In this document: positions 1-56,268 of the stretch, one piece after another
How the letters are laid out: the number at the start of each line of letters is the position of its first letter
How positions within the stretch are numbered: the stretch's first letter is position 1
NCBI RefSeq assembly: GCF_003013815.1
Contig: NZ_PRLH01000142.1
Coordinates: 1-56,268, forward strand
Direction: 5' to 3'
DNA from: Cyanothece sp. BG0011
GTDB lineage: Bacteria > Cyanobacteriota > Cyanobacteriia > Cyanobacteriales > Microcystaceae
DNA length: 56,268 bases
Program-made: the position numbers and the translations under genes
The notes under the pieces: generated by a model
Databases searched by the model: none
What the model was told of the DNA's origin: nothing
Seen by the model: the letters and a program-made list of their open reading frames with translations, nothing else

Positions 1-137
1 GGGTTGTTGAAAAAGAGTTTAAAAAAATAACCTCTAAGTCATGAGTTATGGCTTTTCGCTTCGTGAGTGGTGGTAAATAAAGCGAAAAAATCTTACACTA
101 AACAAATGTTAAATATTTGATAATCTATTGGTTTATT

Positions 138-1223
138 ATGTCAGTTCTGGCAGCGATCGCAGTTTTAATCATATTAATTGTTGTTCATGAGTTGGGTCAC
201 TTTTCCGCAGCTCGGTTACAGGGAATCCATGTCACTCGGTTTTCCATCGGATTTGGCCCCGTTTTAGCAAAATATAAGGGCAAAGAAACAGAATACACCC
301 TTTGCGCCATTCCGTTAGGGGGATTTGTCGCCTTTCCTGATGATGACCCTGAGAGCAATATTGCCCCCGATGACCCCGACTTACTCCGTAATCGTCCCAT
401 TTTTGACCGTGCGATTGTGATTAGTGCCGGCGTTATCGCTAATCTGATTTTTGCCTATTTTCTCTTGGTGGGGCAAACTGCCACCATAGGGATTCAAGAG
501 TTACAACCGGGGTTAAGTATTCCCCAAGTAGACGAAAATTCTGCGGCCATGGTCGCTGGCCTCGAATCCGGCGATGTCATCCTTTCAGTGGATAATCAAT
601 CTTTGGGAGACTTTCCCGATGCAACCAGCCTATTTATTGAAAAGGTTAAAAATGCTCCGGGTCAACCCCTGGATTTAACCGTTGAAAGAGAGGATAAAAT
701 TGTCGATTTAACGGTCGTTCCCGAAGCGAATGAGGAGGGAGAAGGCAAAATCGGAGTGGCCTTATTACCCAATGTACAATTAAACCGCTCTCAAAACTTA
801 CTCGAAGCTTTCAGTTATAGCGCGGAAGCTTATCAAAATGTAACCATGTTAACCCTACAAGGTTTTTGGCAATTAGTCAGTAATTTTCAAGAAAATGCCA
901 AACAAGTGGCCGGCCCTGTGAAAATTGTTGAATATGGAGCGAGTATTGCTCAAAATAATCTAGGGAATTTGTTTCAGTTTGGAGCGTTAATTAGTATCAA
1001 TTTAGCCATTATTAATACCCTTCCTTTACCGGCTTTAGATGGAGGACAATTAGTCTTTTTATTAATTGAAGGTTTACTCGGTAAACCCTTACCCCTAAAA
1101 CTTCAAGAAGGTATTATGCAAACTGGTTTAGTGTTACTCCTCAGTTTAGGTATCTTTATCATTATTCGGGATACGGTTAATTTAGCGGTTGTTCAAGACT
1201 TAATTCAACAAATTGGTTTGTAA
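138..1223 (+). CDS. rseP: RIP metalloprotease, RseP/site-2 protease family (M50)
   Basis: Membrane-embedded zinc protease of the site-2 family, which cleaves transmembrane anchors of anti-sigma factors or similar proteins within the membrane. The zinc motif HELGH lies at residues 17-21 inside the first hydrophobic helix. A PDZ-like domain occupies the middle third, and the second metal motif, NTLPLPALDGG, sits near residue 300 before the last hydrophobic helices. The 361-aa length is normal for cyanobacterial members. I start at the ATG at 138 because the protein then opens directly with the first membrane helix. An in-frame TTG at 117 would add seven residues, and neither start has a clear ribosome site. 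A hairpin terminator follows 20 bases after the stop. Family assignment is secure; the cellular substrate cannot be read from the sequence. Confidence 0.93.
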   Translation: MSVLAAIAVLIILIVVHELGHFSAARLQGIHVTRFSIGFGPVLAKYKGKETEYTLCAIPLGGFVAFPDDDPESNIAPDDPDLLRNRPIFDRAIVISAGVIANLIFAYFLLVGQTATIGIQELQPGLSIPQVDENSAAMVAGLESGDVILSVDNQSLGDFPDATSLFIEKVKNAPGQPLDLTVEREDKIVDLTVVPEANEEGEGKIGVALLPNVQLNRSQNLLEAFSYSAEAYQNVTMLTLQGFWQLVSNFQENAKQVAGPVKIVEYGASIAQNNLGNLFQFGALISINLAIINTLPLPALDGGQLVFLLIEGLLGKPLPLKLQEGIMQTGLVLLLSLGIFIIIRDTVNLAVVQDLIQQIGL

Positions 1224-1243
1224 CTTTAAAGGAATTAATGTAA

Positions 1244-1277
1244 TAAAGAGAGATAGTAGTTTACTGTCTCTTTTTTA
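1244..1277 (+). terminator. Rho-independent terminator after rseP
   Basis: Imperfect hairpin pairing AAAGAGA..AGT with ACTGTCTCTTT, with the right arm running into a TTTTTTATTT tract, 20 bases past the rseP stop. Confidence 0.7.
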
Positions 1278-1324
1278 TTTATGAAGTAGAATAAAATAAC
1301 TAAACTCTAAGTCATATTAGCCTT

Positions 1325-1909
1325 ATGCAAGCAACTATCCCTAAAGCTTTATCCATCGAAGACTACTTAAAACAAGAAGAAAAAGCCGACGTTAAAAGTG
1401 AGTATATCAACGGAAAAATTATTCCCATGGCAGGTGGAACAGTTAATCACAATCAAATTGCAGTAAACATTACCACTGAACTGAATTATGCTTTCAAAAA
1501 GCAAGATTATCGGGTATATATGGGAGATGTCCGTCTATGGATACCTGAAAAAAATATTTTTACTTATCCAGATATCATGGTAATCAACGGTGATCCCATT
1601 TATTACGAAAACCGTAAGGATACCATCTTAAATCCTATTCTAATCATTGAAGTTTTATCCCCTTCTACAGAAAATTATGATAAAGAAGGAAAATTCTCTG
1701 CTTATCGAACCATTCAAGGGTTTTCTGAATATATGTTACTGAGTCAAACTAAAATTTATGGAGAAAAATTTACCAAAACCGATGAGAAAACATGGTTATT
1801 TCAAGAATTTCACCAAGAAGATCAAGCAATACAAGTACAATTAGAAAATATATCTTTACAGTTTGATGATATTTATAGCAGTTCCCATACTTGTGAGATA
1901 CAAAAGTAA
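1325..1909 (+). CDS. Uma2 family (DUF820) putative endonuclease
   Basis: A 194-aa protein of the Uma2/DUF820 family, which is greatly expanded in cyanobacteria and has a PD-(D/E)XK nuclease-like fold. The visible core is YPDIMVI followed by ILIIEVLSPST, giving the Asp and Glu of the fold, with the usual N-terminal DVKSEYINGKI segment. The family-typical TENYDKEGKFSAYRTI stretch and a terminal beta-rich part are intact, so it is probably functional. The biological role of the family is not established; members are often scattered as single genes and were once suspected to be transposon-linked. It stands alone here, downstream of the rseP terminator, and has no obvious partner. Confidence 0.85.
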   Translation: MQATIPKALSIEDYLKQEEKADVKSEYINGKIIPMAGGTVNHNQIAVNITTELNYAFKKQDYRVYMGDVRLWIPEKNIFTYPDIMVINGDPIYYENRKDTILNPILIIEVLSPSTENYDKEGKFSAYRTIQGFSEYMLLSQTKIYGEKFTKTDEKTWLFQEFHQEDQAIQVQLENISLQFDDIYSSSHTCEIQK

Positions 1910-1917
1910 TCGCTTTG

Positions 1918-1945
1918 AGGCAGAAGGCAGAAGGCAGAAGGCAGG
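1918..1945. repeat. Heptanucleotide tandem repeat (AGGCAGA)4
   Basis: Three exact AGGCAGA units and a fourth ending in G, just after the Uma2 gene. This is the short tandem heptanucleotide type common in cyanobacterial intergenic DNA. Confidence 0.85.
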
Positions 1946-2068
1946 TGTTAGGTGTACCTCATGAGTCCGAGAAACGCTATATCATAAAGTTAATTTTTAA
2001 ATTTATCTGAAACAAAAAGAGTCAACCACCGTTGACCCCTATAATAATTATTGATGATTAATGACTAA

Positions 2069-3019
2069 TCATAATGGTTTGGTGGCAACAATGGTCCGAT
2101 GACGATGATCACTAGGAACCGTAGTTTGATAATCAAACCCTAATTCTTTTAACGCTTCTTCCACATTAAAAGTGTAATAATCATCGCTGTGAGGTTCGGT
2201 ACTTTTCATTAAGGTGAACAAAACCGGTGGTAAGTTTTGAATTACTTCTGATCTAGGGTTATTATCAACAATACCGAGAACCCCCCCAGGACGTAAAAGA
2301 CGCAACACTTCCTTAAAAATAGCGATCGCAGCATGACGGGGTAATTCATGGAGAACAAACTGAATGGTAATCACATCAAAGGAATGATCCCCAAAGTCCG
2401 TCTTTTCAGCTAAACCATGTATCCATTGACTAATTTCTTGTTGTTCATCGGTCACTTTTGCCACCGCTAACATATAGGGAGATAAATCAAGTCCAATGGT
2501 GTTAATGGGTGTATTTTGTCGTTTACTGTAGTAACGGTGCAGTTCTTTCGTAGAAATTCCCACAGAACAACCGATATCAAGGACATCCTTAACTTGAGAA
2601 GGGCTATAGGGTTCTAAAACGGCATGGAAACTAGATCGTAACCGTTTTTGAGCTTCTTGCCAGGTTAAATCTTCATTTTTCCACACTCGAAGACCTAAAG
2701 ACTGTGTAGCAGGAATGGCCTCAAACGCAGCTTTCCAGCAGAGATTCCCTTGATCGTAAGCATGAAAAGGAACCAGATAATAGTCAGGATAAACGATATC
2801 AGGGTTAGTGATTTGTCCGAGTAAGCTTTTAGCGGGAGATTGTTCTAAGGTTTGACAGTTTCCTTCCCACGAAATGCCGTTTTTTTCTGCTGTTTTAATA
2901 ATAACTTGTCTCGCTTGGTGGGTCATGAGGCGATAAATAGGCTTTGTTTGTATCATTAAATTGACAAAGCGCGAGAGAAGATCGTTACCCGTCCAGTCAG
3001 GTTTAACTTTATCCGCCAT
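2069..3019 (-). CDS. Class I SAM-dependent methyltransferase
   Basis: A 316-aa protein with a class I methyltransferase domain in its second half. Motif I is VLDIGCSVGIS, an acidic residue follows in IGLDLSPYML, and the post-motif region VLRLLRPGGVLGIVD is clear. The first ~130 residues are an extra helical region with a conserved-looking PDYYLVPFHAYDQGN stretch. That resembles cyanobacterial methyltransferases of unknown substrate in which an N-terminal extension precedes the catalytic domain. The start is the ATG at 3019. It is transcribed alone, divergent from the 179-aa membrane protein gene. The substrate cannot be inferred. Confidence 0.85.
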   Translation of the reverse strand: MADKVKPDWTGNDLLSRFVNLMIQTKPIYRLMTHQARQVIIKTAEKNGISWEGNCQTLEQSPAKSLLGQITNPDIVYPDYYLVPFHAYDQGNLCWKAAFEAIPATQSLGLRVWKNEDLTWQEAQKRLRSSFHAVLEPYSPSQVKDVLDIGCSVGISTKELHRYYSKRQNTPINTIGLDLSPYMLAVAKVTDEQQEISQWIHGLAEKTDFGDHSFDVITIQFVLHELPRHAAIAIFKEVLRLLRPGGVLGIVDNNPRSEVIQNLPPVLFTLMKSTEPHSDDYYTFNVEEALKELGFDYQTTVPSDHRHRTIVATKPL

Positions 3020-3307
3020 GATTTGAGAATAAGGGTTGATGGTTTGAAGATATTTTTCACTATATCACTATTTAGTAATATATGATATTCTGGCAATAAT
3101 CCCAGTAAAGTTTTAAGTTTTATTAAAAGCGGTTTTCTCTCCGTCATCATCTTACTTTTGATAGATGAATCTTTGAACTAATTTACTATGCAATAAAAAC
3201 AGTTACATAAAGCTACGGTAAAATCTTTGCAAAAATAGGCAGAAGATTAATGATTATTCTTCTGTTAATTCAAGGTTTTTGTCCCATCATCTTAGGAAAA
3301 TTTAGAA

Positions 3308-3847
3308 ATGTCTCAAGAATCCTCAGTATCATCAACTCAATTGTCTTCGACTTGGGGAAAATTCTCCAATTTATCACAAGCCCAAAAAGTCAAAAAGAAA
3401 TTAGAAGAAGAGGGAATTTCGTCAAAACACATTACGGTAGAAGTGGAAAACTATGATCCTCCTCTCAAACTAGAACAAACCCAAGCCATTAATAATTTAA
3501 AAACAGGTGCGATTACAGGCACAATTTTAGGGGCATTAATTGGTTTATTAATTAGTTTAATTGTGACAGATTTTTCTCATTTAGGATTGGATGCTTTAAG
3601 CAACTTTAAAGCCATCCATTATGCCACCCCTTTAATTGCGGGTGGGATTGGTGCGGCCGGAATCAGCGTCATTTTAGCCATCAGTGGGTCTAAAGTGCCT
3701 AACTTTACTCAAGGTGAAAGAGACAGTGACAATCAAACCTTACCTAAACTCTACTTAGTGGTTGTTGAAGGAACATCAGAAGAGATTGAGCTTACTCAGA
3801 AAATAATTGTTCAAGAATCAGGAGTCGTTGAAGCAGAAGACAGATAA
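3308..3847 (+). CDS. YflT-like general stress / glycine-zipper membrane protein
   Basis: A 179-aa protein with a cytosolic N-terminal domain (residues ~15-50: WGKFSNLSQAQKVKKKLEEEG), which looks like the small alpha/beta domain of YflT/GsiB-type stress proteins. Two hydrophobic segments rich in small residues follow, at ~62-85 (GAITGTILGALIGLLISLIV) and ~108-128 (LIAGGIGAAGISVILAI), and a second small domain (~150-176) ends in a VVVEG core. Glycine-zipper spacing in the membrane segments suggests an oligomeric membrane protein. The function is inferred only from this layout. The start is the ATG at 3308, without a strong ribosome site. A bidirectional hairpin separates it from the convergent chaB-like gene. 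Confidence 0.65.
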   Translation: MSQESSVSSTQLSSTWGKFSNLSQAQKVKKKLEEEGISSKHITVEVENYDPPLKLEQTQAINNLKTGAITGTILGALIGLLISLIVTDFSHLGLDALSNFKAIHYATPLIAGGIGAAGISVILAISGSKVPNFTQGERDSDNQTLPKLYLVVVEGTSEEIELTQKIIVQESGVVEAEDR

Positions 3848-3874
3848 AGGATAAATCATAAAAGTCATAAAATA

Positions 3875-3904
3875 CGAGGGCAAATCAAATAGATTAAACC
3901 CTCG
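3875..3904. terminator. Bidirectional terminator between convergent genes
   Basis: CGAGGG and CCCTCG arms around an 18-base loop, followed by AATTTTT on the plus strand and by TATTTTAT on the minus strand. It sits between the 179-aa gene and the convergent ChaB gene. Confidence 0.6.
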
Positions 3905-3934
3905 AATTTTTAACGCATTGATCAATTGATGAAT

Positions 3935-4234
3935 TTAGCCACCACGCATGGTTCCTGCGTTATTTTCTCGGTTACCAATGGGATCGCTAGTATCGGTTTC
4001 TGTCCCGACAATATTTCCGCGATCAGCCATAGCATTTCCCGTTGCTACCCAGTTGCCATTCTCGTCTTTTTCATAGCGAGCTTTGACGGAATTCCAGGCT
4101 ACCTGAGTCGCATTTTCGTCGTTCATGCCATTTTCCAAAGTAGCATTATAAGCAGCCATAAATAGTTGCTGTCCATGCTTGGGCAATTGCTCTGTAATTT
4201 CTCTGGGTAATTCTTCTACGCTTGCATAGGTCAT
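3935..4234 (-). CDS. ChaB family protein
   Basis: A 99-aa protein. Residues 1-65 match the ChaB domain: a helix with LPREITEQLPKHGQQLF, then AAYNATLEN, NENATQ-like spacing and AWNSVKARYEKDE. In E. coli the ChaB domain protein is annotated as a regulator of the ChaA cation antiporter, but no chaA is present here, so transport regulation should not be assumed. The tail after residue 65 is polar, with TDTSDPIGNRENN, and looks disordered. A purine-rich AAGGAA lies about a dozen bases before the ATG at 4234. ChaB domain proteins are common in cyanobacteria and phages, often as single genes. Confidence 0.85.
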   Translation of the reverse strand: MTYASVEELPREITEQLPKHGQQLFMAAYNATLENGMNDENATQVAWNSVKARYEKDENGNWVATGNAMADRGNIVGTETDTSDPIGNRENNAGTMRGG

Positions 4235-4409
4235 AATTCAGATTTCCTTCTAGTGTTGTCTTACAGTTATTTAGATTTATTTAAGCAAAAAGGAAATCAA
4301 TAATAATCATTCTTTGGTGGGATTTAATCAATTTAATTCCATTAAGTAACTTGTTTTGGCTATGTCTAAAGAATGATTTATAAATATAGAGATTAGCAAG
4401 ATTGGAGTT

Positions 4410-4440
4410 AATAGAATGGGGATTGATACCCCATTCTATT
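4410..4440. terminator. Strong hairpin after the M48 protease gene
   Basis: A perfect 12-bp stem (AATAGAATGGGG with CCCCATTCTATT) and a 7-base loop, beginning 9 bases after the M48 stop codon. There is no clear U tract, so it may be an RNA 3'-end stabiliser rather than a canonical terminator. Confidence 0.55.
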
Positions 4441-4448
4441 GATCGGAC

Positions 4449-6389
4449 TTATTCGGTTTCTTGGTTTAATTCCCTGTCATCTTTTTCGGGGCTTTCTTCA
4501 ATGTTTTCTCCTTTTTCTTTGGCTTCATGTTCTTCTAGGAGTTGTACAACCTTTTTACGAATTTCTTGATGTCTTTCTACCCCTTCGTAGGCGAAACGGT
4601 TAAAATTATTTCTGACAATTTCTGACTCAATATATTTAACGCGATCGCTAGTATCGGGGTGAGTGGATAACCAAGCCGGGGGACGGTTTTGGTGTTCATC
4701 CTCCATCACTGCCATGAGGTTGCGAAGCCCATCGGCAGCATACCCTGTAGCAGCTAACAACCTTGTACCGAATAAGTCCGCTTGTTCTTCCATACCGCGA
4801 CTGTAGCTTAAAATGGCTAAGTTACTGGCGATCCCTCCTACATAGGGGATATAGTCCACCACACTGCTGGTTAGGGCCCCTTGGGTCATTTGCTGGAAAC
4901 CGTGAGACAAAACAGAATGGGCTAATTCGTGGGCGAGTAACCCTGCGATCTCTGCTTCTGAGGAGGTTTTGGCGATCGCCCCGGCGTTGATAAAGATTTT
5001 ACCCCCAGGTAAAGCAAAGGCGTTAAGGTTTTCGTCCATCACCACAAAAAATTCATATTCAAATTCATCTCTTCCGGCAACTTTTGCTAATTTTTGACCA
5101 ATTTCATTGATATATCCTGTTACTTCGGGATCTTCAATTAAGGTCAGACGATTTTTAAAGCCGTCGGCATAACTTTCCCCAATGGCTGATTCTCCTTGTA
5201 GTAAAAGATAGCTTGTTTGAAGGGTAGAAAGGGGAGCAAAAACATTGCCCATCAAGGCGGCCCCAATACCACCCATCACTGCATTTCCTACTACATTCCA
5301 TGTCATTTGTTCTTGCAGTTCTCCTTGATAGCGGTCTAAATTTCTATCCGCTAATTCTTTAAATTCATCCCGTAAGAAATGATCTTGATTAAATACAGCA
5401 AATTGACGGGCGGTTAAAGAGGCAGCCAACCAATTTTTTGCCTGTTCATCGGCTTCAATTTTAGCCTTAACCAATGGGGCTTCATTGGGATATAAACTCA
5501 CCGCATTTTCTAACACGTTTAAGGCTTTTTCGTGTTGCTCATCTTTTCTCAAGATTTCAGCATATTTGATATGACCTGGAATGAATTCTGGATAGTCTTG
5601 GGACAATAATTGTAATGGCGCAATTCGCTTACTTTTGAAGACTTCGCTTTCAGTTAAACTTTCTTGATACAGTCGCCAGTAAACTGCACCTCCTGGTAAT
5701 AAGTATTCTGCCTCATAAACAGCTTGAGCTAAGATTTCTCGGTTTAACTCTGCTTCATTTCCGAAGGGTTCTTTAACTTCCCGATAGAATCTTTCTGCTA
5801 ACAAAGTTTCACCACATTTATAAAAATGATCCGCTTTCGCCAGACTAGGATAATGGGTAATTTCTGCTTGAGAAATATTTAAGATTTTGTCTTCTTTATC
5901 TTCTTTTTCCTCTTGATTTTCTGTGGTTTTTTCTTCGATTTCAGGGGGTTTCTCTAAGGATAAAGCTTCTGCATTATTAGTGGGTTTTTCTGTTTCGTTT
6001 TCAGCCACTTGTACAGGGGGAATTAACGGATGTTGCACTTGCGGGGGGGCCGCGTCACAACTATTGGTGGTTGCAGTTGTTGTCTCCTCACTTTCTTGAG
6101 AGGTTGGGGTTTCTGTCGTTTCAGAAGTGGTTGTTTCGACTGGGTGAGATTGGGGTTTTTCTTCTGTTGTATCCCTAACCGTGGACTCAGAAACGGGGTT
6201 ATTCATTTCTGCGGAGTTATTATTAGATAAATCAGCAATTTCAACAGATTTATCAGCTTGAGGAGTGGTTTCTAGGGTAATATTTCCTTTGAGAAAAGAG
6301 AATTGATTTTGCTCTACTTCTTGGGATAAAACAACGTTAGGACAAAGAATACCGACTAAAATAATCGATAAATACCAATTAAGTTTCAT
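4449..6389 (-). CDS. M48 family metalloprotease with TPR-like repeats
   Basis: An exported zinc protease of 646 aa, related to BepA/YfgC-type M48 proteases that act in envelope quality control. There is an N-terminal signal peptide (residues 1-~23, ending VLSQ). A low-complexity Thr/Glu/Pro region runs to ~170, then TPR-like helical repeats to ~350. The M48 domain carries HELAH at about 487-491 and the third ligand Glu in MEEQADLFG near 535, and there is a charged C-terminal tail. I use the ATG at 6389, which has AGGTGG just upstream; the in-frame GTG at 6395 overlaps that ribosome site. Conventional E. coli order is protease then TPR, whereas here the repeats come first, as in several cyanobacterial homologues. 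It is a single gene closed by a hairpin. Confidence 0.88.
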   Translation of the reverse strand: MKLNWYLSIILVGILCPNVVLSQEVEQNQFSFLKGNITLETTPQADKSVEIADLSNNNSAEMNNPVSESTVRDTTEEKPQSHPVETTTSETTETPTSQESEETTTATTNSCDAAPPQVQHPLIPPVQVAENETEKPTNNAEALSLEKPPEIEEKTTENQEEKEDKEDKILNISQAEITHYPSLAKADHFYKCGETLLAERFYREVKEPFGNEAELNREILAQAVYEAEYLLPGGAVYWRLYQESLTESEVFKSKRIAPLQLLSQDYPEFIPGHIKYAEILRKDEQHEKALNVLENAVSLYPNEAPLVKAKIEADEQAKNWLAASLTARQFAVFNQDHFLRDEFKELADRNLDRYQGELQEQMTWNVVGNAVMGGIGAALMGNVFAPLSTLQTSYLLLQGESAIGESYADGFKNRLTLIEDPEVTGYINEIGQKLAKVAGRDEFEYEFFVVMDENLNAFALPGGKIFINAGAIAKTSSEAEIAGLLAHELAHSVLSHGFQQMTQGALTSSVVDYIPYVGGIASNLAILSYSRGMEEQADLFGTRLLAATGYAADGLRNLMAVMEDEHQNRPPAWLSTHPDTSDRVKYIESEIVRNNFNRFAYEGVERHQEIRKKVVQLLEEHEAKEKGENIEESPEKDDRELNQETE

Positions 6390-6697
6390 GGCCACCTGAT
6401 TTTTATATATTGATTGACAACAGATATTGCTTCTATGTTATAAACGATTTACTCTATGGTAACGACTTTTATGATAATTTTAGGTTCTCAAAACTGGGTT
6501 TTATGGGAAAATAAAGAGATTTATGACTGAATATTACATAAACCTTAATATTATGAGAAATTTTCTTTTAGTAAAGGTTAAGCATTGCTTTTCTCTGGTA
6601 TTAACTAAAACAATTTAAGCTTTTATTTATTGACATCCTCCGAATATTTCTCTAGCCACTATAATAGATGCAGACAATGGTGGTGTGAGTCAGTATT
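6390..6697. promoter_or_regulatory. Divergent intergenic region, M48 protease / tamB
   Basis: About 308 AT-rich bases between divergent genes. On the plus strand a TATAAT lies at 6660-6665, 33 bases before the tamB-like ATG. A TTGACA at 6630-6635 is 24 bases away from it, too far for a standard promoter pair, so only the -10 is suggestive. I see nothing else in it. Confidence 0.35.
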
Positions 6698-9600
6698 ATG
6701 AGTAAAAACCGTTCTCCGATGCAACGGGACCATAACTTACAATGTCTTCATAAAGGGAAACCCAATAGAAGACATTATTCTTGGATGGGTTGGAGTGTTA
6801 GCGTTGTTTTGTTAGGAGTAGCAGGGGGAACCCTCGCAGGGGGTATTTTAATCCAACACAACTTAACCCCTGTGGTAGAGAAGCAGTTAAGCAGTTTTCT
6901 TAATCGTCCTGTAGAATTAGGGGAATTAGAAGCATTTTCCTTTAATTATATTCGCTTTGGACAGACGGATCTTTTAACCACGCCGACTGACCCGGCTAAT
7001 GTGTCCATGTCGGGGTTAAAAATTGCTTATAATCCCCTTAAATATATTATAGATGGAAAATTAGAAATTGAAGTAACGGCCATTGAACCCTCTGCTTATT
7101 TAGAACAGGGAAAAGATGGTAACTGGTTATTAACTCAGTTTAAGACATTAAATCCTAATAGTCCCATTCGGTTAAAAAATTTAGGCATACAAAAAGGTGA
7201 GGCTATTCTTGTATCTCGTTCTAAAGATGGTGAAAAAGAAACTCCCATCAACTTAGAACATTTATCGGCCGTTGTTCAACCGATCAATAATAATAGTGAA
7301 CTGAAGTTTCAAGTTGATTCTAGCATTGTTAATAGTGGAAACTTCAATATTGCTGGTATATTTAGCCAAGAAAATAAATCAACAAATTTATTAGTTAGAG
7401 GTCATCAAATTAATGCTGAGATAATTAGTCAATTGTTACCCCTACCCATTGGATTAGAATCAGGGAAAATTGATGCGAATTTAGAAGTTTCCCATGCTAA
7501 TAAAAAACTCAGCAATCTGCAAGGAGTTGCGAGGCTAAATCAAGTTTATTCAAAGGTTACGGGATTACCTCACCTATTAAAAACTCATGGACAATTACAA
7601 TTTAAAGGAAGAAAAATTAATTTTGATGAGGTGATTACTCAGTTTGGAAAAATCACAGGAGTTGTTAAGGGAAATATTGATTTAGATCAAGGCTTTAATT
7701 TAGTAGCAAAAACTCAATTAACTCCTATTAAAGATATTTTTAAAACAATTGAACAGCAACCCAAAAACTTACCCGTGACGGGAACCGTTCAAGGGAACTT
7801 AAAGATTATTGGATCGTTGAATGACCCTAATATTTTAATTTCGTTAAATAATAAAGATTCTATCAAAGTTGATAAAATTAATTTTAGTAATGTTAAAACC
7901 AGTTTTTCTTTAAATAAGAAACAAATTAAAATCAATAAATTTGAAGCGGTTCCTACGGTGGGCGGAGAAATTATAGGACAAGGAAATATCAATCTTAATT
8001 CATCTTCTCCCCTCTATTCCATTAATATTCAAGGAAAAAATCTTCCGACTGCTACGTTAGCCAACCTCTACGAAACCAAAATTCCTAATTATATTAAACA
8101 AGTTTCAACCCAAGTTAATTTATCAGGAAATCTCAAACAACCTGAAACATTTAAAGCCATCGGACAGGCTAATTTTCAGACAGCAGAAGGGACAATAAAA
8201 GCTGATCATATTACTTACACTAACGGAAATTGGCAAGGAACTCTTATTGCATCTGAACTTAATACTAATCATTTTAATTTACCGATTAATGATGGTAAAA
8301 TAGAAGGGATTTTTCGAGTTTCTGGGACTAGCAAAAAACCTATTTATGAGAGTATAAAAGCCACAGGAAACGTAAAAATAAAAGTAGATAATGGTTGGAT
8401 CGATGCTAACAATATCCAATTATCTCAAGGTCAATGGCAAGCAAACTTACAGGTAAATAATACACAAATTAAGAATATAGTCCCGAGAAAAGATTTACAG
8501 GGGATTTTAGATGGAAGTTTTCAAGTGGCAGGAGGGTTAAAACCTAATCATAATAATATTCAGGCAAAGGGACAAGGTCGTTTAACCCTAGGTGGCGGTC
8601 AAATTATTGCTAATGATTTATATTTAGAGCAAGGAAAATGGTCAAGCGAAATCACAACACAGAATGTCAATGTTAGTAGTTTAACGGATAAACTTCCCAA
8701 ACAATTATCAGGGACATTAAACAGTCATTTTACTCTGGTAGGAAATAGTAACCCAGAGACTTTTTTAGAGAGTATTGAAGGAAAAGGTAACGCTAAATTA
8801 ACTTTATCTCAAGGGGCGATCGCAGCCAAGGATCTCACCATTACTCAAGGTAACTTTACCACTACCCTGACACCAACGGCCATCCCTTTACAGGCGATCG
8901 CCTCTCAATTAAAAGGAAATTTATCAGGAAACTTAGAAATTGCAGGAAAATTAAACAAAATATCCCCAGAATATCTACAAGCTAAAGGAAACTTACAATT
9001 TAGTCAAGGATTACCCTATATCAATCGTTCTCTCAACACAGCTATCCAATGGGATGGACAACGCTTAACTTTAGATCAAGTCACCGCTTCCGACTTGACA
9101 GCAACAGGATGGTTAGATATAGATTTAACAAACCAGAAAAATAAATTAGAAGCAATTACAGCATTTTCATTAGATATTGAGGGAAAAAACTTTGATTTAG
9201 CTAGTTTTCCCTTATCCTTACCCGTAGAAGACTTAGAACATTCAGGAAAATTAGACTTTAAAGGAACCGTTGCAGGAACACCCAAGACTCCTAATGTTGC
9301 AGGAGAAATGGCATTAATTAACCTAAAACTAGGAGAGATAAACTTTGAGCCTGTTATTAGTGGAAATATTCTAAAAAACGAAGAAAAAGGATTAAAATTA
9401 ACCTTAGATGGGACACAAGATCAACTTCATCTGCAACTTGATCCCCAACTGAAACCCCTTACCGTAGCAGTTAAACAGGAAACTATAGATTTAGTAGCCA
9501 ATAAACAAGATAATCAATGGAAATTACAGGTTAATGCCTTACCTTTACCCATTATTCAAAAAATTGCTCAAAAACAGTACAAAAATAACCCCCTACTCTT

Positions 9601-12064
9601 CCAACCCATGACAGGAAAATTATCCGGTCAATTTACCCTAGACTTAGAGAATGGGGCGATCGCAGGTCAAAAGGTGGCCATTCGTAATCCTATTGTAGGC
9701 ACAATTCAAGCAAAACAAGTTAAAGGAAACTTTCACTACGCTAACCAAAGCTTATCCCTTCAAGAGACAAAAATATTAACCCATAACAGCCAATATGACC
9801 TAAACGGACAATTTACCCAAACTCCCCAGGGTCCAGAAATAGCAGCCAATGTGAACATTAATCAGGGTAAATTACAGGATATTCTAGAAACCTTACAAAT
9901 TTTTGAACTAGAAGACTTAAAACGGGGACTGAAACCGCCTAAATACGCTAAAGCGGCCGATTTGTACGAAAATAACAGCGATTCCCAGAGTCCCCTTTTT
10001 AAAGTAGAAACCGCAAAACAGTCTCTCGGCGATCGCATGGATACCTTAAACAAAATTACCGCTTTATTAGGAGAAAACCAAGAGAAACAAGGTGATAATG
10101 AAGGTTTACCAGAGTTAGATCGCTTAAAAGGAGATTTCAACGGTCAAATTGCCTTAAATATTGCCCCAAAAACTGGATTAAAACTTAACTTTGATCTCAT
10201 CGGACAACAATGGGAATGGGGACAATATCAACTCACCCAGTTTCAGGCCAGAGGTAACTGGAAAGAGGGAAACTTGACCTTAGAACCCTTTAACCTACAA
10301 TTAGAAGACAGTATTATTCAATTTGCTGGTCACATTGGACAAACCAACCAAAAGGGACACCTGCAAGTGGTCAATATTCCCTTAGATACCCTCTCCCAAT
10401 GGGTTAACCTTCCCTCCGTCGTTACCCTTGGAGGACAACTTAACGGACAAATCAACCTGGGAGGAACCCGTGACAACCCTCAAGCATCAGGAAAATTAGC
10501 CATTAATCAACCTAGCATTAATCAAACCCTCTTAGATTCTACTCAAGGACAATTTACTTATGAAGGGGGTCAATTTAACTTTCTCGCCAGTAGTATTCTT
10601 GATCGCCAAAGTGAACCCTTAACCATAGAAGGAACCTTTCCCTACGTTTTCCCCGTGGCCAAAGTCCAACCCAAAAGCGATCGCTTATTCTTAAAATTTC
10701 AGGCCAAAAATGAAGGGTTAACCCTACTTAATATTCTCAGTCAAGGACAAGTTGCTTGGTTAGGAGGAACAGGAGAAGTCCAATTAAACTTATCAGGAAA
10801 AGTTGACCCAAAACGGGGGATTCCCTATGAACTACAGGCCGATGGTGTAGCCCAGGTTAAAAATGCTACCATTGCCACCAAAATGTTGCCCCAAAGCCCT
10901 TTTCAACAAGTTCAGGGCAAAATTTTCTTTGATTTAGATACCATTGCTTTTGATGATTTTACGGGACAATTTAGCGGTGGTCAAGTTGCAATTTCAGGGT
11001 CTTTACCCCTGTTAAAACTAACAGAAAATGATCCATCTGTCACCATTCAATTAAATAATTTAGCCCTTAACCTTCCCCAAATTTATCAAGGAGGTGTTCA
11101 GGGTAATTTAAACATTGCAGGCAGTGTATTAAGTCCCGAAATTGGGGGAGAAGTTAATCTATTTGATGGTCAAGTTTTCTTAGGAGAAAAAGGAAAGAAA
11201 CCCAAACAACATAATCCTTTATTAGCTAGTACAAAATTAAACAATTTACAATTAAATTTAGGAGATAAAATTACTATCAGTCGTCTTCCTATTTTAACCT
11301 TTTCAACCACAGGAAATTTAGCTTTAAATGGAACCTTAGCAAAACCCGAACCAGAAGGGATTATAACCTTAGAAAATGGGTTAGTGAATCTGTTTGCCAG
11401 TCAATTAAGGTTGGCAGGGGGAAAAAATAATACAGCCCAATTTTTACCCGAAAAAGGATTTGATCCTTATTTGAATATCAACCTATTTGCTTCTGCCACC
11501 GAAACAACACAAAACACCATTAATATTAATCCAAATTCAGCCGAAGTCCCCGAAACTTTTAGGGCTACCAAAAATAGTTTAGAAACAGTCAGAATCAAAG
11601 CAAACGTCGAAGGATTTGCCAGTAACATTACTAAAAATATAGAATTAAGTAGTCAACCGAAACGAAGTCAACAGCAAATTATTACCCTATTAGGGGGAAC
11701 CTTTCTCAATACATTAGGAACAGGAGAAACCACCCTAGGATTAGCCAATTTAGCAGGAACCGCCGTTTTAGGACCCGTTCAAGGGGCGATCGGAGAAGCA
11801 TTAGGATTGAGTGAATTTCGCATTTTTCCCACTCCTTTAATTAACCAAGATGATGCCCTTGATACTTCTAATATTGGCGTTGCAGCCGAAGCCGGACTCG
11901 ATTTAACCGAAGATTTTTCCTTGTCCATTCAAACCATTGTTAACAGCGATCGCCCTCCCAGATTAGGATTACAATATCGTATTAATGATAGTACAACCAT
12001 TAGAGGATCAAGCAACTTTTCTGATGATAATCGAGGTAGTATTCAGTTTGAACAAAGATTTTAA
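6698..12064 (+). CDS. tamB: TamB / DUF490 translocation-assembly protein
   Basis: A very large (1788 aa) AsmA/TamB-type bridge protein. One N-terminal membrane helix (~29-52) is followed by more than 1500 residues of repetitive beta-strand sequence. Short motifs of the type GxLxGxLxIxG and VxAxGN recur, as expected of the long hydrophobic groove of bridge-like lipid transporters. The conserved DUF490 domain fills the last ~400 residues and the protein ends in a phenylalanine (FEQRF), as outer-membrane-associated family members do. Known TamB links the inner membrane to an outer-membrane Omp85 partner and moves phospholipid or helps assemble outer-membrane proteins. No Omp85 gene is adjacent. 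The EamA gene starts 15 bases after the stop, so the two may be cotranscribed. Confidence 0.9.
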   Translation: MSKNRSPMQRDHNLQCLHKGKPNRRHYSWMGWSVSVVLLGVAGGTLAGGILIQHNLTPVVEKQLSSFLNRPVELGELEAFSFNYIRFGQTDLLTTPTDPANVSMSGLKIAYNPLKYIIDGKLEIEVTAIEPSAYLEQGKDGNWLLTQFKTLNPNSPIRLKNLGIQKGEAILVSRSKDGEKETPINLEHLSAVVQPINNNSELKFQVDSSIVNSGNFNIAGIFSQENKSTNLLVRGHQINAEIISQLLPLPIGLESGKIDANLEVSHANKKLSNLQGVARLNQVYSKVTGLPHLLKTHGQLQFKGRKINFDEVITQFGKITGVVKGNIDLDQGFNLVAKTQLTPIKDIFKTIEQQPKNLPVTGTVQGNLKIIGSLNDPNILISLNNKDSIKVDKINFSNVKTSFSLNKKQIKINKFEAVPTVGGEIIGQGNINLNSSSPLYSINIQGKNLPTATLANLYETKIPNYIKQVSTQVNLSGNLKQPETFKAIGQANFQTAEGTIKADHITYTNGNWQGTLIASELNTNHFNLPINDGKIEGIFRVSGTSKKPIYESIKATGNVKIKVDNGWIDANNIQLSQGQWQANLQVNNTQIKNIVPRKDLQGILDGSFQVAGGLKPNHNNIQAKGQGRLTLGGGQIIANDLYLEQGKWSSEITTQNVNVSSLTDKLPKQLSGTLNSHFTLVGNSNPETFLESIEGKGNAKLTLSQGAIAAKDLTITQGNFTTTLTPTAIPLQAIASQLKGNLSGNLEIAGKLNKISPEYLQAKGNLQFSQGLPYINRSLNTAIQWDGQRLTLDQVTASDLTATGWLDIDLTNQKNKLEAITAFSLDIEGKNFDLASFPLSLPVEDLEHSGKLDFKGTVAGTPKTPNVAGEMALINLKLGEINFEPVISGNILKNEEKGLKLTLDGTQDQLHLQLDPQLKPLTVAVKQETIDLVANKQDNQWKLQVNALPLPIIQKIAQKQYKNNPLLFQPMTGKLSGQFTLDLENGAIAGQKVAIRNPIVGTIQAKQVKGNFHYANQSLSLQETKILTHNSQYDLNGQFTQTPQGPEIAANVNINQGKLQDILETLQIFELEDLKRGLKPPKYAKAADLYENNSDSQSPLFKVETAKQSLGDRMDTLNKITALLGENQEKQGDNEGLPELDRLKGDFNGQIALNIAPKTGLKLNFDLIGQQWEWGQYQLTQFQARGNWKEGNLTLEPFNLQLEDSIIQFAGHIGQTNQKGHLQVVNIPLDTLSQWVNLPSVVTLGGQLNGQINLGGTRDNPQASGKLAINQPSINQTLLDSTQGQFTYEGGQFNFLASSILDRQSEPLTIEGTFPYVFPVAKVQPKSDRLFLKFQAKNEGLTLLNILSQGQVAWLGGTGEVQLNLSGKVDPKRGIPYELQADGVAQVKNATIATKMLPQSPFQQVQGKIFFDLDTIAFDDFTGQFSGGQVAISGSLPLLKLTENDPSVTIQLNNLALNLPQIYQGGVQGNLNIAGSVLSPEIGGEVNLFDGQVFLGEKGKKPKQHNPLLASTKLNNLQLNLGDKITISRLPILTFSTTGNLALNGTLAKPEPEGIITLENGLVNLFASQLRLAGGKNNTAQFLPEKGFDPYLNINLFASATETTQNTININPNSAEVPETFRATKNSLETVRIKANVEGFASNITKNIELSSQPKRSQQQIITLLGGTFLNTLGTGETTLGLANLAGTAVLGPVQGAIGEALGLSEFRIFPTPLINQDDALDTSNIGVAAEAGLDLTEDFSLSIQTIVNSDRPPRLGLQYRINDSTTIRGSSNFSDDNRGSIQFEQRF

Positions 12065-12079
12065 TTAGTTATTTTTCTT

Positions 12080-13120
12080 ATGTTATCTCGGTTTAATCAA
12101 ATGTCAGGTCGTTTCTATTTATTAGTTGGAGTGATGATTTTTGGCGTTGCTAATGCTGTGACTCGTAAACTAACAGAAATAGGGGCGCAAAATCTCATCG
12201 ATGGTCGAAACCCGATTTCTTTTTGTAACGTTTTATTTGTGGGTAATTTGTGTGCTTTGATTGCTTTATTGGGGGTTTATTATCCTCAACTCAAAAAAAC
12301 AGCCTTTAGAAATCTATCATCACGAAATTGGTTTTATTTACTTCTAGTTGCTTTACTATCTGGGGCTTTAGCACCCGCTTTATTCTTTAGCGCACTAGAA
12401 AAAACAGCCGTCAATAATGTTATTTTAATCAGTCGCATCGAACCGCCTCTCGCTTTATTTTTATCTGTTATGTTTTTGAGAGCAAGGGTTAATGGTTGGG
12501 TTGTCGGTGGTGCTATTGTATCAACCATAGGAGTTGTCCTTACCGTTGTTTTACAACCACCACAAGGGGATATGGTCCAGATGTCAGGTTTCCAATTAGG
12601 CATTGGAGAGTTAATGGCTGCAGGAGGCGCAGTTTCTTCAGCGATCGCTAATATTATTAGTAAAGTCAGCTTACAAAATATAGCTCTAGGCTTCTTTAAT
12701 GTGGTAAAAACCGCTCTGGGTACAGTTATTTTCTTTGTGATAGCACTATTTTTATATGGAAAAGAGCATTTTATCGACATATCGTCCCCTTTACTATGGA
12801 AATGGATGATAGTCTATGGAACCGTTATTGTGGTCGTGGGACAGTTATGTTGGTTTGCTGGTTTAAAACGAACCAGTGCATCTGAAGTGTCCTTAGCTAA
12901 CTCTTTTAATCCTATTGCTGGCGTATTAGCTGCTTTTTTGATCTTAGGAGAAACACCAACCACAGCCCAATATATAGGCGGTTTCGTTATTTTAATGGGA
13001 ATTATTTTTAATCAAATTGGTATCGTTAAACAAAATAAAATTTTATCGGAAGTTGTACCCACAGAAAAGATGTCTCAAAAAACGAATATTGCTTCATCTG
13101 TAGGCTTTAAAGGACTTTAA
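12080..13120 (+). CDS. EamA/DMT family transporter
   Basis: A 346-aa inner-membrane protein with about ten hydrophobic helices arranged as two EamA repeats (~15-155 and ~170-310). The second ends in the family-typical SLANSFNPIAGVLAAFLILGE. Drug/metabolite superfamily members export amino acids, nucleobases or other small metabolites, and the substrate cannot be told from this sequence. It starts 15 bases after tamB. Its TAA stop codon coincides with the first bases of the inverted repeat of a transposon-like element (13118-13356), so the original C-terminus may have been altered by that insertion. The last ~30 residues are polar and look non-conserved. Confidence 0.87.
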   Translation: MLSRFNQMSGRFYLLVGVMIFGVANAVTRKLTEIGAQNLIDGRNPISFCNVLFVGNLCALIALLGVYYPQLKKTAFRNLSSRNWFYLLLVALLSGALAPALFFSALEKTAVNNVILISRIEPPLALFLSVMFLRARVNGWVVGGAIVSTIGVVLTVVLQPPQGDMVQMSGFQLGIGELMAAGGAVSSAIANIISKVSLQNIALGFFNVVKTALGTVIFFVIALFLYGKEHFIDISSPLLWKWMIVYGTVIVVVGQLCWFAGLKRTSASEVSLANSFNPIAGVLAAFLILGETPTTAQYIGGFVILMGIIFNQIGIVKQNKILSEVVPTEKMSQKTNIASSVGFKGL

Positions 13121-13356
13121 ACTGACATATTGCACGCCTTACAGGAAAACTCAGCAATGTAAGCATTCAGTATTCAGCATTCAGCAGTTACCATCAAAAT
13201 GAACCCTATTGCCTGTTCCTCGTTCCCTGTTCCGATCCCCCACACCCCCCACACCCCCCACACCCCCCTTTATAAGGGGGGCAGGGGGGGTTAGGGCCAG
13301 GGGGGGTAGGGGGCAGGGGCCAGGGGAGGTTATCGAAGGTGCAAGATATGAGTTAA
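13118..13356 (-). mobile_element. MITE-like element, copy A (inverted relative to B and C)
   Basis: Terminal inverted repeats TAAACTGACATATTGCAC (13118-13135) and GTGCAAGATATGAGTTAA (13339-13356) bound about 239 bp without a gene. The interior holds three CATTCAG/TATTCAG heptamers (13164-13184) and a C-run/G-run palindrome centred on CCCCCCTTTATAAGGGGGG. The left end reads GCACGCCTTACA, which is the reverse complement of the right end of copy B; the right end matches B's left end with CACCTTCGAT. It is therefore the same element in the opposite orientation. The left repeat supplies the TAA stop of the EamA gene. Confidence 0.8.
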
Positions 13357-13435
13357 ACACTCGCTAAAAATCTCCTTATTATTCATAAGGAGACTAATAA
13401 CTTATTTTGAGTTAAGACAGTTTTATCTCAACAAC

Positions 13436-14728
13436 TTAATGAAGGGAACCATTGACATAATAATCTCTTGTTCCTTTTGCATCCAATGCGTCTCCTAAAC
13501 GATTTAAAGCATGAATATAAGCAGCCGTTCGCATGGAAACCCCATCTTGCTGTGCGATCGCCCAAACTTGTTCTGCTTCTGTCATCATTTTGTCTTTCAT
13601 TCGTTCATTAACTTCTGTCCTTGTCCAATACAACCCACTGCGATTTTGTACCCATTCAAAATAACTAACCGTTACCCCTCCCGCATTAACCAAAATATCA
13701 GGAAAAACATAAATTCCCTTTTCCTCTAAAATTGAATCAGCCGCCGAGGTAATCGGCCCATTGGCCACTTCAAAGATAAATTTTGCTTTGATATTATTAG
13801 CATTGTCTGCTGTTATTTGATTCTCTAAAGCAGCCGGAATCAAAACATCGACATCCAATTCTAATAACTGCTCATTGGTAATACTTTCATGGTCTCCAAT
13901 ATCACAGACGGTATCTTCGCAGTAAATAGCTGTAATCCCTCGATGTTCTTTTTTATAATTACGAATGCTGAGAATATCTAACCCATTCTCTGTATAAATT
14001 CCTCCTTTTGAATCACTTACGGCTACTACTTTATAGCCTGATTTTGCCAATAATTCTGCTATTACTGCCCCCGCTTTTCCAAACCCTTGCACGGCCACCG
14101 TTGTCTTTTCTGGTATCAATTCAAACTTAGGAAGAATGGTTTGTATCACATAATAAGCACCAGTTCCGGTTGCGGTATCTCTTCCTTGACTTCCTCCCAT
14201 GGTTAGGGGTTTACCAGTCACCACACCAGGGGTAATTTTTCGCTGGATAATACTATATTGGTCCATCATCCAACCCATGATCATTTGATTGGTATAAACA
14301 TCCGGGGCTAAAATGTCAATATCAGGGCCAATAAAATCGGCGATCGCTTCAATATAACCCCGACTCAACCGTTCTAATTCTTGTTTTGATAACTCCTTCG
14401 GGTTAAGGGTTATTCCCCCTTTGGCTCCCCCAAAAGGTAAGTTTAATAAGGCACATTTAAATGTCATCCAAAAAGCTAAAGATTGCACTTCATCCATGGT
14501 GACATTGGGGTGATAACGAACCCCTCCTTTTCCTGGCCCTCTGGTATCGTCATAACGCACTCGATACCCTTGAAAAATGCGTAACGAACCATCATCCATT
14601 CTCACAGGAATAGAAACACTTAAACTGGTTTTAGGATGCTTTAATCGTTCGCTGGCATCCTCAGAAATTGACGTATATTTTAAGGCTTTTTCTAGCCTTG
14701 TACTAGCATCAGCAAGGAGTCCGTTCAT
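13436..14728 (-). CDS. gdhA: Glu/Leu/Phe/Val dehydrogenase, probable glutamate dehydrogenase
   Basis: A 430-aa amino-acid dehydrogenase interconverting glutamate and 2-oxoglutarate plus ammonium with NAD(P). The N-terminal domain carries the substrate and catalytic lysines in KGGVRYHP, MTFKCALLNLPFGGAKGG and the PDVYTN aspartate region. The C-terminal Rossmann domain shows VAVQGFGKAGAV and ends with LVNAGGVTVSYFEWVQN. Length and motifs fit the hexameric glutamate dehydrogenases of cyanobacteria. Leucine dehydrogenases are shorter and lack this N-terminal arm, so glutamate is the likely substrate. AAGGAA lies ten bases before the ATG at 14728. The upstream 353 bases show no GTA-N8-TAC NtcA-type site that I can find. 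Confidence 0.93.
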   Translation of the reverse strand: MNGLLADASTRLEKALKYTSISEDASERLKHPKTSLSVSIPVRMDDGSLRIFQGYRVRYDDTRGPGKGGVRYHPNVTMDEVQSLAFWMTFKCALLNLPFGGAKGGITLNPKELSKQELERLSRGYIEAIADFIGPDIDILAPDVYTNQMIMGWMMDQYSIIQRKITPGVVTGKPLTMGGSQGRDTATGTGAYYVIQTILPKFELIPEKTTVAVQGFGKAGAVIAELLAKSGYKVVAVSDSKGGIYTENGLDILSIRNYKKEHRGITAIYCEDTVCDIGDHESITNEQLLELDVDVLIPAALENQITADNANNIKAKFIFEVANGPITSAADSILEEKGIYVFPDILVNAGGVTVSYFEWVQNRSGLYWTRTEVNERMKDKMMTEAEQVWAIAQQDGVSMRTAAYIHALNRLGDALDAKGTRDYYVNGSLH

Positions 14729-15081
14729 AATTGTTTTATTCCTTTTATTTGAGACAAGTTTGTTAGAAAAATCTAGTAACGATTAATGAAAAACAACAGC
14801 CTCCTAATATTCCTTGACTGACTCAATAAAGGAATATAATGCGGAACTTAAAACAGGGAAACTGTTGTCAATTATCTTTGGTCAGTCTTTGTTAAATAAA
14901 ATGACTCAAGTCATTATCTTTGAAGTCATACAATGGTGTGATCAAGCAACAATAGTTACCAAAGAGTTTTTATTCTTAATTAAATTTTAATATATTGAGA
15001 TGAAGCTTGTTAACCCAACTTAGCAATTATTTAATATTTGCAGTTTTTTGTAACAAACTAGAAAAAGTTAAGGAGATTTAC
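14729..15081. other. Intergenic region upstream of gdhA
   Basis: 353 AT-rich bases between trpF and gdhA, both on the minus strand, presumably the gdhA promoter and leader. I see no convincing hairpin, repeat or transcription-factor site. Confidence 0.5.
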
Positions 15082-15714
15082 TCAATTTATTTTACGTAAA
15101 TTTTTCAGTAATTGAGTTACTTTCAGCATATCTTTATCCCCAGGCGATCGCTCAACCCCACTAGATAGATCAATCCCATCCGGGGTTAAATGTTCAAGGG
15201 CTTGTAAAATATTATCGGCCGTTAACCCCCCTGCCAAAAACCAGGGTCGATCGGCACGAAAATTCTTTAACATCTCCCAATTTAAGGTTTTACCTGTTCC
15301 CCCCAACTGTTGAGGATGATAAGCGTCTAAGAGGAAAGTATCAACCATCTCAACGTAGTCAGGGAGATGGGATAAAGAGTCTCTCGTTTTGATTCTAAAC
15401 GCCTTAATCATTTCGAGGTGAGGAAATAATTGTTTAACTTGGGCGCAAAATTCAGGGGTTTCCTCTCCGTGAAGTTGGACGGCCGTTAATTGAGCAACCG
15501 TTAAAACCCTTTCTAGGTCTGTTAAACTGGCATTGGCAAACACGCCTATGCAGTCCACCTTTGTCGGCAGGGTTTGGATAATGTGTTGAATCTGTTGAGC
15601 CCCCACGTAACGAGGCGATCGCTCAACACAAATAAACCCTAAAGCAGTGGCTCCCAAAGCTGCGATCGCTTGTCCTTGCTGAGCTTGAGTGATCCCACAA
15701 ATTTTAATTCGCAT
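15082..15714 (-). CDS. trpF: Phosphoribosylanthranilate isomerase
   Basis: Third step of tryptophan synthesis: Amadori rearrangement of phosphoribosylanthranilate, in a (beta/alpha)8 barrel of 210 aa. The catalytic cysteine is in IKICGIT at the N-terminus and the catalytic aspartate in FLLDAYHP. Other family blocks are VQLHGEETPEFC, LGGTGKTLNW, the phosphate-binding FLAGGLTADNI and GIDLSSGVERSPGDKD. I begin at the ATG at 15714, preceded by TTGGGGAG. The in-frame TTG at 15723 falls inside that ribosome site. The gene stands alone, not in a trp operon, as is usual in cyanobacteria. Confidence 0.95.
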   Translation of the reverse strand: MRIKICGITQAQQGQAIAALGATALGFICVERSPRYVGAQQIQHIIQTLPTKVDCIGVFANASLTDLERVLTVAQLTAVQLHGEETPEFCAQVKQLFPHLEMIKAFRIKTRDSLSHLPDYVEMVDTFLLDAYHPQQLGGTGKTLNWEMLKNFRADRPWFLAGGLTADNILQALEHLTPDGIDLSSGVERSPGDKDMLKVTQLLKNLRKIN

Positions 15715-15778
15715 TCTCCCCAACTCCTAATAATTGTTAAGTATTCAAACAAAGTGAGATTTTTTCAACAGAGATCCT

Positions 15779-15784
15779 TATAAT
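15779..15784 (+). promoter_or_regulatory. Candidate -10 element for psaK
   Basis: A perfect TATAAT 43 bases before the psaK ATG. No good -35 hexamer lies at 17 bases, which is common for light-regulated cyanobacterial promoters. An AGGAG ribosome site follows at about ten bases before the ATG. Confidence 0.45.
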
Positions 15785-15826
15785 GCCTCTTGTTTATAGT
15801 CATAAATTCAAACAGGAGTTTAACCC

Positions 15827-16102
15827 ATGTTCTCCCATATCATCATACTTGCTGAGGCTACCTCTGCGGTCACGACCCCCTGGAACTTGTCTGTCGCGAT
15901 GATTATGATTACAGCTAATCTCTTTAGCTTTATTTTGGGTTATTTTGCCATTCAAAAAACTGGTGCCGGTCCTGATCTTCCTTTACCTCAGTTAGCCTCA
16001 AAGAAAAAATTTGGACTTCCCGAACTATTGGCAACCGCTAGTTTTGGTCATATTCTAGGAGCAGGAATTATCTTAGGGTTATCCAATGCTGGTCTTCTCT
16101 AA
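15827..16102 (+). CDS. psaK: Photosystem I reaction centre subunit X (PsaK)
   Basis: A 91-aa thylakoid membrane subunit at the periphery of photosystem I. It binds chlorophyll and takes part in state transitions and, in some strains, IsiA or phycobilisome coupling. The two transmembrane helices are residues ~22-46 (MIMITANLFSFILGYFAIQ) and ~66-88 (LATASFGHILGAGIILGLS). They are joined by a stromal loop with the typical GPDLPLP segment, and the cyanobacterial PsaK C-terminus with GHILGAG is present. A clear AGGAG precedes the ATG. Cyanobacteria often hold two psaK genes (constitutive and high-light). Which one this is cannot be settled here. Confidence 0.96.
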   Translation: MFSHIIILAEATSAVTTPWNLSVAMIMITANLFSFILGYFAIQKTGAGPDLPLPQLASKKKFGLPELLATASFGHILGAGIILGLSNAGLL

Positions 16103-16153
16103 TGGAATCTTGACAGTCAGTCCCAGATAAGGACTACAGTTTCACCGAACTTA

Positions 16154-16198
16154 ACAGTGAACAGTGACCGATACAATTAACTGGTCACTGATAACTGT
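16154..16198. repeat. Imperfect inverted repeat after psaK
   Basis: Arms ACAGTGAACAGTGACC (16154-16169) and GGTCACTGATAACTGT (16183-16198), 13 of 16 paired. It looks like a dispersed cyanobacterial intergenic repeat that may also act as the psaK transcription end, though no U tract follows. Confidence 0.5.
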
Positions 16199-16342
16199 AT
16201 AACTCAATTTTTCTGAAGAATTCATTGTATAGTTTTAACAACGATTTATTATAGGAATAAGTTTCAATACTGTGTGATCCTTTTTGTTGAGCTATTCGAT
16301 CAACACTCAGCTATGAAAGGCCCCTTATAAACTAGAATTTCG

Positions 16343-16762
16343 GTGATTACTTTAACTTTACTCCATCCGACCAGCAGCAACCCTATCCAAAGTTGGACAT
16401 TTGACACAACAACGACCATTCGTATTGGTCGTTCTACGGATAACGAGGTGGTTCTTTATAGTGCCGTCGTTTCCCGTCATCATTTAGAAATTCGCTACGA
16501 AGACAACCACTGGCAAGTGGTTAATTTGGGAACCAATGGTACTTATATCGAGCGAAAATTAATTAGTCAAAAGCAAGCTGTAGATGGCATGATTATTCGT
16601 TTGGCTAGTTCTGGGCCTACCATTCAAATTCATCTATCACCAGAACAGTCGTCCGTTAAGGGTCAATTTGCTCGAATTAATCAACCTCAGTCAAGGTCTT
16701 CTGTTCAACAGAAAAAATCATCCCTAGAAGATACGATTACTCATGAACCGAGAAACGATTAA
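16343..16762 (+). CDS. FHA domain protein
   Basis: A 139-aa protein made up almost entirely of one forkhead-associated domain (residues ~20-100), which binds phosphothreonine peptides. The diagnostic residues are present: IGRSTDNEVV (Gly-Arg), the VSRHHLEI Ser-Arg-His block and VNLGTNGTYIE (Asn-Gly). The last ~35 residues are Ser/Gln-rich and look disordered. The start is a GTG at 16343. No kinase gene is nearby, so its partner is unknown. It is a single gene facing the convergent 441-aa unknown gene. Confidence 0.88.
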   Translation: MITLTLLHPTSSNPIQSWTFDTTTTIRIGRSTDNEVVLYSAVVSRHHLEIRYEDNHWQVVNLGTNGTYIERKLISQKQAVDGMIIRLASSGPTIQIHLSPEQSSVKGQFARINQPQSRSSVQQKKSSLEDTITHEPRND

Positions 16763-16794
16763 TCAAGACTAACTAATGGTAATTTCCATTGTAT

Positions 16795-18120
16795 TTATGC
16801 TGCTTTTGCTTTAATAACATCTTTAGGAATTCTAATTCCTGATAAGTCTAAGCCATCAAATTGTAATGCAGTGGCTACATGGAAATGTTCGAGAAAGTTG
16901 ATTAACCATTTCATTTCACTTTCGTCAAAGTCTTCGTAATTCTTAAATAAAATAGCTAATCGTTTTTCTAAAGCCAAAAGCATTCTTTGTTTTTTGTCTC
17001 TTTTGTCGTGGGTATTCGGATCAATGGGATAACAATGAATAAGTTGTAAGAGAACATTTAAAGTTTTCTTCGTTCCCATATTACTCAACATATCAATAAA
17101 GAAAAAGTGATTTTTTTCATCATCAATAATCAACAACTTAAAACAATAGTCAATGGCGATTTTGATTAATGCTAAATCCGCTTTTGTATTATTATAACTT
17201 GATTCTTCTCCTCCTAAATTAGCTAATAGCTTTTGAGTAACGAATGCTTGTTGATATTCAGGAGGAAATAAACTTGTAATCACTTTATAAAGCATCATTT
17301 TACATTCTAACAGGGATGCTTTATCGTAATAGCTAGATACCACTAATGATCTTTCTTTAAATTTCTTTTCTGTCGCTTTATAATAACAAATAGAACGATA
17401 CAAGGAGTCTTTAGGCAGTTGAGTCGGATTTTCCCAATCTTTTCCTACCGTTCTAGAAGAAAAAGACCCTGCTAAATCTTGATTATTATCTTTCATCGTT
17501 TCCTGACGAAGATAACGATGTAAATTAACGGAATAGTTACTTACATATTGATCTTGTCTTACTTGGGTTGTTTGTCCAAAACTGGTGTTTTCTGATGCAC
17601 CTAAATAAAAACTATAAAGATGAGGATAACGAATTAAACGCTTTCCGAGTCGTTGTTTTCTTTTCCATGCGGGTTCATCGTCTTCTGCTTCTAACTTTTT
17701 ATATTTATCAACAGTTATTTTTAATCGTTCAAAAGCCGTTGGGGTTTCAGGGTCGCCTTCTATTTGTTTTTTTGACACAAAAAAGGGTTCTAACGACGGG
17801 TACATAGTCGGTTTTTCCGCTGCATTTTCTAAAATATTAATTAATCGACTTAAAGAGTTATATAAGTCATTTCTAAATCGCCTATCTAATCCCAAGTTAT
17901 TAATAAAGTAACAGCAAACTCGATTAAGGAAATAACTAATATTTTCAGGAATATTACGACAAATTTTTATTAAGGTATTAGAATCTTGCAACAGCAATTC
18001 TTCTAGTTTATCTAAGTAAGTTTCGGGTTTATTTTTAAAGTATTTGAAATAATCTTCAAATAGGCTTTCCTCTCTAGCTAAATTTTCAAAATCTTGTTGT
18101 AAATGGGTAACTGTAATCAT
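16795..18120 (-). CDS. Conserved-looking protein of unknown family, 441 aa
   Basis: I do not recognise this protein. It is 441 aa, soluble, highly charged (Lys/Asp/Glu-rich) and mostly helical, with no signal peptide and no membrane segment. A tyrosine-rich stretch RYPHLYSFYLGASENTSF lies near residues 165-182. A hydrophobic helical part, LLECKMMLYKVITSLFPPEYQ, is followed by FKLLIIDDEKNHFFFIDMLSNMG, and the C-terminus has LQFDGLDLSGIRIPKDV. That last piece resembles the opening of a pentapeptide-repeat coil (DLSGI), but only one turn is present. No catalytic motif is evident. The ATG at 18120 has GGAG just upstream. A CRP-like palindrome lies about 210 bases upstream, hinting at cAMP-dependent control. 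Confidence 0.7.
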   Translation of the reverse strand: MITVTHLQQDFENLAREESLFEDYFKYFKNKPETYLDKLEELLLQDSNTLIKICRNIPENISYFLNRVCCYFINNLGLDRRFRNDLYNSLSRLINILENAAEKPTMYPSLEPFFVSKKQIEGDPETPTAFERLKITVDKYKKLEAEDDEPAWKRKQRLGKRLIRYPHLYSFYLGASENTSFGQTTQVRQDQYVSNYSVNLHRYLRQETMKDNNQDLAGSFSSRTVGKDWENPTQLPKDSLYRSICYYKATEKKFKERSLVVSSYYDKASLLECKMMLYKVITSLFPPEYQQAFVTQKLLANLGGEESSYNNTKADLALIKIAIDYCFKLLIIDDEKNHFFFIDMLSNMGTKKTLNVLLQLIHCYPIDPNTHDKRDKKQRMLLALEKRLAILFKNYEDFDESEMKWLINFLEHFHVATALQFDGLDLSGIRIPKDVIKAKAA

Positions 18121-18269
18121 AGTTTTTCTCCTTGTTACTTTGTTTTATCCCCCAAATTCGCCTATCGGTATGGATATGAATCACTAGATACTAAAAAGTT
18201 CTATAAGTAGAATAATCTCTCAACTTAAACCCAGAAGTTGAATGATTTGGTGATCGTTTCGAGAATCTA

Positions 18270-18343
18270 TTGTGATTAGTGTAACTGAGACTGTACCGAA
18301 AGGTTGTGATTCTAATCTTTGAATCGTTGTGATCATGATCACT
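18270..18343. promoter_or_regulatory. CRP-like binding site cluster
   Basis: TGTGATCATGATCACT at 18328-18343 fits the CRP/SYCRP1 consensus TGTGA-N6-TCACA at nine of ten fixed bases, and its core GTGATCATGATCAC is a perfect palindrome. Two further TTGTGAT half-sites lie at 18270-18276 and 18304-18310. The rest of the 360-base gap (18121-18480) shows nothing else. The likely target is the 441-aa gene starting at 18120. Confidence 0.5.
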
Positions 18344-18480
18344 GACTTTTTAGTAACTTTAATTAACTATCTTACATCCCTAAGTTCTTACGCATTTCTA
18401 ACTATGTAATCACCCTACCCCATCAGAGTCAACTATTAACACGATTGTCTCCGTTTACTCTTAGCTTGAATGCCTATATA

Positions 18481-19104
18481 CTACTTTCTTGCTTGAATAA
18501 CTTGTAAACTTCCTCCTGCATAAAGGTGTTTTTCACAGTCCTTAAATCCAACGGCTTTTAGTTCATTGACTAAATTAGTGTCTAATAAGTTCCAAGCGGT
18601 TTCTGTTTCAAATAACCACATAAATGTTGCTAAAGATGGCCAAAATAAAACATTAGTGGGTTTATGTAAATCAATAAAGGCAAAAATACCTTCAGGTTTT
18701 AAAACTCGATAAACTTCTCTGAGGATTTCTCTTAATTGTTCTGTTTCCATTTCATGCAACGCAACACTACTATGAACTAAATCAAATTCTTCCTCAGGAA
18801 ATGGCATTTTTTCCGCTAAAGCATTGACATAATTCGCTTCAGGAACAATTTGTTTCGCCCGATTAATAGCAGTAGAAGAGGCATCAAGTCCTGTCACTTG
18901 AGAAGACTTTTGCACTAAAAATTCAGTGGTTTGACCGCTTCCACAACAAAGGTCTAAAATTTTACTGTTAGAATTAATATTAATACCTTCGAGGGATAAA
19001 CTACGAAATCGCTTTTCTCCACCAACCGCTAAAGCACTTAAACGAGAAATAGTATTATATAGCCAAGGATATTGATAACTTAAAGGTCTTAAAAAAGTTG
19101 ACAT
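18481..19104 (-). CDS. Class I SAM-dependent methyltransferase
   Basis: A 207-aa compact methyltransferase of the Methyltransf_11/UbiE-like type. Motif I is ILDLCCGSGQTTEF, followed by VTGLDASSTAI, the acidic EFDLVHSSVALHEM segment and VLKPEGIFAFIDLHKP. The short N-terminal helix region LSYQYPWLYNTISRLSALAVGG is typical of cyanobacterial homologues of unknown substrate. Length is complete. It is a single gene with the ATG at 19104, and no neighbour suggests a pathway. Confidence 0.85.
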   Translation of the reverse strand: MSTFLRPLSYQYPWLYNTISRLSALAVGGEKRFRSLSLEGININSNSKILDLCCGSGQTTEFLVQKSSQVTGLDASSTAINRAKQIVPEANYVNALAEKMPFPEEEFDLVHSSVALHEMETEQLREILREVYRVLKPEGIFAFIDLHKPTNVLFWPSLATFMWLFETETAWNLLDTNLVNELKAVGFKDCEKHLYAGGSLQVIQARK

Positions 19105-19263
19105 AATAACAATTAAATAATAATAATTAACATAAATATTTTAACATAAAGGTCAGTTGAATGACGACTCATTATTTTTATGTAAACAATTCATGAATAA
19201 TCTGTATAAAAACTTGACTCTATCATGATAAAATAATGATAAAGATTTTATTAAGGAGTTTTT

Positions 19264-19518
19264 ATGTTGGATTTTGACGGCATTAACTTTGATTATTTAC
19301 TAGAAGAAGAAGTCATCCAAGCTAAAAATCATGATAAACTTTCTTTTCAAGAAGACTTATTTGTGAAACTTCTTGAAGGAGTCAAAGAAGATCGTATCGG
19401 TTATGGGGTAGTTCAGACCGAGGAAAATGAACAAAAAGGAGTGATTTTATTACTCGATCCTGATACCAATCAACAAATTATTATTGGTTATCTTCCCAAT
19501 GAAGTACGAACCATTTAA
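19264..19518 (+). CDS. Small conserved-looking cyanobacterial protein, 84 aa
   Basis: Unrecognised acidic 84-aa protein, MLDFDGINFDYLLEEEVIQ at its start, with a compact predicted beta C-terminus (GVILLLDPDTNQQIIIGYL). A strong AAGGAG ribosome site sits six bases before the ATG and TTGACT occurs upstream at 19214-19219, so the reading frame is probably expressed. No membrane segment, signal or metal motif is visible. Confidence 0.6.
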   Translation: MLDFDGINFDYLLEEEVIQAKNHDKLSFQEDLFVKLLEGVKEDRIGYGVVQTEENEQKGVILLLDPDTNQQIIIGYLPNEVRTI

Positions 19519-19559
19519 CCATCAACCGAATTAAATACTATTAATAGTGATTAATTCAT

Positions 19560-21881
19560 TCATGAGAGTAGTGAACGAACTTCTCCGCTTTTTAACCACA
19601 TTTTTTCTCTGGCTAATTTCAAAATCATTTGTTTTTCCGCACGAGCGATCGCCTGATAAGTTTTTTCAATCCCTTCAGGTTCTACAGAAATAGTGGTAAT
19701 ACCCCAGGCAATTAATTGTTCAATAATTTGAGGAAAATCAACTACTATTTGACCACAAATAGAACTGGGTATTTCTAACCGATTCGCTGCTTCAATTAAC
19801 TGTTTTAAAGCCCCCACAATCCCTGTTTGATAAACAGAAGAAATCTGATTCCAGTAGACTTGATTTCGTTCTATCCCGAGTAACAAGGGAATTAAGTCAT
19901 TACTCCCAATTGCTATACCCTGTACACCTACTTTAACATAATCAGGGAGTTGGAAAATAATGGAGGGAACTTCTGCCATGATCCAGACTTGAAATGACTT
20001 CACAGTTGATAATTTATACTCTTCAATTAAATTCAGACAAAAGCAAAATTCATCCACTGTTCTCACAAAAGGCAAAATGATATTAATATTGTGATAGCCT
20101 TGTTGTTGAAGGTTTGATAACGCTTGTAATTCTAGGCGGAATAAAGTAGAGTCAAGACAATATCCAGCTGTTCCTCGACGATCAGAATCAGCAGAGAATT
20201 TATCATCAAAGGTTCGGTAAAAAATTGGATAAGGCCCAAAAACCTCAGCAAATTCACTAATTCGTTGTTTTAGTTTTTCAATAATTTGCTCCGATGGAGA
20301 CTTCTTTAACCAGTCCCTTAGAGAATGAGGCGCACATAAATCTAATAACATTAATTCTGAACGAATTAAACCTAATCCATCACAAGGTAAATCTCTAACT
20401 TTTCCCAAGGAACTCCTCTGACTTAAATTAACCATTAATTTAGTGCCGATGGGATAATTAAAAAACCTTTGTTTTTCTGGAAGTCCCTCAGATGTTTTCA
20501 GGGGAATTTTTGGCTGGTTTAATGTATTTTTTCTATTTAAAACAATGGTTCCACTGTCTCCATCCAAAAGAATAGAATCTCCCGTTTGTAACCAACTGGT
20601 CGCCCCAGGAACATCCACCACAGCAGGAATCCCTAATTCTCTGGCCAAAATAGCTGCATGACTGGTGATTCCCCCTTGTTCAGTGATCACCCCTGATGCT
20701 TGTTTAATGGAAGATAGTTGAAACGGGTGAATTTGTTGGCTAACAATGATACTATTCGTTAACTCTAGTAAATCAGAGTTATTATCCTCATTTAATAGAT
20801 AAACAGTCCCTTGAATTTGTCCTGGTGATACCCCAAGACCGATGAGTCGAGATTGATGTTCATTGATGGGTCGGTTTGATTGTGTACTGTCAAGAGATTG
20901 ATGGTAAGGGGATGAAATTAATTGAGCGATCGCTAATTGAGCGGATGAACTATCGTCAGAATGATACAATATCCATTCTAAAGAATGCCAAGAAATGGCA
21001 TGGTTTTCTAAATCATTACATAGTTCGCTGATTTGTGATATTTCTGCTGAATTTAAACAATATTGAGCCTGTTGCTCCTCACTTAAACAATAGGATTCTA
21101 CACATTTTTTAGTTGACAATTGAGTTAGTTCTGGCTCTTGTATTAAACGATAACCACGGGCTTTATTTCCTAGTTTTTGGTCGAAAATTTTTCCCGATTT
21201 TCCTTTAATCTTCCAGGAATCAGGTAATATTTCTCCTTTAAGGAGACTATAACCTAGACCCCAGGTTCCCTCTATTTCAAAATCCTGAGATCGATTAATT
21301 ACCCTGCCCGATGCAATCGCATTAACCATCGGTTGCACTAAAATTCCTAAGTTTAATTGATCAATTCCAATCCCTAAGCGTTGCCAATAAAATAAACTTT
21401 TTGCCCTTAATAATTGCGCCCAGATTTCTTTGATAGCCATTTCCAGATTTTCAGGAATATTCCAACAAACCTGAGCCGGCGTTAACCCAGAAATGTCTTG
21501 ATTTAAGGGAAAATTTCCCCCTAACGAAGTGCGTAAAATTAACGCATTACTTTCTAGCTTTTTTGTTGCTTCTACTAAGGTTTCTCGCCATTGAGAGGGA
21601 AAGGATAAATTGACAATCGATTGACGACTTTGTTGAGCAACTAATTGTAGTATGCGAGGATTATCTACATCCAAATGAAGGGATGAGCCAGGAAAATCTG
21701 CTAATAATGAATTCACATCATTCAAATTATCGAGAAATTCTCGAAATACACTCGAACTAATTACAAAACCAGGAAAAACATTATAGCCACTTTGTTTTAG
21801 TTGGCTTAACATCCATGCTTTTTCCCCAACAACGGGACGGTCCCGCAAATTAATTTCAGAAAGCCAATAAAGCTTAGTCAC
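19560..21881 (-). CDS. Divergent PEP synthase / PEP-utilising enzyme-like protein
   Basis: A 773-aa protein with the three-part layout of phosphoenolpyruvate synthase: N-terminal ATP-grasp-like part, swivelling phosphohistidine domain and C-terminal PEP-binding barrel. The phosphohistidine motif GGITSHAAILARELG is intact (His ~408). The barrel retains GLGLIRSELMLLD, the IAIGSNDL block and the SICGQ cysteine. The ATP-grasp half is eroded: the usual VRSSATAEDLP loop reads LRTSLGGNFP, and the terminal LQARP strand is replaced. Classical pyruvate-to-PEP activity is therefore doubtful. It may be a regulatory or altered-substrate paralogue. The start is a GTG at 21881, with no better start near. 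It is a single gene. Confidence 0.75.
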   Translation of the reverse strand: MTKLYWLSEINLRDRPVVGEKAWMLSQLKQSGYNVFPGFVISSSVFREFLDNLNDVNSLLADFPGSSLHLDVDNPRILQLVAQQSRQSIVNLSFPSQWRETLVEATKKLESNALILRTSLGGNFPLNQDISGLTPAQVCWNIPENLEMAIKEIWAQLLRAKSLFYWQRLGIGIDQLNLGILVQPMVNAIASGRVINRSQDFEIEGTWGLGYSLLKGEILPDSWKIKGKSGKIFDQKLGNKARGYRLIQEPELTQLSTKKCVESYCLSEEQQAQYCLNSAEISQISELCNDLENHAISWHSLEWILYHSDDSSSAQLAIAQLISSPYHQSLDSTQSNRPINEHQSRLIGLGVSPGQIQGTVYLLNEDNNSDLLELTNSIIVSQQIHPFQLSSIKQASGVITEQGGITSHAAILARELGIPAVVDVPGATSWLQTGDSILLDGDSGTIVLNRKNTLNQPKIPLKTSEGLPEKQRFFNYPIGTKLMVNLSQRSSLGKVRDLPCDGLGLIRSELMLLDLCAPHSLRDWLKKSPSEQIIEKLKQRISEFAEVFGPYPIFYRTFDDKFSADSDRRGTAGYCLDSTLFRLELQALSNLQQQGYHNINIILPFVRTVDEFCFCLNLIEEYKLSTVKSFQVWIMAEVPSIIFQLPDYVKVGVQGIAIGSNDLIPLLLGIERNQVYWNQISSVYQTGIVGALKQLIEAANRLEIPSSICGQIVVDFPQIIEQLIAWGITTISVEPEGIEKTYQAIARAEKQMILKLAREKMWLKSGEVRSLLS

Positions 21882-22301
21882 TGCAATAATAAGAATCCAA
21901 TTAGCAAGAACAATTAAAGCGGTTAAAACTATTTATTATGGTAATTAATTAAAACAAATTTACTATTTTTTTGACTGATATTTCCTTTTTTGTCATGATA
22001 TCATAACAAATAGTTAAATAACAATAGTATCTTGCTAAAACTTGGCAACTAATTCTTAGACTAAATCGGCAAGTCTGTTATCCTAATTATTAAAATTTAT
22101 CTTTGTCTATTATAACTGATTCTTTTTTTCTCTAGTCAGCCCATTTGGTCAGATTGCTTGACCTTCCTAAAATCTAGGGTCATATAAGCTGTGATTCGAG
22201 GATTAACTACTTTTATCTTAACAATTATTGAGACTCCTACAGCAATAAGAGCGTTTCTTAAGTTACCTTATCAGTCAACCCATGAATCAAAAGCTAGACC
22301 T
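21882..22301. other. Intergenic region at the left edge of the biosynthetic cluster
   Basis: 420 AT-rich bases between the PEP-synthase-like gene and the thioesterase stop. I see no gene, convincing hairpin or repeat. Confidence 0.5.
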
Positions 22302-23087
22302 TCAGGGTAAATTGATTCCCTCATTTCTAGATCCTAGCAAATCTGAAACCGCTTCTAAGATTTTTTCACTCATCAATTGACTCTGAGCATATAGAAAAAA
22401 ATGATCACCCTCCAAAAAATGTAAATTAAGATCCTTTAATGTTTCCTGTTGCCAATTCCATAAATCTGGTTCAGTAATCGCTAAATCTTCTAAACCCGAA
22501 AAAACAGTAATGGGACAATCTAAGGGAGTTCTTGCGGTATAGGAATAGGTTTCAAATAAGGTAAAATCCGCTCTTAAACTGGGTAAAAAGAGTTGAAGTA
22601 ATTCAGCATCTTCTTGAATCATCTCAGGAATCGCCTGATACCGTTGAGATAATTCTTTGACAAAGCGTTGGGGGGGTAAGTGATGGATAGAAGGTTGAGG
22701 AATAGAAGTATTCGGTCCACTACAACCACAAATGAATAAATGTTGTGGCATCGGAGAATGGTTTTGACGTAAACGATGAGTCACTTCATAACTAATTAAT
22801 GCCCCCAAACTATGACCCAAGAAAACAAAAGGGCGGTCTAAATAGTCCTCTAACGCCATGGTAATTGTTTCAATGAGGACAGTCCATTCTTGAATGCAAG
22901 GTTCTTTAATCCGTTTACCTCGTCCTGGCAATTGTAAAGAACAGACTTCAATCTCTGGAAATAAATGTTTTGACCAACTATTAAAACGAGAAGGTAATCC
23001 CCCTGCACAAGGAAAACAAAACAGACGCAAAGAAGCATTTTTGTTGGGTTGAGAAGACAAGATCCAAGGATTAGAAAGTTGATTCAT
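22302..23087 (-). CDS. Type II thioesterase (GrsT-like alpha/beta hydrolase)
   Basis: A 261-aa stand-alone thioesterase of the type that hydrolyses aberrant or finished acyl chains from carrier proteins of PKS or NRPS systems. The FPCAGG oxyanion segment is near residue 26, the nucleophile motif is GHSLGA (~95), the catalytic aspartate is in FSGLEDLAI and the histidine in EGDHFFL. The family-specific LPGRG is also present. It begins 4 bases after the RND permease stop, so it is translationally coupled to an exporter operon rather than to a synthase gene. That placement suggests release and export of the same product. Confidence 0.92.
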   Translation of the reverse strand: MNQLSNPWILSSQPNKNASLRLFCFPCAGGLPSRFNSWSKHLFPEIEVCSLQLPGRGKRIKEPCIQEWTVLIETITMALEDYLDRPFVFLGHSLGALISYEVTHRLRQNHSPMPQHLFICGCSGPNTSIPQPSIHHLPPQRFVKELSQRYQAIPEMIQEDAELLQLFLPSLRADFTLFETYSYTARTPLDCPITVFSGLEDLAITEPDLWNWQQETLKDLNLHFLEGDHFFLYAQSQLMSEKILEAVSDLLGSRNEGINLP

Positions 23088-23091
23088 AATA

Positions 23092-26000
23092 TTAAGCTAA
23101 TTTTCGACGAGTCATAATCGGAAAATTACGACCCTTGAGTAATAAATAAGCACAAGGAACAAAGTATAAAGCAATCAATGTTGCCCCCCCTAATCCCCCT
23201 ACGATGGTAATCGCCAAAGGAGGCCAGAAACCACTGGGATCAAGTAATAAGGGTGTAAAGCCAAGAATAGTGGTCAAAGTGGTTGCAATAACGTGACGAG
23301 TGGCACTCATCACCACATTACGGGCTGCATAGCGATCGCCTCTTGAAGCCAGGGGATCGTGGGTCAAAGAACTTAAGACCACAATCGAATCATTAACCAC
23401 CACTCCCAACAGACCAATAATGCCGAGAATCGCTGTAAATCCGAAAGGGTAATTAAATAAAGCCAATGAACCTAAGCCTAAACCCATAGATAAAATAGCC
23501 ACAAGCAGAATAATTCCCCCCAAGCGAAAAGATTTGAAGGTTAGCACCAAACTAGCCACCATCATAATCCCTAGCACACCCACAGTTGAAATTAAGTTAC
23601 TGACTGCATTTCCCCGTTCCCCTTGTTCTCCTCCAAAATCCCAGGAATAGCCCGGAGGTAAAGAAAAATCACTGGCTTCTAATCGCGCCTCAAAATCAGA
23701 TAATACTGGATCAGCCAACATTCCGGCTGGGATAAACCCTTGCACCGTATTAACCCGTGTCCCATTGCGACGGGAAATAGTGACCACATCCGGGACTAGG
23801 GTAACGTCTCCCACTGCCGACAGAGGAAGAAGAGAACCTGGATCATTGCCCTGAGTCAGTAAGGTAAAAGAAGAAATATCGGCTAAATTGCCCCGTTGTG
23901 AGGCTGTGGTGCGAACCCGAACCGGCAGTTCTTCGGTTCCTTCTAAAATTGATCCCCCAACCCTTCCCTCTAAACTACTATCCAATTGACGACCAAGGGT
24001 GGTTTTATCCAGTCCCGCTAGACGCAGTTGTTCTTCATTGAGGTTTAAGCCCAGTTTCGGTAAGGTTTCTGTCAAATTAGCACGAGTGTGGATAACATTA
24101 GGAGTTTTAGCCAATTCTGCTCGGAGTTGATCCCCTAAAATGCGTAGCTGATTCAAATCAGAACCGTACAATCGCAATTCAATGGGTGCTTCAAAAGGCG
24201 GTCCCTGTTCCAACTGTCGTACAATGACTTGGGCTTGAGGAAACGCCTGATCTAATTCAGTTTGTAACGTTGTAATTAAAGGACTCGATTGAACGTTAGG
24301 TTTGAGTTGTACAATTGCCTGACCATAGTTAGGGGCATTTTCCCGATTTTGGGGGACATTGTAATAAAAAGGAGGCGCACTCTTGCCAAGAAACCACTGT
24401 ACCTCCGCAATTTCTGGATGAGCTAACATTAATTCTCTTGCTTGCATTGCCTGGGACTGGGTTTCTTGCAAAGAGGTTTGAATGGGTAATTCAAAATTAA
24501 GATAGAATTGTCCTCGATCCGTTGGGGGGAAAAACTGCTGTTGCAGATGACCCGAAGCCATAAACCCCCACAAAGGCAGAATGAAAATGATCGCCATGGC
24601 TAATAGGGGACGACTGAAAGTGCGATCAAGACTCCATCGATAAACTTGAGTTAAACGGCCATGGGAAAATCCCCTTTCCCACCAATGTCCTGAAGTAGAT
24701 GTCGGTTGCCAACGGTGTAAACGGCCAGCCAACGCAGGAATCACCGTTAACGCTAGGATTAAAGAACTAATTAAAGCCAGAATCACCGTTACGCCGATAG
24801 TCCCCGTAAACTCTCCGGTCCCTCCTGGGGCAGTGGCAATAGGAACAAACGCTAAAACACTGGTAAAGGTTGAAGCTAACAGAGGACTAAAAATATGACT
24901 GACCGTAGTTGAAACCGCCTCTTTTGGCGACAACCCTTTGTGCAAGTAACTTTGAACTTCATCTACGACAATAATGGCATTATCAATTAACAGTCCTAAA
25001 GCAATAATTAATCCGGTGACAGAAATTTGATGCAAAGGAACGCCTATCAGTTTCATACTGCCAAACACCATCAACACCGATAAAGGTAAGGCTGTTCCCA
25101 CAATTAAAGAGGATTTCCAACCCATGATAAACAAGGTAATGACGATGACCAAACCTGCCCCTAGGGCTAAATTCCCTAAAACATCATTGAGTCGTTCTTG
25201 TACATAATCACTTTGATCAAAAATGGTTTCTAATGTAATACCCTGGGGAAGTTGTTGTTCAAATTCCCTTAACTTATTGTGAGCAATGCTGGCCCAAATA
25301 TCTAGACGTTGATTGGATTGGACAAAAGCAGAAACAGCGATCGCCCGACGACCATTGATTAAGGCTAATTCAGCCGGGGGATCGGCAATCCCTTTACGAA
25401 TGTGGGCAATGTCTCCCAATCGTACTACTTGACTAGACTGACTCGATTGAATCGGTAAGCGATCGAGGCGATCAAGAGAGTCCAATTCCCCGGCAATTTC
25501 AAATAATAAATTACTCTGTTGACTCCTCAATTGTCCGGCGGACACTTTAGCATCGCTGTCTAAAATTTGTTGGGACAGGCTTTGTATGGTTAACCCCAAA
25601 TGGGTTAATTGTTCTGGGTTGACTTCAATGATAATTTCTTCTTCCGGGGTTCCAAACTGCTCAACTTTTTCGGTTCCTCCAATTAACCGGAGTTGATCTT
25701 CCAATTCCTGGGCCCAACGGCTTAAAATTCCGTAGTTAACTGCTGTGTCTAAATCCCAAGTTAAGGCAACAATTAAAGCATTAGCCTTGGCCTTAGAAGT
25801 ATCAAATTCAGGGGTTGAAGCCGTGTTAGGTAAGTGGGGAATGGCATCGTTAACTTTATCCCGAACCTGTGACCAAATGGGATCAACCTCTTTAATATTG
25901 TCATTTAACTCGACGCTAATGGATGAAAAAACCGAGTCTAGAGGTAGATTCAATCGTCTTGATTTCTTCAACTTCAAATAAAGATTCTTCAAGTTTATCC

Positions 26001-26185
26001 GTCACTAGGGTTTCTACCCGTTCAGGTGATGCTCCAGGAAAATGAGTCGTAATCACTGCGAAACGGGAAGTCATTTCTGGGTCTTCCATACGCGGTAAAC
26101 TGAAAAAAGAAGATAAACCCCAAACGATGATCGCTAAAATGGTTAAAATTAAAAGTCGAACATTGCGATAAAATAAGCTATTCAC
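23092..26185 (-). pseudogene. RND efflux permease (AcrB/HAE1 type), frameshifted
   Basis: An inner-membrane RND permease of about 1030 codons interrupted by one frameshift. The first frame (26185 to ~25916) encodes the N-terminal helix and porter start, with FSLPRMEDPEMTSRFAVI and PGASPERVETLVTDKLEE. The second frame continues from SSISVELNDN through all further porter and membrane segments to the C-terminus. Removing one T from the run of six (plus-strand A run 25926-25931) restores ..TSRLGFSSISVEL.., as the family expects. It could be a sequencing error, a recent null mutation or a slippage site. The start is the GTG at 26185 with GAGG upstream. It lies between the adaptor and the thioesterase. 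Confidence 0.85.
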
Positions 26186-26228
26186 CAGTCAGCCTCAGAA
26201 TTCAAAAAGTCAGATGTTCAGTATTGGT

Positions 26229-27746
26229 TTAAGAGGAAGGGCGTACTTTTTGCCCAGGAACCAGTCGATTAGTCCCATTGATAATAATTTGTTCAGTCCC
26301 TTCTAGAGTTCCCCTCACCAGCACTTTTTCCCCATCGGTGTATAAAATTTCTACATCTCGCCGTTCAACGTCAAAGGCTTCTTGCCCCTGGGCTTCTCCT
26401 AACACATAAACCGACCATAAGCCCCTAATTCCCCGAACTAAAGCGGTTGTGGGCAACCAGTACCCTTCAGTCTCTAGGGTTTGTTGCAACTGCCAAGTCA
26501 CCATCTGTCCGGCACTTACCCCTTGAGTCCCCTGATCGTCTAAATTTAAAACAACGGTGACGGTTCGGGTGGTTCCATCGACTTCCGGTAAAATATTGCT
26601 GATGGTTGCTGGATAAGATTTTTCACCAATTTGGACGATTTGTTTCTCTCCTACAGTGATTTTTGATTGTAGGGAAGCAGGAATACCGATATGGGCTTTC
26701 ATATGGTCGAGTTGCACCAAACGCACCACTGACTGACCACTCGAAACAGTGGTTCCTTGGTCTAAATAGCGTTGGGAAATTTTTCCTGTAAAGGGTGCTT
26801 TGAGGACACTTTTTTCTAAATCAATTTCTATACTGGCTAAACGGCTATCTAATTGTTTTAAGGTTGCTTGTTGAGCGTCAACCACCTCCAAACGGGTTCC
26901 CGCTAATAACTCGTCGAGTTGGCTTTGCGCTTCTCTGACCTTAGCTTGCTGCATCATAATCACTTCTGAACGAGTTCCGGCTAATAACTCATCGAGGCGA
27001 CTTTGCGCTTCTTTGACCCTTGCTTGCTGGGTTTCTACTTCCGTAATGACTTCGTCAAGTTGTTCTTGGGAAATTGCCCCTTGACCATAAAGAGACTGTC
27101 TACGCTCACTTTTACTTAGGGATAATTCTAATTGTTCTTGTAAATTGTTCACATTAGCCCGTGCGGCTGCAATGGTCTCCATTCTTGGCCCGGCTTGCAT
27201 TTCCTCTAGTTGGGCCCGTTGTTGCGCTAATTTAGCCCGTGCTGCGTCAATGGTTTCGGTTCTGGGACCTGCTTGCATTTCTCGCAGTTGAGCCATGGCC
27301 TGTTGTTTTTGGGCGAGTATGTCTTGTTTTTGGGTGAGCAACTGGCGAGTATCTAAACGGGCAATGGGAGTCCCAGCAGATACTCGTTGTCCTTCGTCTA
27401 CAAGGATTTGGACAATGTTACCTGCCCGCTCAAATCCTAAATCACTGCTATTTTGGGGAACAATTTCCCCTGTATAGGTTCGTGACTGTTGATGGGAATT
27501 AACGGCCACCAAATTCTCCACTTCCACAGGGAGAAAATGGTTGTTTTCGGCGACGACCGGGGCCATGGGTTCAATAGATTGACGAGTTGACCCCAACCAA
27601 AACCCAATCCCCAATAAGAATAAACCGCCTGCGGATAAAGCCCAAAAGGACTTAAAAACTGATTTTGGCTGTTTATATTCAGGAGAATAAACAATAGAAA
27701 CGGTTTCTTCTGGGGACTGGGGTAACTCGGAATTGAAGTCTTGCAT
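26229..27746 (-). CDS. RND periplasmic adaptor (HlyD/MFP family)
   Basis: A 505-aa adaptor linking an RND permease to an outer-membrane channel. One N-terminal membrane helix (~34-52) is followed by a first lipoyl half with GEIVPQNSSDLGFERAG, a long coiled-coil hairpin, then the second lipoyl half and barrel (VLKAPFTGKISQRYLDQGTTV). The hairpin contains two tandem 26-residue duplications: MQAGPRTETIDAARAK repeated with slight change, and DELLAGTRSEV repeated likewise. It is therefore longer than in standard adaptors. I start at the ATG at 27746, with GAGGAA upstream; the TTG at 27764 is less likely. It is the first gene of the exporter operon, 43 bases before the permease. No TolC gene is present. 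Confidence 0.9.
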   Translation of the reverse strand: MQDFNSELPQSPEETVSIVYSPEYKQPKSVFKSFWALSAGGLFLLGIGFWLGSTRQSIEPMAPVVAENNHFLPVEVENLVAVNSHQQSRTYTGEIVPQNSSDLGFERAGNIVQILVDEGQRVSAGTPIARLDTRQLLTQKQDILAQKQQAMAQLREMQAGPRTETIDAARAKLAQQRAQLEEMQAGPRMETIAAARANVNNLQEQLELSLSKSERRQSLYGQGAISQEQLDEVITEVETQQARVKEAQSRLDELLAGTRSEVIMMQQAKVREAQSQLDELLAGTRLEVVDAQQATLKQLDSRLASIEIDLEKSVLKAPFTGKISQRYLDQGTTVSSGQSVVRLVQLDHMKAHIGIPASLQSKITVGEKQIVQIGEKSYPATISNILPEVDGTTRTVTVVLNLDDQGTQGVSAGQMVTWQLQQTLETEGYWLPTTALVRGIRGLWSVYVLGEAQGQEAFDVERRDVEILYTDGEKVLVRGTLEGTEQIIINGTNRLVPGQKVRPSS

Positions 27747-28110
27747 ATTGACTAGGTTCCTCAAAGTTGTATTTACGTAATCTTTATGCTCTTCAATTCC
27801 CTAACCTTGACCAACAAAAGACATTTCCTTGCCGTATTGAGTTAGTGACGAGAGCAATTTTTTTTCTTGAAACAAGAGCAAGCAGCCATTAAACTCGCAC
27901 TCAATCGATCCAACGTAACTGTCGGTTGAAGTCAAAAGCTTTCTACTTCATGGCAATTAGCAGAATGAATACGCCTTTCTAAACTAGAGGAAAGAGACGA
28001 AAAATAGTTTTGACGGTTAATATCATCCTCTAGATTCTAACGATTGCTAAAGATGTTATGATTTTGACCAAAACTAAAGCTAACCCGAGCCACAGAGATG
28101 CTATTAACTG
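27747..28110. other. Leader of the exporter operon
   Basis: 364 bases between the adaptor start and element copy B. It must hold the exporter promoter. I see no clear operator or conserved hexamer pair. Confidence 0.4.
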
Positions 28111-28346
28111 TTAACTTATATCTTGCACCTTCGATTACACCCCCCACACCCCCCTTTGAAAGGGGGGCCGGGGGGGTAGGCAAGAGGCAAGAGGCAAGAG
28201 GCAAGAGCCCGCGCCTTCGCATCTGCGCAAGGGAACGCTCACCAAGACAGGCAAAAGTATCTTATTTTAAGGCTAACTGCTTGAACATTGACTGTCTTCT
28301 TTTTAGCTATTAAGTTATTTTGTAAGGCGTGCAAGATGTCAGTTAA
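28111..28346 (+). mobile_element. MITE-like element, copy B
   Basis: Terminal inverted repeats TTAACTTATATCTTGCACC (28111-28129) and CGTGCAAGATGTCAGTTAA (28328-28346) bound 236 bp. Inside are a C-run/G-run palindrome (CCCCCCTTTGAAAGGGGGG), four GGCAAGA heptamers (28179-28206) and a 114-bp segment (28208-28321) that matches copy C (52353-52466) at all but two positions. There is no transposase gene inside, so it is non-autonomous. Confidence 0.82.
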
Positions 28347-28595
28347 GAAATTAGCAAACTTTTTCAAGCCTGTCATATTATCTAGTAATGATTAGAGATA
28401 ATTATTTTTTGAGTTGTCAAGGGTAATCTTCTGAAAAATTACCGTTTATTTTTCTCCATAGGCTATCCTTAGATTCTAGAATTTTGTTCATAAAGGTTAA
28501 TTTTCTGTAGATTTAAAATATTTTAAAGATGTTAAGCATCTTTGGGGAAGTTTAGAGGTAATCCTATCACCTCGTTCTATATTTACTTTAAAATG

Positions 28596-28624
28596 AAAAT
28601 TCTCCAATAAAATGGAGAATTTTT
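28596..28624 (-). terminator. Hairpin terminator of the flavoprotein gene
   Basis: A perfect 10-bp stem, AAAATTCTCC with GGAGAATTTT, 85 bases after the stop of the minus-strand flavoprotein gene and followed by a T-rich tract on that strand. The rest of 28347-28708 shows nothing. Confidence 0.6.
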
Positions 28625-28708
28625 AGAAAAATTAGTTTATTCTTTATTTTTTATGGGAAAAACCATAATCTTCATTCTTCCAGAAAAATCTCGCTACTTT
28701 TTCAGAAA

Positions 28709-29986
28709 TTATCCTTTTTTCAGACGCTCAACTAATTCAACCGCACAACCAATGCCACTTTCATGAAATCCATAGGAATCAATCCCTCGTTTTTTAATGT
28801 GAAAATAAGTCCCTGAAAAATAAATAGGCCCCGTTTCATTTAACTGATAAATTTTCTTTTGTGCCTCTAAGGTATTCATATCATAAGCAGGGTGTTTATA
28901 GTTAAGAATTCTGATGATTTTATCCTCATCTATGGCGATGGGAGGGGTATCTAATGAGACAAAATAATCTTTTTTTGCTTCAAAACTATGAACTTTATTA
29001 GAATAATAAGTGACATAGGTATAAAGTTGTCCTTCTTTGGTTACTTGTCCATAATTCCAAGATTGCCAGGTCTTACGATCGCTGTTCATAATTACAGGAT
29101 CAGTATGTACGGTTACGGCTGTTTCATTGTATTTAAAACAACCTAATATTTCTTCTTCTAAGGGGGTGGGATCGGCTAAAATGTCTAAGGCTTGATCGGC
29201 ATGAGTGGCAATAACAACTTTATCAAAAATCGCCTCATCTGTTTTGGTTTTAACTAATACTTTGCCGTCTTCTTGTTTCTTAACACTAATAACTTCTTCT
29301 TCTGTGCGAATCGGTTTTTTTAAGGCATCTCTTACCTTTTCTACATAACGACTACTTCCCCCTTTTACTGTTTCCCAGTCAACGGTTTTTCCCCCTAAAC
29401 CTCCTTGATCATGGGTCATAAAAAAACTAATAAAAGTTGAGGCTGGAAACTCCATTAATAACTCCGTGGGAATTGACCAAACCGCCGATCCCATCAACAT
29501 CACAAAGTTATCTCTAAACCCTTGACTATAATTATTAGCATCTAAATATTCTTGCATAGAAACTCGTGTTTTTCCTTCCCAAAAATCGGAACGTGCTTGA
29601 GAAAAAAAGCGTTTTGCTTCTTCATAACAAGCGACTAATTCTGGGGGTTGTTGCTGTTCAAATTCTTCTTTAGACATTTCTAAATCAAAGGAATTAAACT
29701 GCATTCCTGTATCTAAATTATAGAAGTTAAATCCTCCTAAATGGCTTTGAGTTTCTACGCCTAAATCCTCAAAAAATTGCATCAAATTAGGATAATTTGG
29801 CTTATTACAAACAACAAAAGCAGTGTCAAGGGAAATCCGTTTACCGTCTTCATCTAAGTCTAGTGTGTGAGCATGACCTCCTACACGGCTACTTTTTTCG
29901 TAAACTTCTATATCATACTGATCTTGAAGATAGTAGGCGATGGGTGTGCCTGAAATACCAGAACCAATAATTGCTAGTTTTTCCAT
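28709..29986 (-). CDS. FAD/NAD(P)-binding oxidoreductase (COG2907-like)
   Basis: A 425-aa flavoprotein of the amine-oxidase/desaturase-like fold. The FAD site is at the N-terminus: IIGSGISGTPIAYYL, then VYEKSSRVGGHAHT, the usual Glu and GG motifs. The KVVIATHADQALDIL segment and a C-terminal YFSGTYF..GIGCAVEL segment close the cofactor pocket. It looks like the COG2907 group of predicted NAD/FAD proteins, often found near fatty-acid-modifying enzymes such as cyclopropane synthases. Here it is 138 bases downstream of the PfaD-like gene, in the same direction. A redox step on the acyl product, such as desaturation or double-bond isomerisation, is a reasonable inference, not a demonstrated one. 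Confidence 0.75.
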   Translation of the reverse strand: MEKLAIIGSGISGTPIAYYLQDQYDIEVYEKSSRVGGHAHTLDLDEDGKRISLDTAFVVCNKPNYPNLMQFFEDLGVETQSHLGGFNFYNLDTGMQFNSFDLEMSKEEFEQQQPPELVACYEEAKRFFSQARSDFWEGKTRVSMQEYLDANNYSQGFRDNFVMLMGSAVWSIPTELLMEFPASTFISFFMTHDQGGLGGKTVDWETVKGGSSRYVEKVRDALKKPIRTEEEVISVKKQEDGKVLVKTKTDEAIFDKVVIATHADQALDILADPTPLEEEILGCFKYNETAVTVHTDPVIMNSDRKTWQSWNYGQVTKEGQLYTYVTYYSNKVHSFEAKKDYFVSLDTPPIAIDEDKIIRILNYKHPAYDMNTLEAQKKIYQLNETGPIYFSGTYFHIKKRGIDSYGFHESGIGCAVELVERLKKG

Positions 29987-30124
29987 GGATTTTCCTTGGA
30001 TAATTAGGGTTAATTGTTGTTAGTTTAAGTATACACTGATTCCTTGTCCTAAAAACTCAAATTTAGGAGGATGTTTCTGACAAGTAATTATACTCAGAAT
30101 TAGGCTTTTTATACTTAACTAAAG

Positions 30125-31726
30125 TTAATAAAAAGAGACGGGATGATAATAACTGTATTGAGAAGGAAAGTTTAACCCTTGAAACTTTAAGTTTTGTAAT
30201 CGATATAAATAAGCGGCTCCTCTCATGATATGACTTGCCACATCAACCACTTTACGATTTTCAGGTACTTCTAAATAAGAACCCCTTACCCACTCATTAA
30301 ACGATCCCATCGCCGGACCACACCAAATTTGATAATCCATTTTTCGTTGTTCCTCTCCACTGGTAGACCAACGGGAAGAGAGTCCTAAATACCAGCGAAA
30401 AATTAAGGCCATTTTTCGTTTAGGATTGTTACTTGCTCGTTCTATTTGTTCGGGATCTCGTTGTTGAAAATAAGCAACGGTTTCGTCCCAAACTGTGTCT
30501 AAATTTTTGCGGAAAATTTGTTTTTCTAGGGTTTGACGAATATCTGTAGGAAGGGTTTCGATGCTGTCATAGGTTTTGTAAAGATCATAGAGTTTTTGCG
30601 CTCTCATCGGGAATAAACTACCCCGTTTCAGCAGTTGCACCCTAACCCCCATTTCAAACATATCAGCGCAAGGGGCCATTACTACGTCTGCCATTCCAGC
30701 TTGGGCGAGTAATTGTTTAGTATGATCAGAAGTTCCGGCTTCTATGCAACTATGATTGACCGAACCCGTCACAATATAACTGGCTCCCATCATAAAGGCG
30801 GCTAAGGCTGCTTCTGGGGTGCCTATACCGCCGGCCGCCCCCACCCTTACCGGACGCTCATAATGGTATTGTCGTTGAATTTCATCCCGTAGAGCAATAA
30901 TAGAAGGAAGAAGGCACACCAAAGAACGGTTATCGGTGTGACCCCCAGAGTCCGCTTCAACGGTAATATCGTCAGCTAAAGGAACTTTTTGGGCTAACGT
31001 GGCTTGTAAGGGGGTAATTTGCCTTTTTTCTACCAATTCGTTGAGTAGTTTAACGGGGGCTGGTTGTAGGAATTTACGGGCAACTTCTGATCGGGAAATT
31101 TTGGCGATAACTTTATTATGGGTTTGTATGTTGCCTTGGGTGTCCAAGGCTAAACCAACGGCGCGGTAGCGAACGATATGGGGGGTTAAATCCATGTATG
31201 CCGAGGCTTCGACGGTTTTTACCCCATGTTTGAGGTAAAGGTTAACTGCGCCCTCTTCTAGAGCCTCCTCCGAGGGGCTGTGGATTAAATTGAAAGCATA
31301 TGGACCATTGGGTAGGGCGGTTTGAATGGTGTTGATGGCTTGTTCAACTCGTTGGGGAACTAAACCTGCTGAACCAAAACTGGCTAAAAATCCTGCTTTC
31401 CCCAGGGAAATGACCAATTCTTCTGAGGCAATGCCTCCGGCCATCGCCCCGGCTGCATAGGCATAGTTTACCCCATGAAACTCACAAAAACCGCGATCGC
31501 CTAATTGTTGGGGTAGGAGGGGGTTGACCATCATTTGTGGGGGAACATTATCAACCCGTTGATGGGATAAACCAATTTTATTGTTATCGAGAAAAACATA
31601 ACAAGGTTGAGCTAAATTTAACAATTTTTCTTTAATTCCTTCCGCATCAAAAGCAATGGACTCTGAGGTATCAGGAAGGATAGGAAGGTTCGATAAGGTT
31701 GTGGTTGTTGGTTGATTCATTTTCAA
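30125..31726 (-). CDS. PfaD-like trans-acting enoyl reductase (FMN, NPD-like barrel)
   Basis: A 533-aa protein of the PfaD family, the stand-alone flavin enoyl reductase of PUFA and heterocyst-glycolipid type synthases. The N-terminal part has GVNYAYAAGAMAGGIASEEL and SLGKAGFLASFGSAG. The FMN-binding barrel carries GAAGGIGTPEAALAAF and the ADSGGHTDNR histidine block, and the family-specific C-terminal extension (YQIWCGPAMGSFNEWV..) is complete. It lies 25 bases downstream of the pseudo-KS/AT/DH gene, so it belongs to the synthase operon. Its presence means the acyl chain is at least partly reduced to saturated two-carbon units. Confidence 0.92.
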   Translation of the reverse strand: MKMNQPTTTTLSNLPILPDTSESIAFDAEGIKEKLLNLAQPCYVFLDNNKIGLSHQRVDNVPPQMMVNPLLPQQLGDRGFCEFHGVNYAYAAGAMAGGIASEELVISLGKAGFLASFGSAGLVPQRVEQAINTIQTALPNGPYAFNLIHSPSEEALEEGAVNLYLKHGVKTVEASAYMDLTPHIVRYRAVGLALDTQGNIQTHNKVIAKISRSEVARKFLQPAPVKLLNELVEKRQITPLQATLAQKVPLADDITVEADSGGHTDNRSLVCLLPSIIALRDEIQRQYHYERPVRVGAAGGIGTPEAALAAFMMGASYIVTGSVNHSCIEAGTSDHTKQLLAQAGMADVVMAPCADMFEMGVRVQLLKRGSLFPMRAQKLYDLYKTYDSIETLPTDIRQTLEKQIFRKNLDTVWDETVAYFQQRDPEQIERASNNPKRKMALIFRWYLGLSSRWSTSGEEQRKMDYQIWCGPAMGSFNEWVRGSYLEVPENRKVVDVASHIMRGAAYLYRLQNLKFQGLNFPSQYSYYHPVSFY

Positions 31727-31751
31727 TCTTTGAGTAACGGTTAATCGGTTT

Positions 31752-34700
31752 TTAAGCTTCTAAGAGACAAATAGCAATGTCTTTAATTTCATAAATTCGT
31801 AAGTCTTCTTTCCAAAGACTGGCATCACCGATAATGGTGAGGCTATCCCTTTCTTTTTTCACCTGGGAAATATGCACTTCTAAGGACATAAAACGGTTTT
31901 CTGGGGTAATTTGTCCTCGATATTTCCAGGTAATTTGATGATTAATAGCTTGTCCAAACCGAGGATTTTTGAAGGATTTTCCGAGGTCTAATTCTAGGGC
32001 ATAAGTTTGCATGGCTTGCAAAATTGCTTCAACCCCTAAAGCCCCTGGCATCACGGGATCTTGATAAAAATGATAGGGAAAATACCAGTCTTCAGGGGTA
32101 ATAGTTTTTGTTGCATAGAGATAACCTTGTTGATAGTTTCCTCCCTTTTCTATGATATAAACTTCATCGAGAAAGTCGAGATAGTTTTGAGAGAGACGAT
32201 AGTGAGGTTTTTGGGGATTAATTTGATAATATTTCTCCTTGGAATTGGCTTCTTTTAAAGCAATTTGTTTTAAGGTTAATCCCGACAATTCGTTATTTTC
32301 ATACCAAGGTTTGAGGCGTTTTCCCCCATCTAATCCGACTTGGTTAGCTAACACTGAGGTACTAAAATCACCAAAGACCATATTACCTCGATAAAAAGGG
32401 TCTCCTTCACAGGATAATTCAAACTCAAATTTCTGAATAATTGCGCCTTTGACAGATGTTGTTGAAATCAGTTTCACCTGATCAGTAATGGTCTTATTTC
32501 TCAGATCCATTTCTTTAAGAATAACTCCCTGTCCATCCAAGTTACGAAAATGCAGATCATCGTCAGGAGATAATAAGGTTGCCCCCATATAAACCCCTTG
32601 GAAAATACAAGGCTGTCCGGCAATTTCAATATAAGTACAGTAAGGTAAACTCGGGTAGGAATTATGTTCATAAAACCAGGCATTTTCGTCTACATCAAAC
32701 TCAGTTACGATCGAAGAAGGTTGATTGAGTTCATGACGGTTTCCTTCAATATTTAACACCCGACTGACTAATTGAAACTCTCCGTTAGGTAAGCGAACCG
32801 ATTGACGATTTTCATAGCGATCAAATTCTGAACCTAAACAAGCTGCTACGGAACCTTTAGCGAATTGTTTGAGTTCTTTTTCGTTAAATAAAACAGATTT
32901 TTGATTTTGTTGTAGTGACTTGCTTTCGACATTAAAAGGCTTTTCCAGCAGTTGAACACCAATATTTTTGATAGTAGCAATGGTTTTTCCACCAAAAATA
33001 ACAGCCACATTAGCGATAATATAGGGTTGAGGAGATAAGCCAATGTCTACTACTTCCATTTGATACATTAAAGTTCCGAACTGGGGAACAACTTGACCCC
33101 GAAAACGGGCTACTTGAGTTTTCCCTGGAATAACTTGAAAACGGGCATCTTTTGTCTTGGTTTGCAACCCTAAAAAGAGGCTATATAAATGTACAAGTTG
33201 AATACATCCCTCGATCATTAAATTGCCTGGAAGGGTGGGGTCATTACGAAAATGACAGTTATAATACCAATCATCAGGAGTAATATTTTTTGACCCAATG
33301 GCTAACCCTAAACCGGCTATTCCTCCTTGAGAATCAATCATCATTACTTCATCTAACATAATGAGTTTTTCGGGAGGCAATCTTAACGAAGAATTTAAGC
33401 CATTTTGCTCATAATTTTTTCCAAAGCAAGCAGAGATATTTCCTTTACTCAAGGCTAAAATATCAGTCTTTTCAAAACTATTTTTAGAACAATTTAGAAG
33501 CGGTGTAAACGATTCTTTTTTGCTTTGAATCTGTTCTTTTTCCTTGGTTTCAGATTCAACAATACCTTGTCCCTCTGCGAGTTCTTCATCAGAGAAAATA
33601 CCAGCGCAACCGTTATCTAATTTCATCCAAACTTGATCATCAATTAACCCTTCTCCCTCGAAGAAGACTAAAAGACTGTTTTCGGTTTTAACAGAGGAGG
33701 TTATTTTGACCCGACATTTCAAACTTTTCAAATTTTCAGGTTGTTCAAACAGAAAAGTAGCCGACAAATCTAATAAGCGAAAGGAACGCTTTCCTAAACT
33801 TTCAAAATCTGTCCCTAAATAGCTTAATAACATCAATAAACCGTGGCCAGCTTCTTTACAAATACCCACCGTTAATTGACCATCGATCGCATACCAAGCA
33901 TCATCAGGAATATCATATTCTGTTTCAATTAAACCTGATCCATATTTTCCTAATGTTCCTTCTAATTGTGTCACCCGACTCACAAAAAGAAAAGGAGGAG
34001 ACGGCATTCTTACCCGTCGAGAACATTGATCAATTGGTTCATACTCTTTACCAAAAACTTTGGAAACACTACCCTCAACAAATTCTAAAATATCCCCTTG
34101 GTCATATAAACAAGCTTGGTTAACTTTTTCTGGGGTATTTTGTAGAGAATTTATAGTAGGAATTGTTGTCTTATTTTCTAATGATTCACTAATATATAAA
34201 GGGGATATGTCAACATCTACCCTATGACTCACTAATTGAGCTAACATTTTAACAATACTGGCTAAATCATCAGCCCCGCGACGGTTAATACATAAGGCAA
34301 CATGATCTCTTTCTTGTAGGGTTTCTGAGATCCAACGGGAACAACTTCCCCCCGATCCTAATTCTAGAAAAATTCTCGCCCCATCGTCATAGGTACGGTT
34401 AATCAGACGAGGAAAATCTAATTGTTGACACACCCCCTGACTCAAATGATGGGCGATCGCTTGTTGTTCGAGGGTAATCGGTTCATAATTAGCAGAGGAG
34501 TAAAACACCGTTTCTGGCATCGTTCCCAATGGTACTGTGTTAAGTTGCATAAATGCAGGATACTCTGACTGCATGGCCTCACAATGCAACACCATATCCG
34601 ATGGCGATCGAAACCCATCGCATTGTAGGCGATCGATCACCCGTAAACACCCTTGAGGATGCCCTGCAATTACGACTTCTTGAGGGGTATTAATATGGGT

Positions 34701-36572
34701 TAAATAGACTCTTTTTTCTCCTTCTAAACACTGTTTAACTTGTTCAGGCGTTGCCATTAAAACATGACTACTCCAAAGATTATCTCCTGTTTGTTGCCAA
34801 TAGTCTGAGACGACTTGTTTTTCTCCCATTAAACGGGTGTGAAACAAAGGAGAGGAATGGACAAAACGACTGCCTTGATCTGCATTGGGCCAAACCCCTA
34901 ACGCATACATCATTGTCGTTTCTCCCATGCTATAACCAAAAGAAATCTCTGGTTTAATACGGAAATATTGTTGCATAATTTCTGTAAACAATACGGCAAA
35001 CCCAATGCCTGTTTCTAGTAAAGATAAAGGGTTAGTCATAAAGTTAGTTTCTAGGATTTCTAGGTCCCGTTTTGATAACTCATGTTGACTTCGAGGATAA
35101 AGATAGTTGGCTTTAAAAAATTCCCCTGGATCACTGACAAATCTGTCCATGCGATCCCACAGTTTAGGAAAGAGTTGAAATAGGTTTCTTCCCATGCCTA
35201 AATAGGAGTTAAAAGCCCCTGGATAAACAAAGGCTATTTTTCCTGTTTTTCCTAATGGTTTGGGAGTGAAATAACTTCCTTTCGGACTTTTCCACTGTTT
35301 TCCTTGAGTAAAGGCTTTTTCAATTCCTTTTTTAGCTTGCTTAATTTCTTTTTGTAAGCTTTCTTTTTTATTTCCAACAATAGTCACCACATAAGGTAAC
35401 TGAGACTGACTTTGAAATTGAGTAAAGTTGACTTTAGCAAGTTGAGACAAAGATAAACTATTTTCGATAGTTTGGGATAAATTATCTAGTTGTTTCTGTA
35501 AAGAATAAAGATCCTTTCCTGCTAAGGGAAATAGATAAAAAGAAGCGTAGGGTAAATAATGATTAGGAGTTGATTTTTGCTCCGTTGCTTCGGACAAGGT
35601 AATGTGTCCATATGTCCCATTATTGGTAACTATATTAACGGCTGCATGACGCTTTTTTTGTCCCTTTTCTAAGAACCAAGGAGAAGACAGTCTCGGCAGA
35701 TAAAAAGAACTTTTTTCCCAAAGTTTAGGTGATTTAATTTCTTGTTGAGGGGTAGGAGGAAGATAACGATGATATAAACAAAGACTGGTTTTAATTAAAC
35801 TAATTAATCCCTCAGTAATACCCAAAGGACTGATGATTGCCTGGGTACTTCCAACAGCGCAACTTAGTCCTTCTTTTTCTAAAGCGTAAACTTGAGTTAA
35901 TCCTTGAACCTCAGATTTTTTACTGTCTTGAAAATAACCATCTGCTATTTCTAAATAACCAATATCTCTTGGCTTTAAATTGGCATAATTTAAGGCGATT
36001 TCACAGCTTTCTTTTATGGCAGTAGATGAGGGTTCTAAACTATCAGTTATTTTAGTAAATGATTCAATGACGGTATAAATACGGTTGTTATTCTTACAAG
36101 CATCATCATAAGCTTGAAGAACGATAGATCCGCCTTGAATTGTATGAGGAAATAAACCAGTATCAACCGCGCTAATAATAACAGTATCAACTTCTTTAGC
36201 CACTAAGAGAATTTGGCTAATTTCTAAGGCTTTCAGTAAACAATCTGTCCTATTATCTAGATTAAATGGGGTGATTGTACAGCCCCATAAATTCGATAAA
36301 TTATCAACTAAATTCTTAAGATTATGATAATTATTACCTGTATTGGATTTATTATTAGTAACAATCAGAGCAACCTTTTCTCCTAACTGATTAAAACAAT
36401 TGTTTACAGATTTAGCAGAAATTTGAGATAAAATAGACCAAGAATCATCAATTAATTGTTCGCAATTTTTGATTTTTGATCCTTGATAAACAAGAGCAGA
36501 AAATTGCTCAGGATTCATTAATTTATCTAAGCAAATATCTAAGCCAACAACAGCAAATTTAGAACGTAGCAT
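31752..36572 (-). CDS. PfaB/PfaC-like fusion: inactive KS - AT - four hotdog (DH) domains
   Basis: 1606 aa. Residues ~1-340 are a ketosynthase-like fold with all catalytic residues lost. The Cys position reads FNLDNRT (Thr109), the first His block reads YLEIADGYFQD (Ala210) and the second reads GSTQAIISPLG. Residues ~440-800 are a PfaB-type acyltransferase with VYPGAFNSYLGMGR and GYSMGE (Ser548). Four hotdog folds follow. The second and fourth have catalytic HFRNDPTLPG (His1107) and HFYQDPVMPG (His1501); the first and third lack the His and look structural, as in paired PfaC dehydratases. It thus joins PfaB functions to PfaC dehydratases without an active KS. It is 161 bases from the KR-DH gene upstream. 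Confidence 0.87.
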   Translation of the reverse strand: MLRSKFAVVGLDICLDKLMNPEQFSALVYQGSKIKNCEQLIDDSWSILSQISAKSVNNCFNQLGEKVALIVTNNKSNTGNNYHNLKNLVDNLSNLWGCTITPFNLDNRTDCLLKALEISQILLVAKEVDTVIISAVDTGLFPHTIQGGSIVLQAYDDACKNNNRIYTVIESFTKITDSLEPSSTAIKESCEIALNYANLKPRDIGYLEIADGYFQDSKKSEVQGLTQVYALEKEGLSCAVGSTQAIISPLGITEGLISLIKTSLCLYHRYLPPTPQQEIKSPKLWEKSSFYLPRLSSPWFLEKGQKKRHAAVNIVTNNGTYGHITLSEATEQKSTPNHYLPYASFYLFPLAGKDLYSLQKQLDNLSQTIENSLSLSQLAKVNFTQFQSQSQLPYVVTIVGNKKESLQKEIKQAKKGIEKAFTQGKQWKSPKGSYFTPKPLGKTGKIAFVYPGAFNSYLGMGRNLFQLFPKLWDRMDRFVSDPGEFFKANYLYPRSQHELSKRDLEILETNFMTNPLSLLETGIGFAVLFTEIMQQYFRIKPEISFGYSMGETTMMYALGVWPNADQGSRFVHSSPLFHTRLMGEKQVVSDYWQQTGDNLWSSHVLMATPEQVKQCLEGEKRVYLTHINTPQEVVIAGHPQGCLRVIDRLQCDGFRSPSDMVLHCEAMQSEYPAFMQLNTVPLGTMPETVFYSSANYEPITLEQQAIAHHLSQGVCQQLDFPRLINRTYDDGARIFLELGSGGSCSRWISETLQERDHVALCINRRGADDLASIVKMLAQLVSHRVDVDISPLYISESLENKTTIPTINSLQNTPEKVNQACLYDQGDILEFVEGSVSKVFGKEYEPIDQCSRRVRMPSPPFLFVSRVTQLEGTLGKYGSGLIETEYDIPDDAWYAIDGQLTVGICKEAGHGLLMLLSYLGTDFESLGKRSFRLLDLSATFLFEQPENLKSLKCRVKITSSVKTENSLLVFFEGEGLIDDQVWMKLDNGCAGIFSDEELAEGQGIVESETKEKEQIQSKKESFTPLLNCSKNSFEKTDILALSKGNISACFGKNYEQNGLNSSLRLPPEKLIMLDEVMMIDSQGGIAGLGLAIGSKNITPDDWYYNCHFRNDPTLPGNLMIEGCIQLVHLYSLFLGLQTKTKDARFQVIPGKTQVARFRGQVVPQFGTLMYQMEVVDIGLSPQPYIIANVAVIFGGKTIATIKNIGVQLLEKPFNVESKSLQQNQKSVLFNEKELKQFAKGSVAACLGSEFDRYENRQSVRLPNGEFQLVSRVLNIEGNRHELNQPSSIVTEFDVDENAWFYEHNSYPSLPYCTYIEIAGQPCIFQGVYMGATLLSPDDDLHFRNLDGQGVILKEMDLRNKTITDQVKLISTTSVKGAIIQKFEFELSCEGDPFYRGNMVFGDFSTSVLANQVGLDGGKRLKPWYENNELSGLTLKQIALKEANSKEKYYQINPQKPHYRLSQNYLDFLDEVYIIEKGGNYQQGYLYATKTITPEDWYFPYHFYQDPVMPGALGVEAILQAMQTYALELDLGKSFKNPRFGQAINHQITWKYRGQITPENRFMSLEVHISQVKKERDSLTIIGDASLWKEDLRIYEIKDIAICLLEA

Positions 36573-36733
36573 AAAGACTCCAACAATAATACTTGAGCAT
36601 CTTCAAGAAATAATAATTAAACCGTTAACTAATAAAAATCTAGAGTTTTATTGTTCACTCTTACATCCTTATTTTTCCTCACAACCAAGGAACTTCCTTG
36701 TTTTCAAATGATTTGAATGGTAATGAACAATGC

Positions 36734-38491
36734 TTATAAACAGATTGTATCATTAGATGGGACTGTGTTATTAAGAAATAAGGAATTGAGGCGATGACTA
36801 GCTGTCACTTGCATTCGGTTCGCTTCAAGATATACTTGTCCTTGAGTATTATAAGCGATCGCACTAGCAACAACTTTGGTTTTACTATGTTCATCTATAG
36901 AAAGTTGAATCAGAAATTCTTGGTCAAAAGGAAGGGAAGCAAACTGTTTTAAACTGGTTAGTTTTAGGGGTAAACTCCCTAAATTATAAAATTTTCTGAC
37001 CCAAACTAATAAACATTGAAATAGCATATCTGCTGTATAAGGATTAAAAGATTGAGTAAAAAATTGACCTTGTTCTCTAATATTAATTGTTCCCAAATAA
37101 CAAGAAAAAATTGCTTCTTTTGTATCTAGTTTGATAACTTTTTGAATTCCTTGAAATCTGGGTTTATGAAATAAGATTCCTTGTTCATAAGGCTGTAAAT
37201 CACCAGCAGTTTGAGGGATTTGCCTAACATCAGAACCTATCGAAGGAATAGAGTTTCGTTGCTTTCTCAGTTTAATTAAAGTGCCATAATGGTAGAGAGG
37301 AATGCTTTTTGGGGTTTCACTCCAGATTAAGGATTCAAACGTAATTTCTTCTTCATTTTTCTCAACCTCAGTTAAGTCAAGACAATAGAGATTAGCTAAT
37401 CCTTGATCAAAAACAATTCCTTTAAGAACTTTATAGTTATCACAACTAGAAAAATAGTAACCAGGATACAATTGTTCACAACTATTTGTCATCCAACCTA
37501 AAGCACACATTGCTGGTAAAACAGGATTTCCACCGATAACATGATCGTAAACAAATGGATTACCAGCCAAGGTTAAACGACGATATAAACGATAACTCTT
37601 TTTTTCAGAAGTGATCAGACTAGGTGCAGGAGAAATCGGTTTGCTCATGACAATAATTTGAGCAGTATTTGATTGAGTTTGTATTAATTCTTCTGCCAAC
37701 ATTTCCGCTCCAACTTGTTGAGGAATGACCTTAATATTTTGTTGTTCAAATAATGCTTTAAGTTGAGGCGTTACCATTCCTCCATCCCAAGGTCCCCAAC
37801 CAATAGAAACGACTTTACAATGAGGATATTGTTGTCGAAGTAAATAAGCGTATTTGTTAAGAATTTCATTGGCCAACGCATAATCAGATTGACCAACATT
37901 GCCATAAAAAGAAACAAAAGAAGAAAATAAAGCAATAAACTTTAATTCAGCAATATCAACATTAGTCAGTAAACTATTTAAACCTTCAACTTTAACATCA
38001 TAAACCCGATAAAAATCCTGTTCCGTTTTATTTTCAATTAATTTATCAGCTAAAGTTCCTGCCCCATGAATAATTCCTGTTACTTTTCCCAATCGCTCTA
38101 TGATCGGTTTTAAAACCGTTTTCAGTGCCAGTGTATCCGTAATATCTACACTGCAATATTCAGCTTTTCCTCCTCTTTTTTCAATCTCCGATAGAGTGTG
38201 ATGAATCTCTCGACTTTGACATAACTGCTTATAAATTCTTTGCACTTTAACCGGAGTTGGTTTATCCTGTTGAGCCATTAAATGTTGCATAATCCGTTTT
38301 TTCAAAGCAGGCTCATCCGTACAACCTAGACTCCATTCTGGTTCTGTTTCTAATATTTCAGAACGGCCTACTAAAATAAACTTACAATGAAAATGTTGAG
38401 CTAAATAAATAATACATTGTGCTGTAATTCCTCGACCCCCTCCACTCACGAGAACAACAGAGGACGAATTAAGTTGAGTATTAGTAATCAT
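36734..38491 (-). CDS. Ketoreductase-dehydratase protein (PfaA C-terminal type)
   Basis: 585 aa. Residues ~10-285 are the catalytic half of a PKS ketoreductase: NADPH loop VSGGGRGITA (15-24), IIHGAGTLADK, and the active-site set ALFSSFVSF (Ser190/191), DYALAN (Tyr204, Asn208) and GWGPWDGGM. Residues ~300-560 are a double-hotdog dehydratase with DHVIGGNPVLP (His317, HxxxGxxxxP) and an ADMLFQ aspartate in the second half. In PfaA and HglE-type proteins these domains sit at the C-terminus of one long polypeptide. Here they form a separate gene, 131 bases after the KR structural half. The start at 38491 has no obvious ribosome site. Confidence 0.87.
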   Translation of the reverse strand: MITNTQLNSSSVVLVSGGGRGITAQCIIYLAQHFHCKFILVGRSEILETEPEWSLGCTDEPALKKRIMQHLMAQQDKPTPVKVQRIYKQLCQSREIHHTLSEIEKRGGKAEYCSVDITDTLALKTVLKPIIERLGKVTGIIHGAGTLADKLIENKTEQDFYRVYDVKVEGLNSLLTNVDIAELKFIALFSSFVSFYGNVGQSDYALANEILNKYAYLLRQQYPHCKVVSIGWGPWDGGMVTPQLKALFEQQNIKVIPQQVGAEMLAEELIQTQSNTAQIIVMSKPISPAPSLITSEKKSYRLYRRLTLAGNPFVYDHVIGGNPVLPAMCALGWMTNSCEQLYPGYYFSSCDNYKVLKGIVFDQGLANLYCLDLTEVEKNEEEITFESLIWSETPKSIPLYHYGTLIKLRKQRNSIPSIGSDVRQIPQTAGDLQPYEQGILFHKPRFQGIQKVIKLDTKEAIFSCYLGTINIREQGQFFTQSFNPYTADMLFQCLLVWVRKFYNLGSLPLKLTSLKQFASLPFDQEFLIQLSIDEHSKTKVVASAIAYNTQGQVYLEANRMQVTASHRLNSLFLNNTVPSNDTICL

Positions 38492-38622
38492 GAGGAAAAA
38501 TTATTAAAGAGTATTGTGCATTGATCAGACAGAAATGAGTCATCAACTATCAAAAAGGCTTCCTAAAAAAACAGATGTTATAAGGAGTTTAGTTAAGACA
38601 GTTCCCCTAAACTTCCTAGCAA

Positions 38623-39339
38623 TTAAATGGTTAAAGGAGCTAATTCACAATCTAAAGTCACTCGCCCTTTAGGGGTATAACCGACTTCTTGGATCAGAGT
38701 ATTGGGATCATGTAACTCAGCTAAAATAATTTGAGCCGTTGTGCCTTCATCTAAATCAGGACTAATATCCAGAGAACGACAAAACACAGATTGCCACTCT
38801 AGATTTAAGGTTTTGGTTAATCCAAATAATCCGCCACTGATAGGACTAAATTCCTGGTTACCACTAAGGCCAAATTCTCCATCTAAATGAGCCAAAGTGA
38901 GAAAACAAGCGCGGCCTTGACTTGCAGCTTGATGTAAGGAAGATTTCAGATGTTTAGCCAATAAAAACACCTGTTTAACAATGGCTTTATTGGGGTTGAC
39001 TCTGGTGTGTCCCTGATGGGGAAGAACGTCATGGAGAGGATGTAAATGGATAAAGTTGCCAATAAGTCCGTAGGTTTCCACAACGTTGCTCAATTGCTCT
39101 TGTAAATGTTCTTCACTCAGATGAGTTAGGGTAAAGCGTTGAACCGTTGAGGGAAGAGAGGGACGGGACGGAATTAAAAAGTCAGGGAAACTGAGAACTC
39201 CTACCTGCCATCCTTGATTGATTAAACATTGAGCAACTTGAGTGGTGGTAGCCGAACCATCATCGGTCAACAGACAAGTTTTACAAGTATTCGCTGCAAA
39301 ATCCCAAAAATCTGGAGCCGGTAGAGGAATTAACTTCAT
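38623..39339 (-). CDS. Detached structural half of a PfaA-type ketoreductase
   Basis: A 238-aa protein matching the N-terminal, non-catalytic subdomain that precedes the catalytic Rossmann part in PKS ketoreductases. It shows TCLLTDDGSATTTQVAQCL (degenerate nucleotide fold), ARQ-type ACFLTLAHLDGEFGLSG and SGGLFGLTKTLNLEWQSVFCRSLDIS, the segment that normally packs on the catalytic half. It ends with the usual EVGYTPKGRVTL. No catalytic Ser-Tyr-Asn set is present, so alone it should be inactive and would need to pair with the 585-aa protein. It sits between the KS-AT-ACP gene (50 bases) and the KR-DH gene (131 bases) in one direction. Confidence 0.82.
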   Translation of the reverse strand: MKLIPLPAPDFWDFAANTCKTCLLTDDGSATTTQVAQCLINQGWQVGVLSFPDFLIPSRPSLPSTVQRFTLTHLSEEHLQEQLSNVVETYGLIGNFIHLHPLHDVLPHQGHTRVNPNKAIVKQVFLLAKHLKSSLHQAASQGRACFLTLAHLDGEFGLSGNQEFSPISGGLFGLTKTLNLEWQSVFCRSLDISPDLDEGTTAQIILAELHDPNTLIQEVGYTPKGRVTLDCELAPLTI

Positions 39340-39389
39340 TTGGTAACGCCCAATATCACCATGGGATCGTAGTGTTGGGCGTTTTTCGT

Positions 39390-42300
39390 CTAGGCTATTT
39401 TTTTTTCTGCGGTTATCATTTGCCCTTGTAAATACTGAACAATTTGTGCCAAAGTGCGTTGTTCTCCCAAAGCTTCCGGACTGAGCTTAGGTAACTGAGG
39501 GAAAGATTCCATAAGGGTTCCCATGATTTCCACTCGCTTAATAGAGTCAATGCCTAAATCAGCTTCTAAATCCATGTCTAATTCCAACATTTCTGTAGGA
39601 TAACCGGTTTTATCGCTGACCACTTCTAATAGTGCTTGACTCATCCCATTGTCTTCAACAGTATGAGAAGAAGGAACGTCTGCAATCGGAGGACTGGGTT
39701 CAGGGGTTGATACAGGGTCAAGATTACGAGGTTCTAAATAGTTGGCAATGGGAGAAATATGAACTGGTTCAGGTTGGGGTTGAGGAGCCACAGGAGCAGG
39801 TTGAGGACTTTCTATGACCGGAGGTTGAGGAGCCACAGGAGCAGGTTGAGGACTTTCCATTACCGAAGGTTGAGAAGCCATAGGAGTAGGTTGAGGGCTT
39901 TCCATTACCGAAGGTTGAGAAGCCACAGGAGTAGGTTGAGGGCTTTCCATTACCGGGGTTTCAGGAACTTGAACTCTCTGTTGCCTCCGCGTTCCTGGCT
40001 CAATTTGTTGTTGAAGTAATTGTAAAAACGCTTGAAAACTCTCAGCTTGACTTTTTAGGTATTCTTCGTGAACTTTTTGGGGTCCTTGTTGGTATTGATA
40101 GAATTGTTGGAAAAGTTGACTAATAAGGGTAAGAGCAGAGTTATTCATGGCGACAATTTGATCTTCAGAAACAATAAGTTGATAATCGGATTGAGAATGA
40201 GCGGGTTGGTTAGGTTCAGTGATAGACAACGTTTCTTCAACACTGTCTAAGACACGAACCGGATCAGTGGATGGAATCTCAGGAGATTGTTCAGTAAGCT
40301 CTTGAGTCGATGCTTGTGCAACTGAAAGCAATTCAGATGGCTCTAAAGCCGATTCCATGAAAGCTTTTGTTTTAGGACTAATGTAGTTAGTAGCACCTAA
40401 TTGAATCGTCATCCCTTTGCGTTTAGCGAGTTGATGGGTTTGTTCGATAACAGAATGATCTAAATCGGTTAACCCTAAACCCATCACCCTAAGTTGCATT
40501 ACTCCTTGAGAGAGTTGGAGATCGCTATCTTTTTGGCGACTAGGGTTGAGCGCAACTGCCAGATGGGGGCGATCGCCTAAGGTTTGTTTCACCAAATTGG
40601 TTAAAATTTGCCTAGGTCCAATTTCGACAAAACAATATCCCCCTTGAGCGTAGAGATTTTCTACTTCTTGGACAAACTGCACAGCATTGAGCATATGAGC
40701 CTCCAACAGAGTCCGCATTGCTGAAGGTTCCCCTGGATAAGGATTTCCCGTCATGTTGGCATAAACCGGAATTGTTGGGGGATTAAACGTCACTTGATCC
40801 AAGGCTTGAGCAAAGGGTTGACTCGCATGGAGAACAAAGGGCGTATGAAAAGCAGCAGAAACCGGTAACGGGGTAACTTTGTAACCCTGTTTACTCAAAA
40901 CTTTTTCCAAAGTAGCAATTTCAGGTTTCGATCCTGATAGCACCACTTGATCAGGAGCATTATAGTTAGCCACCTGAACTTGACTCATGGCTTTGATCAG
41001 TTGTTCGACGGTGCTAATATTACCGCTAACGGCTAACATTGCCCCACCCTCACAATCATTAGCCCCAGTGGGAGTGGCCATGGCCTCTCCTCTGGCTTTG
41101 ATGAGATAATAATAATCTTCCTCGCTGAACACTCCGCCAGCCCATAAAGCGGTTAATTCACCAAAGCTATGGCCGGCGACAAAATCTGGCTTAAATCCAG
41201 CTTTTTCTAGGGTTTTATAGAGTCCCACACTCAACGCACCGATGGCAGGTTGGGCATTTTCAGTCTGCTGTAACTGACTGGTTTGTTGTTGAAACTCCTC
41301 TTCATTAAACCCTGGAATCGGATAAACCACCTCAGACACAGGGGGACGGCTATCTTTGATCATGAGATCATCGATCGCTTGATAAGCCTGCTGTACCTCT
41401 GGAAAATTCAGGGCAATTTCTCGACCCATATTGAGGTATTGAGACCCTTGTCCGGGAAACAGTGCCACTACTTTTCCTTGTAGGGATAAGCCCCTTTGAC
41501 GGTAATAAATTCCATGAGGATGGTTCCAGGATTCGGCATCAGGTTGCCCTTGGAGTTGCTTGAGGGCGGCTTTAAGCAGTTTTTGAGCCTCTTCTAAGGA
41601 CGTGGCCACAAAGCCGACTCTCGCTGCTGCTTGGGGAATGAGGGCTGATTGACTCTGGTTTTGGAGATGATTGTAATATTGCGAGCCTTCGGGAGATTGC
41701 AACTTATCCAGACTGGTTTGACAAATTTGACTCAGTTGTTGGGGATTATCGGCCCAGAGTAAAATCGATTGAGGTCGCCGATGAACACGATGTTGACAAT
41801 AATGGGGGGTATATTCTTCTAGAACGACATGATAGTCCGTTCCTCCGAACCCAAAGGAACTGACCCCTGCCCGTCTCGGGGTGTCTCCTCGTTGTAGCCA
41901 AGGACGGGTTTCGGTGTTCAGATAAAAAGCTGATTCTTCGATCTTAAATTTTGGATTGGGTTGGGTGATGTTAATGGTGGGGGGTAAGATTTTATGGTGT
42001 AAGGCTAGGGTGGCTTTAATTAAACTGGCCGAACCGGCTGCTGCTTTGGTGTGACCGATTTGAGATTTAACACTCCCTAGGGCAATCTTTTGTTTTTCTG
42101 CGTTATTTTCCGTTAAAACTTGATTGAGCGCGGTAAATTCACAAAAATCTCCTGCCGGTGTTCCCGTTCCGTGGGCTTCGACTAATCCCAAGGTCGCTGG
42201 AGAAAATCCTGCTTCTTGATAAGCTCGTCGTAAGGCTCTGGCTTGTCCTTCGGGACGGGGTGCATAAATGCTTTTGTAGCGGCCATCGCTGGCGGTTCCA

Positions 42301-43226
42301 ATGCCTTTGATAACTGCATAGATGCGATCGCCGTCTCGTTCTGCGTCCGCTAAACGTTTAATGACTAACATTCCTAGCCCTTCTCCGACCATCATGCCAT
42401 CGGAAGTGGCATCAAAGGGATTAAGACAGTCTTTTTTAGAAAAAGCAGGAGTTTTACTAAAGCACATATAGTTAAGGATGGAGTTATCTGTATCAAACCC
42501 TCCCGTTAACATCATGTCGCATCGCCCTTCCATCAGTTCACTCACAGCCATTTTTAAGGCACTTAAAGAACTAGCACAGGCTGCATCAACCACACAATTC
42601 GTTCCGCCCAAATCAAAACGGTTGGTAATCCGTCCGGCCACGACATTGGGTAACATTCCAGGAAAAGAGTTTTCCTGCCAAGGTACGTAGGCGGCCTTCA
42701 TTTTCTCGATAATGGTATCGATTTGTTCTTGGGGTAAGCCACTATTTTTGAGAACTTTTTCCCAGAGAGGATACTGTAGACGACTGGCTAAAGGGGTGAT
42801 GCTTTTCCACAGTCCACTTCCCCCTAAAATGACACCAGTGGTTTCTCTATTAAAGTTTCTATCTTTACCATATCCTGCGTCTTCTAGGGCTTGTTTAGCC
42901 ATCACTAAAGAGAGCAAATTTGCTGAATCGAGTGCCTGTAAAGTATCAGGTGGTAAACCAAATTCTAGGGGATCAAAATCAATTTTAGGGATAAAACCAC
43001 CATGTTTGGCATAGGTTTTATCGGGAGCTTTCGGGTCGGGATCATAATAGTCTTCAATTTTCCAGGCGGTTTCTGGAACTTCTGTTATTCCGTTGACTTT
43101 GCCGAGAATGTTTTCCCAGTATTCCTGTAAATTTTTGGCTTTAGCAAATAGGGCAGACATACCAATAATGGCAATGGGTGTTTTTTGTAAAGCCGATATT
43201 TTTGGAGTTAATGATTGAGCCATCAT
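39390..43226 (-). CDS. PUFA/hgl-type synthase: KS-AT-ACP
   Basis: A 1278-aa iterative synthase of the PfaA/HglE group. KS, residues ~15-470: VVDAACASS (Cys217), EAHGTGTPAGD (His352) and SQIGHTKAAAG (His392; GHTK is the PUFA/hgl-type variant), all intact. AT ~585-890: PGQGSQYLNMGRE, GHSFGEL (Ser687), AAFHTPF, typical of malonyl loading. A linker with four 15-residue Pro/Gln-rich repeats follows, then one carrier domain with LGIDSIKRVEI (Ser1228). Related PUFA synthases carry four to nine carriers, so a single one is unusual. The KR and DH domains are on separate genes. The start is one of two adjacent ATGs at 43226/43223, next to a conserved ACACACAATTGAT leader motif. Confidence 0.92.
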   Translation of the reverse strand: MMAQSLTPKISALQKTPIAIIGMSALFAKAKNLQEYWENILGKVNGITEVPETAWKIEDYYDPDPKAPDKTYAKHGGFIPKIDFDPLEFGLPPDTLQALDSANLLSLVMAKQALEDAGYGKDRNFNRETTGVILGGSGLWKSITPLASRLQYPLWEKVLKNSGLPQEQIDTIIEKMKAAYVPWQENSFPGMLPNVVAGRITNRFDLGGTNCVVDAACASSLSALKMAVSELMEGRCDMMLTGGFDTDNSILNYMCFSKTPAFSKKDCLNPFDATSDGMMVGEGLGMLVIKRLADAERDGDRIYAVIKGIGTASDGRYKSIYAPRPEGQARALRRAYQEAGFSPATLGLVEAHGTGTPAGDFCEFTALNQVLTENNAEKQKIALGSVKSQIGHTKAAAGSASLIKATLALHHKILPPTINITQPNPKFKIEESAFYLNTETRPWLQRGDTPRRAGVSSFGFGGTDYHVVLEEYTPHYCQHRVHRRPQSILLWADNPQQLSQICQTSLDKLQSPEGSQYYNHLQNQSQSALIPQAAARVGFVATSLEEAQKLLKAALKQLQGQPDAESWNHPHGIYYRQRGLSLQGKVVALFPGQGSQYLNMGREIALNFPEVQQAYQAIDDLMIKDSRPPVSEVVYPIPGFNEEEFQQQTSQLQQTENAQPAIGALSVGLYKTLEKAGFKPDFVAGHSFGELTALWAGGVFSEEDYYYLIKARGEAMATPTGANDCEGGAMLAVSGNISTVEQLIKAMSQVQVANYNAPDQVVLSGSKPEIATLEKVLSKQGYKVTPLPVSAAFHTPFVLHASQPFAQALDQVTFNPPTIPVYANMTGNPYPGEPSAMRTLLEAHMLNAVQFVQEVENLYAQGGYCFVEIGPRQILTNLVKQTLGDRPHLAVALNPSRQKDSDLQLSQGVMQLRVMGLGLTDLDHSVIEQTHQLAKRKGMTIQLGATNYISPKTKAFMESALEPSELLSVAQASTQELTEQSPEIPSTDPVRVLDSVEETLSITEPNQPAHSQSDYQLIVSEDQIVAMNNSALTLISQLFQQFYQYQQGPQKVHEEYLKSQAESFQAFLQLLQQQIEPGTRRQQRVQVPETPVMESPQPTPVASQPSVMESPQPTPMASQPSVMESPQPAPVAPQPPVIESPQPAPVAPQPQPEPVHISPIANYLEPRNLDPVSTPEPSPPIADVPSSHTVEDNGMSQALLEVVSDKTGYPTEMLELDMDLEADLGIDSIKRVEIMGTLMESFPQLPKLSPEALGEQRTLAQIVQYLQGQMITAEKKIA
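39774..39953. repeat. 45-bp tandem repeat, four copies, inside the KS-AT-ACP gene
   Basis: Four 45-bp units encode four 15-residue Pro/Gln-rich repeats (VMESPQPTPVASQPS and variants) in the linker before the carrier domain. The copies differ by a few substitutions, so linker length may vary between strains. Confidence 0.85.
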
Positions 43227-43239
43227 ATCAATTGTGTGT
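43227..43239 (-). promoter_or_regulatory. ACACACAATTGAT motif directly before the KS-AT-ACP start
   Basis: On the minus strand this 13-mer abuts the ATG. It differs at one base from the two exact ACACACAATGGAT copies at 43450-43462 and 43634-43646 on the plus strand of the same intergenic region. Confidence 0.4.
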
Positions 43240-43449
43240 TTTCAAATACGCAGCACATAACAGCAATTTATTAGATATCAATAGTTAGGGAGATTTTTTA
43301 TCTCGGTGATTCTACTGAAATCACCTTGGCTAAATTTTTAGAATTTAGAAAAATCTACTTTGAATATTTTCCATTTGATTGGGAAATATTATAACAGAAA
43401 AATCAAATCTCAAATTTTCTATATCTTAAGTTTATATTGTCTTCAACTA

Positions 43450-43646
43450 ACACACAATGGATTATTTGCTGATTGAAATGGATGATTTTTATTTTTCTGA
43501 TCTTCCTAACAAAATCACAAAAACTCAGGTCTATCGAAGACAATTAGACTATCCTTATTTGATGTATCTTATTTTTAGATACCTAGGAAATAAGGAGCAT
43601 TTGATTACTCGAAGTTTAAAGGCTACAAATCCTACACACAATGGAT
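43450..43646 (+). repeat. Direct 13-bp repeats ACACACAATGGAT with degenerate flanks
   Basis: Exact copies at 43450-43462 and 43634-43646, each followed by similar AT-rich sequence (ATGGA..ATTTTTATTTT). The 63-codon reading frame between them has no ribosome site and no family likeness, so I treat this as non-coding regulatory or degraded repeat DNA. Confidence 0.45.
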
Positions 43647-43755
43647 GATTGATGGAAAATCATGGAGAATTTTTATTTTCTAAGATGATTAAATTATATT
43701 CATTCAGGGTTTTTTGCTTAAATCGGTAATATTTATTTGAGATTTAACGTAATTC

Positions 43756-43941
43756 TACTTAAGTATAATTACTCGTAAATTTTTGGAGGATATCCCAGAA
43801 TTTTGCCAAATTATTACAAAAATTTGTTTTTCAATCAAATGTGTGATAGTGTGGTTGATCAAATCTGGAAATAGTAAGTAATCTTACTTAAGAAAACTTA
43901 CTAGATAGAAAATTCAAGAATAGAGTGTGAAGATACTTAAG
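43756..43941. promoter_or_regulatory. Candidate operator set upstream of the PAS-AraC regulator
   Basis: TACTTAAG occurs three times, at 43756-43763, 43885-43892 and 43934-43941. The second overlaps a 16-base inverted repeat TAAGTAA-TC-TTACTTA (43875-43890). All lie in the 778-base divergent region between the lipid synthase gene and the regulator, where autoregulatory and target operators would be expected. The assignment to the AraC-type protein is inference. Confidence 0.45.
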
Positions 43942-44004
43942 TCCCTGGGTGTGGTGTGGGAAATGTTAGCGATTTTTGTCCAAAATCATTAAAATACACA
44001 AAAA

Positions 44005-44808
44005 ATGCGATCAAATCCCTCTTTTGACTTAATTAATTCCCAAACTCAAGAACGATTCTCTGAACCTAGTTCCTTAACCCAATGTTTGATTAATCAAGTT
44101 ACAGAAGCAATATTTTGTGTTGATTGCCAGACTCGTTTTCAATATGTTAATGATGCTGCTTGCGCCTTAATCGGTTGTTCAAGGGAGCATTTATTACAAA
44201 CAACAATTAATGACATAGAGATAGATTTTTTCTCCCAAACTTGGTCAGAATACTGGGCCTTAATCCAAGAAAAATCATCAGTCAACTTTCAGACAGAATT
44301 ATCCACTGATACAGAGACACAAGTCCTTGACGTTACCATCAATTTTCTCGAATATGACAGTGAGGTATACGGTTGTATTTTAGTTCGCCCACTAGCCAAG
44401 GTATCCCCTCAACCCTTATTAAGAGTCGTTCCTAACCACCAACAGAGTTGTCAAAAGCAAACTTCTTTTTATCCAAACTGTACTCAACTAAAACCCATTT
44501 TTGAGTTCATTGAAAACCACTATACTCAACCCATCAGTTTAAACGATGTGGCAGAAGCAGTGGGTTATTCTCCCGCCTATCTCACCAACTTGGTGAAGCG
44601 GAGAACGCGCAAAACCATTATTAATTGGATATTAGAACGAAGAATGCTAGAAGCTCGTTCCTTATTATTGAATACCCAGGATTCTATTACGAAAATTGCC
44701 ATGTCTATTGGCTTTAGTGATGCTTATTATTTTTCTCGAAGATTTAGTCAACTTCATGAAATCTCCCCCAAACGTTGGAGACAACAACATCAGATGCAAT
44801 CAGCATAA
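44005..44808 (+). CDS. PAS-domain AraC family transcriptional regulator
   Basis: A 267-aa regulator. Residues ~22-130 form a PAS sensor (ITEAIFCVDCQ-like start VTEAIFCVDCQTRFQYVNDAA, CALIGCSREHLL). Residues ~165-262 are two AraC helix-turn-helix units: ISLNDVAEAVGYSPAYLTNLVKR for the first, and ITKIAMSIGFSDAYYFSRRF with FSQLHEISPKRWR for the second. It is divergent from the KS-AT-ACP gene and heads the plus-strand half of the cluster, so it is the likely pathway regulator. PAS domains may bind flavin, haem or small ligands, and no cofactor residue is certain here. The start at 44005 lacks a clear ribosome site. Confidence 0.88.
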   Translation: MRSNPSFDLINSQTQERFSEPSSLTQCLINQVTEAIFCVDCQTRFQYVNDAACALIGCSREHLLQTTINDIEIDFFSQTWSEYWALIQEKSSVNFQTELSTDTETQVLDVTINFLEYDSEVYGCILVRPLAKVSPQPLLRVVPNHQQSCQKQTSFYPNCTQLKPIFEFIENHYTQPISLNDVAEAVGYSPAYLTNLVKRRTRKTIINWILERRMLEARSLLLNTQDSITKIAMSIGFSDAYYFSRRFSQLHEISPKRWRQQHQMQSA

Positions 44809-45065
44809 TGGCATTGGTGCAAAACTAAGGTAATATGACAATATCCCTTAAATACGAATCCTAGTTTACCTGTTCCCTAACTTTACAGTTCACTTGAAAT
44901 TGCCTTCAATCATTTAGTTGATATTCTTGATTGTTTGCATTTTAAAGTTTAAATCTTCCATTTTAACTCCATAACTGATACACTAACCCTAAAGTATTCA
45001 GATGTTGGGTGAGGATTACTTCATAGTTTTTTCATTTCTTATTCATCAATTCATAATCTCCCACA

Positions 45066-45329
45066 ATGACTATTAAAACTGAACAACCCAAAACCGTAGA
45101 AGATATCCAAAACTGGCTTATTGATCAATTTGCTCAACAACTGGATGTAGAACCAGATGATATTGATGTTGAAGAGCCTTTTGATAATTATGAATTAGAT
45201 TCAAGTAAAGCCTTAATTTTATTAGGTCGATTAGAAAAATGGCTAGGAAAAGAGTTAAATCCTGTTGTTATGTTTAATTATCCAACCATTGCTGAACTCT
45301 CCGAAAGATTGGGAGAATTATATCTTTAA
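45066..45329 (+). CDS. Free-standing acyl carrier protein
   Basis: An 87-aa carrier protein, complete by itself. The phosphopantetheine site is YELDSSKALILLGRLE (Ser46), followed by helix III in NPVVMFNYPTIAEL. It resembles the discrete carriers that accompany fatty-acyl or halogenating enzymes in cyanobacterial clusters rather than the housekeeping AcpP, whose motif is GADSLD. It lies 257 bases after the regulator and before the halogenase-family gene, so a role in presenting the substrate to that flavoenzyme or to the PKS is plausible. Confidence 0.9.
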   Translation: MTIKTEQPKTVEDIQNWLIDQFAQQLDVEPDDIDVEEPFDNYELDSSKALILLGRLEKWLGKELNPVVMFNYPTIAELSERLGELYL

Positions 45330-45371
45330 AATTGAATTGTTAAGAGTCTTCTTAATAAATATCAAAAAAAG

Positions 45372-45409
45372 ATAGATATCTATGGTGTCAACACACCATA
45401 GATATCTAT
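45372..45409. promoter_or_regulatory. Perfect 17-bp inverted repeat between ACP and halogenase genes
   Basis: ATAGATATCTATGGTGT (45372-45388), loop CAAC, then its exact complement (45393-45409). A further partial copy, CTATGGTTGGTGTG, follows at once. There is no U tract, so an operator or RNA structure is as likely as a terminator. It starts 43 bases after the ACP stop and ends ~200 bases before the halogenase ATG. Confidence 0.6.
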
Positions 45410-45606
45410 GGTTGGTGTGAGGAAAAAATATAAGAATTGATAAGTCCAATAAAAACTCCAGTTTTTACGAAAAATATCCCATACCCGATGAGAATGAGAC
45501 GAGATTAGACTGGTATTTAAGAACATCAAATGACTCATTTGATTCAGTGAATCATTGTTCCCTTGTCATGTTCTTCACCTCTCAATATATAGGAAAAATT
45601 TGTTTT

Positions 45607-47406
45607 ATGGTTGTTACTGCACAGACCGACGTTTATGATGTTGTGATTATGGGAGCAGGGTTTGCAGGGGTTTGTCAAGCAAGACATCTACTGCTGAACG
45701 TTCCTAATATAAAAATTGCTCTCATTGATCCAAGACCAGAACAAAGGACGAATAAAGACCTCAAAATTGGGGAATCTATGGTAGAAATTGCTACACTTTT
45801 TGTCTGTAAAGAATTAGGTTTATATGAATATATGACCGAAAATCATCCCCCCAAATTTGGACTTAATTTTCACTGGCCAAAAACAACCGAAAAAACGACA
45901 ACAACTGATGATTATTATCATATCTGGAATAATCGTCAACCTCCTTTAGCTTCCTTTCAAATGAACCGAGCCAAATTTGAGCAAGATTTGCTACAAATGG
46001 ATAAAGAAATGGGAGCAACCTTCTATCAAGGTCGAGTCATAGACTTTGATTTAAGTGCCAGAGATGAACTAAAAACCGTTAAAGTTAAACTTAATAATGA
46101 ATATGTAACGCTCAAAGCTAAGCACCTGATTGATGCAGCAGGACGTAAGTTTTTAATCGGTAAAAAAACAGATAATTTATTATTTGGTGCTGACAATCTC
46201 TTTGGATTGGATACAGGTTCAGTATGGGTTAGGGTTAATAACATTGATCGCACCATTTTTCATGATGGGTATGACCCCCACGGAACAACTTGTAGTCATT
46301 ATTATGCAACTAATCATTGGTTTGGTCATGGCCATTGGATATGGATGATTCCCACAGAAAAAGATAGTCAAGAGATTTCTATCGGTATGGCCTATCATCG
46401 CTCAGCGATCGCCGACCAACAAATTAATACAAAAGAAAAATTCTATGATTTCTTACAGGCTAATCATGAAGTTCTCTATCGTTTAGTTACCAGTGGAGAG
46501 AATATTGACTTTCATTATCTCCCGCGTCCTGCTCATACCAGTAAAACCATGTTATCTGAAGATAATTGGTATGTTTTAGGAGATGCAGCTTGTATTTTTG
46601 ATCCCTTTTATTCTTTGGGATCTAGTATGATTGCTCATGAAATTGAATGTACAACAGAAATTATTCGCTCCAAGTTAGCTGGCGATCCTTTAGCCGAGAA
46701 AAAACGAGCAGCCTATAATGATTTTATTATCGCCCACACACGATTTAATAATCATCTCATTAAACATCATGATAAACATTTAGGCGATGCTAGTGTCATG
46801 AGTTGGCGTATTTACCATGATTATATTGGCTGGTTTGGGATTCAAGTACCTCTATATCTCGGAAAATGGTTTTTAGATGTTGATTTTCTATCTCGATATA
46901 ATCCAGGGTTAACACATTATCAAAACAACTACTGTGAGCATCTTTATGAACAATTTAATCAAGTGATAGAACAGGGTAAAAATATCGGGTTTATGGACTG
47001 CTATCGAGGGGATCAATTATGGGGACATTACCATACGCTACAACATTTTGATGATTTCGTTGAAAACACGAAACTCGAACCCCAAAAGTGTAATGTTTTT
47101 GCTTCAATGAAAGCCAGTAATTTCTATCGAGGCATTTGGTATGGAAAGTTTCTTTGGAAAGCCTTTGGCTGGCGTGGCTTTTTAAACAGAAAGAATCTGG
47201 CTTACTTGATGGAACATTTTGTTAATATGTTGCAATTTATGATTGCAGACATGGTGTATCGCTACTTAACTAAAGATATGGTAGATAACACAGCAGTTGA
47301 GACAATGCGGGAAGAATTTGTCAATTATCATCATCAACCTCAACTGAATAGTTGGATTAAAGAAACATCTTCAGACTCATCAGAAAAAATTCCTGTCAAT
47401 GCCTAG
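45607..47406 (+). CDS. Flavin-dependent halogenase family protein
   Basis: A 599-aa flavoenzyme of the tryptophan-halogenase superfamily. FAD loop VIMGAGFAG (13-21); the KIGESM block; lysine in PPKFGLNFHW (Lys83), at the position of the catalytic lysine that forms hypohalous acid or chloramine; the halogenase signature WIWMIP (244-249, WxWxIP); and GDAACIFDPFYSLGSS near 325-340. The extra C-terminal region (~370-599) is like that of carrier-protein- or non-indole-directed members such as CmlS and CndH. Halogenation of a carrier-bound intermediate is therefore likely, but some relatives are hydroxylases. I use the ATG at 45607, since the FAD loop should begin near residue 12. An upstream GTG at 45547 is possible. 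The PKS gene follows 80 bases later. Confidence 0.85.
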   Translation: MVVTAQTDVYDVVIMGAGFAGVCQARHLLLNVPNIKIALIDPRPEQRTNKDLKIGESMVEIATLFVCKELGLYEYMTENHPPKFGLNFHWPKTTEKTTTTDDYYHIWNNRQPPLASFQMNRAKFEQDLLQMDKEMGATFYQGRVIDFDLSARDELKTVKVKLNNEYVTLKAKHLIDAAGRKFLIGKKTDNLLFGADNLFGLDTGSVWVRVNNIDRTIFHDGYDPHGTTCSHYYATNHWFGHGHWIWMIPTEKDSQEISIGMAYHRSAIADQQINTKEKFYDFLQANHEVLYRLVTSGENIDFHYLPRPAHTSKTMLSEDNWYVLGDAACIFDPFYSLGSSMIAHEIECTTEIIRSKLAGDPLAEKKRAAYNDFIIAHTRFNNHLIKHHDKHLGDASVMSWRIYHDYIGWFGIQVPLYLGKWFLDVDFLSRYNPGLTHYQNNYCEHLYEQFNQVIEQGKNIGFMDCYRGDQLWGHYHTLQHFDDFVENTKLEPQKCNVFASMKASNFYRGIWYGKFLWKAFGWRGFLNRKNLAYLMEHFVNMLQFMIADMVYRYLTKDMVDNTAVETMREEFVNYHHQPQLNSWIKETSSDSSEKIPVNA

Positions 47407-47486
47407 ATTGACTTAACCAGGTGTGGGGATTTTTTCAGCATAAACTTTTCTAGCTTCTGATTATTTACAAATTCTATTTCTTGATC

Positions 47487-50400
47487 ATGGAACCTATTGC
47501 AATTATCGGTATTGGCTGTCGTTTTCCTCAAGCTAAAGATCCTCAAGCTTTTTGGCAATTATTATCTCAAGGAATTGACGCTATTACAGAAATTCCCGGC
47601 GATCGCTGGAATATAGACGAATTTTATGACAGTAACCCAGAGACCCCCGGCAAAATAGCTTCCCGTTATGGAGGCTTTTTATCAGACCTAGATGGCTTTG
47701 ATCCCAACTTTTTCGGCATTTCCCCAAAAGAAGCCCGATTAATCGATCCTCAACAACGTTTATTATTAGAAGTGGCTTGGGAAGCCTTAGAAGACGGGGG
47801 AATGGTAAAAGAACAAATCGCTGGTTCTAATACAGGGGTATTTATGGGGATTGGTACCAACGATTATAGTCGTATCCCTGGCTCAACCTATAACGATCAA
47901 CCTCAAGGTTACGATCTCACCGGCAATGAAATGAATATAGCGGCGGGCCGTCTTTCTTACTTGTTTAATCTACGGGGTCCGAGTTTAGCTGTTAATACGG
48001 CTTGTTCTTCTTCCTTGGTGGCAGTGCATTTAGCTTGCCAAAGCATTTGGAACCAAGAGGCAGAAATGGCCTTAGCAGGAGGAGTCAATGTCATTTTATC
48101 TCCCATTGGTAATATTGCCTTGAGTCGATTAAAAGCCCTATCTCCCGATGGACGGTGTAAGACGTTTGATGCTAGTGCTAATGGCTATGTGCGTAGCGAA
48201 GGGGCTGGTTGTATTCTCCTTAAACCCTTATCAAAAGCGATCGCCGATCATGACCCTATCTATGCAGTGATCCGAGGCAGTGCCATTAATCATGATGGAC
48301 GGAGTAAAGGCTTAACGGTTCCCTACGGACCAGCCCAAGAAACCTTAATTCGTCGGGCATTGCACAGTGCTGAAGTTCAGCCCAAAGAGATCAATTATGT
48401 GGAATTACATGGAACTGGCACCCCGTTAGGTGATCCCATTGAAGCCATGGCCTTAGGTACCGTTTTAGGAGAAGGGCGCAACCCTGATGATCCTTGTTTA
48501 GTGGGATCGGTTAAAAGTAATATTGGTCATTTAGAAGCGGCCGCTGGCATTGCCAGTGTCATCAAAATGGCACTATCTCTGAAATATCAACAAATTCCCC
48601 CTAGTCTTCATTTTAATCAGCCTAACCCTTATATTCCTTTTGATAAATTACCCCTTAAAGTACAATCGACTCTAATTCCTTGGCCCCAAAAAGAGACGCC
48701 TGCTAAAGTGGGTATCAGTTCCTTTGGTTTTTCGGGAACGAACGCTCATATCATCTTAGAAGCCGTTACCTTATCTCAAACGACTCAGCAACCCCCCTTA
48801 CGGTTTCCCCATTTACTGCCTATCTCAGCCCATACCCCCGAAGCAGTCACTAACCTAGTGCAGGGGTATCAAGGCTTAATAGAAGACAAAGAACTGACCC
48901 CAAACGATGTACAGAATCTTTGTTATAGTGCGAGTACAAGGCGGACGCACCATGCTCACCGCCGAGCTGTGGTGATTAATTCTCCCCAAGAATTACAAGC
49001 TAGTTTACAAGAACTAGAAGCCGTTGACTTAGACAGTTTACCGAAACCCTCGAAACGTAAACCGAAAATTACCTTTGTCTTTTCCGGTCAAGGGCCTCAA
49101 TGGTGGGGTATGGGACGGGAATTATTAGCCCAAGAAGCGGTATTTCGGGCAGTCATTGAAGAATGTGACCGTTTGATTCAAAAGTATGCTCACTGGTCAT
49201 TATTAGAGCAGTTTACCCTTGCTGAGTCCGAGACTCGCCTCCAAAAAACAGAAATCGCTCAACCAGCTTTATTTGCCTTACAAGTAGGGTTAGCTCAATT
49301 ATGGCGTTCTTGGGGCATTGAACCAAAAGCTGTCATCGGTCATAGTTTAGGAGAAGTAGCAGCAGCCCATTTTGCCGAGGTTTTGACCCTTGAAGAGGCA
49401 GTTTCTTTAATTTGTCATCGGGGACAATTAATGCAGCAAGGGACTGGTAACGGTAAGATGCTGGCGGTAGAATTGCCTGTGACGCAAGTACAATCATTAT
49501 TGACGTTTTGGAATGATCAATTAGAAGTAGCAGCGATTAATGGTCCTAGCTCAACTGTTATTTCTGGAAACTCAGCAGCCATTGATGATTTTGTGGCTGA
49601 GTTAAAAGAGAAATCACCCAATATTTTTTATAAAGAATTACCGGTTAATTATGCGTTCCATAGTCAACAAATGGAACCCTTGGCTGAAGCTTTAGTTAAA
49701 AAAATCAGTCATCTAAATCCTCAAAAAGAAAGGGTTTCTATCTTTTCAACAGTTACGGGAGATCAGATCGATGGGACAGCCTTAAATGCTGAGTATTGGG
49801 GTAAAAACATGCGTCAAACCGTTAGATTTAACCCTGCTATTGAAGCTTTAATCCAGTCCCGTCATACCCTATTTTTAGAGGTTAGTCCCCATCCGGTTTT
49901 ATCAGGATATATGAAGAAAACTTTAATCGAAAAACAAACAGAGGGAGTGGTTTTACCTTCCCTAAGACGCAAAGATCCAGAACGGATAACCCTATTAAAT
50001 TCCCTGGGGACGTTTTATACTTGGGGACAGTCAATTAATTGGGAAAAATTATATCCTAATCACTGTGAAAAAGTCGAGTTACCTTTGTATCCTTGGCAAA
50101 GAGAATCTTATTGGATTGATGATATTAAACCTCAATTTAAGGAAGCAACCCCCAAATCTTCTTTATTACAACTATTAATAGAAGGAAAGACCCAAAAGCT
50201 AACAGAAGCATTAAATAAAAAGCCGCAACTATCCCCAGAAGCTAAACAAGTGTTACCTCAAATTTTGTCGTTATTAGTAGAGACAGAAGGGACAAGTCAA
50301 TTAGGTCAAAATTTAGCCAAAGCTTGTTACAAAGTACAGTGGGAAGAAAATCATTTATCTATCAATCAATCAGAAAATAAACAGGAAAATTGGTTGATTT

Positions 50401-52193
50401 TTAGTGATAAAAAAGGGACAGGAGAAACCATAGCTAATGCTTTAAATCATCCTTGTATTTTAGTCTCCTCTGGCAACAGTTATCAAACTTTAGACAATCA
50501 ACATTATCAAATTAATCCCGATAGTTGTGAGAATTTTAAACAATTACTAATCAGTCTTGCTCAACCCATTACTAAAATCCTTTATCTCTGGGGTTTAGAC
50601 AGTTCAATGGACTTGAAACAGTCCCATGAGTCTTTGTTGTATTTAGTACAAGCATTACTCAAAAACCCAACTACCATTATCCCCAAACTATGGATTATAA
50701 CCCAACAAGCACAATCGGTTATCAGTCACCCAAAAAGCTGTAATATAGCCCAAAGCAGCTTATGGGGAATGGGTCAAGTGATAGCCTTAGAACATCCTCA
50801 ACTATGGGGGGGATTAATTGACCTAGATGATTCTAGCTTATCCCTGATGCCGATGATTACTCAAATTACAGCAGAAACAGGGGAAAAGCGAGTTGCATTT
50901 CGGGAGGATAAACGTTATGTTGCCCGTTTAACCCCCACTCAACCCAGTTCATCTCCTCCTTTATCTCTGAACAATGAAGGGTGTTACTTAATTACAGGAG
51001 GGTTAGGGGCTTTAGGATTAACCTTAGCAGATTGGTTAGTGGACAAAGGAGCTAATCATTTAATTTTAACCAGTCGTCGCAGTTTAGCAGAACAATCAGC
51101 AGAAAAACAAGCAAAAATTGCAGCCTTAGAAGCCAAAAAAGTCAAAGTAACCGTGATCGCTGCCGATGTCACTAACTATGACCAGATGCAGCAACTATTT
51201 AACCAGATTAAACAACAATATCCGCCCCTACTGGGTATTATTCATGGGGCTGGAGTCTTAACGGATCAAATCATTGAACAGATGGATATTGATAGCTTTG
51301 AAGCCGTGTTAAAGCCTAAAGTTACAGGGGGTTGGAACTTACATCAACTCTCCCGTGATCTCCCTTTAGACTTTTTTGTCTGTTTTTCCTCCATGTCTGC
51401 ATTACTGGGTTCACGAGGACAACTTCATTATGCAGGGGCTAACGCCTTTTTAGACGGGTTAGTACATTACCGTCGAAGTTTAGGACTACCTGGCATGAGT
51501 ATTAACTGGGGGCCTTGGGCAGAAGGCGGTATGGCAAACCAAGGGTATGAACAAGGGTTAAAATTGATGGGAATTAACCCATTAGATCCCACATCAGCCT
51601 TGACTCTTCTCGGAAATTTACTCTTAGGAGAATCTGAGCAAATGATGGTGGCCGATATTGATTGGGGTAAATTTGGAAATATTGTGGCGGCGAAAGGAAA
51701 AACTCCCTTTTTACAACAATTATTGCCAGAAAATCCAGGAGAATCTCCAGAAAAAAGCCGAAATTTAGCACAAGAATTAGAAGAAACTCCACCCCATCGA
51801 CGAATCCCTTTATTGACCCAGGAATTACAACAACAAGTGGCGCAAGTGCTGGGGCTACGAGGATCATCTTTACCCGAAACCGATCAAGGGTTTTTTGACA
51901 TGGGGATGGACTCTTTAATGTCGGTAGAACTCAAACATCGCTTAGAAAAATTATTTAACGTTTCTCTACCATCCACCCTAGCTTTTGAATATCCCACCAT
52001 TGAGGATGTTGTGACTTATTTCAGTGATCAAGTGTTTGCTTGGAGCGTTGAGTCAAACCACTCCCAACCCACAATGTCTCAAAAGGCGGTTGGTTTAGAA
52101 GCAACCGTAACGGAACTCGAAGGGCTATCCGAAGCCGAAACAGAAGCCCTAGCCGAACAAGAACTCGCTGAACTCGAAGCATTACTATCGTAA
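47487..52193 (+). CDS. Type I PKS module: KS-AT-KR-ACP
   Basis: 1568 aa, one complete modular extension unit. KS ~1-425: VNTACSSS (Cys173), ELHGTGTPLGD (His308), SNIGHLEAAAG (His348). AT ~528-880: GHSLGEV (Ser620), YAFHS (722-726), indicating malonyl rather than methylmalonyl use. KR ~960-1400: TGGLGALG (~1170-1177), LTD motif (B-type, D-hydroxyl), SSMSALLG, HYAGAN (Tyr1315). ACP ~1440-1530: GMDSLMSV (Ser1476). No thioesterase domain; it ends in an acidic Leu/Glu-rich tail of the docking type seen where a chain passes to another protein. I start at the ATG at 47487. The TAA stop coincides with the end of element copy C, so the true C-terminus could be shortened. Confidence 0.93.
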   Translation: MEPIAIIGIGCRFPQAKDPQAFWQLLSQGIDAITEIPGDRWNIDEFYDSNPETPGKIASRYGGFLSDLDGFDPNFFGISPKEARLIDPQQRLLLEVAWEALEDGGMVKEQIAGSNTGVFMGIGTNDYSRIPGSTYNDQPQGYDLTGNEMNIAAGRLSYLFNLRGPSLAVNTACSSSLVAVHLACQSIWNQEAEMALAGGVNVILSPIGNIALSRLKALSPDGRCKTFDASANGYVRSEGAGCILLKPLSKAIADHDPIYAVIRGSAINHDGRSKGLTVPYGPAQETLIRRALHSAEVQPKEINYVELHGTGTPLGDPIEAMALGTVLGEGRNPDDPCLVGSVKSNIGHLEAAAGIASVIKMALSLKYQQIPPSLHFNQPNPYIPFDKLPLKVQSTLIPWPQKETPAKVGISSFGFSGTNAHIILEAVTLSQTTQQPPLRFPHLLPISAHTPEAVTNLVQGYQGLIEDKELTPNDVQNLCYSASTRRTHHAHRRAVVINSPQELQASLQELEAVDLDSLPKPSKRKPKITFVFSGQGPQWWGMGRELLAQEAVFRAVIEECDRLIQKYAHWSLLEQFTLAESETRLQKTEIAQPALFALQVGLAQLWRSWGIEPKAVIGHSLGEVAAAHFAEVLTLEEAVSLICHRGQLMQQGTGNGKMLAVELPVTQVQSLLTFWNDQLEVAAINGPSSTVISGNSAAIDDFVAELKEKSPNIFYKELPVNYAFHSQQMEPLAEALVKKISHLNPQKERVSIFSTVTGDQIDGTALNAEYWGKNMRQTVRFNPAIEALIQSRHTLFLEVSPHPVLSGYMKKTLIEKQTEGVVLPSLRRKDPERITLLNSLGTFYTWGQSINWEKLYPNHCEKVELPLYPWQRESYWIDDIKPQFKEATPKSSLLQLLIEGKTQKLTEALNKKPQLSPEAKQVLPQILSLLVETEGTSQLGQNLAKACYKVQWEENHLSINQSENKQENWLIFSDKKGTGETIANALNHPCILVSSGNSYQTLDNQHYQINPDSCENFKQLLISLAQPITKILYLWGLDSSMDLKQSHESLLYLVQALLKNPTTIIPKLWIITQQAQSVISHPKSCNIAQSSLWGMGQVIALEHPQLWGGLIDLDDSSLSLMPMITQITAETGEKRVAFREDKRYVARLTPTQPSSSPPLSLNNEGCYLITGGLGALGLTLADWLVDKGANHLILTSRRSLAEQSAEKQAKIAALEAKKVKVTVIAADVTNYDQMQQLFNQIKQQYPPLLGIIHGAGVLTDQIIEQMDIDSFEAVLKPKVTGGWNLHQLSRDLPLDFFVCFSSMSALLGSRGQLHYAGANAFLDGLVHYRRSLGLPGMSINWGPWAEGGMANQGYEQGLKLMGINPLDPTSALTLLGNLLLGESEQMMVADIDWGKFGNIVAAKGKTPFLQQLLPENPGESPEKSRNLAQELEETPPHRRIPLLTQELQQQVAQVLGLRGSSLPETDQGFFDMGMDSLMSVELKHRLEKLFNVSLPSTLAFEYPTIEDVVTYFSDQVFAWSVESNHSQPTMSQKAVGLEATVTELEGLSEAETEALAEQELAELEALLS

Positions 52194-52490
52194 ACTCACA
52201 TCTTGCACCTTCCCTAATCCCCCTACCCCCCTGCCCCCCACACCCCCCACACCCCCCACACCCCCCTTTAAAAGGGGGGCAGGGGGGGTTAGGGGCAGGG
52301 GGGGTAGGGGCAGGGGGGGTAGGCAAAAGGCAAGAGGCAAGAGCGGTGAGACCCCGCGCCTTCGCATCTGCGCAAGGGAACGCTCACCAAGACAGGCAAA
52401 AGTATCTTATTTTAAGCCTAACTGCTTGAGCATTGACTGTCTTCTTTTTAGCTATTAAGTTATTTTATACTGGTGCAAGATATGAGTTTA
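52191..52490 (+). mobile_element. MITE-like element, copy C
   Basis: Terminal inverted repeats TAAACTCACATCTTGCACC (52191-52209) and GGTGCAAGATATGAGTTTA (52472-52490), 18 of 19 paired, around 300 bp. The interior has long C/G runs, GGCAAGA-type heptamers and the 114-bp segment shared with copy B. It occupies the whole gap between the PKS stop and the convergent protease gene stop (52495), and its first three bases are the PKS stop codon. It has the same orientation as copy B and no coding capacity of its own. Confidence 0.85.
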
Positions 52491-52494
52491 AAAA

Positions 52495-55400
52495 CTAGAT
52501 GGTAACTTCCACAAAATCATTATTGGTCAAGTGATTAGAATTAACTCCGTTTAAAACTAATAAGGCTTGATTATTGTAAGAGATTAAGGTGTTTTCTCCC
52601 AAGGAGTCTAAGGCTAACTGATTGTAGGATAAACCTCCTGATAGACCAATACTATCAACTCCCAACTCAAAATCAGTAATGGTATCTGTTCCTTGATTAG
52701 ATTTTAGGACAAAAATATCACTTCCCCCCTGGCCAGTTCGGGTATCATTTTCAGCAATTCCTAGTATATATTCATCGGCATCTGTACCAACAATGGCACG
52801 ATTTCCGGTCAGGGGGTCATAAGCGGTTCCTTGCCAACCATTATTCCCTCCCACCGCTAAATAATTAACAACTTCAGTGGTATGATTGGTTTCTGTATCA
52901 AAGGTAATGTCTTCTTGTACGGTTACCTCAACCCCATTACTGGTGAGATTTTGGAAACGTAAGGCAGACGCATCTGGACCGTCATAGGTAGCAATATTTG
53001 CCAAGAAATGAGGAATCTCTGTAAACTGGTCACCAAAATTAATATTAAATAACTCATGGGTAACAGTATTACCGGTACTACCGGCTTGGAAACTGACCCC
53101 ATTACTATTACCATTACCAGAGGCAATAGCCACATAACCGATGGTTTCATGAGAATGTCCTTCTGCGTTTCTTCCGTAAACTTCGTCTTCTTCTAGGACT
53201 ACGTCAAACCCATTGGCCGTGGCATTTTGTTGACGAGTTCGGACTAAGTTGCTGTCGTTGAGGGTTTGCACTTGACTAAAGATTACAGGAGTATCGGCAA
53301 AGTCAATGTCAAACTCAACCGTTTGCCAGGGGGTCAAACTGAGGTTTTGCACATTAGCTGTAGCATCAGTATCAAAGCTTCCGACTTCGACTAAGGTTCC
53401 ATCAGACAGTTGATAGGTTCCTGCTTCAAAAACAAAATAACTTAAGGTTTCTAGGATATGAGTCCCATCTTCATTAACGGGTTCTTGGAGATAGATATCA
53501 AAGCTATTGTTAGTAATATTGGTAATACGAGGGGTGGCTAGTTGGTTGCCATTGTAAGAGACAGATGGGGCAAAAATGATCGGGTTATTGTAGGTATGAT
53601 CAAGGGTAATGGTTTGAAGATTGTGATCGAGGGTAATGGTATCTGCTTCTCCTAAATTGAGGGGAGCTCCTGTTATAATCTGGTTAACAGTCACGTCAAA
53701 GGAATCAAAAGCAGATTGGCCGTTGGATAGACCTTCAATGGTAATGGTTGCTGTTCCCGATTGATTGTCTTGATAGTCCAGAATTAGTTGTTGATCAACA
53801 ATCGTTGCTGTGACTAATGAGGTATTATCATTAGAAAAAACTGACTTAGTGATCGCATGATCATCATTGTCAATATCTGCAAAAATATCACTTAAATCGA
53901 TGATGGTGTTGTCTGCATCTTGATAAATGCTAACATCTGAAATTTCATTAACAACCACAGGTGCATCATCAACTGGTGTAATATCAAAACTCACACTAGA
54001 AGACACAGGATTATTGTTGCCGTCATCTACAGTGTAGCCGAAGTTTCCTGCGTTGCCATTCGCATCAGGAACAGGAACAAATTGTAAGCTCGTTAATTCT
54101 TCACTTGTTAACATATCCCCAACAGCGACAGGAGACCCATCAAATTTTTGAAGTTCTCCTTTAGTTGAATGAGGAAGAGTATCAACTGTAATTTCTAGGG
54201 GATCATTTTCTGGATCACTCGGAGCAGTAATATTAAGATTGATGGTGATATCTTCGTCAGGATTTAATGTTTTTGGGCCTTCAACTAAGGGGGGTTGATT
54301 CAGGGATAAGGTGACAGTTGAAGAGGCTGTATTTACTCCGTCACTAACCGTATAACCGAAGGTTTCTATGCCTGTTAAACTTCCATTTGCGACAAAACTT
54401 AAGGCAGTCAAATCATTTAGAGAAAGGATATTTCCTACATTAACAATAGTACCGTCAGGACGTTGTATTTCTCCAAAACTTCCATCAGGAATATTATCAG
54501 TAATAATCAGTAAATTATCTCCGTCAGCATCGGTTGGGGGGTCAATATTTAAGGCAATGGAAGTGTTAGGTTCTAATACTATATTTTTGTCTGCTTCAAC
54601 AACTGGAACGTTATTAATACGAACATTGCTAAAATTGATATCACTAATGATATCTCCTGCACTAAGAGAGACTGTATAACTTCGAGGAGAAGACGGAGAA
54701 CTATTATTAATTGTCCACCCCAAATCTTCTAAAATTCCTAACATAATATCATCGGGATTATGAATCACCCCTTGATTATAGGTAGGAGTCATAATTGCGT
54801 TACGTTGTCGATAACTCAAGTTGTCTAAATGAGACAAACTAGAACTTACATCGTAGCTAGAAGGGGCATAAATTTTAACGGAATTTCCCCCGTTAGCTTG
54901 TTGGGCATTGTCTCCATCAAAAAAGAGGTTCTGACTAACTAATTGTTCTCCTAAAGCAGTTGAATTATTAGGAAAAAGTTGATGATTATATAGACTTTCC
55001 CCTGAGCCATTAACCAAAAATTTATCGTAAATAAAACGACTAGTATAACTACCTATTCCACTACCAGGACTATGACTTAATAAGGTGAAAAAGCCTAACC
55101 CGTGAGCAATTTCGTGTAAGGCAACTGTTACTAAATCATAACTAGAACTGGTTTGACCATCGGTTCCTAAATACCAGTTTTGCTCGCTATCGATAGTAAC
55201 ATAAATATCGGGTTCATTAGGTTTTAAATCACTCCCTGCTAATTGATTAGCTAAACCAACCGGATAAAAGACATTGGGTTCAGGAATATTATCAAAATTC
55301 GTCACAAAACCCCCCGGTCCACCATTAGCTAAACCCGCAGGAAATGAAGACCAACCAACTTGAATATCAAGGGGAACATTGGTGACTAAAAGAGATTCCC

Positions 55401-56268
55401 AAATATCAGCCGCCTGTTCAAAAGCTGCTTTTGCTTCATTGGGAAACAGTTCATCATAAGTAACATTAAGGGTTCCTGTCTTGGGTTCTAAATATTTGGG
55501 CAATGTAGATTGCCAACCAACATCAACAACTTCACTAATGGTATAATTGCCTGGTGTTAATCCTTCAAACGAATAAAATCCATTATCATCAGTTGTGGTA
55601 GATGTTTCTCCTGCATCCAATTGACCATTTTGGTTTTGATCAAGATAAATCAGTTGTCCCGAGAAACCTGGTTCATTATTAGATTTAATGCCATCATTAT
55701 TGACATCGTTCCATTTGATTCCTTCAACAGTTCCTGCTGCACGAAAACCAAAGTTAAGTTGACTGGTGGTTTGGTTAAACTCTGTAGAAACTGGGTAATT
55801 ATTTCCCAAAGGAAACGTTTTTTTGCCAACCATTGAAACCTTCGACAGCAATGTAGTAATTATCCTGGGGATTTAACCCACTAAATGAATAATTACCCAA
55901 ACTATTTGTCAATGTAGATTGTTCGTTGGCATCCCATTGGTTATTTTGGTTTTGGTCTAAATAAACTCGCCAGTTGGATAAACCCTGTTCACTATTATTT
56001 TGAGTACCACTGTTGTCTAAGTCGTTCCAAACTGTCCCATTAATTTGAGGTAAAGAAGTATTGTTTAAAATGGCTAAAGTATTACCATTTTGTCTGACCA
56101 TTACATAGGCACTAACTTGACTTAAATCATAACTATTAAGGTTGACAATGGTATCTTGGTTAGGATCAAATCGTAGATTTCTGCGTAACCATTGCCACCA
56201 GCAAAACCACTGATATTAAAGGTCTCGACCACTGCCACCCCACATCGGTCAATACTACTTTCGCCAGA
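52495..56268 (-). pseudogene. Large secreted metalloprotease-like protein with SdrD-B, Ig-like and RTX-like parts; frameshifted, 5' end outside window
   Basis: The largest intact stretch (55851 down to 52495) has an SdrD-B-like domain (~40-115), a zinc-protease-like part with HEIAHGLGF (246-254), two Ig/cadherin-like repeats, beta-rich H-type-lectin-like repeats and an RTX-like C-terminus (GTDADEYILG..GGSDIFVL). The usual third metal ligand of HExxHxxGxxH is Thr. Upstream, a second SdrD-B domain is in another frame (55799-56101). Removing one base from the run of seven T (55818-55824) restores GWQKTFPLGNNYP. A further break near 56172-56178 separates the edge sequence GFAGGNGYAEI from LRFDPNQD. 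It may be a pseudogene or carry sequencing errors. It probably belongs to the extracellular matrix or cell surface. Confidence 0.72.

Follow-up and report, generated by a model that had tools for sequence, protein, structure and literature searches.

Two described systems come closest to the locus studied here. According to the accessible part of PMC13291983, PUFA-PKS-NRPS triple hybrids of cyanobacterial clade II have been mapped as uncharacterised clusters, and two M. aeruginosa strains of the clade have putative tryptophan halogenases. In Pseudomonas fluorescens MYb115, PfSgaA/B/C combine a PKS with an alpha-oxoamine synthase (AOS) that has SPT activity, giving C24-C28 sphinganines, and a KDSR-like SDR was proposed for the reduction step (excerpts of PMC12134224). 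In the same excerpts, this 2025 study describes its system as the first PKS-derived sphingolipid case to its authors' knowledge.

We analysed a whole stretch of 56,268 nt from Cyanothece sp. BG0011 (NZ_PRLH01000142.1, assembly GCF_003013815.1), hereafter the window, whose coordinates are used unless a contig is named. The genes listed by an earlier sequence-only reading were recovered as ORFs at the positions it gave, with the domains it named (Pfam/NCBIfam). Rfam and tRNA scans returned no matches. The window contains the following features:

22302-23087, minus strand: thioesterase (TE); Pfam PF00975, 6.7e-42; GHSLG motif
23092-25992, minus strand: RND efflux permease, main part; Pfam ACR_tran, 5.6e-135
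25916-26185, minus strand: N-terminal part of the RND permease, read in a different frame; 86 aa at 80% identity to a Microcystis permease
26229-27764, minus strand: HlyD-type periplasmic adaptor of the RND system; NCBIfam RND_mfp above cutoff (188 bits)
27929-28114, minus strand: gene remnant of 62 codons; tblastn 61%, 4e-13, to a 321-aa ORF of a Microcystis cluster
28709-29986, minus strand: FAD-dependent amine-oxidase-family flavoprotein, COG2907-like in the earlier reading; Pfam Amino_oxidase, 1e-18
30069-30164, minus strand: MFS exporter gene remnant of 32 codons; tblastn 69%, 8e-8, to the G393 gene
30125-31726, minus strand: PfaD trans-enoyl reductase; NCBIfam TIGR02814 (pfaD_fam), 682.7 bits (cutoff 449.25)
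31752-36572, minus strand: PfaBC fusion (1606 aa) with KS remnant, AT and two FabA-type DH domains; Pfam and motifs
36734-38491, minus strand: PfaA part 3, catalytic KR and PKS-type DH; NCBIfam PfaA positions 1990-2582
38623-39339, minus strand: PfaA part 2, structural (pseudo) KR half; NCBIfam PfaA positions 1753-1976
39390-43226, minus strand: PfaA part 1, KS-AT-ACP, HglE type; Pfam and motifs, one ACP found
44005-44808, plus strand: PAS and AraC-type regulator; Pfam HTH_18 and PAS, 74% to G393
45066-45329, plus strand: free acyl carrier protein (ACP); Pfam PP-binding, 1e-16
45547-47406, plus strand: enzyme of the flavin-dependent halogenase family (619 aa); Pfam Trp_halogenase, 46.5 bits (cutoff 21)
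47481-52193, plus strand: PKS1, KS-AT-KR-ACP with a docking-type C-terminal tail; Pfam and motifs
52225-52360, plus strand: dispersed-repeat copy directly after PKS1; repeat matches across the genome

This inventory bears out the reading of a dissected PUFA/hgl-type synthase accompanied by a halogenase-family enzyme and a PKS. The cluster had also been called undescribed; it is chemically uncharacterised, but it is not new as a kind, because the clade II family is already mapped (accessible part of PMC13291983). As in clade II, pfaA is split with a Rossmann-type gene between its parts (KS-AT-ACP, KR half, KR-DH), and pfaB and pfaC are fused, with an AT, two DH domains and no CLF. The NRPS module of a flanking PKS-NRPS is missing, and a search of this genome for the NRPS A-C protein yielded no ortholog; the best match (39%) belongs to another cluster on contig C118. 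Because of this, the window cluster is, on its gene content, a sister variant of clade II rather than a strict triple hybrid.

The lipid synthase proteins were checked for motifs. PfaA part 1 contains DAACASS, EAHGTGT, KSQIGH, GHSFG and LGIDSI. The PfaBC fusion has the AT motif GYSMGE and FabA-type DH motifs at 1107 and 1501, while KS cysteine and histidine motifs were not found in it with the patterns used. HAFH is a mark of malonyl-type ATs. PfaA part 3 is 47% identical to the C-terminal portion of a 2338-aa fused PfaA from a same-order genome, and part 2 is 51% identical to the stretch preceding the KR in that protein. Part 2 had no match in the Pfam search, though NCBIfam matches it to PfaA, and its predicted structure matches SDR folds. 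Alignment and structure prediction indicate that the Rossmann protein encoded within the split pfaA supplies the structural half of the PfaA ketoreductase, which would explain the "unknown" protein of clade II.

We then considered conservation of the cluster. The 1606-aa protein was found at E<=1e-100 in 7 of 50 family genomes. A halogenase ortholog (at least 69% identity) is present in six of the 50, all among these seven; in the seventh, Ns mask part of the region. The lipid synthase and halogenase halves are hence conserved together, as the sequence-only reading had proposed to check, and the order ACP-halogenase-PKS1 is kept in 6/6 genomes with the halogenase ortholog. In Nostoc mirabile, which is not of this family, the 60 kb read contains the lipid genes and no halogenase. 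The flavoprotein is 97% identical to that of the same-genus genome G393, 87% to Microcystis and 67% to Nostoc mirabile. Relatedness is shown to the Microcystis, SU_1_2 and Nostoc mirabile clusters only; in SU_1_2, pfaBC lies in two ORFs, of which the second alone was compared, and the comparison has no AraC or flavoprotein row. Among three Microcystis clusters the other compared proteins are 94-100% identical, one halogenase diverges (75-76%), and one cluster differs in its release cassette. The halogenase gene and the release cassette vary independently of the remaining cluster among relatives.

A second locus in the same genome (G000:C152:16211-25303) encodes PKS2 (KS-AT-DH-KR-ACP), an AOS and an SDR. 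In Microcystis LSC13-02, PKS2, AOS and SDR directly follow PKS1. The C152 block is 72, 86, 78 and 64% identical to the LSC13-02 block (PKS2, AOS, SDR and a 257-aa protein, respectively) and is collinear with it at the DNA level over nearly all of LSC13-02 contig positions 10402-18979. PKS2 of C152 retains the N-terminal helix common to five aligned PKS2 orthologs. The best solved relative of the AOS is serine palmitoyltransferase 2 (233 bits), and that of the SDR is the 3-ketodihydrosphingosine reductase TSC10 (113.9 bits; next best 100.1). The C152 block is likely the continuation of the window pathway, to judge from this orthology. Since PKS2, AOS and SDR stand on C152, the pathway probably extends beyond position 52193, and the single polyketide extension envisaged by the sequence-only reading is probably wrong genome-wide. 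Five other relatives have an NRPS A-C protein in place of AOS and SDR, and G393 has NRPS A-C. A literature search by titles and the starts of abstracts found no cluster of the C152/LSC13 type.

The best PDB matches of the halogenase-family enzyme are PltA, FasV, ChlB4 and CmlS. Its motifs GAGFAG, WIWMIP (at 264), K103 and PFYSLG include the GxGxxG and WxWxIP signatures and the active-site lysine, K103, which we take to be the known catalytic lysine of flavin halogenases. W264, W266, P269 and K103 are invariant in 18/18 aligned sequences. PltA, Mpy16 and ChlB4 act on carrier-bound substrates. The earlier proposal of halogenation stands at the level of family and motif only (Pfam, PDB matches, WxWxIP and K103). 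The free ACP is probably an exit or relay carrier of the lipid. Its best NCBIfam match, the N-terminal part of Pks13, is below cutoff, and homologs (43-47%) neighbour PapA-type acyltransferases within the pfa clusters of two same-order genomes. Two other roles were considered for it. A dedicated halogenation carrier was dropped because the Nostoc mirabile ACP has no neighbouring halogenase; loading of an amino acid was also dropped, in view of the Pks13 match and of the PapA-type acyltransferases adjoining the homologs.

From gene content, domains, motifs and the C152 orthology, we infer a split pathway in which the window would supply the first part and C152 the remainder, leading to a halogenated, PUFA-synthase-primed amino alcohol of the sphingoid type. 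We consider this moderately probable. The PUFA-synthase-like complex (KS-AT-ACP with split KR and DH, inactive-KS/AT/DH/DH and PfaD) would iteratively build a long acyl chain, which would pass to the free ACP. The halogenase-family enzyme, kin of carrier-protein-dependent halogenases, may halogenate the ACP-bound intermediate. PKS1 would add one malonyl unit and leave a hydroxyl, and PKS2 another unit, leaving a double bond. The AOS would then free the chain by condensing it decarboxylatively with an amino acid; the ketone so formed would be reduced by the ketodihydrosphingosine-reductase-like SDR. With serine as that amino acid, a sphingosine-like head, 2-amino-1,3,7-trihydroxy-4-ene, is predicted on a long and possibly halogenated chain. 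Serine stays conditional because neither AOS nor SDR scores above the cutoff of any NCBIfam model, and by raw score the AOS comes closest to bioF. These scores count against the proposed pathway, as do the presence of the AOS cassette in only two of the six halogenase-bearing genomes and, in the accessible part of PMC8895605, a putative SPT in Nostoc punctiforme in which sphingolipids were not detected.

The export genes of the window show a different state. The main permease ORF is 74% identical to residues 111-1048 of the 1055-aa Microcystis RND permease and continues the N-terminal piece (residues 26-111), so the gene is frameshifted. The adaptor is 62% identical to its Microcystis orthologs. 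The MFS gene, a 404-aa ORF with an MFS Pfam domain in G393, is a remnant here. The repeat at 52225-52360 stands where relatives have PKS2 and has at least 69 matching places in the genome at E<=1e-5 (from the 40 scored among 172 candidates, with both strands and incomplete copies included); a related copy lies at 28114-28207. With the permease frameshifted, RND export, as first proposed, is doubtful in this genome. As far as their sequences tell, the exporter genes are decaying, and the pathway could be fading in this genome.

The cluster might even be a decaying relic that yields no product here. The RND frameshift, the two gene remnants, the separate PKS2 block and the dispersed repeats near two of the breaks would all fit. 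Still, we hold this to be quite improbable, as the biosynthetic ORFs of the window and of the C152 block are all open, with catalytic motifs present where sought. The state of the TE bears on another explanation, in which the window genes need no partner locus: a single PKS extension followed by TE hydrolysis would give a halogenated hydroxy fatty acid, and C152 would serve another pathway. The TE is an intact ORF, and tblastn at 1e-5 gave no match in 17/17 stretches (relatives and other contigs of this genome), while the window control matched, and the idea of a TE common to relatives was rejected. The PKS1 tail is also nearer to G393 (68%), with its NRPS-type PKS2, than to LSC13 (54%), which counts against docking to C152. 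On the other hand, PKS1 retains a docking-type tail at its end; in all six other clade II loci read (including that of the halogenase-free Nostoc mirabile) PKS1 is followed by one or more additional PKSs; and the C152 block is orthologous to the one immediately after PKS1 in LSC13-02. Action of the window alone thus seems rather unlikely.

The halogenase-family enzyme could instead be a flavin monooxygenase that epoxidises or hydroxylates the lipid: its NCBIfam matches are all below cutoffs, several of them to reductases, maturases and hydroxylases, and the Foldseek list runs on into monooxygenases from a model of moderate confidence (pLDDT 74), which also counts against the split halogenating pathway. 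Yet halogenases top both the sequence and the fold matches, Trp_halogenase passes its Pfam cutoff, and the conserved tryptophans and proline and the PltA-aligned lysine are those invariant in all 18 sequences, so that we judge a monooxygenase unlikely. Membership of the heterocyst-glycolipid (hgl) type is highly improbable. The KR-DH protein is 42-49% identical to proteins in 44/386 phylum genomes, all of the same order and presumably hgl proteins, but orthologs at 56-84% form a set with adjoining PKS and NRPS or AOS genes. Microcystis, which to our knowledge forms no heterocysts, belongs to this family.

In eukaryotes, sphingoid bases act as potent signals. It is possible, although we propose it tentatively, that freshwater cyanobacteria make halogenated sphingosine-like lipids with an exchangeable halogenase and release cassette (an NRPS peptide end or an AOS and SDR sphingoid end). 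If so, a PUFA-type synthase feeding a PKS and then sphingosine-type steps, with a halogenase-family enzyme en route, would be novel as a combination and would give a concrete source for new bloom metabolites. The Microcystis clusters offer a natural experiment on the halogenase and the release cassette: because they differ singly in one or the other, strain comparison can show the effect of each. Single-locus tools can miss half of such a pathway.

Compared with the known flavin halogenases PltA, ChlB4, Mpy16, CmlS and CndH, the window enzyme shares the FAD fold, WxWxIP, the lysine and a PltA-like alignment. It differs in its low identity (about 18-21% in the best fold alignments) and in its length, 619 aa against 449-455 aa in ChlB4 and PltA. 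The order-level pfa clusters, which we take to include hgl synthases, have the same HglE-type KS-AT-ACP, KR half, KR-DH, DH and PfaD at 39-67% and differ in their release genes, which are PapA-type acyltransferases in two loci. With the clade II hybrids, as the accessible part of PMC13291983 presents them, the locus shares the split pfaA with an extra gene, the fused pfaBC without CLF and the adjacent PKS. Relative to that account, the window pfaBC keeps a KS remnant, the extra gene is recognised as encoding the structural half of the KR, and PKS2, AOS and a KDSR-like SDR on another contig are the likely continuation. The resemblance to PfSgaABC lies in an SPT-like AOS that would release a PKS chain together with a KDSR-like SDR, and here PKS, AOS and SDR stand side by side on C152, with the other genes of the proposed pathway on the window contig (C156). 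Sga, in the excerpts of PMC12134224, relies on one iterative PKS, whereas here a PUFA-type complex would be followed by the two modular enzymes PKS1 and PKS2, with a halogenase-family enzyme in between.

The genes named in the sequence-only reading were all recovered in ORF, Pfam and NCBIfam scans, at their proposed places and with their proposed domains. The window is the entire contig C156, one of 227 in the 5.6 Mb genome. Sequence comparisons argue for a genuine specialised-lipid pathway that is conserved and for the most part intact; the window's genes for it include:

23092-25992 and 25916-26185, reverse strand: RND permease
31752-36572, reverse strand: 1606-aa protein (pfaBC)
38623-39339: 238-aa protein
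39390-43226: KS-AT-ACP protein
45066-45329, forward strand: free ACP
45547-47406, forward strand: 619-aa halogenase-family enzyme
47481-52193, forward strand: PKS1 (KS-AT-KR-ACP)

At the right cluster edge, a 1118-aa protein on the opposite strand (52495-55851) gave SdrD B-like, H-type lectin and weak matrixin-like matches. Contig C118 of the same genome holds a separate large PKS-NRPS cluster with RND-type transport genes close by.

By motif check, the KS-AT-ACP protein has KS and AT motifs and a single ACP serine. In the 1606-aa protein, motif patterns picked up an AT and a pair of FabA-type DH motifs but no KS catalytic motifs; PfaD scored above its curated NCBIfam cutoff. The 238-aa protein had no match in the Pfam scan. 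On the NCBIfam PfaA model it occupies positions 1753-1976, directly ahead of the KR-DH protein (1990-2582), and in a fused 2338-aa PfaA of a same-order genome its counterpart, 51% identical, immediately precedes the KR. The 238-aa protein also resembles the end of another KS-AT protein (55%) and a separate 279-aa protein (53%), and the fold matches of its model (pLDDT 74, 7 sequences) are short-chain dehydrogenases. Given this model position, the alignments before the KR and the modelled fold, the protein is most simply interpreted as a free-standing structural half of the KR.

The 619-aa protein scored 46.5 bits against Pfam Trp_halogenase (cutoff 21) and matched PltA, FasV, ChlB4, CmlS, Mpy16 and CndH in PDB sequences. 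The best fold matches of its model (pLDDT 74) were ChlB4, PltA and Mpy16, with TM-scores of 0.44-0.48 by query and 0.60-0.66 by target over the first seven matches. K103, W264, W266 and P269 are invariant in all 18 aligned homologs, three of which are just 26-27% identical. We treat the halogenation reaction as predicted, because the protein fell below the cutoff of every NCBIfam family listed. In two same-order genomes, pfa clusters carry homologs of the free ACP (43-47%) next to PapA-type acyltransferases, an arrangement that suits a carrier that takes over the finished lipid.

The sequence-only reading had placed the halogenase and the lipid genes in one cluster, and this association is conserved among relatives. 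The 1606-aa protein occurred in seven of the 50 family genomes (E≤1e-100), and the halogenase in 12 (E≤1e-50). Six of these 12, the window's own included, have orthologs at 69-100% identity and six have paralogs alone (51-59%); all six ortholog genomes are among the seven with the 1606-aa protein, and part of the region reads N in the remaining one. In five of the six, the halogenase sits on the same contig as the lipid genes; in Microcystis LSC13-02 the two are on separate contigs (C82, C90). All six keep the order ACP-halogenase-PKS1. Microcystis LSC13-02 and S464 belong to the same family as the window genome, and the first 20 kb of C82 are identical between LSC13-02 and family genome G417. 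In Nostoc mirabile, the lipid genes occur with the ACP, the PKSs and the NRPS; no halogenase was found in the 60 kb read at this locus, and halogenase paralogs lie on a different contig. A wider sample of the phylum (386 genomes) gave halogenase matches at E≤0.001 in 21, the genome of the window among them. A contig labelled Candidatus Gracilibacteria (JAAUUT010000026.1) bears this cyanobacterial cluster, and family genome G413 has a corresponding contig with the same halogenase place; the public label looks wrong.

Halogenase paralogs also stand in tandem, two or three together, beside iterative-type KS-AT and ACP-KR-DH synthases, as in this example:

20001-25664 of L169, Gloeothece verrucosa PCC 7822 plasmid Cy782201: tandem halogenase paralogs

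Ten further stretches (L052, L054, L056, L057, L059, L060, L074, L076-L078) are similar. Both scanned second proteins of these synthases contain a 4HBT domain, and neighbours include a DevBCA-type exporter (Gloeothece plasmid) and a DUF1702 protein (G191). These loci make up another type of halogenase cluster, distinct from the one in the window.

Relatives carry a second PKS beyond PKS1. In five loci an NRPS A-C protein of 971-988 aa comes next, assigned by Pfam in the same-genus relative G393, S464 and N. mirabile, and by near full-length identity to the G393 protein in Microcystis G419 (72%) and SU_1_2 (58%). No ortholog was found in the window genome, where the best match (39%) belongs to the other cluster on C118. 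Contig C152 of this genome instead encodes PKS2 (1873 aa), a 443-aa PLP-enzyme, a 270-aa SDR and a 257-aa protein (16211-25303). They correspond, at 72, 86, 78 and 64% identity, to the four genes that follow PKS1 in LSC13-02, and the two blocks are collinear at the DNA level. The pathway appears to be divided between the window and C152. By motif check, this PKS2 has an AT with HAFH, a KR, an ACP and a DH with HxxxDxxxxP and DxxxQ; its LSC13-02 ortholog scans as KS-AT-DH-KR-ACP. Identity between the two PKS2 types is 61-65% along the first 900-970 residues, and no match was reported beyond these, which places the swap after the AT. The 443-aa PLP-enzyme belongs to the alpha-oxoamine synthases (AOS), although it passed no NCBIfam cutoff. 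Its closest relative of solved structure is serine palmitoyltransferase (SPT) 2, and that of the SDR is 3-ketodihydrosphingosine reductase (KDSR) TSC10. The AOS occurs at ≥86% in two of the 50 family genomes, those of the window and LSC13-02. More distant AOS genes occur in others, some within PKS-sized frames or with an ACP-like stretch; in another genus of the family, two AOS proteins that include an ACP-like stretch are 538 and 553 aa long (L166 4371-5987, L167 9953-11614). LSC13-02 also has a 66%-identical, 378-aa NRPS A-C gene piece at a contig edge (L121 2-1249), a candidate remnant or second release gene.

The window genome also shows signs of decay. Its RND permease is split between two reading frames, which jointly align with almost the full length of the permeases of three relatives; the frameshift falls near the 5' end (25916-26185) relative to three intact Microcystis orthologs. 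Of an MFS gene 32 codons are left, and of another gene 62. At E≤1e-5 a dispersed repeat matches 69 places in the genome, a count that includes both strands and partial copies and comes from 40 of 172 candidates scored. Its copies in the window are:

52225-52360: repeat copy directly following PKS1
13237-13319: repeat copy
28114-28207: related copy bordering the 62-codon remnant

The repeat also matches itself on the opposite strand. It may have served the rearrangement; an assembly error is a possible alternative.

Parts of the cluster have different closest relatives. For AraC, ACP, PKS1, KS-AT-ACP, pfaBC, PfaD and the flavoprotein, G393 shows the highest protein identity to the window, and the proteins of the three Microcystis resemble each other most (94-100%); the PKS1 and KS-AT-ACP trees show this pattern too. 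The halogenase groups differently: that of the window is most similar to its counterparts in LSC13-02 and S464 (80-82%), and that of G393 to the one in G419 (89%), both groups having 100/100 support in a tree of six sequences, a small set. Between LSC13-02 and G419, DNA identity is 91-100% until early in the halogenase gene, 62-81% for the rest of that gene and 93-100% over most of PKS1; past the 3' end of PKS1 the release cassettes differ. Halogenase allele and release type are unlinked in this set: S464 pairs the first allele with an NRPS, and members of that allele group in LSC13-02 and the window come with an AOS.

According to the excerpted text of PMC13291983, clade II, the cyanobacterial PUFA-synthase/PKS/NRPS hybrids, is uncharacterised, and two M. 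aeruginosa strains carry putative halogenase genes in it. The open-access literature searched, judged by titles and abstract starts, yielded no combination of lipid synthase, halogenase and AOS/SDR. We suggest that the window pathway is a new variant of clade II, with predicted sphingosine-type final steps in place of the NRPS. The AOS reading calls for caution, because Nostoc punctiforme, which has a putative SPT, was judged an unlikely sphingolipid producer (PMC8895605, in excerpt). PKS2, the AOS and the KDSR-like SDR on C152 resemble a Pseudomonas route in which, according to an excerpt of PMC12134224, a PKS and an AOS with SPT activity make sphinganines and a KDSR-like SDR is proposed for the reduction step.
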